This document shows, one piece after another, positions 1 through 64,000 of a stretch of 64,000 nucleotides of DNA; positions within the stretch are counted from its first letter, which is position 1; every line of letters starts with the position of its first letter. Below the pieces are notes generated by a model. The model worked only from the letters and a program-made list of their open reading frames with translations, was not told the DNA's origin and made no database searches. This stretch comes from Actinomycetota bacterium. Lineage in GTDB: Bacteria > Actinomycetota > UBA4738 > HRBIN12. The DNA lies in assembly GCA_035697485.1 (NCBI GenBank), contig DASSCU010000029.1, positions 62,001 through 126,000 of the forward strand, given 5' to 3'. The position numbers and the translations under genes are program-made.

Positions 1-254
1 TGGACGCCGGCGGAGCGCTCAGCGGCGAACACGGCATCGGGCTCGAGAAGCGCGACTTCATGTCCCTCGTGTTCTCGGCCGAGGACCTGGCCGCTCAGGC
101 CTGCCTGCGAGCGGCGTTCGATCCCGACGGGCGCATGAACCCGCGGAAGGTGCTCCCCGACGGCGCGCGGTGCGGCGAGTTCGCGATCGCGGCGACGGGA
201 TCGGGGCATGCGGCGTCCGACGCGGCCGACTTGCCGGAGGGCTCGTGGATCTGA
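1..254 (+). CDS. glcD: GlcD-type glycolate/FAD-linked oxidase subunit, C-terminal end (cut by window edge)
   Basis: The frame beginning at base 3 is open from the window edge to the TGA at 252-254. It contains the SGEHGIG motif (bases 21-41) and the closing DPDGRMNPRKVLP segment, both typical of the C-terminal cap of GlcD/LldD-type FAD-linked oxidases. GlcD carries FAD and oxidises glycolate to glyoxylate with GlcE and GlcF. The tail after the NPRKV motif is longer than usual (about 30 residues, alanine/glycine rich). glcE starts inside the last 10 bases, so the two are translationally coupled. The N-terminal FAD domain lies outside the window. Confidence 0.85.
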   Translation, partial: DAGGALSGEHGIGLEKRDFMSLVFSAEDLAAQACLRAAFDPDGRMNPRKVLPDGARCGEFAIAATGSGHAASDAADLPEGSWI

Positions 255-1330
255 TCCACCCGCGCACCGTGGTCGACGTGGCCGAAGCCCTCGGCACCGC
301 GTCGCAGGACGGCATCAGTGTGCTGGTCGTCGGGGGGCGACGCCATCTCGACAAGGGGAACCCGACCGACGTCGACGTGGAGCTGTGGACCACGCAGCTC
401 GACCAGGTCGTGGCCTACGAGCCTGACGAGATGCTGGTCGTCGTCCAGTCGGGCATGCGCTGCGGAGCCCTCGCCGAGCTGCTCGCCCAGCACAGGCAGG
501 AATGGCCGGCCGACGCCCCGGCCGACGCCACGGTCGGCGGCGTGATCGCGTCAGGCTCGACGTCGGCGCGGCGGCTGCGCGTCGGAGCGCTCAGGGACAC
601 GGTCGTCGAGATGCAGCTCGTCACGGGCGACGGCCGGGTCGTGACGAGCGGTGCACGCACGGTGAAGAACGTCACCGGCTACGACGTGCACCGGCTGATG
701 ACCGGGTCGCTCGGCACCCTCGGCGTGATCACGCAGGTCGCGCTGAAGGTGCGGCCGATGCCCGAGCGTCGGCGCACGCTGGTCGCGGTGGGCGACGTTG
801 CACTCGCGACGACGATCGCGGCCGAGGTGCCGCTCGTCGCAGGGGTTCTGGGGACGCATGAGGGACTGGAGGTGCGGTTGGAGGGCTGGCCGGACGAGAT
901 CGATGAGCTCGCATCCGCGGTGACGAGGCTCGCCGGCGATACCGTCGCGCTGGACGAGGACTCGTCCTTCCCGCGGATCCCCTGGTGGTTGTGGCCCGAC
1001 GGAGGCACGGTTCTCGAGGTCGCCGTCGTGCCGTCGTCGCTTCCCGGGATCCTCGCGGGGTCGACGAACTACGCAGCGCTCGCGGGCGTCGGCATCGCGT
1101 GGGTCGGCGCAGCGAGCCTCGGCGAGATCGTGGCGGTGCGCCGGCGGGTCGAGGGGACCGGGGGCGTCGCACCAGCCATCCGCGGCCCCGGAGGCTTGGG
1201 CGGCACCCTCCCCGTCCCCGACGTGCACCGTCGTCTGAAGGCCTCGTTCGACCCCGCGAACGTGCTGGCCCCCGGTCGCGCGTGGACCCCGGGCACCGCG
1301 GCACCCCGTGCTCCAACCTCGGGAGGTTGA
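245..1330 (+). CDS. glcE: GlcE-type FAD-binding glycolate oxidase subunit
   Basis: A 361-aa PCMH-type FAD-binding protein. The N-terminal half has the FAD fold (PADATVGGVIASGS, then TVKNVTGYDVHRLMTG and GSLGTLGVIT), and the C-terminus ends with the FDPANVLAPGR signature of this family. GlcE is the short FAD subunit of the GlcDEF glycolate dehydrogenase. The GTG at 245 is chosen because GGAGG (236-240) precedes it at 4 nt and it overlaps the glcD stop by 10 bp. An upstream in-frame ATG at 170 would run through the glcD coding sequence without a ribosome-binding site. The partner glcF is at 8480-9796 rather than adjacent. Confidence 0.85.
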   Translation: MDLIHPRTVVDVAEALGTASQDGISVLVVGGRRHLDKGNPTDVDVELWTTQLDQVVAYEPDEMLVVVQSGMRCGALAELLAQHRQEWPADAPADATVGGVIASGSTSARRLRVGALRDTVVEMQLVTGDGRVVTSGARTVKNVTGYDVHRLMTGSLGTLGVITQVALKVRPMPERRRTLVAVGDVALATTIAAEVPLVAGVLGTHEGLEVRLEGWPDEIDELASAVTRLAGDTVALDEDSSFPRIPWWLWPDGGTVLEVAVVPSSLPGILAGSTNYAALAGVGIAWVGAASLGEIVAVRRRVEGTGGVAPAIRGPGGLGGTLPVPDVHRRLKASFDPANVLAPGRAWTPGTAAPRAPTSGG

Positions 1331-1348
1331 AGAGGAAGGAACGAGAGC

Positions 1349-1702
1349 GTGGGTCGTTTCAAGGACGTCGAGTGGGAGGCCGTCGCCGGGGTGGCCGCCG
1401 CGGGGATCGCCCTGGTCCTGCATCTCCTGCACGTGGTCGACGAGGGCGTGCTGCTCACCGTGATCTTGGTGCTCCTCGCGCTGCTCCTGCTTCGTGGCGT
1501 ACGAGGGGAGCGTCGGGAACAGCGGGTGGACGATACCCTGCGATCGGTGGCGGCTGATGTCGCGACGGTGCGCGCCACCCTGACCCCGCCCGACGCGATC
1601 CTCGTCGGCCCCCGATCACTGCGTATCGAGAGCGAGCGGCTCGACGAAACGCGAGCGAGCAGCCTGGTCCGACGAGGTGCTCCCGAAGATACGGGCGTGT
1701 AA
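1349..1702 (+). CDS. Small two-helix membrane protein, function unknown
   Basis: A 117-aa protein starting at GTG 1349, with GAGGAAGGA about 8 nt upstream and only 18 bases after glcE, so it is probably cotranscribed with glcDE. Two hydrophobic helices (about residues 12-28 and 33-50, ending LLALLLLRG) are followed by a charged cytoplasmic segment with a short predicted coiled region (RREQRVDDTLRSVAADVATV) and a conserved-looking GPRSLRIESERL motif. No catalytic motif is visible and I do not recognise the family. It resembles an N-terminal membrane anchor module without an attached enzyme. Confidence 0.6.
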   Translation: MGRFKDVEWEAVAGVAAAGIALVLHLLHVVDEGVLLTVILVLLALLLLRGVRGERREQRVDDTLRSVAADVATVRATLTPPDAILVGPRSLRIESERLDETRASSLVRRGAPEDTGV

Positions 1703-1797
1703 GGGGTTCGAGCAAAGTCGACGCACCCGTGAGGCGTTCCCTGCCCGAGACCGTCTCGTTCATCCTCGCCCCCGAGGTCCCTGTCCGGAATCTCCCC

Positions 1798-3180
1798 CTA
1801 GGCGACCAGGAACGTGCCGGTCATCGTGGTGGGATGCACGTCGCACCTGAAGAAGTAGGTACCGGCGTCGAGGGCGGGCACGTCGTAGGTTACGACGTCG
1901 GGCCCGTTGAAGACCTCACCCACGAACAACGGGGTGCCGGCGCTCTCGTCGGTATAGATCGCGACGTTGTGCGGGATGCCGGCGTCCATGTTGTCGAAGA
2001 CGATCTCGAACGGCTTCCTGGCAGGAGCCGCCAGACAGTCGGCATCGAAGACCGATTCCATCGCCATCACGTCGATCGTGGTGCCGTCGGGTGTACAGGC
2101 CGCCGCTTCGGTGGTGGGCTCCGGCTCCGCGCTCGGCTCAGGGCTGGGCTCAGGGCTCGCCCCGGCGTCGTCGATCGGCAGCACGCCCGCTGAGAACGGA
2201 TCCGCGAAGCTCGGGTACGAGTCGGGTGCCGGTGGGGCGTCGGCGCTGACCTGGATCGCGCCCACCGAACCGAGGCCCGTGTAGGCGAAGGCATGGGTCA
2301 CGAACGGGTACACGCCTTCCTCGGGGATCTGCAGCTCGAACATCGCGCCGTCGCCTGGCGGTATGTTCCACGTCTGCAGCCCGTTCATCGGGCTCGTCGG
2401 GTTCCCCGACGGATACACGTGCGGGAACAGCGTGCCGATCACATGGAAGGCGTTCGTGAGCGTCGGCCCGGCGTTCACCACCCAGATCCGGAACGGCTCG
2501 TCGGGACGGACCTGCAGCGGCGATTCGAGATAGCGGTTCGCGAGGCCGTCGAAGACGACGTACTCGGGTTCCACGGCCTTCATGCGATCGAGGTCACCGA
2601 CGTAGACGCCGTCGATCGGCTTCGCCCCCGGGTAGAACTCGCTCGCGACGAGGACGAACTCGCGTTCGGCGGGAAGGGCGTCGGTCTCCACGATGATGGC
2701 CCCGTACATGCCGTTGCCGATGTGCTGCAGCACCGGATCGACCCCGCAGTGGTACATGAAGACGCCGGGGTACATCGCGACCCAATCGAAGGTGAGGGTC
2801 TCCCCCGGATCGACCGGTTGGTAGTTCTTGTCCCACGGCGTGAGGGCCGCGTGGAAGTCGATCGAGTGCTGCATGCCGATCGACGAGTCGTTCGTGAGGG
2901 TGAAGCGGACCGTGTCCCCGAGCTGCACCCTGATGACCGGCCCGGGTGCCGTGCCGTTGAACGTCCACACCTGGTACTTCACATCCGGCGCGATCTCTTG
3001 CGTGGTCTCCCGGGCGACGAGGTCGACCTCCACGACGTTGCCGTTGGGTTCGTCAACCCTGAAGTCACCGGTGGACGTCCCGCTCGCTGTGCTGCCCTCA
3101 CCAGGGCTGACCGCGACGATCCCGACGATGATGAGGACCGCCGCGAGGAAGACGGCGCCCACGGAGATGAACCTGTTCAT
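1798..3180 (-). CDS. nirK: NirK-type copper nitrite reductase fused to a C-terminal cupredoxin
   Basis: A 460-aa exported protein; an N-terminal hydrophobic helix (residues 5-24) anchors or exports it. Residues 45-315 form the two-domain NirK core. Type 1 copper ligands are H105, C145, H153 and M158 (HSIDFH; HC; QHIGNGMYG). Type 2 ligands are H110, H144 and H296, with catalytic D108 and H246 (FHVIG), in the same spacing as known NirK. After a Pro/Glu linker (340-360), a third cupredoxin domain has H404, C446, H449 and M453 and could act as a tethered electron donor. NirK reduces nitrite to NO. SD AGGGGG precedes the ATG. The gene diverges from an Rrf2 regulator across a 200-bp promoter region. 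No NO reductase is seen in the window. Confidence 0.85.
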   Translation of the reverse strand: MNRFISVGAVFLAAVLIIVGIVAVSPGEGSTASGTSTGDFRVDEPNGNVVEVDLVARETTQEIAPDVKYQVWTFNGTAPGPVIRVQLGDTVRFTLTNDSSIGMQHSIDFHAALTPWDKNYQPVDPGETLTFDWVAMYPGVFMYHCGVDPVLQHIGNGMYGAIIVETDALPAEREFVLVASEFYPGAKPIDGVYVGDLDRMKAVEPEYVVFDGLANRYLESPLQVRPDEPFRIWVVNAGPTLTNAFHVIGTLFPHVYPSGNPTSPMNGLQTWNIPPGDGAMFELQIPEEGVYPFVTHAFAYTGLGSVGAIQVSADAPPAPDSYPSFADPFSAGVLPIDDAGASPEPSPEPSAEPEPTTEAAACTPDGTTIDVMAMESVFDADCLAAPARKPFEIVFDNMDAGIPHNVAIYTDESAGTPLFVGEVFNGPDVVTYDVPALDAGTYFFRCDVHPTTMTGTFLVA

Positions 3181-3201
3181 GGTGACCCCCTGAAGGTTCC
3201 C

Positions 3202-3222
3202 AATGGACTTGTCTTATCCATT
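3202..3222. promoter_or_regulatory. Inverted repeat in the nirK/Rrf2 divergent promoter (candidate operator)
   Basis: AATGGA - 9 nt - TCCATT forms a perfect 6-bp inverted repeat over 21 bp, the only AT-richer patch in this 200-bp intergenic region. It lies 22-42 nt upstream of the nirK ATG and between nirK and the Rrf2 gene. Rrf2 dimers commonly bind inverted repeats at divergent targets; assigning this site to the adjacent regulator is inference. Confidence 0.4.
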
Positions 3223-3380
3223 ACCCTTCCAGAGGCTAGACCCATGACCCCGTGGAGGTCCTGGCGGAGGTCCCGGCCCGCTCGGGACCATCGGACAGTG
3301 CCCGCCCTGCGGTGCTGGCGTGGCACGATGGGCGCTGCCGCGCAAGGACCTGTGACGCCGACCGCTCGGAGGAGCGACCG

Positions 3381-3824
3381 ATGCGACTCGCCCGCGAGAG
3401 CCGATACGCGATCGAGGCCCTGGTCGTGCTCGCCGGTCGGCCCGCCGGCACCGTCATTGAGGCTCGGGAGATCGCCGACGCGGCGCACCTCCCGGGGCCG
3501 TTCCTCTCGAAGATCCTCCGCCTGCTCGCCCTCGGTGGCGTGCTCCGGTCGCAGCGGGGCAGGGGGTACGCGCTCGCTCGGTCGCCCGAGCGGATCGCGC
3601 TCGAGGATGTGTTGCGGGCCGTCGAGGGCGACGAGGTGATCTGGGAGACGTGCATCTTCTGGCGGGAGGAGTGCGACAGCGAGCACCCGTGCCCCCTTCA
3701 CTTCCGGTGGACCGAGCTGAAGCCCGGCATCCAGGACGCGATGGGCTCCGTGACGCTCGCCGACATCGCCTCGCACGGCTTCGAGTCCGACGCGAGGGTG
3801 GACGAGCACCGAGACGGTCGCTGA
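3381..3824 (+). CDS. Rrf2-family transcriptional regulator, NsrR/IscR-like, three-cysteine
   Basis: A 147-aa winged-helix regulator. The N-terminus MRLARESRYAIEALVVLA and the HTH ADAAHLPGPFLSKILRLLA are typical of Rrf2, followed by the wing (SQRGRGYALAR). The loop at about residues 92-107 holds three cysteines (ETCIFWREEC, then HPC), the usual Fe-S ligands in NsrR/IscR-type members. NsrR senses NO, which fits its position divergent to a nitrite reductase gene. The ATG at 3381 is chosen for GGAGGAGC at 3368-3375; longer upstream forms lack Rrf2 homology. It probably represses nirK and itself; the ligand is inferred from context. Confidence 0.82.
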   Translation: MRLARESRYAIEALVVLAGRPAGTVIEAREIADAAHLPGPFLSKILRLLALGGVLRSQRGRGYALARSPERIALEDVLRAVEGDEVIWETCIFWREECDSEHPCPLHFRWTELKPGIQDAMGSVTLADIASHGFESDARVDEHRDGR

Positions 3825-3899
3825 GCCTCGGCGTGTGGGAAGGTGCGAGCGCCGCCCGGCGTTGCAGGCGGTCGAGACCCGCCGCGAGGAGATGACACG

Positions 3900-4292
3900 A
3901 TGCTGAACGATGCCGACCGAGCGATGCTCGACGCCCCCAACTTCGCGAGCCTCGCCACCACGATGGCCGACGGCTCGCCGCAGGCATCCGTCGTCTGGAT
4001 CGACGTCGACGACGACACGATCCTCGTGAACACGGCCGAGGGACGCACGAAGACCGAGAACATGCGTCGCGACCCGCGTGTCGCGATCTGCGTGTTCGAT
4101 CGCACGGACCCTTACCGCCAGCTCATGGTGCGCGGTCACGTCACCGGATACGAGCACGACGGCGCCGACGCCCACATCGACTCCCTCGCCAAGAAGTACA
4201 CGGGCGCCGACGTCTACGAGGACCATCGTCCCGACCAGCAGCGGGTCATCGTGCGCATCGAGGTCGACGGCGTCGCCCGCATGGGGTATTAA
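3900..4292 (+). CDS. PPOX-class, probably F420-dependent, flavin/deazaflavin oxidoreductase
   Basis: A 130-aa split-barrel protein. The opening LDAPNFASLATTMADGSPQASVVWID, the middle GRTKTENMRRDPRVAI and the TDPYRQLMVRG strand match the PPOX-class probable F420-dependent family (TIGR03618-like), which binds F420 or FMN on a dimeric barrel and reduces small unsaturated substrates. Length is normal for the family. GAGGAG lies 7 nt before the ATG. It sits 75 bases after the Rrf2 gene and 37 bases before the cupredoxin gene, so all three may form one operon. The substrate cannot be told from sequence. Confidence 0.75.
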   Translation: MLNDADRAMLDAPNFASLATTMADGSPQASVVWIDVDDDTILVNTAEGRTKTENMRRDPRVAICVFDRTDPYRQLMVRGHVTGYEHDGADAHIDSLAKKYTGADVYEDHRPDQQRVIVRIEVDGVARMGY

Positions 4293-4329
4293 GCACGACG
4301 TCCAAAGACCCCTCGCGAGGAGACGCACG

Positions 4330-5130
4330 ATGGCCGACCCTGACCCGACGGCGAACGATGCGACGATGAAAGCCCGGTGGACGCGATTGGCCACCCTCGG
4401 GCTCGTCATGGTCGGGCTCGCTGCTTTCCTGATGATCGCTGCATCGCTGATCTGGGGCGTCGACGTCGCCGACGACCTGCCGTTCTTCCTCTCGCTCGTG
4501 ATCGTGCCGTGGGTCGCCGCCTTCCTGGTCTGGCGCTTCGGGACCTGGGCCAAGGTCGTCGGCATCGTCGTCGGACTCGCGAGCATCGGCGCGATGTTCT
4601 GGACGGCGTTCGGGCTCGCAGTGCCCGCGAGCTTCTTCGACTTCGTCCCGGGGTTGCTCGTGGTGCCCGGCGCCCTCATCGCCATCGTGGCGTCGATCGG
4701 TGCGATCGTGGCGAACCGGCGTGGTCACCTCACCCCGACCGGTGATGGGGGGGAGCGCCGAGCCATCACGGCGGTGGTCGCCGTCGTCGGCGTGCTGGCG
4801 GCGATCTCGGCCGTCCTGACCGTCGTGGGCCGATCGACGGTCGACACACCCGACGGCGCGACGACGGTCGCCTTGGGCAACTTCGAGTACGACCGGTCCG
4901 AGTACGAACTGGCTGGTGGCTCGCAGGTGGTGGTCCGCAACGACGATCCCTTCCTGCACACGTTCACGGTCGACGAGCTCGGAATCGATGTCGAGCTCGG
5001 ACCCAACGGATCGGCGCTGGTCGACATCCCGAGCGAGTCGGGCACCTACGTCCTGTATTGCCGCCCCCACACGATGAACCCCGACGATCCGGGGCCGGAC
5101 GACATGGCGGCATCGCTCACCGTCGGCTGA
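4330..5130 (+). CDS. Multi-pass membrane protein with C-terminal extracytoplasmic cupredoxin domain
   Basis: A 266-aa protein with about five hydrophobic helices (residues 20-45, 50-67, 73-95, 100-125, 145-168) and then a cupredoxin-like domain (about 180-266). Candidate copper ligands are the His of LHTFTV and the Cys and His of YCRPHT. The Met position is uncertain because the loop after the second His is extended (two Mets, one near, one far). With the NirK fusion upstream this is the second copper protein in 3.5 kb and could deliver electrons to NirK; that is inference. The ATG at 4330 follows CGAGGAGACGCACG. Its 3' end overlaps the convergent aminotransferase gene by 14 bp. Confidence 0.65.
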   Translation: MADPDPTANDATMKARWTRLATLGLVMVGLAAFLMIAASLIWGVDVADDLPFFLSLVIVPWVAAFLVWRFGTWAKVVGIVVGLASIGAMFWTAFGLAVPASFFDFVPGLLVVPGALIAIVASIGAIVANRRGHLTPTGDGGERRAITAVVAVVGVLAAISAVLTVVGRSTVDTPDGATTVALGNFEYDRSEYELAGGSQVVVRNDDPFLHTFTVDELGIDVELGPNGSALVDIPSESGTYVLYCRPHTMNPDDPGPDDMAASLTVG

Positions 5131-6283
5131 GCCGCTTCCCCGCCGCCTCGAGCGTCTCGACGCGCTTGCAGAAGGCGAACCGCAGCAGGTGCGCCCCGTC
5201 GGCAGGATCGGAGACGAACGACGAGCCGGGCACGGCCGCCACACCGACGTGCTCCACGAGGTGGCGAGCGGTCGATACGTCGTCACCGAGCCCCAGATGG
5301 GAGCAGTCGGCCATCACGTAGTACGCGCCCTGGGGCGGGGACGCCACCTCGAAGCCGCTCTCGGCGAGCACCCGCAGCATCACGTCACGCCGCTCTGCGT
5401 AGGCGGCCCGCATGCGCCCGAAGTAGCTCGGCGGCAGCTGCAGCGCGGTGATGCCCGCGACCTGCAGCGGGGCCGCGGCCGCCACCGTGAGGAAGTCGTG
5501 CACCGGCCGGATGCCCGCCATCAGCGGCGCGGCAGCGACCGCCCACCCCACACGCCACCCTGTGACCGAGTAGGTCTTCGAGAGCGCGCTGATCGTGATC
5601 GTGCGCTCCGCCATACCGGGAAGCGTCGCGATCGGTACGTGCTCGGCATCGTCGTACGTGATGTGCTCGTAGATCTCGTCGGTGATCGCGATCGCGTCGT
5701 GTTCGACGCAGAGGTCGGCGATCGCCGCGAGCTCCTCTCGCGTGAACACCTTGCCCGTCGGATTGTTCGGCGTGTTGATCACGATCGCGCGCGTGCGCGT
5801 TCCGAACGCCGAGCGCAGCTCGCCTTCGTCGAACGTCCAGTCGGGCGGGCGCAGCGACACGAGCCGCGGCACCGCGCCGGCGATGATCGAGTCTGGCCCG
5901 TAGTTCTCGTAGAACGGCTCGAAGACCACGACCTCGTCGCCGGGGTCGAGCACGCCGAGCATCGTCGCGATCATCGCCTCGGTCGACCCACACGTGACGC
6001 AGATCTCGGTCTCGGGGTCGACCACCATGCCGTGGTCACGCGCGTAGGCGCCGGCGATCGCCTCGCGGAACGCCGGCACGCCCCACGTGATCGGGTACTG
6101 GTTGTGGTCCTCGGCGATCGCGCGGGCGGCCGCCTGCTTCAGCTCCTCGGGCGCCGGGAAGTCGGGGAACCCCTGTCCCAGGTTGATCGCTCCGTGCTGG
6201 TTCGCCATCCGGGTCATGTCGCGGATGACCGATTCCGTGAACGACGACGCCTTCGCCGACGCGCGCAGCCTCGAGTCGCTCAT
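5117..6283 (-). CDS. PLP-dependent class I/II aminotransferase, kynurenine/aspartate-type
   Basis: A 388-aa fold-type I aminotransferase. Visible marks are NLGQGFPDFPAP near the N-terminus, the Tyr/Asn ring region (NNPTGK), the Asp of ITDEIYEH and the Schiff-base Lys in SALSKTYSVTGWRVGW, followed by a C-terminal arginine (LLRFAFCK). The GQGFPDFPAP opening is shared by kynurenine/glutamine transaminases and methionine aminotransferases. A tryptophan 2,3-dioxygenase gene lies 1.3 kb away on the same strand, which weakly favours kynurenine. A TAGGCT box ends 8 nt before the ATG, with no Shine-Dalgarno, so the mRNA is probably leaderless. Confidence 0.85.
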   Translation of the reverse strand: MSDSRLRASAKASSFTESVIRDMTRMANQHGAINLGQGFPDFPAPEELKQAAARAIAEDHNQYPITWGVPAFREAIAGAYARDHGMVVDPETEICVTCGSTEAMIATMLGVLDPGDEVVVFEPFYENYGPDSIIAGAVPRLVSLRPPDWTFDEGELRSAFGTRTRAIVINTPNNPTGKVFTREELAAIADLCVEHDAIAITDEIYEHITYDDAEHVPIATLPGMAERTITISALSKTYSVTGWRVGWAVAAAPLMAGIRPVHDFLTVAAAAPLQVAGITALQLPPSYFGRMRAAYAERRDVMLRVLAESGFEVASPPQGAYYVMADCSHLGLGDDVSTARHLVEHVGVAAVPGSSFVSDPADGAHLLRFAFCKRVETLEAAGKRLSRR

Positions 6284-6291
6284 GAGCGAGC

Positions 6292-6301
6292 AGCCTATCC
6301 T
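6292..6301. promoter_or_regulatory. Overlapping divergent -10 boxes sharing a central TA
   Basis: The sequence agccTAtcct reads as TAGGCT on the minus strand (aminotransferase, ATG 8 nt downstream) and TATCCT on the plus strand (gene at 6331). Both fit TAnnnT. The same layout occurs at 27301-27310 and 32915-32924. Confidence 0.5.
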
Positions 6302-6330
6302 CGGGGCAGTCGACCGGCAGGAGGATCGCG

Positions 6331-6819
6331 ATGACGGGCAAGGCAGCGTTCACCGACGAGGAATGGGTCAGGGTGCGTCGCGCGCCGACCGTGGCAGGCA
6401 TGGCGATCTCACTCGCCGATCCGGGCGGTCCGATCGAGCTCTCGAAGGAGACGATGGCGACCCTCCGCGGCATCGGGAAGCCGCCCACGCAGGACGAGCT
6501 GCTGATCACGGTCTCGCAGGAGATCATGGCGATGGGTCAGCAGCGAGAGAACCCCATGAAGGGTTTCGAGGTCGCCGACAAGAGCCAGGCGGGTGCCGCG
6601 GTCCTGAAGGAACTCCGCGAAATCCAGGACATCGTCGAGGCCAAGGCGACTCCCGACGAGGCGTCCGCCTTCGCGCGCTGGATGATCGAGGTCGCGCAGG
6701 ACGCCGCGAACGCCGCGAAGGAAGGCGGCTTCATGGGCTTCGGCGCCGAACAGGTGAGCCAGGGCGAGCAGAACATGCTCGATCAGCTCCGCGCCACCCT
6801 CGGCGTCGCCGAGGGCTGA
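6331..6819 (+). CDS. Conserved-looking hypothetical helical protein
   Basis: A 162-aa soluble protein preceded by GGAGGA (6 nt before the ATG) and a TATCCT -10 box at 6296-6301. It opens FTDEEWVRVRRAPTVAGMAI and continues LADPGGPIELSKETMATL, then a long helical segment ending in a glycine-rich GGFMGFGAEQVSQGEQNML. There is no transmembrane helix, cysteine pair or catalytic signature. The even amphipathic composition and strong codon bias support it as a real gene. I do not recognise a named family. It ends three bases before the convergent kinase-like gene. Confidence 0.6.
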   Translation: MTGKAAFTDEEWVRVRRAPTVAGMAISLADPGGPIELSKETMATLRGIGKPPTQDELLITVSQEIMAMGQQRENPMKGFEVADKSQAGAAVLKELREIQDIVEAKATPDEASAFARWMIEVAQDAANAAKEGGFMGFGAEQVSQGEQNMLDQLRATLGVAEG

Positions 6820-6821
6820 CG

Positions 6822-7610
6822 TCACGTTCCGACGAGTCGCTCCGCGAGGGTGACATCGGAGGCGAATGGCTCGATCCCCCCGCGATCGAACACCAGTGAC
6901 GTGACGAGCCGGAAGATCGCGGCACGGACGAAGAGTTGCGCGAACGCCTCGACGTGGCTCGTCGCGTCGAAGAGCGGTGCCGGATCGGCGTCCGCCCAGC
7001 GGATCGCATCGCCGACGACGACGGCACCCGCGTAGCCGGCCGGACGCCAGTACACCGCCAGATCGATCACGGCGGGTGCGGTGTCGTGAGCGAACAACAC
7101 GTTCTCGGTGAGGTCGCCGTGGATCGCCTGCGGCGGCGCCTCGATGTCGCGCCGCAGGGCGACGAGACGCGCGAGGAACCCATGGCGGACCGGCGAGTCC
7201 ATCTCCCCCCAGGCGACACGGTCGCCGATCGAGTACGCGTGGGTGCGCTCCTCGACGAAGGGCGGACGCGGCAGGTGCCGCATCGCCGCGTGCAGGCGCT
7301 CGCCGACGCCCAGCACGTCGAGCCAGCGGGGCTCGCTGGGATGCGAGCCTGCGACCCATGTCTGCGCGCACCACCCGTCGACGACCCAACGGTCATCGCG
7401 AGACGGCGTCGGCAGCGCGAGTCGGAACCCATCCTCACGAACCCTCGGGAGATGCTCTCCGAGCCATGCCCATTCGCTTCCGGCGGGGGCAGGTTTCATC
7501 ACCAGATCGCCCGCGCGCCACGACCGCCCTTCGCCACCCTCGAGCGCGATCGGTCGGCGACCGGGGACCATGAACGCATCGAGCACCGCAGCGGGCGGTG
7601 CTTCGCTCAC
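6822..7610 (-). CDS. Phosphotransferase-fold protein resembling actinobacterial TIGR02569 family
   Basis: A 262-aa protein starting at GTG 7610, which overlaps the tdo stop as GTGA. It has the PPAAVLDAFMVPG opening, a W-x-AGDLVMKPA strand, the kinase-like catalytic loop HGDLTENVLF and the metal-binding AVIDLAVYWRP. This layout matches the aminoglycoside-phosphotransferase/choline-kinase fold and the actinobacterial TIGR02569 family, whose substrate is unknown. Translational coupling to tryptophan dioxygenase suggests a linked role, but nothing in the sequence identifies the acceptor. Confidence 0.7.
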   Translation of the reverse strand: MSEAPPAAVLDAFMVPGRRPIALEGGEGRSWRAGDLVMKPAPAGSEWAWLGEHLPRVREDGFRLALPTPSRDDRWVVDGWCAQTWVAGSHPSEPRWLDVLGVGERLHAAMRHLPRPPFVEERTHAYSIGDRVAWGEMDSPVRHGFLARLVALRRDIEAPPQAIHGDLTENVLFAHDTAPAVIDLAVYWRPAGYAGAVVVGDAIRWADADPAPLFDATSHVEAFAQLFVRAAIFRLVTSLVFDRGGIEPFASDVTLAERLVGT

Positions 7611-8416
7611 AGACGGCTCCTGAGGCCCCACAGCTCCGGGAAACAGCGTTTGTCGAGGGTCGAACGCAGGTAGCCCACGCCGCTCGACCCGCCTGTGCCG
7701 CGCTTGGCCCCGATCTCGCGTTCCACCATCAACACGTGCAGGTACCGCCACCGTGCGAGGGCCTCGTCGTGGTCGACCAGGCCCTCGCTGACGGCGAACA
7801 TCTCTCCCTGTTCACGCGCCATCGCCACGAGCGACGACGCGCGCGCCTCGGCATCGTCGTCGGGCATCGGGTAGCCGTGCTGGCGCATCAGGGTGACGAA
7901 CCCGTCCCACAGCGTCGGCTCGGTGAGTCGCCGAGCGAGCCGTTCTCGTTCCTCGGATTCCGCGGCGAGGTCGTCGAGGAACCGCTCGTCCTTCAGACCG
8001 CTCACGAACTCGAGCTCGCGGAACTGCGCCGACTGGAAGCCGCTCGCCGGCGTGAGCACCGCCCGGAACTCGAGGAAGTCCTGAGGGGTCATCGTCTGCA
8101 GCACCTGTATGTGCTCGATCAGCACCCGCTCGATCGCCTGCACGCGCGCGAGCACGTGCCGCGCGCGCTCGGGGTGGTCGTCGACCATCGCGTCGCGCGC
8201 GGCTCCCAGCTCGAAGAGCACCTGCTTGAACCAGAGCTCGTAGGCCTGGTGGACGACGATGAAGAGCAGCTCGTCGTGGACCGGCGGGTCCGACCGCAGC
8301 TGCTGCAGCGAGAGCAGCTCGGGGATCTTCAGGTACGAGCCGTAGGTCAGCAGTCCCTGCTCGGCCTGCTCGGTGAGACGTCCGAACCGCCGCTCCTGCC
8401 GCTCGCCCTCGGTCAT
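7607..8416 (-). CDS. kynA: Tryptophan 2,3-dioxygenase
   Basis: A 269-aa haem dioxygenase that opens the indole ring of L-tryptophan to N-formylkynurenine. Family signatures are LTYGSYLKIPELLSLQ, HQAYELWFKQ, SGFQSAQFRELEF and the haem-ligand region RYLHVLMVEREIGAKRGTGG followed by SSGVGYL. The length matches the short bacterial form. The promoter is unusually clear: TTGACC (8451-8446), 17 nt, TACCGT (8428-8423), then only 6 nt to the ATG with no Shine-Dalgarno, so the transcript is probably leaderless. Its 3' end overlaps the next gene by 4 bp. The kynurenine-type aminotransferase nearby is the only other candidate pathway gene seen. Confidence 0.92.
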   Translation of the reverse strand: MTEGERQERRFGRLTEQAEQGLLTYGSYLKIPELLSLQQLRSDPPVHDELLFIVVHQAYELWFKQVLFELGAARDAMVDDHPERARHVLARVQAIERVLIEHIQVLQTMTPQDFLEFRAVLTPASGFQSAQFRELEFVSGLKDERFLDDLAAESEERERLARRLTEPTLWDGFVTLMRQHGYPMPDDDAEARASSLVAMAREQGEMFAVSEGLVDHDEALARWRYLHVLMVEREIGAKRGTGGSSGVGYLRSTLDKRCFPELWGLRSRL

Positions 8417-8422
8417 GGCGGC

Positions 8423-8451
8423 ACGGTAGGCAGGCGACGCAGCTCGGTCAA
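8423..8451 (-). promoter_or_regulatory. Leaderless promoter of tryptophan dioxygenase
   Basis: On the minus strand TTGACC (8451-8446), 17-nt spacer, TACCGT (8428-8423). The last base of the -10 is 6 nt from the ATG at 8416, placing the transcription start on or next to the start codon. Confidence 0.65.
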
Positions 8452-8479
8452 ACCACCCCTTCGTGTGAGGATGGGACCC

Positions 8480-9796
8480 ATGAGCGAGCGCGCCTCCGAG
8501 CCGATGCCACTGGGGACCGAGATGCCCGAGGGGGTGCGATTCGTCGGGCGCGAGGGCGTCGTGACGCCGAACTGGCTCGGCGACGACCACCCTGCCGACG
8601 CCGATCTCGATGCGTGCGTCGCGTGCGGGTTGTGTCTGCCCCACTGCCCCACGTACCGGCTGACGGGCGAGGAGACGGCGTCGCCGCGAGGGCGCATCAC
8701 GGCGATGCGTGCGGTCGCCGACGGGCTCGCCGAAGTCGACGACACGTTCGCGGCCTTCATGGATCGATGCCTCGTGTGCCGCGCGTGCGAGGACGTCTGC
8801 CCCTCGCACGTGCCGTTCGGCCGCATGATGGAACACGCCCGCACCGAGCTGGAGCCGCGCCGGGCCCCCGGCGCCCGACTCGCGCGGTGGCTCGGACTCG
8901 ACGTCGTGCTGCCGCGACCGTTGCTGATCAGGACCGCCGCCGCGCTGCAGCCGATCGCCCGTCCACTGATGCCGCGCCGCATGCGGGCGCTCGTGCCTCG
9001 CCGGGCGGCGCCGTTCCGCCGACTGCCGGTGGTCAACGAGCCGCCGGCGGGGGTCGAGGTCCGCGGCACGGTCGCGCTGCTCGCCGGCTGCGTACAGGAT
9101 CGGTGGTTCCACGGAGTGAACCTCGCCACGATCAGGGTGCTCGCCCGCGCGGGGTGGCGGGTCACGGTGCCGCGGGACCAGCGATGCTGTGGCGCCCTGC
9201 AGGCACACAACGGAAGGCTCGAGACGGCACGGCGCCTCGCCCGTCGCAACCAGCGAGCGTTCTCGGGCGTCGACCACGTGATCGCGAACGCGGCCGGCTG
9301 CGGGGCGCACATGCGGACCTACGGCGAGCTGGTGGACGGCGCGGAGCTCCCCGTGCGTGACGTCATCGAGTTCCTGCACGACGAGGGGATGGGCTCCGTC
9401 GAGCTCGGCCCGGCCGGCGCCGAGCGCGTCGCCTACCACGACGCCTGCCACGCGCTGCGCGCACAGGGGATCCGCGCTCAGCCACGCGCATTGCTGGGTG
9501 CGATCCCCGATATGCAGCTCGTCGAGATCGCCAACGGCGATCGATGCTGTGGCGCGGCCGGCCTGTACAACGTCACCCAACCCGAACTCGCCGGACGTCT
9601 CCGGCACGAGAAGGCAGAGGCGGTGAGGGCGACGGGCGCACGGGTGATCGCCAGCGCGAACCCCGGTTGCACGATGCAGCTCCTCGCCGGTCTCGAGGAC
9701 CTCGGGGTCGACGCCCGCATCGTGCACCCGATCGAGCTACTCGACGCCGCGATCGAGGCCGGCGCGGGTTCGCGACCCCCTAGGGCCCGGCCCTGA
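8480..9796 (+). CDS. glcF: Glycolate oxidase iron-sulfur subunit GlcF
   Basis: A 438-aa protein with two 4Fe-4S cluster motifs, CVACGLCLPHCP and CLVCRACEDVCP, and two C-terminal CCG domains (QRCCGAL, DRCCGAAG) with their NAAGCG and NPGC partner motifs, the standard GlcF/HdrD-like layout. It passes electrons from the FAD subunits GlcD/GlcE to the quinone pool. ATG 8480 is preferred over the in-frame ATG 8471 because GAGG at 8467-8470 is 9 nt away. The gene is separated from glcDE (ending 1330) by seven kilobases of unrelated genes. Its end overlaps the convergent 9780-11144 gene by 17 bp. Confidence 0.88.
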   Translation: MSERASEPMPLGTEMPEGVRFVGREGVVTPNWLGDDHPADADLDACVACGLCLPHCPTYRLTGEETASPRGRITAMRAVADGLAEVDDTFAAFMDRCLVCRACEDVCPSHVPFGRMMEHARTELEPRRAPGARLARWLGLDVVLPRPLLIRTAAALQPIARPLMPRRMRALVPRRAAPFRRLPVVNEPPAGVEVRGTVALLAGCVQDRWFHGVNLATIRVLARAGWRVTVPRDQRCCGALQAHNGRLETARRLARRNQRAFSGVDHVIANAAGCGAHMRTYGELVDGAELPVRDVIEFLHDEGMGSVELGPAGAERVAYHDACHALRAQGIRAQPRALLGAIPDMQLVEIANGDRCCGAAGLYNVTQPELAGRLRHEKAEAVRATGARVIASANPGCTMQLLAGLEDLGVDARIVHPIELLDAAIEAGAGSRPPRARP

Positions 9797-11144
9797 ACGC
9801 CAGCCCGAGCCGCCGCAAGGCGGGTGACACCGGCTCGGGGCCCAGGGCGCCTCCGACCCATGCGGCGGCGAGTCCTCCCGTCGACCCAGCATCGGTCGCC
9901 GCGAGCGACCCTGCCGTCGCCGGCCACGAGCCGCCGATCGGACCGGCGAGATCGACGCCCACGAGCGGTTGCTCCCCGGCATCGGCCGCGGGAAGGATCA
10001 TCAGCGCGTTCACGACGGGGCGCTCGCCCCCAGGGTCCGATGGCGAGCTCACGACCCCCCTGCCCCGGATCCACATCACGGAGCTGCCGCCGCCGTCGAG
10101 GTTCATGGCCTCCACGGCCCCGAGGTCGACGAAGGTCCGCGCGAACCGTCGCAGGGTCATGCCGACCGACCGTCGCGACCGACCGTCGACCACGACGAGC
10201 AGGAGCGTGCCGTCGCTCGTGACCCCGATCCCCGTCCGAGGATGGCGTCGGCAGAACGACGACCCGCACGAAGGGGCGACGGAGTCGCCGTCGTCGACGA
10301 GTCGCGGCATGCCCCCGACCGAGTCGAGCACCTGCGTCCACCCCACCGACCACGAGAGTCCGACGCGATCGCCGGGCTGCATCGCCTCGATCGCGTCGGC
10401 GCCTTTCCCCCAACGCCTCGACGCGAGCACGACCTGCTCGGATCGCACCCGCGTCGGCGGGGAGACGCATCGGACGGCCTCGACCGTGTAGCTCCGCGAG
10501 ACCCCCGCCTCGAGCGGAGCCCAGCCGAGCGGCCCGTCTGCCCCCAGCCGCGCCCCGCACCCGCTGTCGGGAGGCCGATGGACTGCCCCTCCGTACTTCG
10601 TGAACGCCGCGATCGCACCTGCCGCGGGGCGGTGCGAGTTCCACCCCGAGACCGGGAACCCGAGACCTCCCGCTTCGAGGAACCCGTCGACGACGGGATG
10701 GGGTGGGCCGATGAACGTGGAGGTCTCGTCGTGCGCGACCGCGAAGCTCGTGCCGTTCTGCACCCCGCGACCCATCAGGAGCCCGTCCATCATGAACGGA
10801 TGGACGGGGTACCCGCGGAGCAACCCGAAGTCCCCGTTGATCGCGATCAACGCGCCGTGCGCCCGGCCGATCGTGCTGGGTCGTGCGAACGAGCCCATCG
10901 TCGGACCGCCGGCGCCGAGGTCGATCGTCGTCTCCTGCGCGGGGTCGAGCCGCACGACGTGCACCACCACCGGCCCCGGGCGATCCTTGATCCGCTGGTA
11001 CGTGAGCCCCGGGCCGAGCTTCCCGGGCGACGGCGCGAGGTGTGGCGCCGCGCGCACGGGCACGACCGTCACCGTCAGCACCGACGTCGTCAGGATCGCT
11101 GCTGCCATGCTCACCGCTGCGCCGGCCTTGGAGGTTCCGATCAT
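9780..11144 (-). CDS. Secreted phosphodiester-glycosidase-domain (NAGPA/DUF2233) protein
   Basis: A 454-aa protein with an N-terminal export signal (MIGTSKAGAAVSMAAAILTT, cleavage near VRAAPH). The C-terminal half carries the NAGPA/phosphodiester glycosidase core: RTGIGVTSDGTLLLVVVDGR, then LRRFARTFVDLGAVEAMNLD followed by GGGSSVMWIRG, and earlier AINGDFG. In animals this domain uncovers mannose 6-phosphate; bacterial members are thought to act on phosphodiester-linked glycans or cell-wall polymers. Four cysteines suggest disulfides outside the membrane. The start is taken at the ATG that begins the signal peptide; the longer form adds an arginine-rich tail with no support. Confidence 0.75.
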   Translation of the reverse strand: MIGTSKAGAAVSMAAAILTTSVLTVTVVPVRAAPHLAPSPGKLGPGLTYQRIKDRPGPVVVHVVRLDPAQETTIDLGAGGPTMGSFARPSTIGRAHGALIAINGDFGLLRGYPVHPFMMDGLLMGRGVQNGTSFAVAHDETSTFIGPPHPVVDGFLEAGGLGFPVSGWNSHRPAAGAIAAFTKYGGAVHRPPDSGCGARLGADGPLGWAPLEAGVSRSYTVEAVRCVSPPTRVRSEQVVLASRRWGKGADAIEAMQPGDRVGLSWSVGWTQVLDSVGGMPRLVDDGDSVAPSCGSSFCRRHPRTGIGVTSDGTLLLVVVDGRSRRSVGMTLRRFARTFVDLGAVEAMNLDGGGSSVMWIRGRGVVSSPSDPGGERPVVNALMILPAADAGEQPLVGVDLAGPIGGSWPATAGSLAATDAGSTGGLAAAWVGGALGPEPVSPALRRLGLAFRAGP

Positions 11145-11213
11145 GGTTCGGGCATCGGACCGTGGCGCGGTCAACCTGAAGCGCGGCAGACGGCCGGTGC
11201 CCTCGGGCCGTGC

Positions 11214-11242
11214 TTGACCGGGTCGAGCGGCGGCCCTAGCGT
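11214..11242 (+). promoter_or_regulatory. Promoter of the RDD-family gene
   Basis: TTGACC (11214-11219), 17-nt spacer, TAGCGT (11237-11242). The predicted start near 11249 leaves a leader of about 40 nt to the ATG at 11288, which has a GGGCGG Shine-Dalgarno-like stretch. Confidence 0.5.
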
Positions 11243-11287
11243 CGGGTCGCCCGTGGGGAGAGCCCCCGCCGGGCAAGGGACGGGCGG

Positions 11288-11842
11288 ATGCGATACATCG
11301 GGGTGGGAAGACGGTTCGTTGCCCTCCTCATCGACGGACTGATCACCGCGCTCGCGTGGGTGCCGTTCGCCGAGACGTCGTCGGTCGACGGAGTCTATTC
11401 CATCCGATGGGAGGGCATGGACTTCGTCATCCCCATAGCGATCACCCTCGCCTACTTCGTGGTCCTCGAGGGCGCGTTCGGGGCGACCGTCGGGAAGGTC
11501 GTCCTCGGCATCAGGGTCCGGCGACCCGATGGCTCCCGCATCGGGTTCGGCCCGGCCCTGATCCGCAACCTGGCTCGGGTCGTCGACGCGTTCCCGTACG
11601 TGATCCCGTACCTCGTGGGAGGCATCGCTGTGATCCGCTCGGACACCGACCAGCGGTTGGGCGATCGGTGGGCCACGACCGTGGTGATCCTCGTGGGCAC
11701 CGACGCGAACGCCTCGATCGAGCCGACCGCCGGGGCCGTGACGCCCGCACCACCCGATCCGTTCGCGCTGCCGTCGCCGCCGCCGGGCGCCCATCCCGTC
11801 GACCGGCCGACCTCGCTGCCGCCTCCCCCGCCGGCGCCCTAG
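11288..11842 (+). CDS. RDD-family membrane protein with proline-rich C-terminal tail
   Basis: A 184-aa protein. The N-terminus GRRFVALLIDGLITALAW carries the Arg and Asp residues that name the RDD family; a second helix (FVIPIAITLAYFVVLEGAFG) is followed by TVGKVVLGIRVRRPDG and a third RN/D region (ALIRNLARVVDAFPYVIPYL). RDD proteins are small membrane proteins of mostly unknown role, some linked to cation/proton exchange. About 45 C-terminal residues are proline-rich and probably disordered. It abuts the convergent gene without a gap (stop 11842, next stop begins 11843). Confidence 0.8.
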   Translation: MRYIGVGRRFVALLIDGLITALAWVPFAETSSVDGVYSIRWEGMDFVIPIAITLAYFVVLEGAFGATVGKVVLGIRVRRPDGSRIGFGPALIRNLARVVDAFPYVIPYLVGGIAVIRSDTDQRLGDRWATTVVILVGTDANASIEPTAGAVTPAPPDPFALPSPPPGAHPVDRPTSLPPPPPAP

Positions 11843-12355
11843 CTACCAGCGGGAGTCCCGGGAGTCCAGCGCCGCCCGCCCCGTGCACTCGGTGCCCACG
11901 CCGTAGAGCGGCTCGGCGCGGCCGAGGACGAGCTTCAGGTAGAAGCACGCGTTGGGTGTCGCGCTCACCGCGGCCGCCCAGGTCGTGGCGTCGGCATAGA
12001 CGCTCACCTCACCGAGCCCCGACGACGTCTCGTCGGGCCCGACCACGTTCAGCGCGCCGTCGTCGAGCTGGGCCTCCTCGAGCGACTCGGCGCCGGCACC
12101 CTCGTACGTGCCCGTCGCGGCAAGGACGGAGCGGGCCTCGGCCTCGGCGACGGTCAGATCGTGCTGCGCCCGTCCGATCGTGTTCGCGATCGGACGGTGC
12201 GCGAAGATCTCCACGACGATGATCGCGCTCGCGGCGACGATCGTGCCCAGCACGAGCCAGAACCCTCGGTTCGAACCGCGCCGTTGCGGCGAGGCCGGTG
12301 GCCCTTGACCGAGTTCACGCTCGTAGGCTTCGATGATCTCGTCGTCCTCACGCAT
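11843..12355 (-). CDS. Membrane-anchored secreted protein, paralogue of the 36902-37474 gene
   Basis: A 170-aa protein: short acidic cytoplasmic tail (MREDDEIIEAYERELG), one transmembrane helix (about 36-53), a helical stalk (AQHDLTVAEAEARSVLAA), then a small domain ending in C-FYLKL...YGVGTEC-TGRAAL with two cysteines. The C-terminal domain is clearly related to the one at 36902-37474 (shared Trp-Ala-Ala-Val, Cys-aromatic-Leu, Tyr-Gly-x-Gly, Cys-Thr-Gly-x-Ala-Ala-Leu and terminal Asp-Ser-Trp-like residues). The type-IV-pilin-like build (helix plus disulfide-closed C-terminus) is suggestive only. The start at 12355 gives a normal topology; an upstream in-frame GTG/ATG adds 11 residues. Confidence 0.65.
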   Translation of the reverse strand: MREDDEIIEAYERELGQGPPASPQRRGSNRGFWLVLGTIVAASAIIVVEIFAHRPIANTIGRAQHDLTVAEAEARSVLAATGTYEGAGAESLEEAQLDDGALNVVGPDETSSGLGEVSVYADATTWAAAVSATPNACFYLKLVLGRAEPLYGVGTECTGRAALDSRDSRW

Positions 12356-12397
12356 CGTCGTCAGCCAGCCTAGCCGTCTCGCACCCAAGCACCTGTC

Positions 12398-13597
12398 TCA
12401 CTTTCCCAGGGCCGCGGCCAGGTGCTCGAGGCTCTCGAGGTTGTGTCCCGACAGGAAGACGTCGACGCTCGGCAGCGCAGCCGCCATGCCGCGGGCGAGC
12501 GGCTCGTACCGCGGCGAGCCTTTCAGCGGGTTCACCCAGATCACCCGGTGGGCGAGCCGGCGCAGACGCGCCATCTGTGCTCGCAGCAGCTCGGGGTCGC
12601 CCCGCTCGAGCCCGTCGGAGCAGAACACGACCACGGCGCCTCGCAGGGCCGCGCGCTGGCTCCACCCGTCGAGCAGCGTCTTCAGCGATTCCCCGATGCG
12701 GGTGCCCCCCTCCCAGTCCTCGACCTGCCGCCCGATCTCGTGCAGCGCCCGGTCCGGGTCCTTCGTGCGGAGTGTCCGCGTCACGCGCGTGAGCCTCGTG
12801 CCGAACACGAACGTCTCGACCCGCCTGCCCGCCGCCATCGCGGCGTAGGCGAACTGCATCAACGCGCGCGAGTACGGGGCCATCGACCCGCTGATGTCGA
12901 GGATCAGCACGAGCGGGCGTCGGCGCGCGGTCCGCCCGCGCCAGGCCCGTTCGAACGGCTCGCCCTGGGTGCGCAACGACCGGCGGAGCGTTCGGCGCAG
13001 ATCGAACCGCTCCCCCTTGGGGGACGGGCGGGTACGGCGGGTGCGCTCGACCGGTACCCGCAGCCGGAGCGACCGGATCAGCGCGGCGACGCGGGCCCGC
13101 TCCTCGTCGGTGAGCTCGCCGAACGACTTCGAGCGCAGCACCTCGGCGCCGCTCGCGACGATGCGGATCGACGACTCCTCACCGGGTTCGACCTCTTCGT
13201 CGTCGTCGAGACCGCGCCACTCCGACGCCGCGGCGACCTGTATCTCGAGATCGTCGGGCTGGGGTCCCCAGTCGTAATCGTCGTCGCCCTCGGGTGATGG
13301 CATGGGGAGGTTGAGCTCGATGCTGAGGTCGTCGGTCGTCCGCAGGGACCGGTACCAGTCGTCGAACGCCACGTCGTACGCCTCGAGGTCGTCGCGGCGG
13401 GAGACCATCGTGGTGCGCCCGGCCCAGTAAAGAGAATCGCGGTCCGTGAGCCCGAGGGCGGCGACCGCGCGGACGAACGTCAGGATCCGCCCGGTTCCGA
13501 CGGGAAGCCCACGCGCCCGCAGATCCCGGCCGAGCCCGATCAGCGGGAGGAGCGGGCCTCCCCCGCCGTCACCGGGGACAGCGGTGCGGTCAACCAT
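12398..13597 (-). CDS. coxE: CoxE-like VWA-domain protein
   Basis: A 399-aa protein of the CoxE family. The N-terminal two-thirds is the charged helical CoxE region (LRARGLPVGTGRILTFVRA; RRTLRRSLRTQGEPFERAWR). The C-terminal von Willebrand A domain has the MIDAS motif DISGSMAPYSRAL, the Thr of GGTRIGESL and the Asp of VVFCSDGLERGDPE. CoxE works with the AAA+ ATPase CoxD in assembling the Mo/Cu site of aerobic CO dehydrogenase in Afipia (Oligotropha); related pairs serve other metalloenzymes. It overlaps coxD by 8 bp. Form I and form II CO-dehydrogenase-family operons elsewhere in the window are the likely clients. Confidence 0.82.
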   Translation of the reverse strand: MVDRTAVPGDGGGGPLLPLIGLGRDLRARGLPVGTGRILTFVRAVAALGLTDRDSLYWAGRTTMVSRRDDLEAYDVAFDDWYRSLRTTDDLSIELNLPMPSPEGDDDYDWGPQPDDLEIQVAAASEWRGLDDDEEVEPGEESSIRIVASGAEVLRSKSFGELTDEERARVAALIRSLRLRVPVERTRRTRPSPKGERFDLRRTLRRSLRTQGEPFERAWRGRTARRRPLVLILDISGSMAPYSRALMQFAYAAMAAGRRVETFVFGTRLTRVTRTLRTKDPDRALHEIGRQVEDWEGGTRIGESLKTLLDGWSQRAALRGAVVVFCSDGLERGDPELLRAQMARLRRLAHRVIWVNPLKGSPRYEPLARGMAAALPSVDVFLSGHNLESLEHLAAALGK

Positions 13598-14468
13598 CCT
13601 CGCCGACGACCTCGGCGAGGTGGGCAGCCACGAGCTGCTGGTCCTCGTGATCCTTCACGACGGCTCCCAGCGTTTCGACGGCGAGGGGCTCGGTGAGCCC
13701 GTCGGCGCCCAGGAACGCGAGCGCGTTCGCCCAGTCGATCGTCTCGGCCACGCCGGGCAGCTTGGCGAGGTCGAGCTCCCGCAGGCGCGCGACGGCCTCG
13801 GCGACGTCGTGAGCGAGCGACTCGCTCACATGCGGCGCCCTGGCGCGCACGATCGCGACCTCGCGATCCAGGTGCGGATGATCGATCCAGTGGTACAGGC
13901 ATCGCCGCTTCAGCGCGTCGTGCAGCTCACGCGTGCGGTTCGACGTGACGACGACGGCCGGGGGCGTCTGGGCCGCGACACGCCCCACCTCTGGCACCGT
14001 CACGGCGAATTCGCTCAGGATCTCGAGCAGGAACGCCTCGAACTCGTCGTCGGCGCGGTCGAGCTCGTCGACGAGCAGCACCGCGCTGTCACCCGCCCTG
14101 ATCGCCGCCAGCAGCGGCCGCTCGACGAGGAAGTCCTCCCCGAACAGGTCCTCGACGTGGGTGGCGGCGTCGGCGGCGTCCATCGCGCGCACCGCGATCA
14201 GCTGCCGCGAGTAGTTCCACTCGTACAGGGCCTGCGACGCGTCGATGCCCTCGTAGCACTGCAGCCTGATGAGGTCGCGCCCGAGCAGCTGCGAGAGTGT
14301 CTTCGCGACCTCGGTCTTGCCGACGCCGGCCTCGCCCTCGAGCAGCAACGGCTTGCCGAGCGAGAGCGACAAGTAGATCGCCGTCGCGAGCCCGCGGTCG
14401 GCCAAGTAGGAGTGCTCGCCGAGCGCTGCCTGGAGCTCGTCCACCGAATCGAACGGGAAACCGGGCAT
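13590..14468 (-). CDS. coxD: CoxD-like MoxR-type AAA+ ATPase
   Basis: A 292-aa AAA+ ATPase: Walker A GEAGVGKTEVAKTLS, the CoxD-type LIRLQCYEGIDASQALYEWN segment, Walker B AVLLVDELDRAD, sensor 1 VVVTSNRTREL and arginine-finger region ALKRRCLYHWIDHP. The LQCYEG...LYEW stretch distinguishes CoxD-type MoxR proteins. CoxD is needed to sulfurate the Mo centre and insert copper into CO dehydrogenase. A TACGCT box (14480-14475) lies 6 nt before the ATG with no Shine-Dalgarno, so the coxDE message is probably leaderless and separate from the cox structural operons. Confidence 0.85.
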   Translation of the reverse strand: MPGFPFDSVDELQAALGEHSYLADRGLATAIYLSLSLGKPLLLEGEAGVGKTEVAKTLSQLLGRDLIRLQCYEGIDASQALYEWNYSRQLIAVRAMDAADAATHVEDLFGEDFLVERPLLAAIRAGDSAVLLVDELDRADDEFEAFLLEILSEFAVTVPEVGRVAAQTPPAVVVTSNRTRELHDALKRRCLYHWIDHPHLDREVAIVRARAPHVSESLAHDVAEAVARLRELDLAKLPGVAETIDWANALAFLGADGLTEPLAVETLGAVVKDHEDQQLVAAHLAEVVGEDG

Positions 14469-14474
14469 GCCCAC

Positions 14475-14480
14475 AGCGTA
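14475..14480 (-). promoter_or_regulatory. Leaderless -10 box of coxDE
   Basis: TACGCT on the minus strand, 6 nt upstream of the coxD ATG at 14468. No good -35 hexamer is seen at 16-19 nt. Confidence 0.45.
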
Positions 14481-14505
14481 CCGGCGGGCCGTCGGCAGCG
14501 CAGGT

Positions 14506-15393
14506 CTACAGGCCAATGCCGGATCCGCCCGGCTGGCCGACGGCGCCGGGCACCGGCGGCACCTTGATGCCCTGCTCGGTGATGCGCGCCGTGATCCGCT
14601 CCCGCAGGAAGCGTTCGGCCTCCAGTCGGTTCCCGGGCCGGGTCTGCGCGACCACGCGGACGACCTGGGCGATGTCGGTGAGCTGCACGACGCCGAGCAC
14701 GGAGGGCGCCTCACGGAGCCACGACCGGAGCGGCTCCTCGTTCGCGAGGTGGGCCAGCAGGTCGTCGAGCGCCTGGCGCACCCGGTCGGGGTCCTCGGCG
14801 AGCGCGACGCGCACGTCGACGATCGCCCTGCCCCAGCCACGGGTCTTGTTGCTCGTCACCTGGATCGAGCCGTTCGGCACGATGCTCAGCGTGCCGTCGT
14901 ACTGGCGCACCGCGGTGATCCGCAGCGTGAGCCCCTCGATCGTGCCGCTCACGGGACCGCCCTCGGTCTGCAGGTCGATCACGTCACCGATGTCGAACTG
15001 TCCTTCCAGCGCGATGAAGAGCCCCGCGAGTGTGTCCTTCACCAGCGTCTGCGCACCGAAGCCAAGCGCGACCCCCGCGATGCCGGCGCTGGCGAAGAGA
15101 GGGCCGAGCGGCACCCCGAACTCCGCCAGCAGGTAGAAGCCGATCACGATCCAGATGATCACCTGGAGGGTCGCGGAGACGAGACCCGCGATCGTGGCGA
15201 GGCGCCGTCGGCGCGGCCCTTCCATCGAGTCGTCGGCCACCGCCTCCGCGCGGCGCTCGCAGCGCCGGACCCACGCACGGAGCAGGAACGTGGCGATGAG
15301 CGCGAGCGCCACCGCGAGACCGAGCCGGATGCCGAGGTCGCGCCACCACTCGGTCGAGTATCGGGTGGCGTCGATCGCGGCTTGTGCGAGCAT
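14506..15393 (-). CDS. Small-conductance mechanosensitive channel (MscS family)
   Basis: A 295-aa membrane protein with an N-terminal helix (LGLAVALALIATFLLRAWV), a second (VSATLQVIIWIVIGFYLLAEF) and the glycine/alanine-rich pore helix TM3 (SAGIAGVALGFGAQTLVKDT), followed by the MscS beta domain (GQFDIGDVIDL, GTIEGLTLRITAVRQYDGTL, SIVPNGSI). The channel opens under membrane tension to release solutes in osmotic downshock. GTGGAGCG gives a Shine-Dalgarno just before the ATG. The tail is rich in proline and glycine. It stands 37 bases upstream of coxD on the same strand but has no functional link to it. Confidence 0.9.
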   Translation of the reverse strand: MLAQAAIDATRYSTEWWRDLGIRLGLAVALALIATFLLRAWVRRCERRAEAVADDSMEGPRRRRLATIAGLVSATLQVIIWIVIGFYLLAEFGVPLGPLFASAGIAGVALGFGAQTLVKDTLAGLFIALEGQFDIGDVIDLQTEGGPVSGTIEGLTLRITAVRQYDGTLSIVPNGSIQVTSNKTRGWGRAIVDVRVALAEDPDRVRQALDDLLAHLANEEPLRSWLREAPSVLGVVQLTDIAQVVRVVAQTRPGNRLEAERFLRERITARITEQGIKVPPVPGAVGQPGGSGIGL

Positions 15394-15469
15394 CGCTCCA
15401 CATCCAACAGACGGGGACCGGCAACGTCAAAGTCCCGCGTCGCTCGAGATGGCGCGGCTCGGGAGCCGC

Positions 15470-16822
15470 CTACCCCACGCGGTATCGGGCGAGGGCGAAC
15501 CGGCCGTCGAGATGTCCGTCGACGACGCGGTCCACACCGCCGGCCGCCACGATGCGCCCGTCGGCGTCGATCGCGACCCCCCTGGCCCACGCGCCGACGA
15601 TGCCAACCGGGTCATCCGGGATCCTCGCGCGGAAGCGTGTCCGGAGCTTCCCGTGGTCGCCGAACGAGCCGTCCAATGTGCCGTCGGGGGCGTACCGAAC
15701 GAGCGCGAAGGTCGCGACGGTGTCCCACGAATACCCCGCCACCCCGACGACCACGATCTTTCCGTCGGCCTGGATCGCCAGATCGCTCGCGCTGTCGTCC
15801 CATCTCGTGAAGTTCGTGACGACCGTGCCGTCACCGTGGAACGACGCGTCGGGAGTGCCGTCGTCGTCGAATCGAGCGAGGCCGAAGCCGCTGGTGAACT
15901 CGGCCGCCCCGCCGGCGTCGCCGGCGACCACGATCTTCCCGTCAGGCTGGATCGCCACGGCGCGAGCCATGTCCCCGGCGCCGTCACTGCCCTCGGTGAG
16001 GTCGACCGTCGCGACGCCGTCGATCCCGAACGTCGGGTCGACCTGCCCGTCGGTCTCGTACCGCGCGACATCGATGCCGTCCCAGCCGGAGAGCGTCCAT
16101 GACTCGCCGACCACGACGATCTTCCCGTCGGGCTGGATCGCCACCGCTTCGGCCGAGTCGGCGCCGTTGCTCACACTGGTCGTCACCTTGCCGTCGGCGT
16201 GGAACGTGGGGTCGAGCGTGCCGTCGGGGTCGAGTCGTGCGAGCGCGAACCGGTCGAGATCGAACGAGCTTCCGACGACCACGATCCTGCCATCGGGCTG
16301 GACCGCCACGTCGGCCGCGGCGTCGTCGCCCCCTTGGGTGAAGCCGATCCTCGCCTTGCCGTTGTTCCCGAACCCGGCATCGAGCGTGCCGTCGGGGTCG
16401 TAACGGGCGATCGCGAACACCCTCCTCGCGCGGATGCTCGCGGTACCCACCACCACGATCCTGCCGTCGGTCTGGATCGTGACCGCCGATGCCGCGTCCT
16501 CGCGCTTCGCCATGTTCGTCGTGACGATGCCGTCGCCGCCGAACGTCTGGTCGAGGCGTCCGTCGGGGCGATACCGTGCGAGGGCGAACTTCCCGTAGCG
16601 ACGCCCGGGGGTCCGCCCGACGACGACGATCCTCCCGTTCGCCTGGATCGCCACGTCGGCGACGCTGTCGCTCGACCCCGTGAGGTTCGTGACGACCCTC
16701 CCGTCGCCACCGAACGTGCGATCGAGGTCACCCGGTGCAGCGGCCGCCCGCGCGGCGCACATCACGCCCGCGACCACCGCCAGCGTGAGGGTGACCCGAC
16801 CGCATCGTGCCCGGGACGTCAT
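15470..16822 (-). CDS. Secreted delta-60 repeat (beta-propeller-like) protein
   Basis: A 450-aa protein with an N-terminal signal peptide (LTLAVVAGVMCAARAAAA, cleaved before PGDLDRTF). The rest is seven tandem units of about 55-60 residues, each built as (T)LDxxFGxDG-...-DxAxAVAIQPDGKIVVVG-...-FALARYxPDG, which matches the delta-60 repeat domain (TIGR02608). Such repeats probably fold into a propeller; they occur in large secreted proteins of unknown function. The repeats are also visible in the DNA (recurring CCGTCGGGCTGGATCGCC-like blocks). ATG 16822 is preferred over 16858 because AAGGAG lies 8 nt upstream and it begins the signal peptide directly. Confidence 0.8.
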   Translation of the reverse strand: MTSRARCGRVTLTLAVVAGVMCAARAAAAPGDLDRTFGGDGRVVTNLTGSSDSVADVAIQANGRIVVVGRTPGRRYGKFALARYRPDGRLDQTFGGDGIVTTNMAKREDAASAVTIQTDGRIVVVGTASIRARRVFAIARYDPDGTLDAGFGNNGKARIGFTQGGDDAAADVAVQPDGRIVVVGSSFDLDRFALARLDPDGTLDPTFHADGKVTTSVSNGADSAEAVAIQPDGKIVVVGESWTLSGWDGIDVARYETDGQVDPTFGIDGVATVDLTEGSDGAGDMARAVAIQPDGKIVVAGDAGGAAEFTSGFGLARFDDDGTPDASFHGDGTVVTNFTRWDDSASDLAIQADGKIVVVGVAGYSWDTVATFALVRYAPDGTLDGSFGDHGKLRTRFRARIPDDPVGIVGAWARGVAIDADGRIVAAGGVDRVVDGHLDGRFALARYRVG

Positions 16823-16920
16823 CGCCGGCGCTCCTTGCTGTTGTCCCCATCGTGTCATGCACCCGGCCGGCGAGGAACGACGAAGGACCCGCGCGCGAGG
16901 AGCCGTTCGCGGCGGGTGGA

Positions 16921-17643
16921 TCAGCCCTTGCGGAGCACGAACGCGTACGTAGGGCCAGCTCCCTCGATCACGTCGTCGAGGGTCCAACCGGTGCCCTCGA
17001 TCAGTCGCTCGAGCTCACGCACCGACGTGAAGAGGTAGTCGAACCACGGCGTCGCGAGCCGCTGGAAGCGCGCCCGTATCCTGATCTGACCACCCATGCG
17101 ACCGCGCCGTCGGTTCGATCGGTGGTAGTCGCGATGCGCCGAGTCGGTGGTCTCGTAGGGGTCCAGGGTGCTCGCGACGATGAGCCCGTCGCCTCCGGTG
17201 ACGCCGGCGAACCGCCGCAGCAACCAGGGAGCGTAGCGAGCGTCGCGCAGCAGGCCCGCGTTGTTGCCGTACATCACGATCGTGTCGAACGGGCCGTCGG
17301 CGCGGCGTACGCCTGACGCCGAGAGCAGTCTGACATCACGGACTCCCCGTTCCCTGGCCGTGCGGATCGCGCCGGGCGAGACGTCGATGGACACGACCTC
17401 GTGCCCACGAGGTTCCAGATGGATCGCCACACGGCCGGCACCGCACCCGACGTCGAGCACACGCCCTCGCACCCGCCGCGCCGCCGCACGCTCGTGTGAC
17501 GACCACCGCGGGAACGGGGCGACGTAGTCGTACGAGTCGAGATCCACCAGTCCGTCGTCACGCTCGATCACCAGCCGGGCGTCGTCGCCTTTCCAGCGCG
17601 CGTACATCGCGGCGCCGAACGCGTCTTCGGCTTCGGGGATCAC
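16921..17643 (-). CDS. Class I SAM-dependent methyltransferase
   Basis: A 240-aa protein with the SAM-binding Rossmann motifs: motif I VLDVGCGAGRVAIHL, the acidic end of strand 2 (VVSIDVSPGAIRTA), motif II region GPFDTIVMYGNNAGLL and motif III (GGDGLIVASTLDPYET). The C-terminal part (PWFDYLFTSVRELERLIEGT) is a typical substrate-side cap. The substrate is unknown. It starts at GTG 17643, just past the stop of the ABM-domain gene, with AAGGAGG about 10 nt upstream, and so is probably the last gene of the form II CO-dehydrogenase-family operon. Confidence 0.8.
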   Translation of the reverse strand: MIPEAEDAFGAAMYARWKGDDARLVIERDDGLVDLDSYDYVAPFPRWSSHERAAARRVRGRVLDVGCGAGRVAIHLEPRGHEVVSIDVSPGAIRTARERGVRDVRLLSASGVRRADGPFDTIVMYGNNAGLLRDARYAPWLLRRFAGVTGGDGLIVASTLDPYETTDSAHRDYHRSNRRRGRMGGQIRIRARFQRLATPWFDYLFTSVRELERLIEGTGWTLDDVIEGAGPTYAFVLRKG

Positions 17644-17648
17644 CGTGC

Positions 17649-17966
17649 TCAGCCTCCTTCGAACGTCTCGAACGACCCGACGTGCACCTCTCGCCGGGTC
17701 AGGCCGTCGTTCGTCGCATCCAACGCGTCGTACGCCTCACGATGCTCGACCAGGAAGCGCATGTAGTCGTCCCTCGAGGACCAGCGATCGACGGTGAGGT
17801 AATGGCCCGGTCGCCCGACCTCGAGGAGCAGTTCCGTCCCGAGGTAGCCCACGCCAAGCCTGAAGAGCGTCGCCCAGGCGCCGGAGGAGCCGTACGCTCG
17901 CTCGAACGCCTCGACCCGCTCGGGGTCGACCTCGTACCTCCAGATCGTGGCGAACCCGGCGGTCGT
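17649..17966 (-). CDS. Small antibiotic-biosynthesis-monooxygenase (ABM)-like protein, apparent ACG start
   Basis: A 105-aa ferredoxin-like fold protein. FATIWRYEVDPERVEAFERA opens the domain, followed by the GTELLLEV strand, GHYLTVDRWSSRDDYMRFL and an acidic C-terminus. ABM proteins are small dimeric cofactor-free oxygenases or stress proteins. It follows the FAD subunit gene of the form II operon directly. There is no ATG, GTG or TTG in frame between that gene's end and the beginning of the domain. The best-placed start is ACG at 17966-17964, overlapping the preceding TAA and lying 10 nt after GGAGG. The start is therefore uncertain, the domain is not. Confidence 0.6.
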   Translation of the reverse strand, partial: TTAGFATIWRYEVDPERVEAFERAYGSSGAWATLFRLGVGYLGTELLLEVGRPGHYLTVDRWSSRDDYMRFLVEHREAYDALDATNDGLTRREVHVGSFETFEGG

Positions 17967-18787
17967 TACGCGAGCGCCTCCTCGAGGGCCCGCCGCACCA
18001 GCACCTTGGAGACCTCCTTGCGGTACTCGGCACTGGCGAACGCGTCGGACGGGGGCGCGGTGCCTTCGTCGGCACGCTGCGACGCGCTCGCCGGATCGGC
18101 TCCCCCGGCGAGCGCCTCCTCGACACCGGCGGCTCGGATCGGCGTCTCGCCCATGTTCGTGAGGGCAACGCTCGCCGAGCCGTTCCGCTGGACCGCGGCC
18201 ACCCCCACCATCGCCCAGTCGATCGCCCGTCGATGGAACTTCAGGTAGCTCCAGCCGCCGGTCGTCTTCGGCACGCGGATCTCGGTGAGCACCTCGTTCG
18301 GGGCGAGGTCGGCGTGGAAGAGCCCCTTGAAGAAGTCGCCGACCGCGACGGTGCGCGACGCTCCGCCGGCGCCGCGGACCATGAACGACGCGCCGAGCGC
18401 CAGCATCACCGTGCCCATGTCGCCCGCCGGATCGGCGTGCGCGATCGACCCGCCGATCGTGCCCACGTGGCGCACTTGCGGGTCGCCGATCTGCTCGGCC
18501 GTGTCGGCCACGATCGGCGCCGCCTGCTGCAACAGCTCGCTGTTCGCCACGTCGTGGTGACGCGTCAGCGCTCCGATCGCGATCTGGTCGCCGTCCTCGC
18601 GGATGTACGACAGGTCGCCGATACGCGTGATGTCGACGAGGAGTGACGGCTGCGCGAGCCGCGTCTTCATCAGAGGAAGCAGCGAGTGTCCGCCGGCCAG
18701 GATCTTCGCGTCGTCGGCGCCGCCGAGCAGCTCGATGGCGTGGTCGACCGACTCGGCCCTCGCGTACTCGAAGGCCGCCGGGATCAT
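17966..18787 (-). CDS. FAD-binding medium subunit of form II CO-dehydrogenase-family enzyme
   Basis: A 273-aa CoxM/CutM-type subunit with the two FAD-binding signatures AGGHSLLPLMK and TIGGSIAHADPAGD, and the C-terminal CODH-FAD domain ending in YRKEVSKVLVRRALEEAL. It takes electrons from the 2Fe-2S subunit and passes them to an acceptor. The ATG overlaps the stop of the large-subunit gene (ATGA), so the order is S-L-M, unlike the M-S-L order of the form I locus. Because the large subunit is form II, the natural substrate may not be CO. Confidence 0.88.
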   Translation of the reverse strand: MIPAAFEYARAESVDHAIELLGGADDAKILAGGHSLLPLMKTRLAQPSLLVDITRIGDLSYIREDGDQIAIGALTRHHDVANSELLQQAAPIVADTAEQIGDPQVRHVGTIGGSIAHADPAGDMGTVMLALGASFMVRGAGGASRTVAVGDFFKGLFHADLAPNEVLTEIRVPKTTGGWSYLKFHRRAIDWAMVGVAAVQRNGSASVALTNMGETPIRAAGVEEALAGGADPASASQRADEGTAPPSDAFASAEYRKEVSKVLVRRALEEALA

Positions 18788-21147
18788 GCCGCACCCCCTT
18801 GCGCGTCCTTGATCGCTCGCCACACCCGCTCGGGTGATGCCGGCTTCTCGATGTGGTTCACACCGAGATGCGAGACCGCGTCGATGACGGCGTTCACGAC
18901 GGCGGGCGGCGAGGCGATCGTGCCCGCTTCGCCGATGCCCTTCACGCCCAGCGAGTTCGTCGTCGACGGGGTCACCGTACGGTCCTGGGTGATCGTCGGG
19001 ATCTCGACGGCGGTCGGCACGAGGTACTGGGTCATCGACGACGTGGTCAGGTTGCCCGACTCGTCGTAGATCGCCTCCTCGTACAGCGCCTCGGCGACTC
19101 CCTGCGCGACGCCACCGTGCACCTGGCCCTCGACCAGCATCGGGTTGATCACGTTGCCGCAGTCGTCGACCGCGACGTACTTCAAGATGTCCGTCTTGCC
19201 CGTCTCGGTGTCGACCTCCACGACGCACACGTGCGTGCCGCCGGGCCAAGTGAAGTTCGGTGGATCGAACACGGCCGTGCCTTCGAGCATGGGTTCCATG
19301 TCCTTCGGCAGGGCGTGCGCGTGCCACGCCGAGGCGGCCAGCTCGGGGATCGTGCGAGCCTTGTCGGGCGCGCCCTGCACGCGGAACGCCCCTTCCGCCC
19401 ACTCGAGGTCGTCCTCGCTCACCTCGAGTTCGTGTGCGGCGATCGTACGGGCCTTGTCGCGGACCTTCTCGAGCGCCCTCGCGACCGCTTCCGCGCCGAC
19501 GCTCGCCGAGCGCGATCCGTACGTGTCCATCCCGAGCCGGGAGACCGAGGTGTCGCCGTGGAGCACCTCGACGTCGTCGGGCGTCACGCCCAGTCCGTCG
19601 GCCACGATCTGCGACCACGACGTCTCGTGCCCCTGCCCGTGCGGCGACGTGCCGGTCCGGACCACGACCTTGCCGTCGGGACGGCACTCGATCTCGGCGG
19701 CGTCCCAGCCGCCGGCGACGTAGCGCAGTGCGCCGAGGATCTCCGACGGGGCCAGTCCGCACATCTCGATGTAGCTCGAGAGCCCGATGCCGATCTGCTT
19801 CACGTCACCGCGATCGCGTCGCGCCTGCTGCTCCTTCCGCAACTGGTCGTATTCGGCGAGCTCCAGCGCGCGGTCGAAGGTCGGCTCGTAGTTGGCCGAG
19901 TCGATGTTGAGGCCCATGATCGAGCCGAACGCTTCCTCGGACGGCGGCAGGAAGTTCTTCCGCCGGACCTCGGCCGGATCCATCCCGATCTTTCTCGCGT
20001 ACGCGTCGACGAGTCGCTCGATCACGAACGTCGCCTCCGGCCGGCCGGCGCCGCGGTAGGCGTCGGTCGGCGTGGCGTTGGTCATGATGCCTCTGAACTC
20101 GTACCAGTACGCCTTCGTGTCGTAGGGCCCCATGTACACCCACCCGCCGAGCTCGGGGATACCGGGCGTCAGCAGCTGGAAGTAGGCACCCATGTCGGCG
20201 AGCTCGACGAACTTCATGCCCAGGATGTCGCCGTCGTCGGTGCCGGCGAGCGTGCAATCGTGCAGCACACCGCGGCCGTGGATCGTGGCGAGGTAGTTCT
20301 CCTGCCGCGTCTCGATCCACTTCACCGGGCGCCCGGTCTTCCGCGCGAGAGCGAGCGCCAGGGCTTCCTCCGCGTAGACGTTCAGCTTCGAGCCGAACCC
20401 GCCGCCGACGTCGGGCGCGATGATGCGCAGCTTCGATTGCGGGATGCCCGTCGCGATCGACAACCCAACCCGCGCGATGTGCGGGATCTGGGTCGCCGAG
20501 ACGAGCGTGAACTCGCCCGCGGCGGGGATGCCGTACGCCAGGCACCCGCGGGCCTCGATCGCGTTCGGGATCAACCGGGGCTGGGTGTACCGCTCCTGCA
20601 GGATCACCGGCGCCGAATCGAAGACCGACTGGTCGCCGCCGCCGCCGTGCGACCAGTGCACGACGACGTTCGTGCCGAGGTCCTCGTGCAGCACCACCTC
20701 GTCCTTCGCGGCTTCCTCGAGGTCGTTCACCACGGGAAGCTCGGTGGCACGCACCGTCACGGCCTCGGCGGCATCCTCCGCCTGCTCACGGGTCTCGGCG
20801 ACGACCACGGCGACCGCGTCGCCCGCGAACCGGATCTTGTCCTTCGTGAGCGGCCAATGCGTCGGGATCTTGATGTCCTCGGTGATCGGCCACACCATGG
20901 GCAGGCTCGACGGGAACGCATCCTCGAGGTCTGCGGCGGTGTAGACCGCCACCACCCCCGGCATCGACGCTGCGGCGGACGCGTCGATCGAATCGATCGT
21001 GGCGTGCACGTGCGGGGGCCGCACGAGCGTCATCCACACCATGCCCGCCATCGACTGGTTGTCGACGTAGCTGCCCTGGCCCGTCAGGAGCTTGGCGTCC
21101 TCCTTGCGAAGGACCGGGCTGCCGACGTAGTTCTCGGTCGCGACCAT
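18784..21147 (-). CDS. Form II CoxL-like molybdopterin large subunit (xanthine oxidase family)
   Basis: A 787-aa Mo-binding subunit. The active-site loop is AYRGAGR (residues 363-369), the form II signature; there is no cysteine to bind copper. Other marks are GGGFGSKLNVY, the Q-loop SPHGQGHETSW and the catalytic glutamate E740 in GVKGIGEAGT. The family oxidises aldehydes, heteroaromatics or, by weak evidence, CO, using molybdopterin cytosine dinucleotide. Length is normal. The start is the ATG 12 nt after the small-subunit stop, with GGAGGAGCC upstream. Substrate assignment as CO would be unsafe. Confidence 0.88.
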   Translation of the reverse strand: MVATENYVGSPVLRKEDAKLLTGQGSYVDNQSMAGMVWMTLVRPPHVHATIDSIDASAAASMPGVVAVYTAADLEDAFPSSLPMVWPITEDIKIPTHWPLTKDKIRFAGDAVAVVVAETREQAEDAAEAVTVRATELPVVNDLEEAAKDEVVLHEDLGTNVVVHWSHGGGGDQSVFDSAPVILQERYTQPRLIPNAIEARGCLAYGIPAAGEFTLVSATQIPHIARVGLSIATGIPQSKLRIIAPDVGGGFGSKLNVYAEEALALALARKTGRPVKWIETRQENYLATIHGRGVLHDCTLAGTDDGDILGMKFVELADMGAYFQLLTPGIPELGGWVYMGPYDTKAYWYEFRGIMTNATPTDAYRGAGRPEATFVIERLVDAYARKIGMDPAEVRRKNFLPPSEEAFGSIMGLNIDSANYEPTFDRALELAEYDQLRKEQQARRDRGDVKQIGIGLSSYIEMCGLAPSEILGALRYVAGGWDAAEIECRPDGKVVVRTGTSPHGQGHETSWSQIVADGLGVTPDDVEVLHGDTSVSRLGMDTYGSRSASVGAEAVARALEKVRDKARTIAAHELEVSEDDLEWAEGAFRVQGAPDKARTIPELAASAWHAHALPKDMEPMLEGTAVFDPPNFTWPGGTHVCVVEVDTETGKTDILKYVAVDDCGNVINPMLVEGQVHGGVAQGVAEALYEEAIYDESGNLTTSSMTQYLVPTAVEIPTITQDRTVTPSTTNSLGVKGIGEAGTIASPPAVVNAVIDAVSHLGVNHIEKPASPERVWRAIKDAQGGAA

Positions 21148-21159
21148 GTCGGCTCCTCC

Positions 21160-21636
21160 TCAGGCTGTGGCGCCGCTCATCGAACCGGCGGCGTCGAGGA
21201 TGGACTTCACGATGTTCTGGTACCCGGTGCACCGGCAGAGGTTGCCCTCAAGCGCCTCGCGGACCTCTTCCTCGGTCGGCGTCGGGTTCTCCTTCAGGTA
21301 GCTCGCGGCAGCCATCACCATGCCCGGCGTGCAGTAGCCGCACTGCAGACCGTGGTTGCGGTGGAAGGCGTCCTGGATCGGGTGCATCGCGTCGCCGTCG
21401 GCCATCGCCTCGATCGTCGTGACCTCGCGGCCGTCGGCCTGGGCGGTGAGCATCGTGCAGCTCTTCACCGACTCGCCGTCAACGAGCACGGTGCAGGAAC
21501 CGCACGTCGAGGTGTCGCACCCCACGTTGGTCCCGGTGAGTCCGAGGGTCTCCCTCAGGAAGTACACGAGCAACGTGCGTGGCTCGACGTCGGCCTCGCG
21601 CAACTGCCCGTTCACGCTCACGGACACGTTCGTCAC
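21160..21636 (-). CDS. 2Fe-2S small subunit of form II CO-dehydrogenase-family enzyme
   Basis: A 158-aa subunit with both 2Fe-2S clusters: the plant-type N-terminal motif [16 protein letters not shown] with its fourth Cys (VKSC), and the C-terminal QCGYCTPGM...NLCRCTGYQ motif. It carries electrons from the Mo centre to FAD. GTG 21636 is selected because AAGGGGG lies 8 nt upstream and the family begins with a V-x-V-N-G strand ([13 protein letters not shown]). A TAGACT box at 21698-21693 may be the operon's -10, giving a leader of about 55 nt. The operon continues S-L-M-ABM-methyltransferase. Confidence 0.88.
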
Positions 21637-21749
21637 GGACGGATCCCCCTTCCCGCGGCGGTGCAGCGTGGTCGGAACTCGGTAGGCGCCGAAGTCTAGA
21701 CCCGGGGTGGAAGACGCGCGAACCGGCTGCGAGCGAGGGGCGCTGAGCC

Positions 21750-22679
21750 TCAAGTGGCCGACTCGATCGCGGCCTCGACCACCTGGATCACGGCCCTCCC
21801 GTCGTCGCCGGTCGGCTGCGGCTGGCGGCCCCCGGCGATCGCGTCGAGGAACTCCGCGACCTGCGCTGTGTACATCGGCTGCGTGCAGTGCTCGTAGTCT
21901 TCGCTCGGCTCCAGCCTCGGGAAGATGCGTGCGTAGCCCTTCGTGCCGTAGACCTCGGTGTCGGCTTCCATGCCCTCCTTGTGCGGATGCCACCAACCGC
22001 TCTCGACGATCGAGTTCGTGCCCTGCGACCACGTGATCAGCAGGATCGCGTCGTCGTCGACGTCGTACGCTCCGTACCGGGTGCCGATCTTCGCGCAGAC
22101 CCGGCCGGGCTCCGGGTCGCCGAGCAGGAACCGCGCCGTGTCGATCGCGTGCACCCCCATGTCGACCAGCGCCCCGCCCCCCGAGAGCGCGGGGTCGGTG
22201 AACCAGCCGCTCGGTCCCCAGTTCGCGTGCACGCCGTAACCCCTGGTCTTCACGACCTCACCGAGGCCGCCCGCCGCTATGCGGTCGCGGAGGGCGATCA
22301 CCTCGTCGCGGAACCGCCAGCAGTGCGCCACCATCAGTGATGCCGCCGAGGAGCGCGCCGCTTCGATCATCACGTCGCACTCGGCGAGCGACACCGCCAT
22401 CGGCTTCTCGACCAACACGTGCTTTCCCGCCTCGAGCAGCGCGATCGACTGGGGCGCGTGTAGGAAGTTCGGTGTGGCCACGATGGCGGCGTCGACCTCA
22501 GGATCGCCTGCGAGCTCCTGCCAGTCGGTGGTCACGCGTGGCACGCCGTGCCGCTCGGCGAAGACGAGGGCGCTCTCCTCTCGATGGTTCGCGACGGCGA
22601 CCAGTTCATCCCCGTGCGCCAGCACGCCGCGGGCGTGGAAGTCCTGCACCCACCCGCATCCGAACAACGCCACCCGCAC
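21750..22679 (-). CDS. Gfo/Idh/MocA-family NAD(P)-dependent sugar dehydrogenase
   Basis: A 309-aa oxidoreductase. The N-terminal Rossmann fold begins [18 protein letters not shown], continues with [20 protein letters not shown] and the family hallmark [10 protein letters not shown]; the substrate domain has the [15 protein letters not shown] segment with its catalytic His. Members oxidise hydroxyls of sugars, inositols or their phosphates. It starts at GTG 22679 (GGAGG 7 nt upstream), 32 bases after the permease stop, so it belongs to the ABC importer operon. In this locus it may oxidise the imported sugar or a 3-keto intermediate. Confidence 0.85.
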
Positions 22680-22711
22680 CCAGAGACCTCCGTTCGACGC
22701 GACGAATCCGA

Positions 22712-23650
22712 CTAGCCCTTGACGCCGGTCAGCGTGACGCCCTCGATGAACACCCGCTGAGCCAGGAAGAACAACACGATCACGGGGAGCATGAACAGCA
22801 CCGAGGCGGCCAGCATCAGGTTGTACTCGACCTGGTGGAGCCCTCGGAACTCGTTCAGGCCGATCGCGAGCGTCCACAGCCCGGGGTCATCGCTCAGGAA
22901 CAGCAGGGGTGCGAAGAAGTCGTTCCATGAGTAGAGGAACTGAAACAGCGCGACGGCCGCGATCGCCGGCTTCGCGAGCGGCACGACCACTCGCGTCATG
23001 ATCTGCCACTCGCTCCCGCCGTCCACCCGCGCCGCGTCGGAGAGCTCCTCGGGGATCGTCATGAAGAACTGCCGCATCAGGAAGATCGAGAACGCGTCGC
23101 CGAAGAACAGCGGCACGATCAGCGGCTTGAACGACGGAATCCAGCCGTAACGCGCGAACACGACGTACAGGGGCACGATCGTGACCTGATACGGCAGCAT
23201 GATCGTCGCCAGGATCACGACGAACGCTGCGTTGCGGCCGCGCCACCGCATGCGCGCCAGGGCGTACGCGACCGGGATGCTCGAGACCAGCACGCCGACG
23301 GTCGACAGCGTCGCGATCGTCATCGTGTTGAACGCGTAGCGGATCACCGGCAGCCGTTGGAACACCTCCGCGTAGTTGCTCCACTGGAACGGCCGCGGCC
23401 ACAGCTCGGTGGTCAGCGCCTGGTCGGTCGTCATCAACGACGTGAGGATCACGAACAGGAACGGGAGGGTGAACATCGCGGCGACCGCGATCAACATCGA
23501 GTGGTTCGCGACCGACATCAGGAACCGCCGTCTGCGGATCTCGGGCGGCACCGGCCGCGGCACCAACGGAGCAGCGGGGGCCGGTGCCGGCCCTCGTGCG
23601 ACGGAGACGGTCGGCGTGGCTATCGGAGCCCCCCTCCGTAATGCACCCAT
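22712..23650 (-). CDS. Sugar ABC transporter permease, MalG-like
   Basis: A 312-aa inner-membrane permease. After a proline-rich cytoplasmic N-terminus there are six hydrophobic helices and the EAA loop ELSDAARVDGGSEWQIMTRV followed by VVPLAKPAI, which contacts the ATPase. The end FIEGVTLTGVKG is typical of MalG-type permeases. The likely ATG at 23650 overlaps the upstream permease gene by 31 bp with only a weak GAGG in front. A later start just after the TAG of that gene would again need ACG. It pairs with the 23620-24597 permease and the ATPase at 35670. Confidence 0.87.
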   Translation of the reverse strand: MGALRRGAPIATPTVSVARGPAPAPAAPLVPRPVPPEIRRRRFLMSVANHSMLIAVAAMFTLPFLFVILTSLMTTDQALTTELWPRPFQWSNYAEVFQRLPVIRYAFNTMTIATLSTVGVLVSSIPVAYALARMRWRGRNAAFVVILATIMLPYQVTIVPLYVVFARYGWIPSFKPLIVPLFFGDAFSIFLMRQFFMTIPEELSDAARVDGGSEWQIMTRVVVPLAKPAIAAVALFQFLYSWNDFFAPLLFLSDDPGLWTLAIGLNEFRGLHQVEYNLMLAASVLFMLPVIVLFFLAQRVFIEGVTLTGVKG

Positions 23651-24597
23651 CGCCTCGAGTTCCGCAGGATCAAGAGGGTGCAGATCATCGTCACCAAGAG
23701 CAACACCCACGCGAGCGCCGAGGCATACCCCATCTTGAAGTTCTGGAACCCCATCTGGTAAAGGCGCGACGTGAAGAAGAGCAGCGAGTTCTGCGGGTGG
23801 CCGATCTGGGCGGCATCACCGGTGAGCCAGAAGCTGATCACGTACGGCTGCGTGAAGTATTGGAAACCGTAGATCACGCCGACCACGAGCGAGAAGAAGA
23901 TCACCGGCGATATCAAGGGCAGAGTCACCGAGCGAAACTTCTGCCAACCGCTCGCGCCTTCGATGTCGGCCGCCTCGTAGAGCTGTCGGGGCACGTCGAG
24001 CATGCCCGCGAGGAAGATGATCATCGCGTCGCCGACTCCCCACAGGATCAACAGCACAAGAGTGGGCTTGGACCACTGTGCGTCGAAGAGCCACAGCGGC
24101 GGATCCTTGATGCCGACCGCTCCGAGGATCTGGTTCACGGGGCCCGTCTCCGGGTTGAACAGGAAGAGGAACGCCAGCGCGGCGGCGACGGCCGGCGCGA
24201 GGGTCGGCACGAAGAACAGCGTGCGATAGGCCTTGACCCCCCGCTTTGGGCGCACGAGCAACGAGGCGGTGACGATCGCCGCCAGTATGCGAACGGGCAC
24301 GCCGATCACGATGATCCATGCCGTGTTCTTGATCGCCGTCCAGAAGAGGGGGTCCTTCGTGAACATGAAGCGGTAGTTCTCGAGCCCGATCCAGTGGGGG
24401 GTGGAGAGCAGGTCGTAGCTGGTGAAGGAGAAATACAGGCTGGAGATCATCGGGTAGAGCGTGAACGCGAGGAACCCCACGATCCACGGCGACATGAACA
24501 ACAGCACCAGCAGGTACCGCTTCAGCGTCTGGCGCCGGCGAGCGGGGGACGTTCGCCGCGTCCCCCGCTCGATCGGTGCCGTCGTCGCCTGCGCCGT
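23620..24597 (-). CDS. Sugar ABC transporter permease, MalF-like, apparent ACG start
   Basis: A MalF-type permease with six helices and the EAA loop QLYEAADIEGASGWQKFRSV followed by TLPLISPVI. The first helix begins LLVLLFMSPWIVGFLAFTLYP. The usual basic cytoplasmic tail that precedes it (APIERGTRRTSPARRRQTLKR) is open in frame but has no ATG, GTG or TTG. An ACG at 24597-24595 stands 7 nt after AAGGAG and 11 nt after the binding-protein stop, ideal spacing for a start. The first orthodox start, GTG 24507, would remove the tail and leave no ribosome-binding site. Function is certain, start is not (325 aa from ACG). Confidence 0.85.
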   Translation of the reverse strand, partial: TAQATTAPIERGTRRTSPARRRQTLKRYLLVLLFMSPWIVGFLAFTLYPMISSLYFSFTSYDLLSTPHWIGLENYRFMFTKDPLFWTAIKNTAWIIVIGVPVRILAAIVTASLLVRPKRGVKAYRTLFFVPTLAPAVAAALAFLFLFNPETGPVNQILGAVGIKDPPLWLFDAQWSKPTLVLLILWGVGDAMIIFLAGMLDVPRQLYEAADIEGASGWQKFRSVTLPLISPVIFFSLVVGVIYGFQYFTQPYVISFWLTGDAAQIGHPQNSLLFFTSRLYQMGFQNFKMGYASALAWVLLLVTMICTLLILRNSRRWVHYGGGLR

Positions 24598-24608
24598 GGT
24601 TCCGCTCC

Positions 24609-25970
24609 TTAGAGTTGCGCCTGGTCGAGGGCGTCCTGCGTCTCCTGAGTGGCCCTCTCGAGTCCGCCTTGCAGGTCGCTCGCGTCACCCGTTTGCCAGT
24701 CGGCCGCGAAGTTGACCAAGTACTGCTCCAACTCCTCGCCGATCACCGTCGTCGGCCTGTACGCCGAGTCCGGGTGGTTGAAGGCTTCCATGAACGTGCC
24801 GAACTGCTCGGGCAGGTTCAGATCGGGTGAGTTGATCGCATCGATCGTCGTGGGCACGTTGTTCACGTAGTTCGCCATGTAGACGAGCGTCTCAGTGTTC
24901 GTCGCCAGGTACTTCACGAGTAGCCAGGCCTCCGCGGGGTGTTCGGCCCCCTTCGGGATACCGATGATCGTGCCGCCGACGACGCCCGACCCGTACTGAT
25001 CGGTCTTATCGGGTGCGGTCGGCAAGGGGGCGGTGTCGTAGTTCAGGTCGGGCGCGAAGTCCGCCAGGAAGGCATTCCTCCACTCACCGTCGATCTGCAT
25101 CGCGACCCGGCCCCGCTGGAAGTCCTGTGGCTTGCCCCACTCGTTCCCTGCGCCGGCCACGAACTTCCGAAGCTTGTCGGCACCCACCTGGAAGTCGCCG
25201 TCACCATAGACCTCGGCGATGAAGTCGTGCTGCCACTGGAACATCTCGGCCCATGCGGCATCGGTCGCGTACGCGGGATTCCCTTCCTCGTCGAGGTACT
25301 GCGCGCCGAACATGTGACCGAGGTTCAAGAGGTTACTGCTGCAGCAGTAGTAGTCGGTCACCGGCACGAACCCGGCGACCTTGATCGACCCGTCGGCGTT
25401 GAACTCGGTGAGCGCCTTCGCGTCCTCGGTCAACTCGTCCGTGGTCTTCGGCGGATCGGTCAGACCGGCCTTCTGGAACAGGTCCAGGTTGTAGTAGAGC
25501 GCGGTCGTGTCCGTCAGGAACGGCAGCGAGCACTGCGTTCCTTCGAAGCTCGTGTACGTAAGCGCGGTCTCGGGGAAGATGCTGCGATCGAACCCGGCCT
25601 CCCCGTCGATGTAGGGGTTCAGGTCCACCCATGCGCCCGAGTCACAGAAGCGTCCGACGTTGTCGACCCCGAAGGACAGGAACGCGTCGGGCGGGTTGCC
25701 CGCGTTGATCGCCGCGATCTGCTTCTCCTCGGTCACGCCGCACTTCGCGTCGACCGTGATCCACGGGTACTCGGCCTCGAAGCCGTCCTTGAACGAGTTC
25801 TGCCACTCGTCGCACTCGCGCTTCGAGGTCCATTCCCCCGTGAGCGTCACGGTCACCGGCTCGTTCGACGCGGCGGTGTCCACGGTGGGAGCGGGCTCGT
25901 CCCCGCCACCAGCCGTACACGCCGCGGCCACGAACGCGAGCACGGCCGTCGCCACCACCAAAGGCCTCAT
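24609..25970 (-). CDS. Sugar ABC transporter substrate-binding lipoprotein
   Basis: A 453-aa family 1 carbohydrate-binding lipoprotein. The signal MRPLVVATAVLAFVAAAC has a lipobox with acylated Cys18, followed by a disordered linker and the binding protein fold (VTVTLTGEW; EAEYPWITVDAK; NPPDAFLSFG; TTALYYNLDLFQKAGL, a typical hinge region). It captures the substrate outside the membrane. Six or more cysteines, including a CC pair, are unusual for this class. ATG 25970 is preferred over the adjacent ATG 25973 because AGGGAGG is 6 rather than 3 nt away. It follows the ROK gene by 86 bases. Confidence 0.87.
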   Translation of the reverse strand: MRPLVVATAVLAFVAAACTAGGGDEPAPTVDTAASNEPVTVTLTGEWTSKRECDEWQNSFKDGFEAEYPWITVDAKCGVTEEKQIAAINAGNPPDAFLSFGVDNVGRFCDSGAWVDLNPYIDGEAGFDRSIFPETALTYTSFEGTQCSLPFLTDTTALYYNLDLFQKAGLTDPPKTTDELTEDAKALTEFNADGSIKVAGFVPVTDYYCCSSNLLNLGHMFGAQYLDEEGNPAYATDAAWAEMFQWQHDFIAEVYGDGDFQVGADKLRKFVAGAGNEWGKPQDFQRGRVAMQIDGEWRNAFLADFAPDLNYDTAPLPTAPDKTDQYGSGVVGGTIIGIPKGAEHPAEAWLLVKYLATNTETLVYMANYVNNVPTTIDAINSPDLNLPEQFGTFMEAFNHPDSAYRPTTVIGEELEQYLVNFAADWQTGDASDLQGGLERATQETQDALDQAQL

Positions 25971-26056
25971 CATGCGCCTCCCTCCCCCGGTCGTTCCCGG
26001 GATCTCTTCCGAGCTGCTGATGATCGGTTGTACGTTCGTGAGCGATCTTCCGTGCA

Positions 26057-27253
26057 TCAGGCCGGCACCTTCCCTCTGGCGAACAGCTGGTCCTGCGCCG
26101 CCTGCAGCGCCATGAACACCGAGCCGTACAGCGTGGCCTCCTCGCGGAGCACCGATGCTTCGACCCGTGGTCGGAACGGCGAGATCGAACGCAGCTCCCG
26201 TTCCACCGGTTCGAGCAGGAGGTCTCCGTTGCCGCCGATGCCGCCGCCGAGGATCACGAGCTCCGGATCGACGACCGAGGCAACCGCCGCGATCGCGAGC
26301 GCGATGCGCTGGGCCTCCATGCGCACGACCCGCCTGGCTTTCGCGTCACCCGCGCGAGCCGCGTTGAACACGCGCTTGGCGGTCAGCGGCGGCGACATGC
26401 CGAGCTTCCGCGCGGTCGCGACGACCCCGGCGGCGCTCGCGGCGGCGTCGAGCGCACCCCGGCGGCGGCTCGTCGGGTCCTTCAGATCGGTGCCCACCAG
26501 CGGCATGTACCCCACCTCACCGGCAGCCCCGGTGCTGCCGCGGAACAGCTCGCCGTCGAGCACCAGCCCCATGCCGACGCCCGTGCCCAGGTGCAGGTAG
26601 ACGAAGTTGCCGACACCCTTGCCGAGCCCGTGCCACTGCTCACCGAGCGCCGCCAGGTTCACGTCGTTCTCGAAGGCGGTCTTGGTGCCGAGCTCGGCCT
26701 GCACCATCTCGACCAGGCCTTCTCGCCCCCACCCCGGCAGGCTGTATGCGAGCGCCACCTGACCACGCTCGGGCTCGAACACGCCGGGACTCCCGACCGT
26801 GGCGAACGTCACCTGTCGCCACCTGATGCCTGCGTCGGCCGCGAGCCCGTGGGCGATCGCGCCGATCTGCGTGATCAACGTCCGCGCGCTCTTCACTCGC
26901 GCCCGCTCGTCCCGGCGAGCGACGAACTCCCCGGTGACATCGGCGATCGCGGCCCGGACCCAGTCCCGTCCGACATCGATGCCGACGACCCAGCCGGCCC
27001 GGGGGTTCAACTCGTACAAGATGGCCGTGGGTCCCTTCCCGCCCTTCGACCGCCCCGCCTCGTGGACGAGGCCCGCCCGCTCGAGCCCGGTGAGCGCCTG
27101 CGAGACCGTCGGCTTGGACAAGGCGGTCTCGCGTGCGATCTGGGCTCGGGAGATCGGCCCGATGCGCAGCACGCAATCCAGCACGGTGCGTTCGTTGATC
27201 GCACGAAGCAGGCTGGGCGTGCCGGCGGCCGGAGCCTTCCGGTCGAGGTGCGT
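26057..27253 (-). CDS. ROK-family sugar-responsive repressor, apparent ACG start
   Basis: A 398-aa protein. The N-terminal winged HTH (LLRAINERTVLDCVLRIG; ISRAQIARETALSKPTVSQ) is followed by a ROK sugar-kinase-like domain (VVGIDVGRDWVRAAIAD; HLGTGVGMGLVLDG; ELVILGGGIGG). The Cys-rich zinc motif usual in ROK proteins (CxCGxxGCxE) is absent; the equivalent loop runs GYMPLVGTDLKDPTSRRRG. The only well-placed start is ACG 27253-27251, 4 nt after GGGGAGG. Longer forms would start upstream of the predicted promoter (TTGACT, 18 nt, TAGCAT) and read through the AGGAAACTTTCCT operator. It probably represses its own operon and the SIS/GH4 operons. Confidence 0.85.
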   Translation of the reverse strand, partial: THLDRKAPAAGTPSLLRAINERTVLDCVLRIGPISRAQIARETALSKPTVSQALTGLERAGLVHEAGRSKGGKGPTAILYELNPRAGWVVGIDVGRDWVRAAIADVTGEFVARRDERARVKSARTLITQIGAIAHGLAADAGIRWRQVTFATVGSPGVFEPERGQVALAYSLPGWGREGLVEMVQAELGTKTAFENDVNLAALGEQWHGLGKGVGNFVYLHLGTGVGMGLVLDGELFRGSTGAAGEVGYMPLVGTDLKDPTSRRRGALDAAASAAGVVATARKLGMSPPLTAKRVFNAARAGDAKARRVVRMEAQRIALAIAAVASVVDPELVILGGGIGGNGDLLLEPVERELRSISPFRPRVEASVLREEATLYGSVFMALQAAQDQLFARGKVPA

Positions 27254-27273
27254 CGCGCCTCCCCTCAGTGCAA

Positions 27274-27286
27274 AGGAAACTTTCCT
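27274..27286. promoter_or_regulatory. ROK operator, 13-bp palindrome, copy 1
   Basis: AGGAAACTTTCCT, a perfect palindrome about a central C, flanked by AA on both sides (AA-site-AA). The same 13 bases occur at 32943-32955. It lies 8-20 nt downstream of the predicted start of the ROK transcript and over the -35 region of the divergent aldolase promoter. Confidence 0.75.
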
Positions 27287-27300
27287 AACTATTCGCGCGG

Positions 27301-27330
27301 ATGCTACGCTCGCTTCCGGACCCCAGTCAA
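27301..27330. promoter_or_regulatory. Divergent promoter pair for ROK/importer and aldolase/kinase operons
   Basis: Minus strand: TTGACT (27330-27325), 18-nt spacer, TAGCAT (27306-27301). Plus strand: TACGCT (27305-27310), with TTCCTA (27282-27287, inside the operator) 17 nt upstream as a weak -35. The two -10 boxes share the central TA of atgcTAcgct. Confidence 0.6.
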
Positions 27331-27377
27331 GACAACCGGCGGCCGCCCCGACCGGCGCACGGAGGTCACTGGCAACG

Positions 27378-27992
27378 ATGACGCTCCTCGATGCAGGACC
27401 GCTGGTCGGGATCATCCGCTATCGGGCAACGGCCGACCTTGTCCCGGTCCTCGAGGCACTGGCCGACGCAGGGATACCGCTCCTGGAGGTCACGCTCGAC
27501 ACGCCCGGGGCCCTGGACGCGATCGCATCGGTCGCGGCAACCGGCACCACGATCGGCGCGGGCACCGTGCTCGACGCCGATCAAGTGCGGGCGAGCGCCG
27601 ACGCCGGAGCCGGATTCGTCGTGTCGCCCGGACTCGTCGACGAGGTGGTCGAGCAGGCGACCACCCTCGGCGTCGAGCCGATCCCCGGTGTGCTCACGCC
27701 GACCGAGCTGCTGCGAGCTCGTGGCCTGGGCGCCTCGGCCGTGAAGGTCTTCCCCGCAGGTCCGTGTGGCGGGCCGGAGCTGATCCGCGCCCTGCGCTCG
27801 CCGTTCCCTGGGGTCGGGATGCTCGCCACGGGCGGTATCGCCGTCGACGACGTCGGCGCCTATCTCGCCGCCGGCGCGACGGCGGTCGGTCTCGGGGCGG
27901 CGCTCACCGGACACCGTCCGCCCGAGACACCCGCCGAGCTCGACGAGCTGCGAGCCCGCGCCGCTGCCGCGCTCGAGGCGGCGACGAGATGA
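27378..27992 (+). CDS. eda: 2-keto-3-deoxy-6-phosphogluconate/galactonate aldolase
   Basis: A 204-aa class I aldolase of the KDPG family. LVGIIRY is the N-terminal strand, the catalytic Glu is in LLEVTLDTPGA, and the Schiff-base Lys is in SAVKVFPAG; the phosphate-binding GTVL and LATGGI loops are present. It splits KDPG (or the galacto form) into pyruvate and glyceraldehyde 3-phosphate. The ATG at 27378 lies 12 nt after GGAGG, a long spacing. The stop overlaps the next start (ATGA). Together with the kinase it closes an Entner-Doudoroff-type route for the sugar acid made in this locus. Confidence 0.87.
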   Translation: MTLLDAGPLVGIIRYRATADLVPVLEALADAGIPLLEVTLDTPGALDAIASVAATGTTIGAGTVLDADQVRASADAGAGFVVSPGLVDEVVEQATTLGVEPIPGVLTPTELLRARGLGASAVKVFPAGPCGGPELIRALRSPFPGVGMLATGGIAVDDVGAYLAAGATAVGLGAALTGHRPPETPAELDELRARAAAALEAATR

Positions 27993-28888
27993 GTGGCACG
28001 ACCTACGACGTGATCGGGCTCGGCGAGACGATGCTCTCCCTCGTCGCCTACGACGGGCCGCTCGAGACCGCGACGGCGTTCTCCGGGACTCACGGCGGCG
28101 CCGAGAGCAACGCACTCGTCGCCCTCTCCCGTCTGGGGTTCCGCACTGCGTGGATCAGCAGCCTGGGGGACGACCCGGCCGGAACGCGCGTGCGCGAGGC
28201 CCTCGAGCGAGAAGGGGTCGATCTCCGATGGGTCCGAACCGACCCAGCGCGACCCACGGGTCTGATGCTGCGCGATACTCGGGGAGGGGTGCGCTACTGG
28301 CGTACCGGATCGGCCGCGAGCGCGCTCGACCCAGCCGCGCTGGACGGGGTGCCGGTCGCCGACGCCCGCGCCGTGCTCGTGACCGGGATCACGGCGATGC
28401 TCGGGGCGGGGCCGCAGGCCGCGGCGATCGCGCTCCTCGACCGCGCCGGCGGGCTCCGCGCCGTGGACCCGAACCTCCGTCCGGGCCTCTGGGGATCCGA
28501 TCGCGCACACGAGCTCGTGATGCCGCTGCTGGAACGCTGCGACGTGGTGCTCGGCGGCGAGCGAGAGCTCGCGTTGCTCGTGGGCGGCTCGGGCGCGGGG
28601 TCGGCCAGGCGCTGCGCGGAGCTGGGGCCCAGCGAGGTCGTCGTGAAGCGCGGCGCCGACGGCGCCGCGGTCCTGGAGCCCGACGGCGCCTGGCGCGAGC
28701 TCCGTCCGCCGACCTCCGACGACGTCGACCCCGTCGGCGCCGGCGACGCGTTCAACGCCGGCTACCTGGCTGCCCGGCTCGACGGGGCATCGTGCCTCGA
28801 GTCGCTGCGAGCGGGAGCGGCGGCAGGAGCGGCGGCCGCGGGCGTCCTCGGCGATGTCGGTGCGCGCAAGCAGGACGTCGATGTGTGA
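27989..28888 (+). CDS. kdgK: PfkB-family kinase, probably 2-keto-3-deoxygluconate kinase
   Basis: A 299-aa ribokinase-like enzyme: N-terminal VIGLGETMLSLVAYDGPLE, the substrate-recognition glycines FSGTHGGAESNALVALSRLG, and the C-terminal ATP/anion-hole motif DVDPVGAGDAFNAGYLAARL with the catalytic Asp. The GETM start and GGAESN motif resemble KdgK rather than fructokinase. Coupled by ATGA to the aldolase gene, it would phosphorylate 2-keto-3-deoxygluconate to KDPG. The short pair is transcribed away from the ROK gene from an overlapping promoter. Confidence 0.83.
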   Translation: MSGTTYDVIGLGETMLSLVAYDGPLETATAFSGTHGGAESNALVALSRLGFRTAWISSLGDDPAGTRVREALEREGVDLRWVRTDPARPTGLMLRDTRGGVRYWRTGSAASALDPAALDGVPVADARAVLVTGITAMLGAGPQAAAIALLDRAGGLRAVDPNLRPGLWGSDRAHELVMPLLERCDVVLGGERELALLVGGSGAGSARRCAELGPSEVVVKRGADGAAVLEPDGAWRELRPPTSDDVDPVGAGDAFNAGYLAARLDGASCLESLRAGAAAGAAAAGVLGDVGARKQDVDV

Positions 28889-28943
28889 CCCCGCCCGCGT
28901 CGCACGAGATCCGGCGTCGACGCCGCGATCAGAACGCCGTCGG

Positions 28944-30245
28944 TCATCGGCCCCCCCAGCCCGCAGGGAGGTGCTCGGCGTGCGCTTCGAGGTAGGACGC
29001 CACGAGCGCATCCGCCAGGTTCACGCTCCGAACCAGGGGGTGCAGGGCCAGGGCCGTCACCGCCAGCTCGCGATCTCCCGTGACCGCGGCCTCGGCGGTC
29101 ATCGCAGCGTGCACCGCGACCTGTCGGACCAGCCCGCTCACCTCGACGGGGAGCGCTCCTTGCGGGACAGCCGAGACGGTTCGGCCGTCGATCGTCGCAG
29201 GGGTCTCGACGATCGTGCCGTCGGGGAGGTCGTCGACCTGACCGGCGTTCGGGAGGTTCAGGATCGCTCGCCGGTGCGTGCCGGTCAGCATCGCGGCCAT
29301 CACGGAGACGGCGAAATCGCCGTGCGCCTCGCTCGCACGTGCCATCGACGGGCGCGGATCCTCGGCGTCGGCCTCCCGTCGGTAGCTCTCGAGCACCGAG
29401 GGGAGGATCGCCATCACCTCCTGCGCGCGCGTGCGACCCTGCGCTCGCTGCTCGGCCAGCACCTCGTCGTGGAAGAAGAAGTACTGCATGTACTCGCTCG
29501 GCACGTGGTGCAGCAGGCGGAACAGCTGCACGATGCGCCGCTCGGCGACGGACGTCAGGCGTTCCAACGGCAGGGAGTCGAGCAGCGTCCACAGCTCGGT
29601 CGTGACGTCCTCGCTCGCCACCCGCACCCCCCGCGTGAACGTCATGTGGTTCGTGCCGCACGTGTCGAGCGCGATCGCATCAGCGTCGATGTCCAACAGC
29701 CTCGCGAGGAACCGGGCCTCGCCGGCGGTTTGATCGCAGAGGCCGAGGAACGGCAGCGCCGGGCCGAACCGACGCATCGCTTCGCTCACGACCTGCACCG
29801 GGTTCGTGTAGTCGAGGAGGACGGCCTCCGAGGCAGCGAGCCTCCTCATCTCCTCGGCGACCTCGAGCACGATCGGCACCGATCTGAGGGCCATGGCGAA
29901 CCCGCCGGGTCCAGCGGTCTCCTGTCCGATCACGCCGTGGTCGATCGCGATGCGCTCGTCGAGGTGCCGGGCCACCAGACCACCCGGCCGGAAGGCCGCG
30001 AGGACGACGTCGGCGCCCTCCAGCGCGGGGGACCGATCGCCATGAGCCTCTACCCGAACGCCTCGAGCTCCCCTCGAACGCAGGATGCTGCCCGTCAGAC
30101 GCCGTTGCAGGTCGAGCGCGCCGGTGTCGACATCCTGCAGCACCAGGGTCGCGTCCCCGAACGCTTCGGCATGATGGGCGAAGGCGAACGCGATCCCCGG
30201 CATGTAGGCCGATCCCCCGCCGATCACGACGACGCGTGCGCCCAT
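28944..30245 (-). CDS. Glycoside hydrolase family 4 enzyme (first copy, divergent)
   Basis: A 433-aa NAD-dependent GH4 enzyme. It has the nucleotide-binding start VVVIGGGSAYMPG, the family motif GVIGQETAGPGGFAMALRS, the LDYTNPVQVVSE segment, and the metal-ligand regions GLCDQTAGE (Cys) and DTCGTNHMTF (His). GH4 enzymes break glycosidic bonds through oxidation at C3 and elimination, needing NAD and Mn. The CDQTAGE and CGTNH motifs differ from the CNVxIG/GLNH of the second copy, so the substrate probably differs. A TAGCGT box ends 7 nt before the ATG with no Shine-Dalgarno, indicating a leaderless transcript. Confidence 0.83.
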   Translation of the reverse strand: MGARVVVIGGGSAYMPGIAFAFAHHAEAFGDATLVLQDVDTGALDLQRRLTGSILRSRGARGVRVEAHGDRSPALEGADVVLAAFRPGGLVARHLDERIAIDHGVIGQETAGPGGFAMALRSVPIVLEVAEEMRRLAASEAVLLDYTNPVQVVSEAMRRFGPALPFLGLCDQTAGEARFLARLLDIDADAIALDTCGTNHMTFTRGVRVASEDVTTELWTLLDSLPLERLTSVAERRIVQLFRLLHHVPSEYMQYFFFHDEVLAEQRAQGRTRAQEVMAILPSVLESYRREADAEDPRPSMARASEAHGDFAVSVMAAMLTGTHRRAILNLPNAGQVDDLPDGTIVETPATIDGRTVSAVPQGALPVEVSGLVRQVAVHAAMTAEAAVTGDRELAVTALALHPLVRSVNLADALVASYLEAHAEHLPAGWGGR

Positions 30246-30252
30246 CGCAGCC

Positions 30253-30258
30253 ACGCTA
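30253..30258 (-). promoter_or_regulatory. Leaderless -10 box of the first GH4 gene
   Basis: TAGCGT on the minus strand, 7 nt upstream of the ATG at 30245; no clear -35. Confidence 0.42.
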
Positions 30259-30364
30259 ACAGCCGGTTCGTGAGCGCGGGCCGCCCAGACGCTGACCGGC
30301 ACGAGGCGTGGGTAACGGAGACCTGACCGATCCCGAGCGAGGACTGAGAGAGGAGAGCGCGACG

Positions 30365-31600
30365 ATGGCTGAACTCGCAGTGAATGGGGGGACCCCCGTG
30401 CGCTCGACGCCGTACCCTGCGTGGCCCGCGCCCGACGATGAGTACGTCGAGGCCGTGTCCGAGGTCGTGCGAGGCGGCGAGTGGGGAGGCTTCCCTGAGC
30501 CCGGCGTGAACGCGACGGCGTTCGAGGAGGCCTTCGCCGCGTACCAGGGCGCTCACCACGGGGTCCTGATGATGAACGGCACCGTGACGATGGAGGTCGC
30601 GTGCAAGGCGCTCGACGTCGGATGGGGCGACGAGGTGATCGTGCCGGCCCTGACGTTCGCCGCCACCGCGTACGCACCGATGGCCGCGGGCGCCCTGCCC
30701 GTGATCGTGGACGTCACCCCCGAGACGTGGTGCATCGACCCTGATCTCGTGGAGGCGGCCATCACGCCGCGCACGCGGGCGATCATCCCGGTGCACCTCG
30801 GTCACCAGATGGCCGACATGGACCGGCTGACCGAGATCGCCGACCGGCACGGATTGGCCGTGATCGAGGACTGTGCACATGCCCACGGGCAACAGTGGCG
30901 TGGCCGCGGCGCCGGATGCATCGGAGACTTCGGCTCGTTCAGCCACCAATCGTCGAAGATCCTCACCTCCGGCGAGGGCGGCACGCTCCTGACGAACGAC
31001 GACACCCTGGCACGGCGCGCACACTCGATCATCGACTGCGGGCGTGCGAAGGACACCGAGGAGAAGGAGTTCACGTTCGGGTCGAACTACCGGCTCTCCG
31101 AGCTGAACGCCGCACTGCTCGTGGTCGCGATGCGGCGGTTCCCAGGACAGCAGGAAGAGCGCGCAACCAACGGCCTTCGCTTCGAGCGGTTGGCGGCCGA
31201 CATCCCAGGCGTGCGGGTCATGCCCCGCGACCGGCGCATCACGCGATGGAGCTTCTACAACTACATCCTGGCGATCGACCCGCGTGCGTTCGGGGGCGCC
31301 ACGAACGAGACCGTCTGCGCCGCCCTCGAAGCTGAGGGCATCCCGGCGGAGGTGCAGTACCCGCCGATGAGCCGTTACGAGCTGTTCCAGCCGTCGCTGT
31401 CACGTCTCCCCGTGGCCGTGGAGCACGCCGACCGCCTCGACCCACGGGGGATGTCGTTCCCCGTCGCAGAGGCCGCCGGGCTCCGCGAATCCGTCTACCT
31501 CATGGAGGCGGTGTTCCGAGACGGGGAGCGCGGGGTGCAGGACGCGGTCGACGCCCTCGCGAAGGTGCAGCGCCACGCGTGGGAGCTGCCGAAGGACTGA
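30365..31600 (+). CDS. DegT/DnrJ/EryC1/StrS-family sugar aminotransferase
   Basis: A 411-aa PLP enzyme. The opening AELAVNGGTPVRSTPYPAWP is like StsC/inosose-type members; MMNGTVTMEVACKAL and PALTFAATAYAP are cofactor-side loops, VIEDCAHAHG the pyridine-nitrogen Asp region, and SHQSSKILTSGEGG contains the Schiff-base Lys. The family transfers an amino group to or from keto-sugars or keto-cyclitols. Finding it between two GH4 genes, whose chemistry goes through 3-keto sugars, is unusual for a catabolic cluster. The ATG at 30365 is preceded by GAGAGGAGAGC; an in-frame GTG at 30308 adds 19 unconserved residues. Confidence 0.85.
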   Translation: MAELAVNGGTPVRSTPYPAWPAPDDEYVEAVSEVVRGGEWGGFPEPGVNATAFEEAFAAYQGAHHGVLMMNGTVTMEVACKALDVGWGDEVIVPALTFAATAYAPMAAGALPVIVDVTPETWCIDPDLVEAAITPRTRAIIPVHLGHQMADMDRLTEIADRHGLAVIEDCAHAHGQQWRGRGAGCIGDFGSFSHQSSKILTSGEGGTLLTNDDTLARRAHSIIDCGRAKDTEEKEFTFGSNYRLSELNAALLVVAMRRFPGQQEERATNGLRFERLAADIPGVRVMPRDRRITRWSFYNYILAIDPRAFGGATNETVCAALEAEGIPAEVQYPPMSRYELFQPSLSRLPVAVEHADRLDPRGMSFPVAEAAGLRESVYLMEAVFRDGERGVQDAVDALAKVQRHAWELPKD

Positions 31601-31609
31601 TCGAGAGCG

Positions 31610-32905
31610 TCAGGCCGGGAAGAACCTGGGCAGGTGGCGCTCGTTCGCCGCAAGCAGCGCATCGAGCAGGGGCCGGGCTCGTTCGTAGTCCCCGACCAGG
31701 GGATTCGCCAGCAGTCCCCTGAGAGCTGTGGCCCGGCTGCCCGAGGTGGCAGCATCGATCGTGAGGCGCTCGTAGGCCTTCGCGTGCTGGACCAGCCCGG
31801 CCATCTCGGGGGCGAGCGGGTCGGTGGCGATGGCGTGTGCGCCGGAAGCGTCGATGCGAGCCGCGATCTCCACGACGTCGTCGTCGGGCAGGTTCGGGAT
31901 CGCACCGGCGTTCGGCAGGTTCACGACCTGCACGTCGCCGGTGCCCGCATGCAGCGACGCCACCAATGCCGCAGCAGCGTCGCTGTAGAAGGCGCCTCCA
32001 CGCTCCTCGAGCAGTTCCGGCTTCGTGTCGAGGGTGGGATCCTTGTAGAGCTCGAGCAGCCCGGCCTCGATCTCCATGACCTCCTTGGCCCGGTTGCGCC
32101 CACCGCGCAGCTCGCGCATCACCCGGTCGGTCAGGTAGTAGTACCGCAGGTAGGACGAGGGGATCGCGCCCAACGTCCGGGCGATCTCCAACGGCATCTC
32201 GTCGTCCAGCTCGTCCAGGTACCCGCGAACCGCAGGGCTTGGGTCGACGGCCGGATCCAGCAGCTCCGGGAGGCGATCGACGCCGTCGACGAGCACCTTG
32301 CGTTCCCACGTGAGGTGATTCAGCCCCACGTGGTCGAGCCCGACGTGACCGGGGTCCACGCTGAAGATCTCGGCGAAGTCGCGCTGGAACCCGATCGCAA
32401 CGTTGCACAACCCGATCGCCCTGTGCCCCTCGTCGAGCAGCGCCTGGGACACGAGTCCGGTCGGGTTCGTGAAATCGACGAACCACGCTTCCGGCGCGCC
32501 TCGTTCCGCCGTGAGCTGCGCGAGCTCGAGCACGACCGGCACCGTGCGCAACGCCTTCGCGAACCCCCCAGGGCCGGTCGTCTCTTGACCGATGCACCCG
32601 AACTCGAGCGGGATCGTCTCGTCGAGGTAGCGCGCCTGATTCCCTCCGACCCGGAGCTGCACGATCACGAAATCGGCGCCTTCGATCGCCTCGAGGCGGT
32701 CGGTGGTGAGACTCAGCCGCCCAGTCCAGCCGACCTTGCGCATCATGCGGTCGGCGAGCGCGCCGACGACGTCGAGGCGCTCCCGATCGATGTCGAACAG
32801 CACCAGCTCGTCGACCGGGAGACGGTCGTCGCGTCGCACGAACCCTTCCACGAGCTCAGGGGTGTAGGTGCTCCCGCCGCCGACGACCGCCACCTTCACA
32901 CCCAT
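31610..32905 (-). CDS. Glycoside hydrolase family 4 enzyme (second copy, LicH/CelF-like)
   Basis: A 431-aa GH4 enzyme close to the 6-phospho-beta-glucosidase branch: NAD motif VAVVGGGSTYTPELVEG, QLRVGGNQARYLDETIPLEF followed by GCIGQETTGPGG, and metal/substrate motifs GLCNVAIG and DHVGLNHLTW. It hydrolyses glycosides by a redox-elimination route through a 3-keto intermediate with NAD and Mn. No PTS is present, so phosphorylated substrates would have to come from the local BadF-type kinase. A TACGAT box ends 9 nt before the ATG and shares its TA with the divergent SIS promoter; the ROK palindrome lies just beyond. Confidence 0.87.
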   Translation of the reverse strand: MGVKVAVVGGGSTYTPELVEGFVRRDDRLPVDELVLFDIDRERLDVVGALADRMMRKVGWTGRLSLTTDRLEAIEGADFVIVQLRVGGNQARYLDETIPLEFGCIGQETTGPGGFAKALRTVPVVLELAQLTAERGAPEAWFVDFTNPTGLVSQALLDEGHRAIGLCNVAIGFQRDFAEIFSVDPGHVGLDHVGLNHLTWERKVLVDGVDRLPELLDPAVDPSPAVRGYLDELDDEMPLEIARTLGAIPSSYLRYYYLTDRVMRELRGGRNRAKEVMEIEAGLLELYKDPTLDTKPELLEERGGAFYSDAAAALVASLHAGTGDVQVVNLPNAGAIPNLPDDDVVEIAARIDASGAHAIATDPLAPEMAGLVQHAKAYERLTIDAATSGSRATALRGLLANPLVGDYERARPLLDALLAANERHLPRFFPA

Positions 32906-32924
32906 GGTGCCGGCATCGTACACT
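32895..32924. promoter_or_regulatory. Divergent, overlapping promoters of the GH4 and SIS operons
   Basis: Plus strand: TTCACA (32895-32900), 18 nt, TACACT (32919-32924), then 7 nt to the SIS ATG at 32932. Minus strand: TACGAT (32920-32915), then 9 nt to the GH4 ATG at 32905. The two -10 boxes share the TA of atcgTAcact, as at 27301-27310. Confidence 0.6.
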
Positions 32925-32931
32925 CGCGGCG

Positions 32932-34002
32932 ATGAAATCGTTAGGAAACTTTCCTGACCCATTCATCGCCGAGATCGCCAGCCAACCGGACGCCGTGCGG
33001 CGAGCGGCGGCCGGCCTCGACGACCAGCGCGCCGTCCTCGACGATATCGCCCATGCATCCGCCGGGCGGACCCTCGTCTTCACCGGGATGGGGAGCTCCT
33101 ACGACGCGTGCTACCCGGCCGTGGCCGAGCTTGCCCGCGCGGGCATCGCGGCGGTCATGCTCGACGCCGCGGAGCTCCTGCACTTTCGGACGGGGATGCT
33201 CCGCCCATCGACGATGCTCGTCGCGGTAAGCCAGTCGGGCGAAAGCATCGAAGTGGTGCGGGTGGCCGCCGGTCTCGCCGGACAGGCCGAGCACCCGGTG
33301 GTGGTCGCGATCACGAACGGCACCGCGAACACCCTCACCTCGCTGGCCGATCTCTCGGTCGACACCGGAGCTGGTGAGGAGACAGGCCCCTCGACGATGA
33401 CCTTCGCAGGCTCCCTCGTCGTCCTCGGCGCGCTCGCCCGGATGCTCGGGGGAACCCCGCCCGGCGAGGCGCTCGAGCGCCTCGCGACCGACGCCGAGCT
33501 GGCCGCCGTGGCGATCGAATGCCTGCTGGGCGACGCCGATCTGCCGGAGCGGCTGGTGTCCTGGCTGGGCGAGCGCGAGACGATGGTGATCCTCGGCCGA
33601 GGACCGGGCCGGGCCGCAGCGGAGATGGGCGCACTCACGATCAAGGAAGCCGTGGGCATGCCGGTGGAGTCCCTCCAGACCGGCCAGTTCCGTCACGGAC
33701 CACTGGAGCTCGCGGGACCGGGCCTGGCCGCCGTGGTGATCGCGACCGAGCCGGAGACCCTCGAGCTCGACCTGACCCTGGCCGAAGAACTCCTCGCGAC
33801 AGGGGCGGGTGTCCTGCTGGTCACGGCCGACGATCAGCCCGGATCGGGAGCGATGCGAGTCGCGACGGGCCCGCTCGAGCGCGCCCTCGCTCCCGCGGTG
33901 TCGATCCTCCCCTGCCAGCTGCTCGCCTGGCGGCTCGCCGGACTCCGCGGCCGTGACCCCGGGGCCTACTACCGCGCGGCCAAGGTGACCACCCATGAAT
34001 GA
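32932..34002 (+). CDS. SIS-domain aminosugar-phosphate enzyme (GlmS/AgaS isomerase-deaminase type)
   Basis: A 356-aa protein with two SIS domains: first TLVFTGMGSSYDACYPAVAE and LVAVSQSGESIEVVRVA, second VILGRGPGRAAAEMGALTIK with EAVGMPVESLQTGQFRHGPL. The layout matches the isomerase half of glucosamine-6-phosphate synthase and AgaS-type deaminase/isomerases, without the glutaminase domain. It would isomerise or deaminate an aminosugar phosphate. The ATG lies 7 nt from a TACACT -10 box and has no Shine-Dalgarno, so translation is probably leaderless; codons 4-8 are the ROK operator itself. First gene of an overlapping four-gene operon. Confidence 0.82.
   Translation: MKSLGNFPDPFIAEIASQPDAVRRAAAGLDDQRAVLDDIAHASAGRTLVFTGMGSSYDACYPAVAELARAGIAAVMLDAAELLHFRTGMLRPSTMLVAVSQSGESIEVVRVAAGLAGQAEHPVVVAITNGTANTLTSLADLSVDTGAGEETGPSTMTFAGSLVVLGALARMLGGTPPGEALERLATDAELAAVAIECLLGDADLPERLVSWLGERETMVILGRGPGRAAAEMGALTIKEAVGMPVESLQTGQFRHGPLELAGPGLAAVVIATEPETLELDLTLAEELLATGAGVLLVTADDQPGSGAMRVATGPLERALAPAVSILPCQLLAWRLAGLRGRDPGAYYRAAKVTTHE
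32943..32955. promoter_or_regulatory. ROK operator, 13-bp palindrome, copy 2, inside the SIS coding start
   Basis: AGGAAACTTTCCT, identical to 27274-27286. It begins 11 nt into the SIS gene and lies about 12-24 nt downstream of its predicted transcription start, and over the -35 position of the divergent GH4 promoter. Confidence 0.75.
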
Positions 34003-34645
34003 GCGCCGGGGGGGTGTCGTCGGCTCGACAGAGGGCTCCGACTTCCGGGTCGCGCTGACCTTCGACGCGGAGCATCCCGATCGGCAGTGGTGTCCTCCCG
34101 ACGCCGCCGAACGCATCTTCGACACCCTGCGTGACCTGGAGGTCCGCGCAACCGTGTTCGTGCAGGGGCGGTGGGCGCAAGCGCACCCCTCGATCGCCGC
34201 ACGCATCGCCCACGAGGGGCACCTCGTCGGGCACCACTCGCACTACCACGCGCGGATGCCCTTGCTGACCGACCCGGGCCTCGCAGCCGACATGGCCGAT
34301 GCGGCCGAGGCGATCGTCGCCGCGACGGGCACCGACCCGCGGCCATGGTTCCGGTGTCCATTCGGTGCGGGGCACGACGACCCCCGCGTGCTGGCGATGC
34401 TGGCTTCCCTCGGCTACCGCAACGTGCACTGGCACGTCGAGCTCGAAGACTGGGAACCGTGGCGCACCGGTACCGCGATCGCCGACGACACGCTCGAGCG
34501 GGTGACACGACACGGCGACGGGGCCGTCGTGCTTCTGCACAGCTGGCCGGGCGGCACGGCTGACGCATTGCGACCGATCGTCGACGGGCTCCGCGACGCC
34601 GGCGCTTCGTTCGTGACGGTCGACGAGCTCGAGGAGCTCCCGTGA
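33995..34645 (+). CDS. NodB-domain polysaccharide deacetylase, altered metal motif
   Basis: A 216-aa NodB-homology protein. Motif 1 is ALTFDAEHPDR rather than TFDDG, so one of the two usual aspartates is missing while the first remains. Motif 2 is GHHSHYHARM (H-x3-H type), motif 3 FRCPFGAGHDD and motif 5 AVVLLHSWPGG. The family removes N-acetyl or related acyl groups from sugars in a metal-dependent way. There is no signal peptide, so it would act on imported mono- or oligosaccharides. The ATG overlaps the SIS stop by 8 bp; its stop overlaps the kinase start (GTGA). Confidence 0.8.
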   Translation: MNERRGGVVGSTEGSDFRVALTFDAEHPDRQWCPPDAAERIFDTLRDLEVRATVFVQGRWAQAHPSIAARIAHEGHLVGHHSHYHARMPLLTDPGLAADMADAAEAIVAATGTDPRPWFRCPFGAGHDDPRVLAMLASLGYRNVHWHVELEDWEPWRTGTAIADDTLERVTRHGDGAVVLLHSWPGGTADALRPIVDGLRDAGASFVTVDELEELP

Positions 34646-35670
34646 GCCGCCACCCGGCACTCCTCGCGGTCGACGGAGGCGGATCGAAGATCGACGCCGC
34701 GCTGTTGCAGCGGGACGGGACCGTGCTGGGAGCCTTCAGGATCCGTACCCAGGAGTTCGAGGAGAACGGTGGCCCGCAGCACATGGGCCAGGTGCTCGAT
34801 GCCGTGCATGGCGCGTGCAGAGACGCGCAGATCGATCTCGCCCTCCCCGTCGCCGATCTCGGCGTGTACTGCCTCGCCGGCGCCGACCTTCCGGCAGACG
34901 ACCGGAAGATCCTGCGGTGGCTGCGGGCGCAGCGCCTCACCCAGGAGAGCGTCTTACGCAACGACACGTTCGCCGTCTTGCGGGCCGGCACCGAGCGGCA
35001 CTGGGGTGTCGGCGTGGTGTGCGGCTTCGGCACGAACTGCTCCGCCGTGGCCCCCGACGGCAGGATCACCCGGTTCCCCGCGGTCGGTCCGATCTCGGGT
35101 GACTGGGGAGGTGGTTCCGACGTGGGCGAGGCGGCACTCTGGTACGCGATCCGGTCCGAGGACGGTCGTGGTGCGAAGACCGCCCTCGCCGAACTCGTAC
35201 CGGCGCACTTCGGGCTCCGACGACCTCGTCAGGTGCTCGAGGCCGTGTATTACGGACGCGTGGAGGAGGACCGCCTCGTCGAGCTCGCGCCGCTCGTGTT
35301 CAGCGCCGCATCGGCGGGTGACCCCGTGGCCCGGAGCGTCGTGGATCGGCAGGCCGATGAGATCGTCGCGATGGTCACCACCGCGATCAAACGACTGCGC
35401 ATGCAGAAGCTGGATGTCGACGTCGTGCTCGGCGGGGGCATCTTCCGCACCGACGACGACGCCTTCTTCCGTCGCATCCGCGACGGCGTGCACGAGGTCG
35501 CGCCGGCCGCGAGTTTCACCGTCTTGACCGACCCCCCCGTGATCGGGGCCGCGTGGCTGGGTCTCGACAGGCTCGGCGCGCCGGCGGCCGCCTACGTCCG
35601 CGCGCGCCGTGCCTTGACCCATGCTCGGCTGGCCGCACACACTCATGCCCGACGGAAGGAGCACCGCTGA
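34642..35670 (+). CDS. BadF/BadG-type ATPase, probably N-acetylglucosamine-like sugar kinase
   Basis: A 342-aa actin-like ATPase. Phosphate 1 motif LLAVDGGGSKIDAALL, the domain-linking LRNDTFAVLRAGT, the phosphate 2 loop GVVCGFGTNCSAV, SGDWGGGSDVGEAAL and adenosine motif DVVLGGGIFR match the BadF/BadG/BcrA family, whose sugar branch is N-acetylglucosamine kinase (NAGK). It would phosphorylate the imported aminosugar before the SIS enzyme and GH4 enzymes act. It starts at GTG overlapping the deacetylase stop and ends in TGATG with the ABC ATPase gene. Confidence 0.8.
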   Translation: MSRHPALLAVDGGGSKIDAALLQRDGTVLGAFRIRTQEFEENGGPQHMGQVLDAVHGACRDAQIDLALPVADLGVYCLAGADLPADDRKILRWLRAQRLTQESVLRNDTFAVLRAGTERHWGVGVVCGFGTNCSAVAPDGRITRFPAVGPISGDWGGGSDVGEAALWYAIRSEDGRGAKTALAELVPAHFGLRRPRQVLEAVYYGRVEEDRLVELAPLVFSAASAGDPVARSVVDRQADEIVAMVTTAIKRLRMQKLDVDVVLGGGIFRTDDDAFFRRIRDGVHEVAPAASFTVLTDPPVIGAAWLGLDRLGAPAAAYVRARRALTHARLAAHTHARRKEHR

Positions 35671-36869
35671 TGGCCGACATCGTGCTGGACCGCGTCTCGA
35701 AGGTCTTCGGCACCGACGTCGTCGCCGTGAATGACGTATCACTCGAGATCGGTGACGGGGAGTTCATGGTCCTCGTCGGACCGTCGGGGTGCGGCAAGTC
35801 CACGATCCTGCGCATCCTCGCCGGACTCGAGGAGGTCACAGCCGGCGAGATCTCCATCGGGGGAACGCAGGTGACCGACCTGCCGCCGAAGGACCGCGAC
35901 ATCGCGATGGTGTTCCAGAACTACGCGCTCTACCCGCACATGACGGTCGAGCAGAACCTCGGCTTCGGCCTGCGGCTGCGAAAGACCCCGAAGGGTGAAC
36001 AACGCACGCGGGTCGCCGACGCCGCGAGGATCCTGGGCCTGGTCCCGCTCATGGGCCGTAAGCCCGCGGAACTCTCGGGCGGCCAGCGGCAGCGCGTCGC
36101 GATGGGTCGGGCGATGGTCCGAGAGCCTCGTGCCTTCCTCATGGACGAGCCGTTGTCCAACCTCGACGCGAAGCTGCGCGTCCAGATGCGAGCGGAGCTC
36201 TCCCGCCTGCACGAGCGTCTCGGCACGACCACGGTGTATGTGACCCATGATCAGGTCGAGGCGATGACGCTTGGCCAGCGGGTCTCGGTGCTGAAGGACG
36301 GTGTCCTCCAGCAGGTCGACACGCCGCAGAACCTCTACAACCACCCGGCGAACCTCTTCGTCGCCGCCTTCATCGGCTCACCGCCCATGAACCTGGTCGA
36401 AGCTGACGTGAGCGAGAAGACGATCTCCTTCGGCGGCTTTTCGCTGCCGCGCCAGGACTCCGACGGGCTCCAGGACCGCGTTGGAGGCCGGGTGATCCTG
36501 GGCATCCGTCCCTCGGACCTCGAGGACTGCGACGTCTGGCACACCGAGGACCTCCCGACCCTCGAGGTGCGCGCCGAGGTGACGGAGGAACTGGGCTCGG
36601 AGGTGAACATCATCTTCCCCGTCGAGGCCCCGCCCGTGCTGACCGAAGACGTGATCGCCGCGGCCAGTGACGAGTCGGACCACGACAACATCCCGCTGAT
36701 CGCCGACGAGCAGCAGGTGTGCCGGTTCTGCGCGCGCGTGGACGCCCGCACGCACTGCAGGCCGGGCGACACCGTGCGTCTGTCAGTTGACCCGGCTCGG
36801 TTCCACTTCTTCGACCGGGAGAGCGGTCTCGCGGTCGGCGCGCGGAGCTCGGCGCCCGTCGGGGCGTGA
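35670..36869 (+). CDS. Sugar ABC transporter ATPase, MsmK/UgpC-like, with cysteine-rich C-terminus
   Basis: A 399-aa ATPase: Walker A GPSGCGKSTILR, Q-loop VFQNYALYPHMTV, signature LSGGQRQRVAMGRAM, Walker B AFLMDEPLSNLDAKLR and switch His VTHDQ. The C-terminal TOBE region is longer than usual and holds the cluster CRFCARVDARTHC plus an acidic insert (ASDESDHDN), which I have not seen in MsmK/UgpC. It probably drives the permeases at 22712-24597, in a different operon but under the same ROK palindrome. The start ATG overlaps the kinase TGA (TGATG). Confidence 0.87.
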   Translation: MADIVLDRVSKVFGTDVVAVNDVSLEIGDGEFMVLVGPSGCGKSTILRILAGLEEVTAGEISIGGTQVTDLPPKDRDIAMVFQNYALYPHMTVEQNLGFGLRLRKTPKGEQRTRVADAARILGLVPLMGRKPAELSGGQRQRVAMGRAMVREPRAFLMDEPLSNLDAKLRVQMRAELSRLHERLGTTTVYVTHDQVEAMTLGQRVSVLKDGVLQQVDTPQNLYNHPANLFVAAFIGSPPMNLVEADVSEKTISFGGFSLPRQDSDGLQDRVGGRVILGIRPSDLEDCDVWHTEDLPTLEVRAEVTEELGSEVNIIFPVEAPPVLTEDVIAAASDESDHDNIPLIADEQQVCRFCARVDARTHCRPGDTVRLSVDPARFHFFDRESGLAVGARSSAPVGA

Positions 36870-36901
36870 GCCGCGACGGCAAGCCGACCGAGGCACAGTG
36901 G

Positions 36902-37474
36902 CTACCAGGAGTCGCTGCTTGCCGCGAGCGCGGCGTCTCCGGTGCACGGCTCACCGGTCCCGTAGCTCGGACCCTCGCCGGGCGAGAAGCGGAGCCAGTA
37001 GCACGTGCCCGACGGCCCCATGACGGCCGCCGCCCATGCCCCCTGGGTCGACGCGACGCTCACCACGCCGGTCACCGGGGACGGACCATCGACGAAGATC
37101 AACGCCCGGGCCATCGAGCTGAGCTGCCCCGGCCCCGCGTCGAGGAACGATGCTCGCCCCGCTGCGGCCCGGCGCGCGGCGTCGAGAGCCTCGAGAGTGT
37201 CCGAACGAGCAGGAGCGTCGATCGTCTGCGCTCCCGAGACGGAACTCGATTCCGCCGCGTCGTCGCCGCCGGAGATCGTGCCGATGATGGAGGTCACGGC
37301 GCCCGCCCGCTCGGCGCGTTCGATGCTGCGGCGCTCGCTGTCGATCACCCAGCGCGAGCATGAGGCGATGCCGGACAGCGTGACCAACGCCGCCACCGCG
37401 AGCGCGAGCGCCCGCGGGTTCAGACGGCGCCTCAGCGGCACTGGAGCCGCGCGGAAGTTGAAGGTCTGATCCAT
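36902..37474 (-). CDS. Membrane-anchored secreted protein, paralogue of the 11843-12355 gene
   Basis: A 190-aa protein with a short basic N-terminus, one hydrophobic helix (LALAVAALVTLSGIASC), a helical stalk (ERRSIERAERAG; LEALDAARRAAAGRA) and a C-terminal domain holding WAAAVMGPSGTCYWLRF and YGTGEPCTGDAAL, ending in SDSW. The C-terminal pattern repeats that of the 170-aa protein at 12355-11843, including the two cysteines 18-19 residues apart and the terminal Trp. The N-terminal region differs. A Cys in the helix (IASC) could be a lipobox. Convergent with the ABC ATPase gene and divergent from xdhC. Confidence 0.65.
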   Translation of the reverse strand: MDQTFNFRAAPVPLRRRLNPRALALAVAALVTLSGIASCSRWVIDSERRSIERAERAGAVTSIIGTISGGDDAAESSSVSGAQTIDAPARSDTLEALDAARRAAAGRASFLDAGPGQLSSMARALIFVDGPSPVTGVVSVASTQGAWAAAVMGPSGTCYWLRFSPGEGPSYGTGEPCTGDAALAASSDSW

Positions 37475-37576
37475 CCCCCGCGCTTCTATCGGCGCCCAGA
37501 ACGCGAAGGTGAAGACCCTGCGTCTCAGGGCCGTTCCACGGTCGCCGGTTGACGCCGGCTGTGCGACCATCGAGCC

Positions 37577-38710
37577 GTGAGCGAGATCACCGACGTCCTG
37601 GAGGCGATCGAGTCCCTGTCGGCCAAGGGAGAGCGGATGGCACTGGCCACGATCGTGGCTGTGCGCGGCTCGACCTACCGCCGCCCCGGCGCGCGCCTGC
37701 TCGTGCCCGAGGATGGCGCGCCGATCGGCAACATCAGCGGCGGGTGCCTCGAGGGAGACGTGGCCGACATGGCCCGCATCGTGATGGACGAGGGCACCGC
37801 CCGGCTCGCCGGCTGGGACCTCACGGCGGACGACGACGCGGTCTGGGGTCTCGGGCTGGGCTGCAACGGTGCGATCGAGGTGTTCATCGAGCCGGCCGAG
37901 CAGGCCGGTGAGGTCGCGCACGCGTTGCGCGCCGCGCTCGAGGAGGAACACCCGATCAGCGTCGTGACCGTGCTGGAGAGCGAGGACGAGGCGGTCGCGC
38001 CGGGCGCCCGCATCGTGGTGCGGCCACACGGTGAGCCCGAGGGCACGCTCGGACTCCCGGTCGTCGACGCCGAGGCGATCGTGGCGGCCCGTGAGCTGCT
38101 CGACGCCGAGCGCTCGGAGATCCGCACGTTCGAGCACGGTGTGCGGGCCTTCGTCGAAGTGCTCGAGCCGCCGCTCCGACTGCTCGTCTGCGGCGCCGGT
38201 CACGACGCGATCCCGCTCGTGCGAGCGGCGCGCGGCATCGGCTGGAGCCCGATCGTCGTCGACGACCGGCCCGGGTTCCTCAACGAGGAGCGGTTCCCCG
38301 AGGCGGCTGGGTTCGTGCGCGTCGAGGCGCCCGAGCACGTCGGCAAGACGGCCACGATCGACCGCCGCACCCACGTCGTCGTGATGACGCACAACTTCCT
38401 GCGTGACAAGGAGTACCTGCGGTCGTTGCTCGACTCCGAAGCCGGTTACATCGGCATGCTCGGGCCGTCGGCGCGCACCAACCGGCTGCTCATGGAGCTG
38501 GCCGACGAGGGAGTCGAGATCAGCGACGCAGATCGCGAGCGCATCCACGGCCCCGCCGGGCTCGACCTCGGCGCGGAGGGTCCCGAGGAGATCGCGCAGG
38601 CGATCGTCGCCGAGATCGTCGCGGCGAGGCACGCACGCAAGGGCGGCCTCCTGAGGGAACGCCCGGGCCCGATCCACGACCGTCCGGCGCCCGGCACCGA
38701 GGCTCGCTGA
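37577..38710 (+). CDS. XdhC/CoxI-family molybdoenzyme maturation protein
   Basis: A 377-aa two-domain protein. The XdhC/CoxI domain has the canonical RGSTYRRPGARLLV, GNISGGCLEGDV and GLGLGCNGAIEVFIE motifs; the C-terminal Rossmann domain has LLVCGAGHDAIPLVRAARG and MTHNFLRDKEYLRSLL followed by YIGMLGPSARTNRL. XdhC binds Mo cofactor and protects or sulfurates it before insertion into xanthine-oxidase-family enzymes. It starts at GTG 37577 and lies 148 bp upstream of coxM on the same strand, so it probably serves the form I CO dehydrogenase. A nAnnnT box (GACCAT) lies 6 nt upstream of the start, a weak leaderless signal. Confidence 0.87.
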   Translation: MSEITDVLEAIESLSAKGERMALATIVAVRGSTYRRPGARLLVPEDGAPIGNISGGCLEGDVADMARIVMDEGTARLAGWDLTADDDAVWGLGLGCNGAIEVFIEPAEQAGEVAHALRAALEEEHPISVVTVLESEDEAVAPGARIVVRPHGEPEGTLGLPVVDAEAIVAARELLDAERSEIRTFEHGVRAFVEVLEPPLRLLVCGAGHDAIPLVRAARGIGWSPIVVDDRPGFLNEERFPEAAGFVRVEAPEHVGKTATIDRRTHVVVMTHNFLRDKEYLRSLLDSEAGYIGMLGPSARTNRLLMELADEGVEISDADRERIHGPAGLDLGAEGPEEIAQAIVAEIVAARHARKGGLLRERPGPIHDRPAPGTEAR

Positions 38711-38773
38711 CGATCCCCTCGAACGCTCGCCCCGGCCGGACCGATGCGTGTCCGGAACGCCGGCAGAAACGAT

Positions 38774-38802
38774 TTGCCTGATCTCGCGACGCGTGCGATA
38801 AG
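38774..38802 (+). promoter_or_regulatory. Candidate coxMSL promoter
   Basis: TTGCCT (38774-38779), 17-nt spacer, GATAAG (38797-38802), in the AT-richest part of the 148-bp xdhC-coxM gap. The leader to the coxM ATG would be about 50 nt and contains AAGGGGGAG as Shine-Dalgarno. Confidence 0.4.
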
Positions 38803-38858
38803 GAAGCGCTGCCGTCGGTTGGCGACGACAACGGCCACGCAAGGGGGAGCAGTCGACG

Positions 38859-39728
38859 ATGTTGCCTTCCAGCTTCGAGTACCACCGGCCGACCACGATC
38901 GACGAGGCGCTCGACCTGCTCGCGTCGCTCGGTGACGACGCGAAGGTGCTGGCCGGCGGCCAGAGCCTGATCCCGATGATGAAGTTACGGTTCGCGGCGC
39001 CCGCCCACCTCGTCGACATCAACCGCATCGAGGGCCTCGACGCGATCGAGGAGACGGGCGAGGAGCTGCATATCGGTGCGCTCGTCCGCCACAACCAGCT
39101 CGCCGGTTCCGATCTGATCCGCTCGAAGTACCCGATGATCGCGGCCGCCGCGCCGCAGATCGCGGACCCCCTCGTGCGCAACCTGGGCACGATCGGCGGT
39201 TCGCTCACCCACTGCGACCCGAGCGGCGACCTCGGCGCCGTGACGCTCGCGGCGAACGCGCGCGTGGTGCTGAAGAGCAAGGACGGCGAGCGCGAGGTGC
39301 CGGTCACCGAGTTCCTCGCCGACACGTTCCAGTCGTCGATCGCACCGAACGAGCTGCTCACGAAGATCCGCATCACGTCGCCGACCGGTGCCTACGGCGG
39401 CACGTACCTGAAGCTCGAGCGGAAGATCGGTGACTACGCGACGGTGGCGGTCGCGACCAGGCTGATGATGTCGAACGGCTCGATCGGCACCGCCGGCATC
39501 GGCCTCACGAGCGTCGGGCTCACGAACATCAAGGCGACCGCCGCCGAGGACGCGCTCGTCGGCCAGGCTCCGAGCCAGGAGCTGTTCGCCGAGGCCGGCC
39601 GGCTCGCCGCCGCGGCCTCCAGCCCGGTGAGCGACGTGCGCGGCAGCGAGCAGTACAAACGGCACATGGTCGAGGTCTACGTACGGCGCGGGCTCACACG
39701 CTCCGCCGAGATGGCCGGCGCGGCCTGA
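38859..39728 (+). CDS. coxM: Form I CO dehydrogenase FAD-binding medium subunit CoxM
   Basis: A 289-aa CoxM subunit with the FAD motifs AGGQSLIPMMKLRF and TIGGSLTHCDPSGDLG and the C-terminal CODH domain (GSEQYKRHMVEVYVRRGL). It receives electrons from CoxS and passes them to the quinone side. First gene of the coxM-coxS-coxL operon, the order found in the best-studied form I clusters. AAGGGGGAG lies 9 nt before the ATG. It is related to, but clearly distinct from, the FAD subunit at 17966-18787. Confidence 0.9.
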   Translation: MLPSSFEYHRPTTIDEALDLLASLGDDAKVLAGGQSLIPMMKLRFAAPAHLVDINRIEGLDAIEETGEELHIGALVRHNQLAGSDLIRSKYPMIAAAAPQIADPLVRNLGTIGGSLTHCDPSGDLGAVTLAANARVVLKSKDGEREVPVTEFLADTFQSSIAPNELLTKIRITSPTGAYGGTYLKLERKIGDYATVAVATRLMMSNGSIGTAGIGLTSVGLTNIKATAAEDALVGQAPSQELFAEAGRLAAAASSPVSDVRGSEQYKRHMVEVYVRRGLTRSAEMAGAA

Positions 39729-39748
39729 GCGCGAGGGGGACCCGAGCG

Positions 39749-40243
39749 ATGGAAGTCACGATCACCGTCAACGGCACCGCCCACACCCTCGACATCGAGC
39801 CACGTGAGCTGCTCGTGCACGTGTTGCGCGAGGATCTCCGCCTCACCGGCACGCACATCGGGTGCGACTCCACGAGCTGCGGCGCGTGCACCGTGCTCTA
39901 CGACGGCGTGCCGGTGAAGTCGTGCACCTTGTTCGGCGTGCAGGCCGAGGGCGTCGAGATCACGACCGTCGAGGGCCTGCTGACCGCGGCGGGACTCGAT
40001 CCGATGCAGGCCGCGTTCAAGGAGCACCACGGCCTGCAATGCGGCTACTGCACGCCGGGCATGATGCTCGTCGGCAAGGCCCTGATCGAGCAGAACCCGG
40101 CGCCGAGCGACGACGACGTTCGCGACGCGATCGGCGGCAACATCTGCCGGTGCACGGGCTACATGAACATCGTGAAGGCGATCCAGGCGGCAGCCGCGGC
40201 CCAACAGCAGTCTGCGCCGACTCCGGCGCCCGCGAACGCCTGA
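39749..40243 (+). CDS. coxS: Form I CO dehydrogenase iron-sulfur small subunit CoxS
   Basis: A 164-aa subunit with two 2Fe-2S clusters: GCDSTSCGACTVLYDG plus VKSC at the N-terminal plant-type cluster, and QCGYCTPGM with ICRCTGYMN at the C-terminal cluster. It relays electrons from the Mo-Cu centre of CoxL to FAD in CoxM. GAGGGGGACC precedes the ATG, and it starts 20 bases after coxM. A proline/alanine tail (about 15 residues) extends past the usual end. Confidence 0.9.
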   Translation: MEVTITVNGTAHTLDIEPRELLVHVLREDLRLTGTHIGCDSTSCGACTVLYDGVPVKSCTLFGVQAEGVEITTVEGLLTAAGLDPMQAAFKEHHGLQCGYCTPGMMLVGKALIEQNPAPSDDDVRDAIGGNICRCTGYMNIVKAIQAAAAAQQQSAPTPAPANA

Positions 40244-40275
40244 CCACGAGCCACGAGATCGAAGGAGCCCGACAC

Positions 40276-42630
40276 ATGGCCACCGAGACCGAAGAGATCC
40301 GCGGCATCGGCCACAGCGTCCGACGAAAGGAAGACGACCGTTTCGTGCGCGGTCGAGGCAACTACGTCGACGACGTGCAGCTGCCTGGCATGCTCCACAT
40401 GGCGATCCTGCGGAGCCCGTACGCCCACGCGAAGCTGAACTCGATCGACGGATCAGCGGCCCAGGCGATGCCGGGTGTCGTCGCGGTCGTGACCGGCGAG
40501 CTGATGGCGCAGCACAACCTCGCGTGGATGCCGACGCTGTCGGGCGACACGCAGGCCGTGCTCGTCACCGACAAGGTGCGATTCCAGGGGCAAGAGGTCG
40601 CCGCCGTGATCGCCGACGACCCCTACGTCGCGAAGGACGCCCTCGAGAGGATCGAGGTCGATTACGAGCCGCTCGGCGTCGTCGTCACCCCGCAGGCCGC
40701 CGCCGCCGACGGCGCGCCGCTGATCCGTGACGAGAAGGACGACCAGACCGACAACCACATCTATCACTGGGAGTCCGGCGACGAAGAGGCGACCGATCGC
40801 GCGTTCGCCGACGCCGACAGGGTCGTGAAGCTCGACACGTTCTACCCGCGCTCACATCCGTCACCCCTCGAGACGTGCGGTTGCGTTGCCGACGTCGACC
40901 CCGCGACCGGGCAGGCGACGATCTACATGACGTCGCAGGCGCCGCACGCGATCCGCACGGTGTTCGCGCTCGTGGCGGGTCTGCCCGAGGAGAACATCCG
41001 CATCATCTCCCCCGACCTCGGTGGAGGCTTCGGCAACAAGGTGCCCGTCTACCCCGGCTACGTCGTGGCCACGGCTGCCTCGTTGCTGCTCGGACATCCC
41101 GTGAAGTGGATCGAGGATCGGACCGAGAACCTGATCTCGACCGGGTTCGCGCGCGACTTCCACATGCACGGCGAGCTCGCGCTGAAAGACGACGGCACGA
41201 TGCTGGGCCTGCGGACGTCGCTGCTCGCCGACGAGGGCGCGTTCCATGCCGACGCCCAGCCGAGCAAGTTCAAGGTCGGTCTCTTCCACATCGTGACCGG
41301 CTCCTACGACCTGCCGGCCGCCCACGTCCAAGCCGACGGCTACTACACGAACAAGGCGCCCGGCGGTGTGGCCTACCGCTGCTCGTTCCGGGTGACCGAG
41401 GCTTCCTTCCTGATCGAGCGGCTCGTACAGAACGCCGCGTACGAGCTCGGCATGGATCCGGCCGACATCCGCAAGAAGAACTTCATCGACAAGGACCAGT
41501 TCCCCTACGAGTCGGTCACGGGGTTCGTCTACGACTCGGGCGACTACCACGGTGCGATGGACCTGGCGCTCGAGAAGATCGACTACGCCGGCTTGCGCGA
41601 GGAGCAGAAGCGTGAACGCGCCGACGGCAAGCTCTGGGGCATCGGGCTCGCTTCGTTCACCGAGGTCGTGGGCGCCGGTCCGCACAAGGACTACGACATC
41701 ATCGGCCTCAAGATGAACGACGGCGCCGAGCTGCGGATCCACCCGACGGGGAAGGCGATCCTGAAGATCAGCTCGATCACGCAGGGCCAGGGACACGAGA
41801 CCACGTTCGCCCAGATCGTGTCCGAGGAGCTCGGCATCCAGCCCGAGGACATCAAGGTGATGCACGGCGACACCGACAACACGCCGTACGGGCTCGGCAC
41901 GTACGCCTCGCGCTCGACCCCGGTCTCTGGTGCGGCGACGGCGATGGTGGCTCGACGCGTCGGCGAGAAGGCGCGGAAGATCGCCGCGCACCTGCTCGAG
42001 GTCAGCGAGGAAGACGTGGAGTTCCACCGTCCGAACTACACGGTGAGGGGCGCGCCCGACCGGGCCGTCACGATCCAAGACGTCGCGTTCGCCGCGTATA
42101 CGAACTTCCCCGACGGCATGGAGGCCGGGCTGGAAGGCAACTACTACTACGACCCGCCGAATCTGACGTTCCCGTTCGGGACGTACGCGGTCGCGGTCGA
42201 GGTCGACCCGGAGACCGGCGAGTGGCAGGTCAAGCGCATGGTCGCCGTCGACGACTGCGGCGTGCGCATCAACCCGATGATCGTCGAGGGCCAGATCCAC
42301 GGCGGTCTGACCGAGGGCTTCGGCATCGCGGCGATGCAGCAGATCACGTTCGACGACGACGGCAACTGCATCGGGTCGAACTTCCTGGATTACCTGCTGC
42401 CGACCGCGGTCGAGACGCCGAAGTTCGAGCTGGGTGAGACCGTGACGCCCTCACCTCACCACCCGATCGGCGCGAAGGGCGTCGGGGAGTCGGCCACGGT
42501 CGGCTCCCCCGCCGCATACGTGAACGCGGTGATCGACGCGCTGCAGCCGCTCGGCGTGAAGAACATCGACATGCCGCTCACGAGCGCCAAGGTGTGGGAC
42601 GCGATCCAGGCGGCGCAAGGGGGGTCGTGA
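40276..42630 (+). CDS. coxL: Form I aerobic CO dehydrogenase catalytic large subunit CoxL
   Basis: A 784-aa molybdopterin subunit. The active-site loop is AYRCSFR with Cys369, the residue that binds copper of the CuSMo centre and the defining mark of form I enzymes. Glu738 (GAKGVGESAT) is the expected general base; GGGFGNKVPVY and QGQGHETTF are cofactor loops. The enzyme oxidises CO with water to CO2, two protons and two electrons and can work at trace CO levels. GAAGGAGCC precedes the ATG by 7 nt. The stop overlaps the following GTG (GTGA). Everything needed for a functional form I site is visible. Confidence 0.93.
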   Translation: MATETEEIRGIGHSVRRKEDDRFVRGRGNYVDDVQLPGMLHMAILRSPYAHAKLNSIDGSAAQAMPGVVAVVTGELMAQHNLAWMPTLSGDTQAVLVTDKVRFQGQEVAAVIADDPYVAKDALERIEVDYEPLGVVVTPQAAAADGAPLIRDEKDDQTDNHIYHWESGDEEATDRAFADADRVVKLDTFYPRSHPSPLETCGCVADVDPATGQATIYMTSQAPHAIRTVFALVAGLPEENIRIISPDLGGGFGNKVPVYPGYVVATAASLLLGHPVKWIEDRTENLISTGFARDFHMHGELALKDDGTMLGLRTSLLADEGAFHADAQPSKFKVGLFHIVTGSYDLPAAHVQADGYYTNKAPGGVAYRCSFRVTEASFLIERLVQNAAYELGMDPADIRKKNFIDKDQFPYESVTGFVYDSGDYHGAMDLALEKIDYAGLREEQKRERADGKLWGIGLASFTEVVGAGPHKDYDIIGLKMNDGAELRIHPTGKAILKISSITQGQGHETTFAQIVSEELGIQPEDIKVMHGDTDNTPYGLGTYASRSTPVSGAATAMVARRVGEKARKIAAHLLEVSEEDVEFHRPNYTVRGAPDRAVTIQDVAFAAYTNFPDGMEAGLEGNYYYDPPNLTFPFGTYAVAVEVDPETGEWQVKRMVAVDDCGVRINPMIVEGQIHGGLTEGFGIAAMQQITFDDDGNCIGSNFLDYLLPTAVETPKFELGETVTPSPHHPIGAKGVGESATVGSPAAYVNAVIDALQPLGVKNIDMPLTSAKVWDAIQAAQGGS

Positions 42631-43592
42631 AACCCGAGGTCCTGAAGCTCGCCGCAGAGCTCTCGGCACGGGGTCGTCCGTACGTGCTCGCCACCGTGGT
42701 GTGGCGCCGCGCGCCGTCGTCGGGCAAGGAGGGTGCCACGGCGCTGATCACGCCCGATCGCACGGTGCGCGGATGGATCGGCGGCGCGTGCGCCGAGCCG
42801 ACGGTGGTGCGCGAGGCCCTGAAGGCGATCGACGAAGGCACCCCCCGATTGCTGTTCCTGGGTCCGCCCGAGGAGCTCGCCGCGCACACCCGCGACGGGG
42901 TCGTGAGCGTGCCGATCGCGTGTCAGAGCGAAGGTGCCCTGGAGGTCTACGTGGAACCCGTGCTGCCGCAACCCCAGCTCGTGGCGATCGGCAGGTCGCC
43001 CGCCGCCTTGGCCCTCACCAGGCTCGCCCGAGGCCTCGGCTGGCGGACGCTCGCGATCGACGACGGAGGCTCGGTGTCCGGCCACGAGGCGGACACGGTG
43101 ATCACGTCGCTCGACCTCGACGACGTCGACGATCGCTCGTTCGTGATCGTCGCGACGCAGGGTCACTACGACGAGGGTGCCCTCGAACGCGCCCTCGCGA
43201 CGCCGGCCATCTACGTGGGGCTCGTGGCGTCCGCCAGGCGCGCGGACGCGGTGCTCGGCTACCTGCGTGATCGAGGCGTCGCCGAGGACCGGCTCGAGCG
43301 CGTGCACGCCCCCGCCGGGCTCGATCTCGGCCACGTCTCGACCGACGAGATCGCGGTCGCGATCCTCGCCGAGATCGTGCGGTTGCGCGCGGCCGGTGAA
43401 CTCGACTCACCGATGGTGGAGGCCTCACCGCCGCGTCACGAGGAGATCGACCCCGTCTGCGGCATGACCGTCGACGTCGCCGACGCCCGGTACCGCACGA
43501 CCCACGACGGCCGCACCATCTACTTCTGCTCGGCGTCGTGCCTCGAGGCCTTCGAGCAGGATCCCACTCGCTTTCAGGAGGTCGGCTCCTGA
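42627..43592 (+). CDS. XdhC/CoxF-like Mo-cofactor maturation protein fused to a C-terminal YHS domain
   Basis: A 321-aa protein. The XdhC part is divergent: RRAPSSGKEGATALI and GWIGGACAEPTVVREAL replace the GSTYRR and GNISGGC motifs, as in CoxF-type proteins of cox clusters; the Rossmann half is LVAIGRSPAALALTRLARGL, then ATPAIYVGLVASARRADAVL. Residues 274-318 are a YHS domain, DPVCGMTVDVADARYRTTHD, then IYFCSASCLEAFEQDP, with three cysteines suited to metal binding. GTG 42627 overlaps the coxL stop. YHS domains occur in copper-handling proteins, so a role in copper supply to CoxL is attractive but inferred. Confidence 0.85.
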   Translation: MKPEVLKLAAELSARGRPYVLATVVWRRAPSSGKEGATALITPDRTVRGWIGGACAEPTVVREALKAIDEGTPRLLFLGPPEELAAHTRDGVVSVPIACQSEGALEVYVEPVLPQPQLVAIGRSPAALALTRLARGLGWRTLAIDDGGSVSGHEADTVITSLDLDDVDDRSFVIVATQGHYDEGALERALATPAIYVGLVASARRADAVLGYLRDRGVAEDRLERVHAPAGLDLGHVSTDEIAVAILAEIVRLRAAGELDSPMVEASPPRHEEIDPVCGMTVDVADARYRTTHDGRTIYFCSASCLEAFEQDPTRFQEVGS

Positions 43593-43614
43593 GCCCGACC
43601 GGCCGTTCGCTCGG

Positions 43615-43620
43615 TAGGCT
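43615..43620 (+). promoter_or_regulatory. Leaderless -10 box of coxG
   Basis: TAGGCT, 6 nt upstream of the coxG ATG at 43627; no Shine-Dalgarno between. It could give coxG its own transcript inside the cluster. Confidence 0.42.
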
Positions 43621-43626
43621 CCACGC

Positions 43627-44283
43627 ATGCTGATCGAGAACGAGTTCACCGTCGCCACGCCCGTCGACGACCTTTGGGCATACCTGCTCGACGTCGAGCG
43701 CATCGCCCCGTGCATGCCCGGCGCCGAGCTCACCGAGACGATCGACGACCGCCATTGGAAGGGCAAGGTCAACGTGAAGTTCGGCCCGGTCGCGCTGTCG
43801 TTCGCCGGCACGGTCGAGATGACCGAGCGCGACGACGAGACCCACCGTGCGGTGCTGCACGCCAAGGGCATGGAGGCGAAAGGCAAGGGCGCCGCGAACG
43901 CGACCGTCACGTCGTGGCTCGAGCCGGCCGCCGACGCCCAGACCACCGTGAAGATGACGGCCGACATCTCGCTCACCGGCGCCGCGGCCCAGCTCTCGCG
44001 TGGTCTGCTGCCCGAGATCTCGAAGAAGCTGACCCAGCAGTTCGCCGACTGCCTCGAGGCCACGATCAACGCCGAGCAGGCTGCCTCGGTCGCCCCCGCA
44101 GCTGCCCCCGGCGCGGAGACCGGGGCGACGACCGACGCGACGACCCCGCCCGCGGCCGCCCCTGCGCCGGCTCCCGTCACTGCGAAGCACGTCGGCGGCA
44201 TCGGACTCGGCCTCTCGGCGATCTGGTCTGTGATCAAGAACTTCTTCCGCCGGCTGTTCGGGGGCGGGGAGAACGAGACATGA
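43627..44283 (+). CDS. coxG: CoxG, SRPBCC-domain CO dehydrogenase accessory protein with C-terminal membrane anchor
   Basis: A 218-aa protein. Residues 1-145 are the CoxG/SRPBCC fold (IENEFTVATPVDDLWAYLLD; ERIAPCMPGAELTE; GKVNVKFGPVALSFAGTVEM). An Ala/Pro linker leads to a C-terminal hydrophobic segment ending IWSVIKNFFRRLFGGG, which can insert in or lie on the membrane. CoxG recruits CO dehydrogenase to the membrane and links it to the quinone pool. A TAGGCT box lies 6 nt before the ATG with no Shine-Dalgarno, so coxG may have its own leaderless transcript inside the cluster. Confidence 0.88.
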   Translation: MLIENEFTVATPVDDLWAYLLDVERIAPCMPGAELTETIDDRHWKGKVNVKFGPVALSFAGTVEMTERDDETHRAVLHAKGMEAKGKGAANATVTSWLEPAADAQTTVKMTADISLTGAAAQLSRGLLPEISKKLTQQFADCLEATINAEQAASVAPAAAPGAETGATTDATTPPAAAPAPAPVTAKHVGGIGLGLSAIWSVIKNFFRRLFGGGENET

Positions 44284-44293
44284 ACCAGCGGGC

Positions 44294-44863
44294 GTGATCA
44301 CCGGCGTCGTGCTCGCGGCCGGTGAGGGGCGCCGGTTCGGCGGCACGAAGCAGCTCGCCACCGTCGGCGGGAAGCCGCTCGCCCAACACGCGATCGACGC
44401 GCTCGCCGAGGCCGGCGTCGACGAGTTGCTCGTGGTGACGGGCCACGACGCCGGCGCCGTCGAGCAGACACTCACGCTTCCCGACGAAGGACGCTTCGTG
44501 CACAACCCCGTGTTCCGTGACGGACAGGCGACGTCGCTCGCGGCCGCCTTCCACGAGGTCGACGACGAGAGCGAAGCCAGCGTCGTGCTGATGGCGGATC
44601 AACCCGGCATCACCGCCGACGACGTGCGGACCCTGATCGAGCGGTTCCGCGCGACGCGCAAGCAGATCGTTCGTCTCCGGTTCACCGACGGCCCCGGCCC
44701 AGCGCTCCTGAGTCGCGAGATCTACGCGGAAGCGGGCCACCTGCACGGCGATGTCGGCGCCCGCGTGCTGATCGCGAGCCACCCCGAGTGGGTCGAGGAC
44801 GTCGCGATCGCACGCCCGGCACCGAGCGACGTCGACACCCCAGCGGACCTCGAACGAGGGTGA
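44294..44863 (+). CDS. MocA-like molybdopterin cytidylyltransferase
   Basis: A 189-aa NTP transferase: nucleotide-binding VVLAAGEGRRFGGTKQL, DELLVVTGHDAGAV, the metal-binding VVLMADQPG and the C-terminal DVDTPADLE all match MobA/MocA proteins. MocA makes molybdopterin cytosine dinucleotide, the cofactor used by CoxL and other xanthine-oxidase-family enzymes. It starts at GTG 44294, eleven bases after coxG, with no strong Shine-Dalgarno, so it probably depends on coxG translation. It would serve both the form I and form II enzymes in this window. Confidence 0.83.
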   Translation: MITGVVLAAGEGRRFGGTKQLATVGGKPLAQHAIDALAEAGVDELLVVTGHDAGAVEQTLTLPDEGRFVHNPVFRDGQATSLAAAFHEVDDESEASVVLMADQPGITADDVRTLIERFRATRKQIVRLRFTDGPGPALLSREIYAEAGHLHGDVGARVLIASHPEWVEDVAIARPAPSDVDTPADLERG

Positions 44864-44925
44864 CGCCATTGGCCGAGGCCGCACACTCACTGGCCTTCCG
44901 ATCGGCTCCATGCGAGGCTCGGCGC

Positions 44926-45756
44926 ATGGGCGACGTCCAGTGGCAGCGCGATCGTAAGGTCGTCCTCGACCGTTTCGTGGCCGCCTGCTCCGGCGACGAC
45001 CGGATCGTCGCGGCGTTCCTCGCAGGCTCGGCGGCCAGGGGTGACGCTGACGAGCGTTCGGACCTCGATCTGTGCGTGGTCGTACCCGACGACGACTTCG
45101 ACGAGGTCGTCGACGACCGTGAACGCTTGATCGCGCAGCTCGGCGACGCCCTGATCCTCGAGGACTTCGGCAACGACGGGCTCGTGTTCGCGATCCTGAC
45201 CGACGGCACCGACATCGAGCTGCACTTCGTTCGCGAGGGCGAGCTCGACCAAGTGCGATCGGGACCCCACCGGGTGCTCGTGGACGACCGCGGCGTGCTC
45301 GCCGGCATGACCTTCCCCTGGCCCGAGTTCGATCGCGTGACGCAGGTTCAGGAGCTCGGCAACGTCGTGATGTGGTTCTGGCACGATCTGTCGCACTTCG
45401 CGGCGGCGATCGATCGCGGTCATCTCTGGTGGGCCGCCGGCCAGCTGGAGGCACTCCGCTCCTACTGCGTGCGGCTGGCACGGGTCGAGCAGGGCGCCGA
45501 GCCCATGCCCGACGAGCCGTACTGGAAGCTCGATGCCGAGATGCCGACGGCGCCGCTCGACCCGATCCGCTCGACGTTCGTGCCGATGGAACGAGCCGCG
45601 CTGCTCGACGCCGCTCGTACGCTGCTGGCGTTCTTCCGCTCGTGGGCGCCCGCGATCGCGCGGGCCCATGGGCTCACGTATCCGGATGCGCTCGATCACC
45701 TCGCGGGCGCTCGCCTCGACGACCTCGACGCTCCGGGAACCGCCCCCTACCCTTGA
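44926..45756 (+). CDS. Nucleotidyltransferase-fold protein, aminoglycoside adenylyltransferase-like
   Basis: A 276-aa protein with the pol-beta nucleotidyltransferase motif FLAGSAARGDADERSDLDL and a third carboxylate in DIELHFV, followed by a helical C-terminal domain (WFWHDLSHFAAAIDRGHLWW; LDAARTLLAFF). It resembles LinB/AadK-type adenylyltransferases and DNA-polymerase-beta-like toxins or housekeeping enzymes; the helical partner region favours a small-molecule acceptor. There is no resistance or toxin-antitoxin context. The ATG at 44926 has no Shine-Dalgarno; GAGGCT 6 nt before it is a weak leaderless signal. Confidence 0.65.
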   Translation: MGDVQWQRDRKVVLDRFVAACSGDDRIVAAFLAGSAARGDADERSDLDLCVVVPDDDFDEVVDDRERLIAQLGDALILEDFGNDGLVFAILTDGTDIELHFVREGELDQVRSGPHRVLVDDRGVLAGMTFPWPEFDRVTQVQELGNVVMWFWHDLSHFAAAIDRGHLWWAAGQLEALRSYCVRLARVEQGAEPMPDEPYWKLDAEMPTAPLDPIRSTFVPMERAALLDAARTLLAFFRSWAPAIARAHGLTYPDALDHLAGARLDDLDAPGTAPYP

Positions 45757-45778
45757 GCATCGCCGCAGTGGAGGTTCG

Positions 45779-46669
45779 ATGCAGGTCCGAACGGCAACCC
45801 AGCTGGACGTGGAGACGATGTGCGACATCTTCTTCGAGTCATACAACGACCTGCATCGTCGGTACGGCCTTTCCGAGGAGGACCCTGCTGACCGGCGGTG
45901 GCTAGCGGACGCCCTCAGCCACGTGCTCCGTACGGACCCGAAAGGCACGATGCTCGCGATCGACGACGGGACGCCGGCCGCGTTCGCAACGTCGTACTTG
46001 CGCGACTCGTACTGGTTCCTGTCGTTCCTCTTCGTGAGCCCCGATGCGCAGGGTCGAGGCGTCGGGAAGGCCTTGCTCGGCGCGGTGCTGCCACCGGAGG
46101 GAGATGGGATCACGCGGGCGCTGGTGGTGGAGTCGTTCCAGCCGATCTCGACAGGTCTCTACGCCGGACACGGCATCACCCCCCGGGGCGTGCGCTACGT
46201 GCTGACCGGCGTGACGGATCCCGCACGACTGCCCGAGATCGGTGCCGGTATGGAGGTCGCAGACCTCACGGCGGACGGGATCGCGGAGATGAGCGAGCTG
46301 GACCGTCGGCATCTGGGCTTCTCGCGGGCCGCCGACCACGGGTGGTGGCTGCGATCAGAGATGACGGCGCACGAGTACCGACGCGAAGGTTCGCTGGTCG
46401 GCTACGCGTACGTCGACGAGGAGGACATCGTTGGCCCCGCGCTCGGCGAGGACGACGCCACGGTGTGCGCGATCGTGGCCGACCTGGTGCGTCGCGCCGA
46501 GCATCCCGAGACGCTCAAGGTACCTGTCTACGGGAACAACGCCGAGCTCTTCCGCATGCTCGTGCGCGCCGGGGCACGTATCGAGCCGAGCGACTTCCGA
46601 TTTTTCTACTGCTCGACTGGCGACGCTTTGCCACCGGCCTACATCCACTACGCGGGCTACATGGCCTGA
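45779..46669 (+). CDS. GNAT-family N-acetyltransferase with two acetyltransferase-like halves
   Basis: A 296-aa protein. The N-terminal half is a complete GNAT domain (TQLDVETMCDIFFESYNDL) with the acetyl-CoA motif VSPDAQGRGVGKALL. The C-terminal half (MEVADLTADGIAEMSELDR; VPVYGNNAELFRMLVRAGAR) resembles a second, degenerate GNAT fold without the Q/RxxGxG loop. The double layout occurs in several actinobacterial acetyltransferases; the acceptor is unknown. GGAGG is 4 nt before the ATG at 45779. Confidence 0.75.
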   Translation: MQVRTATQLDVETMCDIFFESYNDLHRRYGLSEEDPADRRWLADALSHVLRTDPKGTMLAIDDGTPAAFATSYLRDSYWFLSFLFVSPDAQGRGVGKALLGAVLPPEGDGITRALVVESFQPISTGLYAGHGITPRGVRYVLTGVTDPARLPEIGAGMEVADLTADGIAEMSELDRRHLGFSRAADHGWWLRSEMTAHEYRREGSLVGYAYVDEEDIVGPALGEDDATVCAIVADLVRRAEHPETLKVPVYGNNAELFRMLVRAGARIEPSDFRFFYCSTGDALPPAYIHYAGYMA

Positions 46670-46691
46670 TCGCCCGCGATCCGGTCGCGCG

Positions 46692-46922
46692 TCAGAGGCC
46701 GCGCAGCCCGACCGGCGATCCCTCCGCGTCGCCCCATGCGCCCCGTCGAGGGTCCACCCGGTTCCGGACGAGCGCATCGAGGTCATCGGGTGGGAGGTTC
46801 ATCTGGTGCCACCACGGCGTCACCAGGCTGCCGTACCGGAGATGCAACACGACGTGCCCGGGAAGGATCCCAGCCCCCGCCGGGGCCTCGGTTTCCCGCA
46901 CATGAGCAGGATCGTGTCCCAA
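46692..46922 (-). CDS. Small hypothetical protein downstream of the nitrilase gene
   Basis: A possible 76-aa gene between the nitrilase stop and the GNAT stop. The reading frame has the codon pattern of its neighbours and a non-random composition (HVVLHLRYGSLVTPWWHQMN, then LPPDDLDALVRNRVDPRRGA). Its ATG lies 45 bases after the nitrilase gene on the same strand with no clear Shine-Dalgarno. No family is recognised. It could be chance, since the region is short; the Trp-Trp-His stretch and Asp-rich segment make it worth keeping. Confidence 0.35.
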   Translation of the reverse strand: MGHDPAHVRETEAPAGAGILPGHVVLHLRYGSLVTPWWHQMNLPPDDLDALVRNRVDPRRGAWGDAEGSPVGLRGL

Positions 46923-46967
46923 CGCCCATCGAGATCGTCGTCTCCCGCTCGTGCGCTCGACACACCC

Positions 46968-47795
46968 TCAGCACGTGACACCGAGCCGACGGTGCTGCAG
47001 CACCGGGAACGAACGACGCAGCGCGCGCTGGGCATCGACGTCGAGGTCGGCGACCCAGACTCCGTCGCCTTCCTCGGGTGCTTCGATGAGCACTCGGCCC
47101 CACGGGTCGAGCACCAGGGAATGGCCGTACGAGCGCCGACCCTCGGCCGGATCGCCGAACGGTCCCCACTGCCCGGGCGCGACCACGAAGCACTGGTTCT
47201 CGATCGCCCGGGCACGGAGCAAGGTATGCCAGTGATCGCGGCCGGTCGTGTGCTGGAACTGCGCCGGCACGCACAGCACCTGTGCCCCCTGGGTCATGAG
47301 CCCCCGATACAGCTCGGGGAACCGCACGTCGTAGCAGATCGAGAGGCCGAGTCGTACCTCGTCCATACGACACGTCACGATCTCGTCGCCCGGGGCGATC
47401 GAGTCCGACTCGCGGATCGGTGGCTGGTCGGGCAGCTCGACGTCGTAGAGATGGATCTTCCGGTAGGTGGCGACGACCTCGCCGTGGGGATCGAGCAGCG
47501 CCGACGTGTCGTACACCCGGCCGTCGCCGTCCGCTTCAAGCACGCCCCCGGCCAGCACCCATAGCGAGCGCTCGCGAGCGACGGCCCCGAGGCGATCGGT
47601 CACCGGTCCGGGGATCGGCGAGGCGACCTCCGCTCGGCGCCCGGCCGGCCCCATGAAGTCCAGGTACTCCGGCAACGTGGCGAGCTCGGCACCGCCCTCA
47701 GCGGCCTCGATCACCAGCCGCTCGGCGAGGTCGAGGTTGCGCTCGACGTCGTCGGTGGAACGCATCTGACAGACCGCGACGCGCACCTGCCTCAC
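46968..47795 (-). CDS. Carbon-nitrogen hydrolase (nitrilase superfamily)
   Basis: A 275-aa enzyme with the catalytic triad Glu in TLPEYLDFMG, Lys in YRKIHLYD and Cys in SICYDVRFPELYRGL; the GRDHWHTLLRARAIENQCFV segment is typical of Nit2/omega-amidase-like members. The superfamily hydrolyses amides or nitriles; this branch favours deaminated glutathione or small omega-amides. It starts at GTG 47795, overlapping the stop of the DUF6328 gene as GTGA; the next GTG at 47786 is an alternative. No clear pathway partner is near. Confidence 0.83.
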   Translation of the reverse strand: MRQVRVAVCQMRSTDDVERNLDLAERLVIEAAEGGAELATLPEYLDFMGPAGRRAEVASPIPGPVTDRLGAVARERSLWVLAGGVLEADGDGRVYDTSALLDPHGEVVATYRKIHLYDVELPDQPPIRESDSIAPGDEIVTCRMDEVRLGLSICYDVRFPELYRGLMTQGAQVLCVPAQFQHTTGRDHWHTLLRARAIENQCFVVAPGQWGPFGDPAEGRRSYGHSLVLDPWGRVLIEAPEEGDGVWVADLDVDAQRALRRSFPVLQHRRLGVTC

Positions 47796-48268
47796 CCGTG
47801 GCGGAAGCGACGCTGCAGCGGCAGCACCAACCACAGCGCGATCACGATGAGCGCCGAGGCGATCGCGATCGCGTTCGCGACGTCGTTGGTGAACACGAGC
47901 TCGGAGACGAGCCAGACCACCGACACGATCGCGACCCCGAGGCACGCGATGCCGGCGAGGATCAACCGGTTGGACGTACGGATGATCTGCTCCTTGTCGC
48001 CCTTGCGGAACCGCAGCCGGTGGAACGATGTCGGCGTGATCATCAACACCGCCGCGAGCGCCGTCGAGAAGAACGCGAGGATGTAGGCGAACCGCTCGTA
48101 ACCCGTGATCGTCTCGAAGGTACCCGTAAAGGGCAGGGTCAGCAGGAACGCGAACAGCACCTGCACGCCCGGCAACACGACGCGCACCTCGTTCAGGAAC
48201 TCGATCAGTTCGCGGTCGACTCGTTCCTTCTCGGACTCGTGCTCCGCCGCAGGCGTCTCGCCACTCAT
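47792..48268 (-). CDS. DUF6328-family four-helix membrane protein
   Basis: A 158-aa protein. The cytoplasmic opening LIEFLNEVRVVLPGVQVLFA is the hallmark of DUF6328, followed by four hydrophobic helices, with PTSFHRLRFRKGDKEQIIRT between the second and third. No function is known for the family. Of two adjacent ATGs (48271 and 48268), the second lies 6 nt from a TAGGGT box (48280-48275), matching the leaderless spacing seen elsewhere. The stop overlaps the nitrilase start. It diverges from the gene at 48335. Confidence 0.75.
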   Translation of the reverse strand: MSGETPAAEHESEKERVDRELIEFLNEVRVVLPGVQVLFAFLLTLPFTGTFETITGYERFAYILAFFSTALAAVLMITPTSFHRLRFRKGDKEQIIRTSNRLILAGIACLGVAIVSVVWLVSELVFTNDVANAIAIASALIVIALWLVLPLQRRFRHG

Positions 48269-48274
48269 CATCGG

Positions 48275-48280
48275 ACCCTA
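48275..48280 (-). promoter_or_regulatory. Leaderless -10 box of DUF6328 gene
   Basis: TAGGGT on the minus strand, 6 nt before the second ATG (48268). Confidence 0.4.
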
Positions 48281-48322
48281 CCGCGCTCGCACGGCTCGGT
48301 GCCCGTTCAGACACCCTGTTGG

Positions 48323-48328
48323 TAGCGT
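48323..48328 (+). promoter_or_regulatory. Leaderless -10 box of the 48335 gene
   Basis: TAGCGT, 6 nt upstream of the ATG at 48335; no Shine-Dalgarno, no convincing -35. Confidence 0.42.
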
Positions 48329-48334
48329 TGCGCC

Positions 48335-48940
48335 ATGCCGCAGGGTCGATACGCCGTGCTCGGCGACGATGGCACCCCCGTCGGCATCGAGGCCTTCCGC
48401 TGCGCCCCGGGGCCGATGGGCTGGCGCTATTTCAGCGAGGTGGAGACCGACGATCCGACGCCGCACCGCGAGATCGTCGACGTGGCGGTCGACGCCGACT
48501 GGCGTATCGCCCGCGTCCGCATCGACACGGGTGAGCGTCACGTGTTGCTCGAACCTCGAGGCGACGTGCTGGCGGGGTTCCGTGACGGTGTCGAGATAGA
48601 GATCCCGTACGGCCCCGACGTGCACCTCGACTACTTCACGCCCGCGACGAACCTCGTCACGACGAAACGACTGGACGCCACGGCCGAGATCGATGTCGTG
48701 TACCTCGCACCCGTGACGATGGAACCCTCGCGGGAGCGGCAGCGCTACGAACTCGGTGGCCCGGATGAGATCGAGACGCCGAGCGGACGGTTCTCGGCGA
48801 CGCGCTGGACGTTCACGGCCCTCGACTCCGGCTGGACCGCCGACCTGTGGGTCGCCGGCGACGTCGTCGTCGCCTACGACCGGCTGTTCGAGCTCACGGA
48901 GTACGAGGCCGGAGCGAGCGGCGCGCATCCCCTGACGTGA
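48335..48940 (+). CDS. Hypothetical protein, beta-rich, possibly glycolipid-binding-like
   Basis: A 201-aa soluble protein with many short beta strands: GWRYFSEVETDDP, then REIVDVAVDADWRIARVRID, HLDYFTPATNLVTTK and SGWTADLWVAGDVVVAYDRL. The alternating W-x-V pattern resembles lipid-binding barrel proteins such as the putative glycolipid-binding family, but I cannot confirm it. No signal peptide or catalytic motif. The TAGCGT box 6 nt before the ATG suggests a leaderless message. A strong hairpin terminator follows at once. Confidence 0.6.
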   Translation: MPQGRYAVLGDDGTPVGIEAFRCAPGPMGWRYFSEVETDDPTPHREIVDVAVDADWRIARVRIDTGERHVLLEPRGDVLAGFRDGVEIEIPYGPDVHLDYFTPATNLVTTKRLDATAEIDVVYLAPVTMEPSRERQRYELGGPDEIETPSGRFSATRWTFTALDSGWTADLWVAGDVVVAYDRLFELTEYEAGASGAHPLT

Positions 48941-48942
48941 CG

Positions 48943-48968
48943 AAGGCCGGCCCCGAGGGGCCGGCCTT
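48943..48968. terminator. Bidirectional intrinsic terminator hairpin
   Basis: AAGGCCGGCCCC - GA - GGGGCCGGCCTT, a perfect inverted repeat starting two bases after the stop of the 48335 gene and 27 bases from the stop of the convergent YceI gene. The AA/TT ends allow use in both directions although the T-tract is short. Confidence 0.75.
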
Positions 48969-48994
48969 CCACGGGCATCTCGTCGGATCGGCGC

Positions 48995-49561
48995 TCAGCC
49001 GACTTTGACCGCTTCCACGTCGATCACGATGTCGACCTTCTTGCCGACGAGGACGCCGCCGGTCTCGACCGCGACGTTCCAGGTCAGGTCCCAGTCCTCG
49101 CGCTCCACAGTGGTGGACGCCTCGGCGAAGATCTTCGTGTTGTCGAACGGGTCCTTGCCCCACCCGTTGAACTCACCCTTGAGCGTGATCGGCTTCGTCA
49201 CGTCCTTGATCGTGAGGTCGCCGTCGAGCTCGAAGCTCGTGTCGCCGGTGTGACGGACCGCGGTGGAACGGAACGCCATCACCGGGTACTCGTCGCTCTC
49301 GAAGAAGTCGGCGCTCTTGAGGTGGTTGTCGCGCTGCTCGAAGTTCGTCTGCACACTGCCGGTCCGCACGTCGACCTGCACGCTCGAGGACTCCGGCGTC
49401 TCGCCGACCTCGATCGTGCCCGAGAACTCCGTGAACCGGCCGCGGGTCTTGGTGAGCATGTGACGCGCCACGAAGCCCACCTCGGTGTGGCTGGCGTCGA
49501 GCTCGTACGAGCCGGCGGGCGGGTAGGACACGCCGGTGATCTCCTGCGCTGCCTGGGCCAT
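48995..49561 (-). CDS. YceI-family lipocalin-like polyisoprenoid-binding protein
   Basis: A 188-aa protein with the YceI signatures GSYELDASHTEVGFVARHML, the paired FTEFSGTIEVGE strand, RDNHLKSADFFESDEYPVM and DLTIKDVTKPITL. YceI proteins form an extended barrel around an isoprenoid or amphipathic chain. No export signal is seen (the N-terminus is MAQAAQEITG), as in many actinobacterial members. GAGGAAGG lies 5 nt before the ATG. The gene diverges from the HxlR regulator and shares an AT-richer 176-bp promoter region, so it is a likely HxlR target. Confidence 0.88.
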   Translation of the reverse strand: MAQAAQEITGVSYPPAGSYELDASHTEVGFVARHMLTKTRGRFTEFSGTIEVGETPESSSVQVDVRTGSVQTNFEQRDNHLKSADFFESDEYPVMAFRSTAVRHTGDTSFELDGDLTIKDVTKPITLKGEFNGWGKDPFDNTKIFAEASTTVEREDWDLTWNVAVETGGVLVGKKVDIVIDVEAVKVG

Positions 49562-49737
49562 GGTGCCTTCCTCCTCTGACTCCGCTCGCCGTCCCTCACG
49601 GCGATGCATACCGTGACTAACGGTTCCTAAGCTACTATCTATTCCGGAGTACCTCAAGTTCTGAAACCATGCGTCGATGGCAGACATGCCCGCAGAGGCG
49701 GAATACGATGCCCACGGGCCGGAGGAGTGGGGACACG

Positions 49738-50067
49738 ATGACCGAAGAAGCGCCGCTCTGCGAGCACTTCCAGCGGGCCGCCGAGCTGATCGGCAAGCGG
49801 TGGAACCCGCAGGTCGTGCGAGCCCTGCAGACGGGCTCCGCACGCTTCGGCGACCTCAAGCACACCGTGCCGAACATCTCGGATGCCGTCCTCAGCGAGC
49901 GCCTGAAGGAGCTGGAGGCGGAAGGCATCGTGACGCGCGATGTCACGCCATCGACGCCCGTCCTGATCGAGTACCACCTGACGGACCGCGGCCGCGACCT
50001 CACGAAGGTCATGGAAGAGCTCGCCGCATGGGCCGAACGTTGGTCGACCGCGCCCGAGCCTGTCTGA
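49738..50067 (+). CDS. HxlR-family winged-helix transcriptional regulator
   Basis: A 109-aa regulator: LCEHFQRAAELIGKRWNPQV opens the fold with the conserved N-terminal Cys used for redox sensing by several HxlR proteins, then RFGDLKHTVPNISDAVLSER and the wing (GIVTRDVTPSTPVLIEYHLT). HxlR proteins respond to quinones, aldehydes or disulfide stress. GGAGGAGTGG lies about 9 nt before the ATG at 49738. A TACTAT box at 49633-49638 could be its -10. The stop is one base from the Rieske protein's GTG, so the two are cotranscribed. Confidence 0.83.
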   Translation: MTEEAPLCEHFQRAAELIGKRWNPQVVRALQTGSARFGDLKHTVPNISDAVLSERLKELEAEGIVTRDVTPSTPVLIEYHLTDRGRDLTKVMEELAAWAERWSTAPEPV

Positions 50068-50068
50068 A

Positions 50069-50404
50069 GTGAGGAGCGACGGCGGATGGTTGTCGGCCGG
50101 CTCGCTCGACGACCTCCCCGATGGCAAGGGCACGAAGATCGCCGTGAGCGAGGCCACCGTGCTCATCATCCGCTCGGGTGACCGTGTCTTCGCGATCGGG
50201 AACCGGTGCACCCATCAGGGCGCGCCGCTCGACCGAGGCCGCTTGAAGATCTCAGGCTCGCTCGCCACGGTCACCTGTCCGGCGCACGGCAGCATCTTCG
50301 GTCTCGACGACGGGAAGGTGATGCGTGGACCGGCGATGAGACCCGTGGAGGCCTGCGAGACCCGCATCGTCGACGGCGCCGTCGAGATCCGCGCACGAAC
50401 CTGA
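50069..50404 (+). CDS. Small Rieske-type 2Fe-2S ferredoxin
   Basis: A 111-aa Rieske domain with the two ligand pairs C-x-H in NRCTHQGAPLDRG and C-x2-H in CPAHGSIFGLDDG. The layout matches stand-alone Rieske ferredoxins that supply electrons to oxygenases, or sulfite/nitrite-reductase small subunits. GTG 50069 begins two bases after the HxlR stop, with no separate ribosome-binding site, so translation is coupled. No oxygenase is adjacent; YceI (divergent) is the only other neighbour. Confidence 0.83.
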   Translation: MRSDGGWLSAGSLDDLPDGKGTKIAVSEATVLIIRSGDRVFAIGNRCTHQGAPLDRGRLKISGSLATVTCPAHGSIFGLDDGKVMRGPAMRPVEACETRIVDGAVEIRART

Positions 50405-50528
50405 CGACCGGTCTCCTGCGTCAGTCGGCGAGGGTTACGGCCGTGCCGAATGCGGCGATCTCCGCCATGCCCCCGGCGCTCCTCGAACGCAGCGCCGAAC
50501 CTATGCGCCGACTGCCGGGGTCGACGAG

Positions 50529-50534
50529 TAGCAT
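50529..50534 (+). promoter_or_regulatory. Leaderless -10 box of the M15 peptidase gene
   Basis: TAGCAT, 6 nt upstream of the GTG at 50541; no Shine-Dalgarno. Confidence 0.42.
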
Positions 50535-50540
50535 CGCCGG

Positions 50541-51707
50541 GTGCCAGCCTCGATCCGCCGAGTCGCGATCGTCCTCCTGTGTTGCCCGCTCGTCCTGATG
50601 CTCGAACCCGTTGGAGTGCCGGCCTCCGGGGCGAGCGCCCGGGCTGGACGGGCCTGGATGCCACCCGCGTACCTCCTGTGGCGCACCGGAGGACTCCCGA
50701 ACGGCCTCACGCCCGAGCTCGACCGCCTGCCCGGCAACGAGCACGTCGTCGTCGTCTCCGGCGACACGATCTGGATGACCCGATCCGTCCGGGCCGACGG
50801 CGCCGTGGTCGATCGCCGTGAGGGCCGGTACCGCATCCCGATCGAGGTCATGTCGACCTCGATCCGCGACATCGCCCCCTTCCTGCCGCCTGCGTGGCAC
50901 GACGCCGTGGTGGACGCGTTGCGCGACGGCCGCGGCGTGCTCGGCGAGTCGAGCGCGGCCCTGCGCCGACTCAGGGTGGGGGACCGCTTCGTGTTCGGGC
51001 GGGACCGCATCACCGTGGGCGCGATCGTGCCCGACGAGGTCGTCGCCTGGAGTGAGCTGATGGTCTCGGGCGAGGTCGGCCGATCCCTCGGCGTGCGACA
51101 CCCCCGGTTCGCGCTGATGGACATGCGCACCGCATCCACGGAGCGCGAGCTCGCCCGGCGGATCGCTCCCCTGCTCGGGCCCGGCTACCCTCCACGGGTG
51201 CGCCGGCCGGGCCACGCATGGTTCCGCCGGCAAGGGGACTCGGTGTGGCCGCCGGTGCTGATGAAGCGCGGGTTCGGCGAATTCCACGCCTACCCCGATC
51301 CTCGTCGCCCCGGATACCTGCGCATGCAACCGGCCTTCGTCCACGACCACGTCGCGGTGCGTCGAGTGCCGCTGCTCGGCCGGTTCACGTGCCACGAGCG
51401 GCTGTTCCGACCCCTGATCGCCGCGATGCGGGAGCTGCGCGCGGAGGGTCGCGCCGAGGCCATCCGAAACTTCGCAGGGTGCTACAGCGCGCGCATGGTG
51501 ATGCGACGGCCGAACGGCGCGATCTCACATCATTCGTGGGGCGCCGCCGTCGACATCAACTCGCTGACGAACCCCTACGGGTCGGACCCCCGTCAACCCG
51601 CCGTCCTCGTGAGGGTGATGCGCGGGCATGGCTTCACCTGGGGAGGACGCTGGACCGTTCCCGACGGCATGCACTTCGAGTTCGTCGACATCCCCGGCGT
51701 GCCGTAG
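50541..51707 (+). CDS. Secreted M15-type D-Ala-D-Ala carboxypeptidase-like protein
   Basis: A 388-aa exported protein. A basic start and hydrophobic core (RRVAIVLLCCPLVLMLEPVG) form the signal peptide. The C-terminal domain has the M15 zinc site: SHHSWGAAVDINSLTNPYG (His and Asp) and DGMHFEFVD (His), preceded by the conserved FAGCYSARMVMR strand. Such enzymes trim peptidoglycan stem peptides. The middle 150 residues are unassigned. It starts at GTG 50541, 6 nt after TAGCAT, a leaderless pattern. Confidence 0.8.
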   Translation: MPASIRRVAIVLLCCPLVLMLEPVGVPASGASARAGRAWMPPAYLLWRTGGLPNGLTPELDRLPGNEHVVVVSGDTIWMTRSVRADGAVVDRREGRYRIPIEVMSTSIRDIAPFLPPAWHDAVVDALRDGRGVLGESSAALRRLRVGDRFVFGRDRITVGAIVPDEVVAWSELMVSGEVGRSLGVRHPRFALMDMRTASTERELARRIAPLLGPGYPPRVRRPGHAWFRRQGDSVWPPVLMKRGFGEFHAYPDPRRPGYLRMQPAFVHDHVAVRRVPLLGRFTCHERLFRPLIAAMRELRAEGRAEAIRNFAGCYSARMVMRRPNGAISHHSWGAAVDINSLTNPYGSDPRQPAVLVRVMRGHGFTWGGRWTVPDGMHFEFVDIPGVP

Positions 51708-51721
51708 GAAGCGGCTCGGCC

Positions 51722-52144
51722 TCAGGCGATCAGAACCAGTGCCCACGGCAACGCGGCCCCGATCGCGAACGCCGCGATCACGAGGAGCTTCGACGACTCC
51801 CGGCGATCGCCCCTGCCCGCGGCGATCGCCATGATCAGCAGCCCTGCCGCAACGAGCAGCAGCAGCCCGACCGAGAAGAGGGCGAGCACGCCCAACGACA
51901 GCAGGATGCCCGTGCCGCCGGCCGCAGCCAGGTGGCGTCGCTCCGGCGTGCGCAGCACCGCAGCCCCGATCGAGCACGCGGTGGCGAGCACGAACAGCGC
52001 GAGCACCGCCCCGACCCGAGCGAGGTCGTTTCCCGATTCGTTCGCGATCAGCCAGACGTAGAGGACGGTCGTGCCGCCCGCGATCGCAGCGGCGCCCAGC
52101 GCCCACGATCGCCCCGGGAAGGCTCGCGCCCGACCCGACGTCAT
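51722..52144 (-). CDS. Four-helix membrane protein, function unknown
   Basis: A 140-aa integral membrane protein with four hydrophobic helices (WALGAAAIAGGTTVLYVWLI; VGAVLALFVLATACSIGAAV; TGILLSLGVLALFSVGLLLL; LLVIAAFAIGAALPWALVLI) and short polar loops. No family is recognised. It is the last gene of the aminotransferase/polyamine-transporter operon: its ATG overlaps the aminotransferase stop as ATGA. It could be an accessory membrane component, but nothing proves it. Confidence 0.65.
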   Translation of the reverse strand: MTSGRARAFPGRSWALGAAAIAGGTTVLYVWLIANESGNDLARVGAVLALFVLATACSIGAAVLRTPERRHLAAAGGTGILLSLGVLALFSVGLLLLVAAGLLIMAIAAGRGDRRESSKLLVIAAFAIGAALPWALVLIA

Positions 52145-53475
52145 GCCCCCATCGCGTCGTCGGCGATCGAGAGCGCGTCGTCGACGATCTCGAAGCCCTC
52201 CGCGAGCTGCTCCTCGGTGATGCACAGCGGCGGGTTGGTCATGATGCCGTTGAAGCGGACCATCGTGAACAGGCCGCGCTCGAGCAGCCCCCGGTTCACG
52301 GACGCCATGGTCTCGTTCAGCACGTTGAACGGACTGAGCGGCTCCATCGTCTCGCGGCTCTTCACGAGCTCGACGATGCCGAACAGGCCGATGTTGCGGA
52401 CCCTTCCGACGCTGGGATGCTTCTCGGCGAGCTGCTCGTGATGGTGAGCCATGACCTCGCCCATGCGCTTGGAGTTCCCGACGAGGTCGTCCTGCTCGAG
52501 CACCTCGATCGCCGCGAGCGCGGCCGCGCACGAGAGCGGATGCGAGTTGTAGGTGAGCCCGCCCCAGAACACATGCTCGTCGAAGTGGGCGGCGATCTCG
52601 GGCGAGATCGCGAGCGCGCCGAGCGGCAGGTAGGAGGACGTGAGGCCCTTCGCCGTCGACATCAGGTCGGGCACGACGCCATAGTGGTTCACCGAGAACC
52701 ACTCCCCCGTGCGACCGAACCCCGCCATCACCTCGTCGGCGATCATCACGATGCCGAACTCGGTACACAGGTCGCGCACGCCCTCGATGTAGCCGTCGGG
52801 CGGGATCAGGATGCCGTTCGTGCCGACCACCGGCTCGAGGATGAACGCCGCGATCGTCTCGGGTCCCTCGAGCTCGATCGTCTCCCGCAGCAGCGCGAGG
52901 GCGGGATCGGCGTCGTCGAACCCGCGCTGCGTGCCGTGGTACGGATCGAGCACGTGCACCACGCCGGGCATCGGTGGGTTCTCGTTCGCCCACCGGCGCG
53001 GGTCGCCGGTGAGATTGATCGTGGCGTACGTGGCTCCGTGGTACGAGCGGTACCGCGCCAGCACCTTCTGACGGCCCGTGTACGCCTTCGCGATGCGGAT
53101 CGCGTTCTCGTTGCACTCCGCGCCGCCGAGCGTGAAGAACGTCTTCTCGAGGTCGCCGGGCCATAGCGACGCGAGCTTCTCGCCGAGCAGGGCCCGGGTC
53201 TCGTACGCCATGAACGGCGAGACGTAGGGGAGCGTCTCGGACTGACGGGCGATCGCGTCGAGCACTCGCTTATCGCCGTGCCCGATGTTCACGCCCATCA
53301 GCTGCGAGTTGAAGTCGAGGAAGCGCTTCCCGTCGACGGCCGTGAAGTACACGCCCTGGGCCGACGCCACCGCCATCGGCGCGGCCTTCGACTGCGCCTG
53401 CCAGTCGTACAGGGTGTAGCGCTTCGAGAGCTCGACGATGCGCTCGGCGTCGAGCGGCATGCGGTCTTCAGCCAT
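52141..53475 (-). CDS. Class III PLP-dependent aminotransferase (paralogue 1)
   Basis: A 444-aa omega-aminotransferase. YTLYDWQAQSKAAPMAV opens it; GGAECNENAIRIAKAYTGR, RSYHGATYATINLTGDPRR, the Asp of VMIADEVMAGFGRTGEW and the Schiff-base Lys in STAKGLTSSYLPLG are clear. Class III enzymes move terminal amino groups of diamines, omega-amino acids or taurine-like amines to a keto acid. It is clearly paralogous and equal in length to the gene at 56895-58229. GAGGAGGG lies about 10 nt before the ATG. The 182-bp gap upstream holds no recognisable gene; a lone GTTGAC half-site lies at 53509-53514. Confidence 0.87.
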   Translation of the reverse strand: MAEDRMPLDAERIVELSKRYTLYDWQAQSKAAPMAVASAQGVYFTAVDGKRFLDFNSQLMGVNIGHGDKRVLDAIARQSETLPYVSPFMAYETRALLGEKLASLWPGDLEKTFFTLGGAECNENAIRIAKAYTGRQKVLARYRSYHGATYATINLTGDPRRWANENPPMPGVVHVLDPYHGTQRGFDDADPALALLRETIELEGPETIAAFILEPVVGTNGILIPPDGYIEGVRDLCTEFGIVMIADEVMAGFGRTGEWFSVNHYGVVPDLMSTAKGLTSSYLPLGALAISPEIAAHFDEHVFWGGLTYNSHPLSCAAALAAIEVLEQDDLVGNSKRMGEVMAHHHEQLAEKHPSVGRVRNIGLFGIVELVKSRETMEPLSPFNVLNETMASVNRGLLERGLFTMVRFNGIMTNPPLCITEEQLAEGFEIVDDALSIADDAMGA

Positions 53476-53657
53476 GGCTCCGATCCCTCCTCGCCCTCTG
53501 CCATAGATGTTGACAGACGCGCCCGACCGTCGGCGCTGGTACTTCACCGGCGAGGAATGGATCGGCGCGCCGAAGGGCGGCATCTCGATCCCCGTGAACA
53601 CCGTGATCGGCCGTCTCGTCGAGACCCCACACATCGCGCAGGCACCGAGAACGACGT

Positions 53658-56009
53658 TCAGGCGCAGGAGCTCAGCGCCTCGTCGATCGCGGCGACGATC
53701 AGGTCCGTCTCGTCGGCGGTGACGACGAGCGGGGGCCGCACCTTCAGCACGTGATCGTGCGGCCCGGTCGATCCGATCAGCACGCCTCGGTCGCGCACCG
53801 CATCGAGCACCCGAGCGACGAGCTCCGGGGCCGGCTCGCGGTGATCGCGCGTCAGCTCCACGCCGAGCAGCAGGCCTCGGCCGCGTACGGCCGTCACGCA
53901 CGGGTGACGTTCCATCAGCGCCTCGAGACGCGCTCGCAAATGCGCGCCGACCTCGCTCGCGTGCGCGACCAGGTCTTCGTCGCGGATCACGTCGAGCACG
54001 GCGAGGCCCGCCGCCGCCGCTACCGGATTGCCACCGAACGTGCTGAAGAACTCGGCCTGTCCCGCCAGACGGTCGACGTCGGCACGCCGCGCGATCACGG
54101 CGGCGACCGGATGGCCGTTGCCCATCGGTTTTCCGAGGGTGACGAGATCGGGCTCGAGCCCGCATGCCACGAACGACCACAGGTGCTCGCCCGTGCGTCC
54201 ATAGCCCGCCTGCACCTCATCCGCCACGACGAGCGCGCCCGCCCCGCGTGCCACGCTCGCCACCTGTGCATGGTACGCGCGGCCGGCGGCGAGGATGCCA
54301 TCGCTCGTGTACGCCGTGTCCACGAAGAGGGCGGCCGGCCGATACCCGCGGGCCGCGAGACGATCGATCGCGTCGCGCACCGGCTCCGCGGTCGCGGCCG
54401 CTTCCTGCACCGGAGGTGCGAACGGCTCGACGTGTTCGGGACGCCATCCGCCACGCCACTCCTCGGGCGAGAGCGCCGACGAGGCGGTCGTCACCCCGTG
54501 ATAGGCATGGGCCGTCACGAGGCCGCCGCTGTTCCCGGTCGCCACGACGGCGAGACGCCAGGCGAGGTCGGTCGCCTCGCTCCCGGTATTGAGGAACAGC
54601 ACCGTGTCGAGCCCCGACCCTTCCGGCATCGACGCGACGAGGCGCTCCGCCAGCTCGATCGCCGCCGGATGGAGGTAGCGCAGGTTCGTGTTCAGTTCGC
54701 GCGCCTGATCGGCGATCGCGTTCGCGACGCGCGGGTGCGCGTGCCCGACGACCGGCACGTTGTTGTACGAGTCGAGGTAGCGTCGGCCGTCGACGTCCTC
54801 GAGCCAGACGCCACGACCACGGACCAGATGCAGCGGAGTCGAGTACGTGAGCGGCGCGAGCGCTGTGCCGAAGACACCGGCGCGGCGGGCGACGAGGTCG
54901 GCGGTGGCAGGGGGCTCGCTCGGAGCCCCGAACCGCCGGGCGGTCTCGTCGAAGCCGAGCTCCGCGAACTGTTCGAGCATGCTCCACGCGTTGCGGTCCC
55001 AGCTCTGGATGTAGCGCGCGTTCTCGGGGAACCGCTCGACGCGCCACGCTGAGATCGTCACCGTCAGGGCGATGCGCGCGGCGAGCGTGTCGCCGATCAG
55101 CACGCGTTCGTCCGGTTCCAGCGGTGTCACCGACGTGTAGCCGTCGAGCAGGGCCGCGGCCGCGCGGAAGAGCTCGTCGCCCTGCCGGATCGACAACACC
55201 GAGTCGAGCGCGGAGACCGGATCGGCCAGCAGCGCGGTGTGCGACATGTCGCCGAAGTCCACGATGCCCGTGATGCGTCCGTCGTCGTCGAGGAGGGCGT
55301 TGTCGAGCGTGAGGTCGCCGTGCATCACCTGTGCGCGCAGTTGGGGCCAGCGCGGAAGCACGCGTTCCTCGAACCGGTCGAAGACGTTGCGCACGAGCGC
55401 CCGTCGGCCGGTGTCACCGATCGAAGCGGTCATCGGCCGAAGCGTCAGGCAGTGCTCCACGTTCCAGAGCAGCACGCGGTCGGCGGCCGGATGGAAGAAG
55501 CCCCGCATCCCGCGGCCGAGCCTCGCGAGCATCTCGCCGTACGCCCAGAGCGCTCGGTGATCGAGGGCGATGCCGTCGGTCGAGCCGCGTCCCGGCATGA
55601 ACGCCGACATGCGCACCATGTGGCTCGTGCCACGCTCCTCGTCGACCACCGTGGCGATGAAGGCATCGGGGTCGCCCTCGGTGGGGAACGGGGCGGCGAC
55701 CGGCAGCGTCGGGTCGACCCGCAGCGCGTGTCGCGCAGCCCCGACCTCCATGTCCAACACGTCGGGGCGTTCCCCGGCGTTGGAGATCTTGAAGATGCGC
55801 GCCTCGCCGCCGGGCGCCCGAAGCAGGAAGTTCTGATCACGCTCGCTCTCGAAGCGACGTTCCACCGCACCGTCGAAACCGAACGACGCTCGAGCGAGCT
55901 CCGGCACGTCGCGCTCGTCGAACCTGGGCGGATCGGCCGTAAGCACGCCCGTGAGCTCGTCGGGCACCGCATCGGCTCCGGACCTCGTGCCGGCGTGGTC
56001 GGTCGTCAC
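53658..56009 (-). CDS. Fused APH-type kinase and class III aminotransferase (amino-alcohol kinase/phospho-lyase type)
   Basis: A 783-aa fusion. Residues about 30-330 are a phosphotransferase of the hydroxylysine-kinase/homoserine-kinase type, with catalytic HGDLTLDNALLDDDG and ITGIVDFGDMS. Residues about 370-780 are a class III PLP enzyme (NTGSEATDLAWRL; VVADEVQAGYGRTGE; LGKPMGNGHP with the Schiff-base Lys). In animals the separate homologues (AGPHD1 and AGXT2L1/L2) phosphorylate hydroxylysine or ethanolamine and eliminate phosphate and ammonia. The fusion would do both steps. It starts at GTG 56009, overlapping the reductase stop (GTGA). Confidence 0.83.
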   Translation of the reverse strand: MTTDHAGTRSGADAVPDELTGVLTADPPRFDERDVPELARASFGFDGAVERRFESERDQNFLLRAPGGEARIFKISNAGERPDVLDMEVGAARHALRVDPTLPVAAPFPTEGDPDAFIATVVDEERGTSHMVRMSAFMPGRGSTDGIALDHRALWAYGEMLARLGRGMRGFFHPAADRVLLWNVEHCLTLRPMTASIGDTGRRALVRNVFDRFEERVLPRWPQLRAQVMHGDLTLDNALLDDDGRITGIVDFGDMSHTALLADPVSALDSVLSIRQGDELFRAAAALLDGYTSVTPLEPDERVLIGDTLAARIALTVTISAWRVERFPENARYIQSWDRNAWSMLEQFAELGFDETARRFGAPSEPPATADLVARRAGVFGTALAPLTYSTPLHLVRGRGVWLEDVDGRRYLDSYNNVPVVGHAHPRVANAIADQARELNTNLRYLHPAAIELAERLVASMPEGSGLDTVLFLNTGSEATDLAWRLAVVATGNSGGLVTAHAYHGVTTASSALSPEEWRGGWRPEHVEPFAPPVQEAAATAEPVRDAIDRLAARGYRPAALFVDTAYTSDGILAAGRAYHAQVASVARGAGALVVADEVQAGYGRTGEHLWSFVACGLEPDLVTLGKPMGNGHPVAAVIARRADVDRLAGQAEFFSTFGGNPVAAAAGLAVLDVIRDEDLVAHASEVGAHLRARLEALMERHPCVTAVRGRGLLLGVELTRDHREPAPELVARVLDAVRDRGVLIGSTGPHDHVLKVRPPLVVTADETDLIVAAIDEALSSCA

Positions 56010-56890
56010 GCCGGTGAGTCTGCCTCGCGGGCAAGCTCGGCGTACAGAGCCGAGTGGTCGCGCTCGCCGTCGCCGGCGTCGACGGCCTTCTGGAGCTGCT
56101 CGGTGACGACGGTGAACGAGGGTATCGGCGTCGCCGTCTCGGCAGCGGCTCCCTCGATGATCCGGGCGTCCTTGCGATGCAGCCTGATGCGGAACCCCGG
56201 ATCGAAGGTGCGATCGAGCATGCGCTGGCCGTGCACCTCGAGGATCTTCGAGCCGGCGAAGCCGCCGAGCAAGGCCTCACGGACCTTGGCGGCGTCGACA
56301 CCGGAGCGCTCGGCGAGCAGCAGCGCCTCGGCCACGGCCTCGATCGTGGCCGCGACCACGAGCTGGTTGCACGCCTTGCACACCTGTCCCGCCCCGCTCG
56401 GCCCGACGTGCACGATGTTCTTCCCGAGCGCCTCGAAGACAGGAACGGCGCGGCCGAACGCTGCCTCGTCGCCCCCGACCATGATCGAGAGCGCTGCCTC
56501 GATCGCCCCACGCTCACCGCCGCTCACCGGCGCGTCGAGCATCGCCACGCCCCTCGCGGCGAACGCTGCCGCCATCTCCCGGGTCGGCCCAGGGTCGATC
56601 GAGCTCATGTCGATCACGAGGGCACCCTCCGCGACCCCTTCGATCACGCCGCCCGCCCCCGCCAGGACCTGCTCGACATCGGCCGTGTCGGGCAGCATCG
56701 TGATCGTGACGTCGCTGGCGGCGGCCACCGACGCTGGACCGTCGGCCCGGACCGCGCCGGCCGCGACCACCTCGTCGACCGGCCCCCCGCTGCGGGAGTA
56801 CACCGCCACGGGGAACCCGGCCGCGAGTAGATTGAGCGCCATTGGCTTGCCCATGATCCCGAGGCCGATGAAGCCGATGCGTTCGCCCAT
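56006..56890 (-). CDS. garR: Beta-hydroxyacid dehydrogenase, tartronate-semialdehyde-reductase-like
   Basis: A 294-aa NAD(P)-dependent reductase. IGFIGLGIMGKPMALNLL is the nucleotide motif, DAPVSGGERGAIEAALSIMV the substrate motif, and GAGQVCKACNQLVVAATIEA carries the catalytic Lys; the last is typical of GarR/GlxR rather than 3-hydroxyisobutyrate dehydrogenase. It would reduce a short semialdehyde made by the operon's aminotransferases, or tartronate semialdehyde. The ATG stands 4 bases after the upstream aminotransferase stop, and the Shine-Dalgarno GGAGG is in that gene's last codons. Confidence 0.82.
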   Translation of the reverse strand: MGERIGFIGLGIMGKPMALNLLAAGFPVAVYSRSGGPVDEVVAAGAVRADGPASVAAASDVTITMLPDTADVEQVLAGAGGVIEGVAEGALVIDMSSIDPGPTREMAAAFAARGVAMLDAPVSGGERGAIEAALSIMVGGDEAAFGRAVPVFEALGKNIVHVGPSGAGQVCKACNQLVVAATIEAVAEALLLAERSGVDAAKVREALLGGFAGSKILEVHGQRMLDRTFDPGFRIRLHRKDARIIEGAAAETATPIPSFTVVTEQLQKAVDAGDGERDHSALYAELAREADSPA

Positions 56891-56894
56891 GCCG

Positions 56895-58229
56895 TCAGTC
56901 CTCCATCGCGGCGTCGGCGATGTCGAGAGCACGGTCGATGATCGCGAAGCCTTCGGCCAGCTGTTCCTCGTTGATGCACAGGGGCGGGTTCGTCATCACG
57001 TTCCACCACCGGATGAACGTGGCGAGCCCGTTGTCGATCAGGAAGCGGTTCACGTGCTGCATCGTCTCGTTCATCTGGTTGAAGGGGCTGAGCGGCTCGA
57101 GGGTCTCCCGGTTCTTCACGAGCTCGAGGATCCCGAACAGGCCGATGTTGCGGGAGCGGCCCACGCTCGGATGCTTCGCCGCGAGCGTGTCGTGGTGCGC
57201 GCGCATCACCGGTTCCAGCCGCTTCGCGTTGCCGACGAGGTCGTCGTCCTCGATCACTTGCACCGCGGCGATCGCCGCCGCCACGCCGAGCGGATGCGTG
57301 TTGTAGGTCAGCCCGCCCCAGAACACGTTCTCGTCGAAGTACGCAGCCACGTGCGGCCCGAGTCCCACGGCGCCCAGCGGCGCGTACGAGGAGGTCAGCC
57401 CCTTCGCCGTCGTGATGATGTCGGGCACGACGTCCCAGTGGTTCACGGCGAACCACTCACCGGTGCGGCCCCAACCGCACATCACCTCGTCGGCGATCAG
57501 CATGATGCCGTGGCGCGTGCACAGCTCGCGCACACCCTGCAGGTAGCCGTCGGGCGGGATCAGGATGCCGTTCGTGCCGGTGACCGGCTCGATGATGAAC
57601 GCCGCGATCGTGTGAGGCCCCTCCAACTCGATCGTCTCCTCGAGCAGAGCCAGTGCGGTCTGCGCGTCGTCGACCTCACGCTGCGGGCCGTGATACGGAT
57701 CGAGCACGTGCACCACGCCGGGCATCGGCGGCTGTTCGTTCGGCCAGCGTCGCGGGTCGCCGGTGAGCATCATCGTGCCGTACGTCGAGCCGTGGTAGCT
57801 GCGATAGCGCGCGAGCACCTTCTGGCGGCCGGTCACCATCTTCGCGATCTTCACCGCGTTCTCGTTCGCCTCGGCCCCGGCCAGCGTGAAGAACGTCTTC
57901 TCGATGTCGCCGGGCCACAGCTCCGCGAGCCTACGGCCGAGCACCGCCCGCCCCTCGAACGCCTGGAACGGCGAGATGTACGGCAGCTTCTCGGCCTGTC
58001 GTGCGATCGCCTCGGTGACCCGCTTGTCGCCGTGGCCGATGTTCACGCCCATCAGCTGCGAGCTGAAGTCGAGCCAGCGACGTCCGTCGACGCCGTACAT
58101 GTAGACGCCCTCGGCCCGGTCGATCGCGAGCGGCGACGCCTTCGACTGCGCTTGCCAGTCGTAGAGGGTGAACCGCTTCGAGTCCGCGACGATCTGGTCG
58201 GCGCTGAGCGACGTGCCCTCGATTGCCAT
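56895..58229 (-). CDS. Class III PLP-dependent aminotransferase (paralogue 2)
   Basis: A 444-aa paralogue of the enzyme at 52141-53475, sharing the FTLYDWQAQSKASPLA opening, GAEANENAVKIAKMVTGRQK, the Asp of MLIADEVMCGWGRTGEW and the Lys of TTAKGLTSSYAPLG. Differences cluster at the substrate-side segments (IRWWNVMTNPPL here, VRFNGIMTNPPL there), so the two probably take different amines. It lies 16 bases after the ABC ATPase gene potA, making transport and transamination part of one message. Exact substrate unknown; polyamine-derived or beta-amino compounds fit the context. Confidence 0.87.
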   Translation of the reverse strand: MAIEGTSLSADQIVADSKRFTLYDWQAQSKASPLAIDRAEGVYMYGVDGRRWLDFSSQLMGVNIGHGDKRVTEAIARQAEKLPYISPFQAFEGRAVLGRRLAELWPGDIEKTFFTLAGAEANENAVKIAKMVTGRQKVLARYRSYHGSTYGTMMLTGDPRRWPNEQPPMPGVVHVLDPYHGPQREVDDAQTALALLEETIELEGPHTIAAFIIEPVTGTNGILIPPDGYLQGVRELCTRHGIMLIADEVMCGWGRTGEWFAVNHWDVVPDIITTAKGLTSSYAPLGAVGLGPHVAAYFDENVFWGGLTYNTHPLGVAAAIAAVQVIEDDDLVGNAKRLEPVMRAHHDTLAAKHPSVGRSRNIGLFGILELVKNRETLEPLSPFNQMNETMQHVNRFLIDNGLATFIRWWNVMTNPPLCINEEQLAEGFAIIDRALDIADAAMED

Positions 58230-58245
58230 GGCTGGTCCTCTCTGC

Positions 58246-59424
58246 TCAGGAACTCGCGACGTCGGCGGTCGGCGTCTCGGTCGTGGCCGCGATCTCGGCG
58301 GCGCCCGCCTCGGAGCCCACGATGTAGCTGTGCTCGGCCGCCCAGTGCAGCATCACCTGCTGGCCGGGGCGCGGATCCTCGCCACCCACCTCGTCGTTCA
58401 GGCGATGGACGGTGAGCCGCTCCCCTGTGGGCAGCAACACGATCAGCTGGGTGACCGAGCCGAGGTACACGGCGTCGACGACGGTCCCGCCGACGTGGCA
58501 GGCGCGATCGCCCACCTCGCCCGTCGACAGCTTGATCCACTCGGGCCGCACGGTGATCGTCGCGTGGCCCGACGACGCGACCTCGCCCTCTGGCGCTACG
58601 GCCAGGATGCGCTGCCTCTCCCCGAGGTCCATCGTGAGCAGGCCCGCGTCGCGGCGATCGATGCGCAGCTCGATCAGGTTCGACGTCCCGATGAACCCCG
58701 CGACGAACGCGCTCGCCGGCCGCCGGTAGAGCTCCTTGGGCGTCGCGAGTTGCTCGACGACGCCGCCGTTCATCACGGCGATGCGGTCGCTCATCGTCAT
58801 CGCCTCTTCCTGGTCGTGGGTGACGTAGACGAACGTCGTGCCGGTGCGCTGCTGCAAGTCCTTCAGCTCGAGCTGCATCTCCTTGCGGAGCTTCAGGTCG
58901 AGCGCGCCGAGCGGCTCGTCGAGCAGCAACGCGGCCGGGCGGTTCACGAGCGCGCGGGCGAGCGCGACCCGCTGCTGCTGACCGCCGGAGAGCTGACCAG
59001 GGCGGCGGTCCTCGAAACCGTCGAGGCGCACCGTGCGGATCGCCTCCGCGACACGCTGACGCGTCTCCTCGCGAGACCACTTCTTGATCTTCGGACCGAA
59101 CGCGACGTTCTCCCCCACCGTCATGTGCGGGAACAGCCCGTAGGCCTGGAAGACCATGTTCACGTTCCGCTTCGGCGGCGGCACGTGCGTCACATCGGCG
59201 CCCTGCAGCACGATGCGTCCGGCGTCGGGCGCCTCGAACCCGGCGATCATGCGAAGGGTCGTCGTCTTGCCGCACCCGCTCGGGCCCAGCATCGAGAAGA
59301 ACTCGCCGCCGGGGATCGTGATCGTGACGTCGTTCACGGCGACGATGTCGCCGAAACGCTTCGTGACCTGCTCGACGACGATCTCACCCGCGCGGTCAGG
59401 GGCATCATGCGTCATCGCGGTCAT
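58246..59424 (-). CDS. potA: Polyamine-type ABC transporter ATPase (PotA)
   Basis: A 392-aa ATPase with Walker A GPSGCGKTTTLRMI, Q-loop VFQAYGLFPHMTV, signature LSGGQQQRVALARAL, Walker B ALLLDEPLGALDLKLRKEM, switch His VTHDQEEAM, and a C-terminal TOBE domain (TVRPEWIKL; AVYLGSVTQLIVLLPTGERL). It energises PotB/PotC. ATG 59424 overlaps the PotB stop as ATGA; a second in-frame ATG is three codons later. The next gene downstream is the class III aminotransferase. Confidence 0.92.
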   Translation of the reverse strand: MTAMTHDAPDRAGEIVVEQVTKRFGDIVAVNDVTITIPGGEFFSMLGPSGCGKTTTLRMIAGFEAPDAGRIVLQGADVTHVPPPKRNVNMVFQAYGLFPHMTVGENVAFGPKIKKWSREETRQRVAEAIRTVRLDGFEDRRPGQLSGGQQQRVALARALVNRPAALLLDEPLGALDLKLRKEMQLELKDLQQRTGTTFVYVTHDQEEAMTMSDRIAVMNGGVVEQLATPKELYRRPASAFVAGFIGTSNLIELRIDRRDAGLLTMDLGERQRILAVAPEGEVASSGHATITVRPEWIKLSTGEVGDRACHVGGTVVDAVYLGSVTQLIVLLPTGERLTVHRLNDEVGGEDPRPGQQVMLHWAAEHSYIVGSEAGAAEIAATTETPTADVASS

Positions 59425-60332
59425 GCTTCGATCCTGTTCAGTCGGGCGAGCCGGTAGGCGACGAGCGCCAGCAACACCGACATCGCGAGCAGGAGGAAGT
59501 TCAAAGCGGAGCCGGCACCCCAGTCCCCTTGGCCCAAGATCAGGTCGCGCACCCGCTGGCCCATCATGTACGACCCTGTGCCGCCGACGATGTCGGAGGT
59601 CACGAAGTCGGTGAGCATCGGGATGTAGACGAGGATCATCGCGACGAAGATGCCGGGCGCCGCCAGCGGGATCAGGATCTTGCGGGCCTGCTGCCACCAG
59701 CCGGCGCCGAGGTCGGTCGCGGCCTCGAACGTGGCCGGCTCGATCGCCTTCATCGCGGCGTAGATCGGGATCGTCGTGTACGTGATGTACGTGGTCGACA
59801 GGGTGAGGATCACCGCGAACTGGCTGTACAGCAGCCACTCCACCGGCGGCCCGGGGATCAACCAGTTCAGGATGCCGTTGCGGCCGAGGATCACCTGCCA
59901 GGCGTAGACCTTCACGACCGGGGCAAGCTCGTCGGCGAGCACGAGCGCGAGCAGCAGGAACAGCTCCCACTTCCCGGCCTTGAAGACCATGAAGTACGCG
60001 AGCGGGATCGCGACCAGCAGCATCACGATCATCGCCGTGGTCGCGATCGTGAACGTCGTCCAGGCGATGTGCGGGTTCAACGGGTTCGTCAGCACCTCGA
60101 CGTAGTGGTCGAGCGTGTAGCCGCTGTCGACGCGCGGCGGGAACTTCACGACGCTCATCTGCACCATGATCAGGAAGGGCACGAGGAACAGCACGATCAG
60201 CAGGGTCACGGGCGCGAACAGGATGCCGAACGCGCCGCGTGCCCCGCCGGGCCGTCGAGGGCCCCGCCGAGCGCGTCGGGTTTCGTCGGCCGTGCCGATC
60301 CCGACGCCGAGCGTCTCCTGCAGTTCCGCCAT
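59421..60332 (-). CDS. potB: Polyamine-type ABC transporter permease (PotB)
   Basis: A 303-aa permease with six helices and the EAA loop ATFEAATDLGAGWWQQARKI followed by LIPLAAPGI. A basic N-terminal tail (ETRRARRGPRRPGGARG) precedes the first helix. It forms the membrane channel with PotC. The gene starts three bases after the PotC stop region and overlaps potA (ATGA). Substrate class is inferred from binding-protein similarity to PotD/spermidine-putrescine proteins. Confidence 0.9.
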   Translation of the reverse strand: MAELQETLGVGIGTADETRRARRGPRRPGGARGAFGILFAPVTLLIVLFLVPFLIMVQMSVVKFPPRVDSGYTLDHYVEVLTNPLNPHIAWTTFTIATTAMIVMLLVAIPLAYFMVFKAGKWELFLLLALVLADELAPVVKVYAWQVILGRNGILNWLIPGPPVEWLLYSQFAVILTLSTTYITYTTIPIYAAMKAIEPATFEAATDLGAGWWQQARKILIPLAAPGIFVAMILVYIPMLTDFVTSDIVGGTGSYMMGQRVRDLILGQGDWGAGSALNFLLLAMSVLLALVAYRLARLNRIEA

Positions 60333-60335
60333 GGC

Positions 60336-61250
60336 CTACGTCCTCGCCCCCGCGGCAACGGCCTCGGTGCCGGCGATCAGATCCTTCGTCGCCTGATCGC
60401 CGCTGCGTATGCGCATCAGCTTCAACGCGAACCAGATCAACACGACCTGGGCGATGGAGATCAACGCGGAGATCGCGTTCACGATGGCGGTGTGATCGGG
60501 GTTGCGCACGCTCGAGTACACCCACACCGGGAACGTCTGTTGGAAGCCGAGCGTGAAGGCGCTGATCTCGTAGTTGTTGAACGACCACGCGAACGCGAAG
60601 ATGCCGGCCGCGGCGAGCGCAGGCCCGATGTGCGGCAGGATGATGTATCGCAGCACCTGCAGGCGCGAGCATCCCAGGTCGATCGCAGCCTCCTCCTGCA
60701 CCTTCTGAAAGCGGAAGAGCTGTGCGGCCACGATCGCGGTCACGAGCGGGAACGTGCAGACGGTCTGCGTCGCGATCACGGTCTTGAGGCTGAGGTCGAT
60801 GTCGGCGCGGGCGTAGCCCATCAAAGCCGCGATACCGATGATCAGCCACGGCAGCACCAGCGGCGCACCGACGAGGCCGCCGATCACCCCCCGCCCACGG
60901 AAGCGGAACCTCGTAAGCCCGAAGGCGGACAGCGTGCCGAGCACGAGACAGAGCGGCGCCACGACGAACGCCACCGAGAACGAGTTGCCGAGCGCCTTGC
61001 GCAGGGTCGGATCGGTGAGCGCCTCCGAGTACCACTTCGTCGTCACACCCTCGAGGGGGAACGCGAGCACGTTCGAGTCGTTGAACGAGAACAGCACGAG
61101 GATCACGAGGGGGCCGAAGAGCATCAACCCGACCAGCGCAAGGAAACCGCGCCACCCCCACGCGTTGAGGGCTTGGCGACGACGCCACCGAGCCGCGGCG
61201 GCCGTGTCGCCGAGAGCGTATCCCGCGCGCTCGACCGCCTGGCTCGCCAC
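60336..61250 (-). CDS. potC: Polyamine-type ABC transporter permease (PotC)
   Basis: A 304-aa permease. After an Arg-rich tail come six helices (FLALVGLMLFGPLVILVLFS first) and the EAA loop QEEAAIDLGCSRLQVLRYII followed by LPHIGPAL. The GTG at 61250 overlaps the binding-protein TAG by one base (TAGTG) and has GAGGTGAAGG upstream; the 12 residues of the longer reading lie inside the upstream gene. Pairs with PotB. Confidence 0.9.
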   Translation of the reverse strand: MASQAVERAGYALGDTAAAARWRRRQALNAWGWRGFLALVGLMLFGPLVILVLFSFNDSNVLAFPLEGVTTKWYSEALTDPTLRKALGNSFSVAFVVAPLCLVLGTLSAFGLTRFRFRGRGVIGGLVGAPLVLPWLIIGIAALMGYARADIDLSLKTVIATQTVCTFPLVTAIVAAQLFRFQKVQEEAAIDLGCSRLQVLRYIILPHIGPALAAAGIFAFAWSFNNYEISAFTLGFQQTFPVWVYSSVRNPDHTAIVNAISALISIAQVVLIWFALKLMRIRSGDQATKDLIAGTEAVAAGART

Positions 61251-62365
61251 TACGACGCCTTCACCTCGGTCCACGCCGCGACCCATGACGCGCGGTCGTC
61301 GGGCGGACTGGCTGGGATCGCGTTGTCGAGGGTGAACAGCGAGTCCAGCGAGGCTTCCTCGACGACCTTCGCCGGCACCGCATCGATGATCCCCATGTTC
61401 GAGGTGAGATAGCTCCAGTTGGTCGCCGCGTACACCTGCGGCGGCAGGCTCGTGTACCAGTTCAGCAGCGCGTACGCGGCATCGACGTTCTCCTCGGCGA
61501 TGTCCGGACTGATGCCGTAGCCGCAGGTCCAGAGCATCTGGCCCTCCTCGGCGGCGGCGAACTGCACGTTCACGCCTTCCTTGCGAAGTGACTTCGCCGT
61601 GCCCGGATACCCGCTCGCGATCACGATCTCGCCCGACTTGAACTGCGCCTTGACGTCGGCCTCGCCCTTCCAGAACGTGCGGAACTGGTCGCGATGGTCG
61701 ATCAGGTACTGCGTGACCATCTCGAGCTGGTCGGGCGTCATCTCGAGCGGGTTCTCGATGCCGTTGGCGAGCGCCCCGACGTCAAGCGCGGTGATCGCGA
61801 GATCCTCGAGCGAAGCGCGGCCCGCGTACTGCGGGTCGAACAGGTCCGTCCACGACGTGGGCGGGGTCGTGATCTCATCGGCGTTGTACATGATCCCGGC
61901 AGTACCGGCATCGACAGGCACGATGAAGATCTCGCCGTCGACGACCACGCCCGGTAGTTCCTTCATGCCCGGCCAGATGTCGTCCCAGTTCTCGAGGCGA
62001 GTCTCGTCGAGCGGCTGGTACATGCCTTTGTTCACCATCTCGAGCGTGGCCTCGTCGACGCAGCTGTTGACGACGTCGGCTTCGAATCCAGCCTGGATCT
62101 TGGCGACGGCTTCCTCGTTGCTGCCGAACCCGGCGGTCTCGACCTCGATGTTGGGGTAGGTCTCGAAGAACGTCTCCATGTAGTCGGGATCGAAGCCGTC
62201 GGAGTAGGAATAGAGGCGGATCGTGCCGGTGATGTCGGCTGGATCGGCCGGTGCCGAGCTGGCGTCACCGCCGGGCTCGGGCTCGTCGCCGCTCCCGCAG
62301 GCCACCGCCACGAGAGACAAGGTCGCCACGACCGCCAGGCCGGGCAGGATCCGGTTCCGCGTCAT
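61250..62365 (-). CDS. potD: Polyamine-type ABC transporter binding lipoprotein (PotD-like)
   Basis: A 371-aa lipoprotein: signal ending LVAVAC with the acylated Cys, an acidic disordered linker, then the PotD fold (IRLYSYSDGFDPDYMETF; ETYPNIEVETAGFGSNEEAV; GIMYNADEITTPPTSWTDLF; FVW-like tryptophans). It binds a polyamine or related cationic or amino substrate. It is the first gene of a nine-gene minus-strand operon ending at 51722. The promoter is TTGACA (62442-62437), 18 nt, TACGGT (62418-62413), with a GTCAAC/GTTGAC operator over the -35. Confidence 0.87.
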   Translation of the reverse strand: MTRNRILPGLAVVATLSLVAVACGSGDEPEPGGDASSAPADPADITGTIRLYSYSDGFDPDYMETFFETYPNIEVETAGFGSNEEAVAKIQAGFEADVVNSCVDEATLEMVNKGMYQPLDETRLENWDDIWPGMKELPGVVVDGEIFIVPVDAGTAGIMYNADEITTPPTSWTDLFDPQYAGRASLEDLAITALDVGALANGIENPLEMTPDQLEMVTQYLIDHRDQFRTFWKGEADVKAQFKSGEIVIASGYPGTAKSLRKEGVNVQFAAAEEGQMLWTCGYGISPDIAEENVDAAYALLNWYTSLPPQVYAATNWSYLTSNMGIIDAVPAKVVEEASLDSLFTLDNAIPASPPDDRASWVAAWTEVKAS

Positions 62366-62412
62366 CAGTACCCCTCCGTATCGTCGACGAGACCCGACTG
62401 ACCCGCCTGGCG

Positions 62413-62442
62413 ACCGTAGCGGTCTGGGTTGCAGATTGTCAA
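62413..62442 (-). promoter_or_regulatory. Promoter of the potD operon
   Basis: On the minus strand TTGACA (62442-62437), 18-nt spacer, TACGGT (62418-62413). The -35 is consensus and lies inside the operator at 62438-62450. Confidence 0.7.
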
Positions 62443-62450
62443 CCGTTGAC
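62438..62450. promoter_or_regulatory. GntR operator, copy 1 (potD promoter)
   Basis: GTCAAC-C-GTTGAC, a perfect 13-bp inverted repeat covering the -35 of potD. A closely related site (GTCGAC-T-GTTGAC) lies in the GntR gene's own promoter at 63222-63234. Confidence 0.65.
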
Positions 62451-62517
62451 CGTAGCTGCCAGACTCCCCGGGTCGTTCACTCATCCGTACGAGAGGGAAG
62501 CTCAACGAGTGCGAGGT

Positions 62518-63198
62518 TCAGTCGTTCGAGGCGAGCACCCCGGCGATCAGCTCTCCGGCGTGCTCCGCGTGCTCGTTCAGCAGTCGGGCGACCAGTTCCT
62601 CGTCGCCTGCCTCGAGGGCGTCCACGAACGGGCGGTGCTGACGCGAGATCTCGTCGAGCGACCGCAGCACCTGCTCGTCGAGGCGCAGCAACCCCCGAAG
62701 GGTGGGCACGTACCGCATGAAGACCTCGTGGATGCGGGTGTTGCCGCAGAGTTCGCACAACCCCTCGTGGAACGCCAGGTCGGCTCGGCTCGCGGCGACG
62801 GCGTCGCCGGCATCGACCGCTCGGTCGATCTCGTCGGCGAGCGCGCGGAGCCGTGCGAGCGTGGTGGGATCGTTGGCCTGTGCGATCATGCGACCGGCCC
62901 TGCCCTCGAGCGCGGCCCGGAGCCCGTAGATCTCGCGCACGTCTTGGGCCGTGAGGCTCACGACGAACGTGCCGCGTCGCGGTTCCTCCTTGAGGAGGCC
63001 CTCGGCTCGCAGCAGCTTGAACGCCTCGCGGACCGGGCCACGACTGATGTTGAGCTGCTCCGCGATCTTCGCCTCGACGAGATGCTCGCCCTGCTTGAAC
63101 CCGCCGTCGAGGATCTGCTCGCGGATCCGGTCGGCGGCGTCCTCGGCCAGGGAGCGAGGCGCCTGGAGGGGCCGAAGGGTGGCGGATGGCTCGCTCAT
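62518..63198 (-). CDS. GntR-family regulator, FadR/FCD subfamily
   Basis: A 226-aa regulator: winged HTH (LAEDAADRIREQILDGGFKQ; LNISRGPVREAFKLLRAEGL; EEPRRGTFVVSLTAQD) and an all-helical FCD ligand domain whose metal ligands are visible (DLAFHEGLCELCGN; RQHRPFVDAL; LLNEHAEHAGEL). Such proteins sense organic acids or amino-acid-derived ligands. It is encoded beside the potD operon on the same strand and carries a related operator over its own promoter. A TACGCT box (63211-63206) lies 7 nt before the ATG with no Shine-Dalgarno, so it is probably leaderless and autoregulated. Confidence 0.87.
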   Translation of the reverse strand: MSEPSATLRPLQAPRSLAEDAADRIREQILDGGFKQGEHLVEAKIAEQLNISRGPVREAFKLLRAEGLLKEEPRRGTFVVSLTAQDVREIYGLRAALEGRAGRMIAQANDPTTLARLRALADEIDRAVDAGDAVAASRADLAFHEGLCELCGNTRIHEVFMRYVPTLRGLLRLDEQVLRSLDEISRQHRPFVDALEAGDEELVARLLNEHAEHAGELIAGVLASND

Positions 63199-63205
63199 GT
63201 CGCGG

Positions 63206-63211
63206 AGCGTA
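63206..63211 (-). promoter_or_regulatory. Leaderless -10 box of the GntR gene
   Basis: TACGCT on the minus strand, 7 nt before the ATG at 63198; a TCAACA hexamer 16 nt further upstream, inside the operator, is a 4/6 match to the -35 consensus. Confidence 0.5.
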
Positions 63212-63221
63212 GCACGTGGAT

Positions 63222-63234
63222 GTCGACTGTTGAC
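63222..63234. promoter_or_regulatory. GntR operator, copy 2 (autoregulatory)
   Basis: GTCGAC-T-GTTGAC on the plus strand; differs from a perfect repeat by one base pair and matches the potD site in the GTTGAC arm. It covers the -35 of the GntR gene. Confidence 0.55.
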
Positions 63235-63297
63235 CATCGACAAGTCGGCGTGGGGAACGATCGAAGCGTGAACACCTCGTCGGACCGTGCCGTGTAG

Positions 63298-63555
63298 CGG
63301 AACCGATCCACGGCGGGGGCGATCGCGTGGGCCTCGACGTGCGCGATCAGGCTGCACGTGGCGCTCGCGTTCGGCCGCACGAGCTACTTCGAGCAGGCCG
63401 TGCCGCCTGAGCCGTTCGAGCACGGCGTGCGCATGCCGATCCGCACGGGGCAGGATGGTCTCGTGCGGGTCCCCGACGGACCCGGGCTCGGCGTCGATCT
63501 CGACGACACGACGATCGAGCAAGCGACGATCGCGCTCGTGACCGCGAGCGCCTGA
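63298..63555 (+). pseudogene. C-terminal remnant of an enolase-superfamily (mandelate racemase/muconate lactonizing-like) gene
   Basis: The open stretch after an in-frame TAG (63295-63297) encodes HVALAFGRTSYFEQAVPPEP and DGLVRVPDGPGLGVDLDDTT, the characteristic C-terminal end of sugar-acid dehydratases and other mandelate racemase-family proteins (PDGPGLGV motif). Only about 65-85 residues remain of roughly 380, and the metal-binding barrel is missing. The stretch before the conserved part is degenerate. GTG 63358 could start a short peptide, but with no ribosome-binding site. It abuts an SDR gene on the same strand, suggesting an eroded sugar-acid operon. Confidence 0.6.
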
Positions 63556-63577
63556 CCACGGGAAGGAGCGACGACAG

Positions 63578-64000
63578 ATGCGGTTCGAGGGACGACGGGT
63601 GATCGTGACCGGCGCGTCGCGCGGCATCGGACGCGGGATCGTCGACGCGTTCCTCGACGAGGGAGCCACGGTGCTCGCGACCGACGTGCTCGCCGAGGGG
63701 CTGGCAGCCCTCGCTGCCGAGCATCCCCATGCCGACCGGCTCACCACGCACGAGGCCGACCTCGGCACGATCGACGGCCCGCGCGGCGTCGTCACCGCCA
63801 CGGTCGAGGCGTTCGGCGGGGTCGATGTGCTCGTGAACAATGCGGGCCTGCAGCCCGACGGCGCCGCCCTCGACGTCGGCGCAGGCGATTTCGACGCGAC
63901 GTTCGCGGTGAACGTGCGCGCGCCGATGCTCACGATGCAGGGAGCCTGCCGTCACTGGGTCGATCGCGGCTCTCCGGGGGCGATCGTCAACATCGCGAGC
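63578..64000 (+). CDS. Short-chain dehydrogenase/reductase, N-terminal part (cut by window edge)
   Basis: An SDR enzyme, open to the window end (141 codons seen). TGASRGIG is the nucleotide-binding glycine motif, VDVLVNNAG the NNAG motif and AIVNIAS the strand before the catalytic serine. The Tyr-x3-Lys lies beyond the window. GGAAGGAG is about 10 nt before the ATG at 63578. It follows the enolase-superfamily remnant, so both may have belonged to one catabolic operon. Substrate unknown. Confidence 0.87.
   Translation, partial: MRFEGRRVIVTGASRGIGRGIVDAFLDEGATVLATDVLAEGLAALAAEHPHADRLTTHEADLGTIDGPRGVVTATVEAFGGVDVLVNNAGLQPDGAALDVGAGDFDATFAVNVRAPMLTMQGACRHWVDRGSPGAIVNIAS

Follow-up and report, generated by a model that had tools for sequence, protein, structure and literature searches.

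The aminotransferases of the DegT/DnrJ/EryC1/StrS family are best known from the synthesis of antibiotic and cell-surface sugars, and the presence of one of them among the sugar importer and glycosidase genes of an actinomycetal genome raises the question of which sugar this locus serves and what the aminotransferase does there. To our knowledge the DegT sugar aminotransferase family, including the characterised relatives of the enzyme considered here, is known from biosynthesis only, and we know of no route that accounts for a DegT enzyme and a Gfo/Idh dehydrogenase in such a locus. No description of the gene combination was found in the open-access literature (PMC titles and abstract openings, with subscription papers outside this search). 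The evidence presented below is consistent with a catabolic regulon under ROK control that would serve the use of an N-acylated amino-sugar beta-glycoside, with DegT and Gfo/Idh removing or moving a ring amine; we give this reading an even chance.

All of the gene families named in a preliminary description of the window (the whole 64,000-nucleotide stretch analysed) are encoded between positions 21750 and 36869, as borne out by Pfam and NCBIfam profile matches (the sugar kinase by NCBIfam alone). A minus-strand unit comprises the genes for a ROK-family transcriptional regulator (26057..27265; PF00480, 1.7e-43, with winged-helix matches), an extracellular sugar-binding protein (24609..26057; PF01547, 2.7e-31), ABC permeases of the MalF (23620..24507; PF00528, 2e-12) and MalG (22712..23680; PF00528, 2.1e-19) types and, as its last gene, a Gfo/Idh/MocA oxidoreductase (21750..22679; PF01408, 7.6e-29; PF22725, 2.5e-25), the starts of all but the binding protein being approximate. 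A PDB sequence search with the latter protein returned general sugar-binding matches and nothing specific. Divergent from this unit, on the plus strand, are a KDPG/KHG aldolase (27378..27992; PF01081, 1e-42; TIGR01182, 169 bits, exceeding the cut-off of 156) and a PfkB-type, KDG kinase-like sugar-acid kinase (27992..28888, start approximate), which matches the NCBIfam KDG/KDGal kinase models below their cut-offs throughout (NF041332, 150 bits against 440). The DegT gene (30365..31600, plus strand; PF01041, 4.7e-91) lies between two minus-strand genes for GH4 enzymes, GH4a (28944..30245; PF02056/PF11975; CDQT motif) and GH4b, of the 6-phospho-beta-glucosidase type (31610..32905; PF02056, 1.5e-50; PF11975, 1.4e-50; 5c3m, 367 bits; CNVA motif). 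Next to GH4b, a plus-strand run codes for a GlmS-isomerase-like SIS-domain isomerase/deaminase (32932..34002; PF01380, 6.1e-25; 1moq, 1.6e-21; KEA, RHGP and KVTT motifs), a NodB/CE4 N-deacetylase (33995..34645; PF01522, 1.5e-25; HSHYH and RCPF motifs), a BadF-type amino-sugar kinase (34642..35670; PF01869, 8e-23) and a MalK-type sugar ABC ATPase (35670..36869; PF00005, 5.8e-33; PF17912, 1.3e-10). By gene strand these genes form about six units, rather than the two operons described initially.

The repeated palindrome noted earlier, AGGAAA(C/G)TTTCCT, was recovered as four strand-wise matches at two places in the window (at most two mismatches), against 0.10 expected from shuffled sequences, and the same two places are the only ones in the 3.4-Mb genome when one mismatch is allowed, the backward-read control giving zero. 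These candidate operators (27272..27288 and 32941..32957, the latter overlapping the first SIS codons) occupy two of the three divergent promoters of the locus, those of ROK/KDPG aldolase and GH4b/SIS, so that GH4b and the SIS-NodB-BadF-MalK run diverge from one operator. An operator was also looked for at the GH4a/DegT promoter and none was found; a hidden copy was rejected, the best candidate having 9 of 17 positions mismatched, and the DegT gene of the window is thus without an operator of its own. The palindrome recurs in nine of the eleven loci compared, window included, and in six of these nine the ROK and DegT genes directly flank it. Because it is limited to the locus within the genome and is kept across these loci, the ROK domain, helix-turn-helix region and palindrome can be read from the sequence as a real ROK sugar regulon, which supports the proposal of a single ROK-linked catabolic regulon.

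GH4b shares 38% identity with ChbF of E. coli K-12, and each of the nine -1-subsite residues that the accessible part of a study of Salmonella ChbF lists (PMC13197890) is retained in it (string RETNCNHYR), as read by alignment with E. coli ChbF, whose residues agree at the nine published positions. GH4a differs at one position, with D for the second N (RETNCDHYR), and the GH4b-type string is identical in 26 of the 34 GH4 rows from DegT loci. By its domains and -1 subsite, GH4b is predicted to be a 6-phospho-beta-glycosidase of the ChbF/BglT type, and the complete subsite supports the earlier suggestions of phosphorylation before cleavage and of GH4 chemistry. According to the same part of that study, ChbF requires prior N-deacetylation by ChbG (PMC13197890). 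The combination of GH4b, NodB, BadF and SIS resembles this chitobiose route without its phosphotransferase system (PTS), and the statement that the locus does not match chitin pathways was too strong. Both place a GH4 6-phospho-beta-glycosidase in one regulon with a sugar N-deacetylase; the chb pathway, however, relies on PTS uptake and on ChbG, of the YdjC family, whereas this genome has an ABC importer, a BadF kinase and a NodB enzyme, and its locus has a ROK regulator and the additional DegT and Gfo/Idh genes. The usual CE4 motif is TFDD, and its second Asp is absent from the NodB protein, which reads TFDAEH. The BadF protein is nearest to GlcNAc/MurNAc kinases in PDB and NCBIfam (best PDB match 8zo3, a MurNAc/GlcNAc kinase, 1.7e-18). 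One weak NagB homologue is encoded elsewhere in the genome (166 bits, cut-off 237), and hence the SIS enzyme need not be the sole GlcN6P deaminase. A chitin-degrading lifestyle was rejected, as neither GH20 nor GH18 was matched in the organism's own genome (95.6% complete).

The catalytic PLP lysine of the DegT protein is kept, Lys198 and D169 being invariant in 13 sequences. Among the matches listed, sequence and fold comparison place it nearest to the 2-deoxy-scyllo-inosose aminotransferases (nearest solved structures 5w70, 5w71 and 2c81; against 5w71_B, Z 42.8, rmsd 2.6, 376 aligned residues, 34% identity), and small-molecule aminotransferases score Z 41-43 against 37-40 for nucleotide-sugar enzymes, a small margin. 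In sequence, NtdA and WbpE match this DegT less well than BtrR or RbmB do. Fold and catalytic lysine are shared with BtrR and RbmB, but the DegT enzyme of the window stands in catabolic surroundings with an importer and GH4, and Pfam found no member of the 2-deoxy-scyllo-inosose synthase family in those genes of the locus that were scanned. A DegT and Gfo/Idh pair also occurs as NtdA/NtdC in kanosamine and WbpE/WbpB in O-antigen formation, both of which are biosynthetic. The best PDB sequence matches of the Gfo/Idh protein are DgpA and 1,5-anhydrofructose reductase, and its best NCBIfam model is iolG, at 142 bits far below the cut-off of 355, a range in which several of its relatives also score.

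The distribution of these genes was surveyed in 90 DegT loci, drawn from the best 80 of at least 549 confirmed stretches and from genomes with close DegT matches, with neighbours called by purpose-built HMMs (E 1e-8) within about 11 kb of DegT. Fourteen of the 27 genomes matched by DegT are included; the others had short loci (G224, G117, G234), DegT and weak MalK matches only (G226, G246) or were more distant (G169, G048, G340, G305, G060, G116, G020, G303). L054-L057, which judged by length duplicate the contigs of G213, G022, G037 and G013, were omitted, plasmid rows stand outside the 90, and two contigs of one isolate (L067, L115) are both counted. Gfo/Idh occurs near DegT in 38 loci, GH4 in 31, a deacylase-type gene in 31 and BadF in 30 (the BadF gene of G321 was missed by the neighbour HMM count). 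Short contigs make up many of the loci; at least 5 kb is available on each side in 38 of the 70 clade loci, 18 of which carry GH4. Within the clade, 23 of 30 loci with GH4 also contain BadF, against 7 of 40 without GH4, the Fisher tests on neighbour counts treating loci as unrelated. DegT and Gfo/Idh lie less than 400 nt apart in 19 loci (measured between stop-to-stop frames), and their joint occurrence supports the pairing proposed previously. The suggested N-deacylation step gains support from the recurrence beside DegT and GH4 of several unrelated deacylase-type families (NodB, YdjC, PIG-L and ceramidase-like), which are found in 18 of the 31 GH4 loci; YdjC occurs in 8 of the 90 loci, PIG-L in 9, and two different families together in 10. 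With ChbG as query, BLAST found nothing at 1e-5 in the frames of the 90 loci, and these YdjC proteins are thus distant kin of ChbG only.

The core gene set recurs in Actinomycetota, Chloroflexota (including a Limnocylindrus record), Myxococcota and Bdellovibrionota. A branch with 99/97 support has 30 of the 31 GH4-linked DegT rows on the same side, but the linkage needs 14 changes on the midpoint-rooted tree, so the GH4-linked enzymes are not one clade. The attachment of DegT to this type of locus, questioned from the outset, holds for close relatives, GH4 flanking DegT in 11 of 12 with at least 71% identity, and fails in two wider subclades without GH4 (0/8 and 0/7, several members of the latter being short contigs). 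DegT lacks a neighbouring GH4 in 59 of the 90 loci, and a Roseiflexaceae-type group has none of the counted partners (0/7); DegT may thus function independently of GH4. One close relative (G022) keeps DegT, ROK, Gfo/Idh and SIS and has no GH4 in its whole genome.

The KDPG route, proposed as part of the cluster, proved peripheral: among the 90 loci the aldolase is in the window alone and the KDG kinase (E 1e-12) in the window and G061 only, with weaker tblastn matches to this arm (about 30%) in L069 and L115, and it was rejected as a conserved core. A deacetylation step and, if the kinase-like gene below all cut-offs acts as one, a KDG kinase step would be shared with the oxidative chitin (ong) pathway of Pseudoalteromonas, where, in the accessible part of the source, deacetylation precedes a KDG kinase step yielding 2-keto-3-deoxygluconate 6-phosphate, and the genes include an SSS transporter, a MurR/RpiR regulator and a D-aminoacylase-type deacetylase (PMC9537276). 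A D-serine-dehydratase-type PLP gene, of OngC's kind, is present in the G061 and G013 loci; the G061 protein, used as query in place of OngC, had no match at 1e-15 in the genome under study.

Taken as a catabolic regulon, the locus would import an N-acylated amino-sugar beta-glycoside through the ABC transporter; the NodB enzyme would strip the N-acyl group and the BadF kinase may supply the 6-phosphate, the part played by the PTS in enteric bacteria. GH4b would then split the 6-phospho glycoside through the oxidation-elimination-hydration-reduction cycle of GH4 enzymes, as ChbF does on GlcN6P-GlcNAc, and the SIS enzyme would deaminate the released GlcN6P. DegT might exchange the freed ring amine for a ketone by catabolic transamination, although its direction is not readable from sequence, with Gfo/Idh reducing that ketone or running in a coupled oxidative direction, and this arm would handle a sugar that an ordinary deaminase cannot treat. 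In this genome, the KDG kinase and KDPG aldolase could consume an acidic by-product. A more specific version, which we put forward tentatively and consider doubtful, has DegT and Gfo/Idh working as a 3-amino-sugar biosynthetic pair in reverse, an amine, most likely at C3, giving a 3-keto sugar. The DegT substrate would be the N-deacylated product of a di-N-acylated 2,3-diamino or 3-amino sugar, and the 3-keto sugar would be reduced by Gfo/Idh or used directly by GH4 chemistry; the ten loci with two deacylase-type families together hint in this direction.

Simple use of diacetylchitobiose or another GlcNAc disaccharide, for which NodB, BadF, GH4b and SIS would suffice, with DegT and Gfo/Idh loosely attached and serving another function, appears unlikely. 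It draws on the ChbF-type subsite and identity of GH4b, the deacetylation need of ChbF described in the accessible part of PMC13197890, the YdjC genes near DegT, the GH20 genes near DegT in L072 and L084 and the affinities of BadF. Gfo/Idh, however, is no less frequent a companion of DegT than GH4 (38 versus 31 of 90), and four loci (L058, L060, L062, L063) have an importer, DegT and Gfo/Idh and no GH4 on the stretch examined; the lack of GH20 and GH18 also counts against it but says only that this genome does not itself degrade chitin.

Two further readings start from the aminotransferase. DegT might reverse a scyllo-inosamine/inosose reaction beside an inositol-type dehydrogenase, the substrate being a GlcNAc-inosamine pseudodisaccharide, as its nearest relatives, the iolG match, the PIG-L genes and a Sodalis plasmid with a 35% DegT homologue near a 2-deoxy-scyllo-inosose synthase gene would allow. 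This is quite improbable, given that the iolG score is far below its cut-off and shared by several Gfo/Idh relatives, that no cyclitol pathway genes turned up among the scanned genes nearby and that iolD exceeds its cut-off in just 2 of 11 genomes, not including this one, a result on which inositol catabolism was also rejected. Least probable of the readings is that the cassette serves biosynthesis or salvage, with DegT and Gfo/Idh making an amino sugar that GH4 and the kinase recycle. A Pararhizobium plasmid carries Gfo/Idh and DegT together in an O-antigen-type cluster, and no related ABC permease was found near six Myxococcota/Bdellovibrionota loci (L104, L106, L108, L116, L122, L123); yet Gfo/Idh ends the ROK-importer unit in the window, DegT shares its operator with ROK in six relatives, and the Pfam scan of genes in 18784-40240 matched neither a glycosyltransferase nor a nucleotidyltransferase.

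If the catabolic reading is true, a family of aminotransferases studied in the making of antibiotic and cell-surface sugars would have a catabolic use; the reverse-pair role, if true, would be widespread. Mostly uncultured Actinomycetota, Chloroflexota and Myxococcota would possess the ChbF/ChbG logic in a form that does without a PTS, and the locus would provide a concrete list of enzymes for how bacteria may recycle unusual N-acylated amino sugars.

The gene families named in the preliminary description between 21750 and 36869 were confirmed with Pfam, with the exception of the sugar kinase, which has only an NCBIfam match below the cut-off. The window, positions 62001-126000 of contig 29 in a genome of 3.41 Mb and 64 contigs, encodes on the reverse strand (21750..27265) a ROK regulator, a sugar-binding protein, MalF- and MalG-type ABC permeases and a Gfo/Idh dehydrogenase. 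The KDPG aldolase and KDG kinase genes form a forward-strand unit, as do those for the SIS isomerase/deaminase, NodB deacetylase, BadF-type kinase and MalK, while GH4a (28944..30245, -), the DegT aminotransferase (30365..31600, +) and GH4b (31610..32905, -) each stand alone. Molybdenum hydroxylase genes identified with Pfam, comprising the large subunit, XdhC, and FAD and 2Fe-2S subunits, border the cluster at both ends (18784-21147, -; 37577-40240, +). Two more GH4 genes lie ~7 kb apart elsewhere in this genome (G000:C11:41475-49278; L001, L003), one of them accompanied by MalF/MalG/MalK-like genes.

Copies of the palindrome AGGAAA(C/G)TTTCCT lie at 27274-27286 and 32943-32955; with one mismatch allowed, no further copy was found in the genome. 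The backward-read control gave no genome-wide matches, and shuffles predicted 0.10 matches within the window. A 17-base form of this operator (≤4 mismatches) is present in nine of the eleven loci examined, counting the window, and was not found in those of genomes G022 and G321; eight of the nine hold two sites, with a single site in L045, where the contig is cut. The regulon proposed earlier is real, conserved and coherent. In six of these nine loci (G042, G106, L042, L043, L044 and L046) one operator sits directly between the ROK and DegT genes, and their sequence layout therefore makes DegT a very likely regulon member there. In the window itself, ROK and DegT are separated by the KDPG genes and GH4a, and no operator was found at the DegT promoter. 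Within 32932-32957, the second operator overlaps codons 3-9 of the SIS frame if the ATG at 32932 is the start, which suggests that the SIS transcript is leaderless or starts differently.

The residues described for the -1 subsite of Salmonella ChbF are C172, N150, H203, Y258, T113, E112, R96, R282 and N173 (PMC13197890), and E. coli K-12 ChbF has identical residues with identical numbering at these positions. GH4b aligns with the latter at 38% identity and keeps all nine, so it very probably requires a 6-phosphorylated substrate, the substrate type for which a four-step GH4 mechanism has been described (PMC10628242). When 34 GH4 sequences from DegT loci were aligned with E. coli ChbF, 26 retained all nine residues; GH4a (29% identity) and its L045 counterpart show a single N to D change, five have H at that position plus other changes, and one is a fragment. 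No PTS genes were found among the locus genes scanned with Pfam, and the BadF kinase is therefore the likely source of the phosphate on the GH4b substrate.

ChbF is described as cleaving GlcN6P-GlcNAc only once ChbG has removed the N-acetyl group (PMC13197890). Several different families occupy the deacylase place in the 90 DegT loci compared: NodB in six, YdjC in eight, PIG-L in nine and a ceramidase-like protein in 18, the last co-occurring with YdjC in five loci and with PIG-L in five. This might reflect a need to remove two N-acyl groups. The YdjC proteins are only distant kin of ChbG, since ChbG gave no BLAST match at 1e-5 across these loci; the one scanned with NCBIfam scored 56 bits, below the cut-off of 227, with the model for chitin disaccharide deacetylase. 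The canonical ceramidase serine motif is GDVSPN. Fifteen ceramidase-like sequences keep a THTHHGPDT motif and have GGMM.PD in place of the serine motif, making their activity uncertain. Linkage of this ceramidase-N-terminal-like protein to DegT (L096:7355-8593 and 17 other loci) extends across Chloroflexota and Myxococcota and to a haloarchaeal plasmid (Haloprofundus, L137).

A DegT search of 396 same-phylum genomes (E 1e-60 or better) matched 27, counting the window's own. Twelve others carry DegT at ≥71% identity, with GH4 and ROK genes each beside it in 11; G022 lacks GH4, and in G224 the contig stops shortly after DegT. The 90 loci comprise the window, 76 of the best 80 of 549 matches in a wider contig scan, and 13 others. 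Within ~11 kb of DegT they encode GH4 (31), Gfo/Idh (38), BadF (30), ABC permeases (41) and a deacylase-type protein (31). Among 119 genomes from this phylum, 33 carry at least one GH4 gene, and at the density of G098, the GH4-richest genome listed (six in 3.6 Mb), simple arithmetic gives 0.037 per random 22-kb stretch. All but one of the 31 GH4-linked sequences fall in one 71-member group of the midpoint-rooted DegT tree (support 99/97), and the GH4 label changes 14 times on this tree versus 26.6 in shuffles. The GH4-linked members of this group span Actinomycetota, Chloroflexota, Myxococcota and Bdellovibrionota, plus one locus with a Bacteroidota label; on the Chloroflexota plasmid CP069395, DegT lies near genes annotated '6-phospho-beta-glucosidase' and 'ATPase'. 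GH4 was found in none of seven Roseiflexaceae-type loci, several being short contigs, and none of eight in an Anaerolineae group, which argues against a fixed DegT-GH4 link.

Different conserved DegT surroundings, with SDR, amidase and L-lactate permease genes, occur in Anaerolineae/Chloroflexi loci L079, L081, L089, L092, L097, L099, L101 and L103. A glycerol-1-phosphate-dehydrogenase-like Fe-ADH_2 protein is encoded near DegT in 12 of the 90 loci (e.g. L064:2863-3876). Sodalis praecaptivus plasmid pHS1 (L138, 375015-394265) carries DegT, PIG-L deacetylase and 2-deoxy-scyllo-inosose synthase genes together, an arrangement that resembles a small biosynthetic cluster of the aminoglycoside type. 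The DegT and neighbourhood of L070, labelled Singulisphaera sp. GP187, group with Roseiflexaceae, and this MAG may therefore be mislabelled.

Across the 90 loci, KDPG aldolase is encoded only in the window and KDG kinase only there and in G061, where a D-serine-dehydratase-type PLP gene adjoins it. A distant homologue (34%) of this PLP protein follows MalK in G013, and the G061 protein had no match in the window genome. OngC of the oxidative chitin route, described as having this fold type, converts GlcN1A to KDG by deamination (PMC9537276).

The closest solved relatives of DegT by sequence are RbmB (249 bits) and BtrR (232 bits), followed by Fic25 and AHBA synthase. Its AlphaFold model (pLDDT 79.5, pTM 0.81, 13 sequences) matches these four with Z 41-43 and the other sugar/nucleotide-sugar aminotransferases in the 50-entry listing with Z 37-40, a small margin. 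The Gfo/Idh partner is generic by PDB sequence and NCBIfam matches. The regulon core resembles the ChbF/ChbG route, from which it differs in the absence of a PTS, and the DegT-Gfo/Idh pair is its unexplained heart.

Follow-up and report, generated by a model that had tools for sequence, protein, structure and literature searches.

The window, by which we mean the whole stretch of 64,000 nucleotides analysed here, contains a sugar locus in which two identical palindromes lie 5.7 kb apart, one of them inside a coding sequence. The question they raise is which regulator they serve, and why one of them should be read as protein. Each is a 13-mer, AGGAAACTTTCCT, built from two 6-bp arms in perfect complementarity on either side of a central C. 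Our analysis confirmed both the coordinates and the identity of the two copies reported in the initial annotation:

27274 to 27286, no strand: operator copy 1 (predicted; CsnR-box AGGAAACTTTCCT), found at the same place in relatives
32943 to 32955, no strand: operator copy 2 (predicted; CsnR-box), in codons 4-8 of the SIS gene, kept in relatives

The absence of a third copy also held on a genome-wide scale. In the 3,412,654 bases scanned (3.41 Mb in 64 contigs, 95.6% complete), the only matches at 0-1 mismatch were copies 1 and 2, with none for a reversed-pattern control; at 2 mismatches we found 12 more places, close to background as judged from the 8 in the control. Given the G+C content of the genome (69.4%), a perfect AGGAAANTTTCCT is expected about 0.016 times per genome, and therefore two copies within 5.7 kb are not due to chance. 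The scan rules out a chance repeat as well as a scattered global motif, and many copies at unrelated genes are excluded in this genome.

Both copies match exactly the published consensus AGGAAANTTTCCT of the CsnR-box, to which CsnR, a ROK repressor from Streptomyces, binds at csnA and csnR (PMC6097792, a review); a CsnR binding site containing TAGGAAACTTTCCTA has also been quoted (PMC4856308). CsnR controls chitosanase genes as well as its own operon. It is a negative regulator of csnA and of csnREFGHK, the latter encoding a ROK protein, an ABC importer, a GH4 enzyme and a kinase, and (GlcN)2 is the best competitor for its binding (PMC6097792). At csnN106 the palindrome overlaps the transcription start, and either mutation of the palindrome or deletion of csnR causes derepression (PMC3048496). 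The genes around the two copies were identified with Pfam and NCBIfam scans, the sugar-binding protein and the permeases being taken from open reading frames (ORF) and their match to the Streptomyces cluster:

22712 to 23710, minus strand: ABC permease 2, CsnG-like (ORF; 49-52% identity to a Streptomyces cluster gene)
23620 to 24507, minus strand: ABC permease 1, CsnF-like (ORF; 45-47% identity to a Streptomyces cluster gene)
24609 to 26057, minus strand: ABC sugar-binding protein (SBP), CsnE-like (ORF; 35-37% identity to the gene after csnR in Streptomyces clusters)
26057 to 27253, minus strand: ROK-family repressor, CsnR-like (winged HTH and ROK domain), with an inferred ACG start
27378 to 27992, plus strand: KDPG/KHG aldolase, Eda-like, divergent from ROK (domain scans)
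27989 to 28888, plus strand: PfkB kinase, 2-keto-3-deoxygluconate kinase-like (domain scans)
28944 to 30239, minus strand: GH4 glycosidase a (domain scan)
30365 to 31600, plus strand: DegT-type aminotransferase (nearest solved relatives are 2-deoxy-scyllo-inosose aminotransferases)
31610 to 32905, minus strand: GH4 glycosidase b (GH4b), CsnH-like, divergent from SIS (52-54% identity to the Streptomyces cluster GH4)
32932 to 34002, plus strand: SIS-domain protein, resembling the isomerase half of GlmS, with copy 2 in codons 4-8 (domain scans)
33995 to 34645, plus strand: polysaccharide deacetylase-family protein (domain scan)
34642 to 35670, plus strand: BadF-type sugar kinase, CsnK-like (42-45% identity to the Streptomyces cluster kinase)
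35670 to 36869, plus strand: importer ATPase, UgpC/MsiK type (domain scans)

The SIS protein is likely an aminosugar-phosphate deaminase/isomerase. Its gene forms one rightward unit with those of the deacetylase-family protein, the BadF-type kinase and the UgpC-type ATPase; this gene map agrees with the earlier proposal that the ROK gene adjoins copy 1 and that the importer's ATPase gene lies under copy 2. The locus shares with the CsnR regulon of S. lividans and S. coelicolor (csnREFGHK and csnA) the operator sequence, the ROK repressor, a TTGAC-18-TA.. promoter of the regulator gene closely followed by the box, and the presence of an ABC importer, a GH4 and a BadF-type kinase in the cluster. 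Unlike that regulon, it has two boxes serving two divergent gene pairs, with the cluster split between them; it adds the SIS protein, the deacetylase, the DegT aminotransferase, an ATPase of its own, the KDPG aldolase, the PfkB kinase and a second GH4; and one of its boxes lies among the codons of a gene whose mRNA is probably leaderless. A boxed chitosanase, typical in Streptomyces though not needed for csnREFGHK, is missing: the genome has no further box at ≤1 mismatch, hence none before a chitosanase gene, and no GH46 chitosanase was found in 27 genomes of the window species and related species. By its sequence and gene set, the locus is a CsnR-type regulon, and with motif, regulator type and gene set already described, the window is mostly a known system in a new lineage.

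The regulator itself is a clear ROK protein (PF00480, E 1.2e-43) with winged HTH domains at residues 25-73 in the Pfam scan. It shares the ROK fold, the N-terminal winged HTH and the aminosugar-related gene context with NagC and Mlc, two ROK proteins that repress aminosugar and glucose genes in Escherichia coli; however, it scores 97.3 bits against the NagC equivalog (NF047937, curated cut-off 650 bits) and 75 bits against the Mlc equivalog (NF049930, curated cut-off 530 bits), so far under both NCBIfam cut-offs that membership of either group is ruled out. RokB of Streptomyces coelicolor is likewise a ROK regulator, whose novH site overlaps a start codon, but its operator sequence and target genes are unlike those of the window. 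The closest parallel in operator and gene set is only 36-38% identical to the window ROK, as measured on CsnR-like proteins of Streptomyces, and another Streptomyces ROK, with neither box nor cluster, is 47% identical. In the tree, the window ROK and CsnR fall in a single clade (100/98) separate from other ROK proteins; within it, the first to group with the window clade is another Streptomyces ROK and not CsnR, at a node that is not firm (88/87).

Across genomes, the palindrome and this regulator go together. Of 101 genomes, those with the palindrome were for the most part members of the same family, plus two from a neighbouring family; a genome typically has two copies, a few kb apart where both are on one contig. 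In relatives, one site marks the ROK junction and the second the GH4b/SIS junction. The palindrome was present in 14 of the 15 genomes with a close ROK ortholog and in one of the 46 without (61 genomes compared; Fisher p about 1e-11, phylogeny not corrected). The single ortholog-free genome with the palindrome carries a csnR-type cluster, and the one genome with the ortholog alone (G008) has a damaged palindrome. In 397 genomes of the phylum, TAGGAAANTTTCCTA was confined to the window's family and to one genus with 6-10 Mb genomes, which we take as Streptomyces; there it stands in front of csnR-like ROK genes and of a GH46 and a GH5 enzyme gene. The gene order in these Streptomyces-like genomes is box-ROK-SBP-permease-permease-GH4-kinase, the proteins being 35-54% identical to those of the window. 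In one relative (G004), a box precedes a gene for a GH9-deacetylase protein.

These data bear on whether the palindromes might be bound by some other regulator, either another ROK protein or a global factor, and not by the adjacent one. The window genome does encode three further ROK-domain proteins, and several ROK proteins could share similar boxes. Nevertheless, for the other ROK-domain hits in the genome the alignment to the window ROK excludes its HTH, the genome has only two sites (≤1 mismatch) of which one is beside the window ROK gene, palindrome and ortholog co-occur across genomes, and a box placed directly before the ROK gene, as at csnR, is typical of an autoregulated gene. Binding by a different regulator seems to us quite improbable, and we regard the palindromes, with considerable confidence, as operators of the CsnR-type ROK repressor encoded beside copy 1.

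The position of the boxes relative to the promoters is informative on how this repressor would act. Promoter scans returned a sole match in each of the two regions, with about zero expected:

27301 to 27330, minus strand: promoter of the ROK-SBP-permease unit, TTGACT (27330-27325), 18 nt, TAGCAT (27306-27301)
32895 to 32924, plus strand: promoter of the SIS-deacetylase-kinase-ATPase unit, TTCACA, 18 nt, TACACT

The hexamers and geometry of the ROK promoter are conserved in relatives and in Streptomyces csnR, and the SIS promoter is conserved in relatives. The box begins about 9 nt (ROK) and about 12 nt (SIS) past the inferred transcription starts, and its distance from the -10 element is conserved, at 20 nt for ROK (17-21 in Streptomyces) and 24 nt for SIS. 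The opposite promoters, on the aldolase side and on the GH4b side, are weaker and have poor hexamers; at each of them the -35-like hexamer runs into or adjoins the TTTCCTAAC arm of the box, an arrangement that is also conserved. The scans and the conserved geometry support the earlier description of each site as lying just downstream of one start and over the opposite -35. The further suggestion that one bound dimer could block four transcripts does not stand, as each dimer would reach two and all four need both sites.

Repression of the divergent sugar operons by the ROK protein bound at both palindromes is supported, and fits all the evidence obtained. In the absence of inducer, a repressor dimer on copy 1 would occupy the DNA shortly past the transcription start of the ROK-importer unit, and one on copy 2 would do so at the SIS-deacetylase-kinase-ATPase unit; the same dimers would lie over the -35 side of the weaker opposite promoters, those of the aldolase-kinase pair (copy 1) and of GH4 (copy 2). 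Both divergent pairs would thereby be blocked, including ROK's own gene, until the repressor is released by an aminosugar oligosaccharide brought in by the importer, which, by analogy with CsnR, probably derives from chitosan. An activator or dual role at some promoters, such as the weak opposite ones, could be envisaged: the edge of the box supplies part of their poor -35, a position that activators use too. CsnR, however, is a demonstrated repressor, and at both strong promoters the box follows the start, a position in which nothing but repression is plausible; an activator or dual role is thus unlikely. Under the repressor reading, copy 2 presents a peculiarity of its own, namely its location within a gene.

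As the initial annotation had it, copy 2 forms codons 4-8 of the SIS gene; precisely, it runs from the third base of codon 4 through the end of codon 8 of the ORF at 32932-34002, the codons being TTA GGA AAC TTT CCT. The SIS ATG starts 7 nt after the -10 element, and an ATG or GTG lies about 7 nt after it in the relatives compared, so a leaderless SIS mRNA is predicted. With such an mRNA, the initial transcribed stretch that the repressor has to occupy would already be coding, and so, unavoidably, would a box at about +12 to +24. The alternative is that the site is kept for the N-terminal peptide LGNFPD, its likeness to copy 1 being coincidental. The peptide is indeed conserved: SIS orthologs other than L041 read SLGNFPD (SLGKFPD in one), and codons 3-5 and 7-9 are identical across 11 orthologs. 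The codons used, however, are rare in the window genome (TTA is 0.7% of Leu, TTT 2.6% of Phe and CCT 8% of Pro) and are invariant in those orthologs without exception, and the same 13-mer stands in non-coding DNA at copy 1. The most direct evidence comes from genus g3 (L041 and L042), in which the SIS gene no longer adjoins GH4b. At its old place, TCGTTAGGAAACTTTCCTGA and the -10 TACACT remain, while the start codon is gone and the frame meets a stop; the ATPase gene, with its own leader, comes after the retained TCGTTAGGAAACTTTCCTGA. The relocated SIS gene of L041 (16691-17761) has the N-terminus MRSLDGFSDPF and no box. Since the box was left behind as non-coding sequence and the moved gene is boxless, copy 2 is conserved as DNA; this relocation rules out a peptide constraint, and we find a coincidental likeness scarcely credible.

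The ROK gene has an unusual feature of its own at the start codon. Between its promoter and the conserved N-terminus (GTPSLLRAINER) there is no in-frame ATG, GTG or TTG, and the sole ATG of the frame (27415) is upstream of the promoter. A candidate ACG start is found at 27253-27251, preceded by GGGGAGG (27264-27258). Orthologs of nine genera have an ACG 8-10 codons before GTP with variable flanks, preceded in most of them by a Shine-Dalgarno-like purine-rich stretch, and a tenth genus, at a contig end, is consistent with it; the ortholog alignment was anchored on this ACG, so that its 100% occurrence there is by construction. By a rough estimate uncorrected for relatedness, the chance of an in-frame ACG within the three codons in every one of nine genera is about 1e-10. 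In-frame stops upstream exclude far upstream starts in L041, L043, L046, L047, L035, L036 and L038. L049 and L050 are exceptions in that a TTG or GTG is also present further up. Outgroups have a TTG (L051, L052) or an ATG (most Streptomyces csnR) near the same place.

Three other starts were considered and rejected. The ATG at 27415 would put the start upstream of both the conserved promoter and the operator, and in relatives in-frame stops intervene; a leaderless ATA overlapping the operator is closed by stops in L041, L047, L035 and L036; and a canonical codon within GTPSLLRAINER would fall in a segment whose protein sequence is conserved as far as Streptomyces. Expression from ACG in E. coli reporters is 0.1-1.5% of that from ATG (PMC6925171), and an ACG start-codon variant lowered the expression of a regulator (PMC10449621). 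The GTG start of lacI is known to result in less repressor and higher basal expression (PMC11445065); it is a weak start on a sugar repressor, as proposed here for the window ROK, although GTG is an ordinary alternative start and ACG is far weaker in reporters. A literature search of partial coverage returned no described natural bacterial ACG start. The conservation of the codon suggests an ACG start by which the repressor level would be kept low. We lean towards a composite picture, probable on the comparisons above, in which an ACG start conserved over the family and its neighbours, in place of the TTG or ATG of outgroups, is maintained by selection for a very low level of autoregulated repressor, alongside an operator embedded among the codons of a leaderless target.

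Beyond the known system, what stands out is the box embedded in a coding sequence and the proposed ACG start. Our results link a lineage of uncultured actinobacteria to a named regulatory system known from experiments and predict its class of inducer, and a natural gene relocation indicates that an operator within a gene has been kept for DNA binding (as we infer) and not for its peptide. If the ACG start is true, gene finders set this repressor's start at the wrong place, or overlook it, family-wide, and the locus would represent a rare case in which selection appears to hold a very weak start on a regulator, extending the story of the lacI GTG.

The sugar locus, which comprises the predicted repressor gene (ROK), the importer genes and their neighbours, has the following features:

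18784-21147, minus strand: xanthine/CO dehydrogenase-like ORFs on one flank (judged by eye)
27251-27253, minus strand: ACG codon at which the ROK repressor gene probably starts (conservation among orthologs)
27378-28888, plus strand: KDPG aldolase and KDG-kinase-like genes
30365-31600, plus strand: DegT aminotransferase
39862-42630, plus strand: xanthine/CO dehydrogenase-like ORFs on the other flank (judged by eye)

The ORFs at both flanks look like large, medium and small dehydrogenase subunits. The ACG at the probable ROK start is common to orthologs from nine genera; outgroups show TTG or ATG there. The ortholog of the related genome G008 is diverged (51%; L105:10520-11674), and its operator, preceded by the same promoter, has one shortened arm (TCAGGAAAGTTCCTTTCC).

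Additional copies of the 13-bp operator (box) were seen in relatives. In G004, one (L037:9473-9485) lies ahead of a large GH9 and polysaccharide deacetylase protein, likely an extracellular member of the regulon. G010 has a third box (L040:1744-1756) ahead of a second ABC transporter, whose permeases are ~30% identical. Two boxes were found in Streptomyces-like genomes (L089 and L087), the one in L089 close to genes for an ECF sigma factor and an RskA-type anti-sigma factor.

The DegT aminotransferase gene is kept across most clusters compared. The closest solved structures are 2-deoxy-scyllo-inosose aminotransferases, a kinship that fits poorly with plain chitosan catabolism; the substrate is possibly aminocyclitol-like or an unusual aminosugar. 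Two relatives' loci (L041 and L043) retain the PfkB gene alone, with no aldolase partner. Since, among the genomes compared, only that of the window has the aldolase and KDG-kinase-like pair within the locus, our data suggest that its regulon gained an Entner-Doudoroff-type branch.
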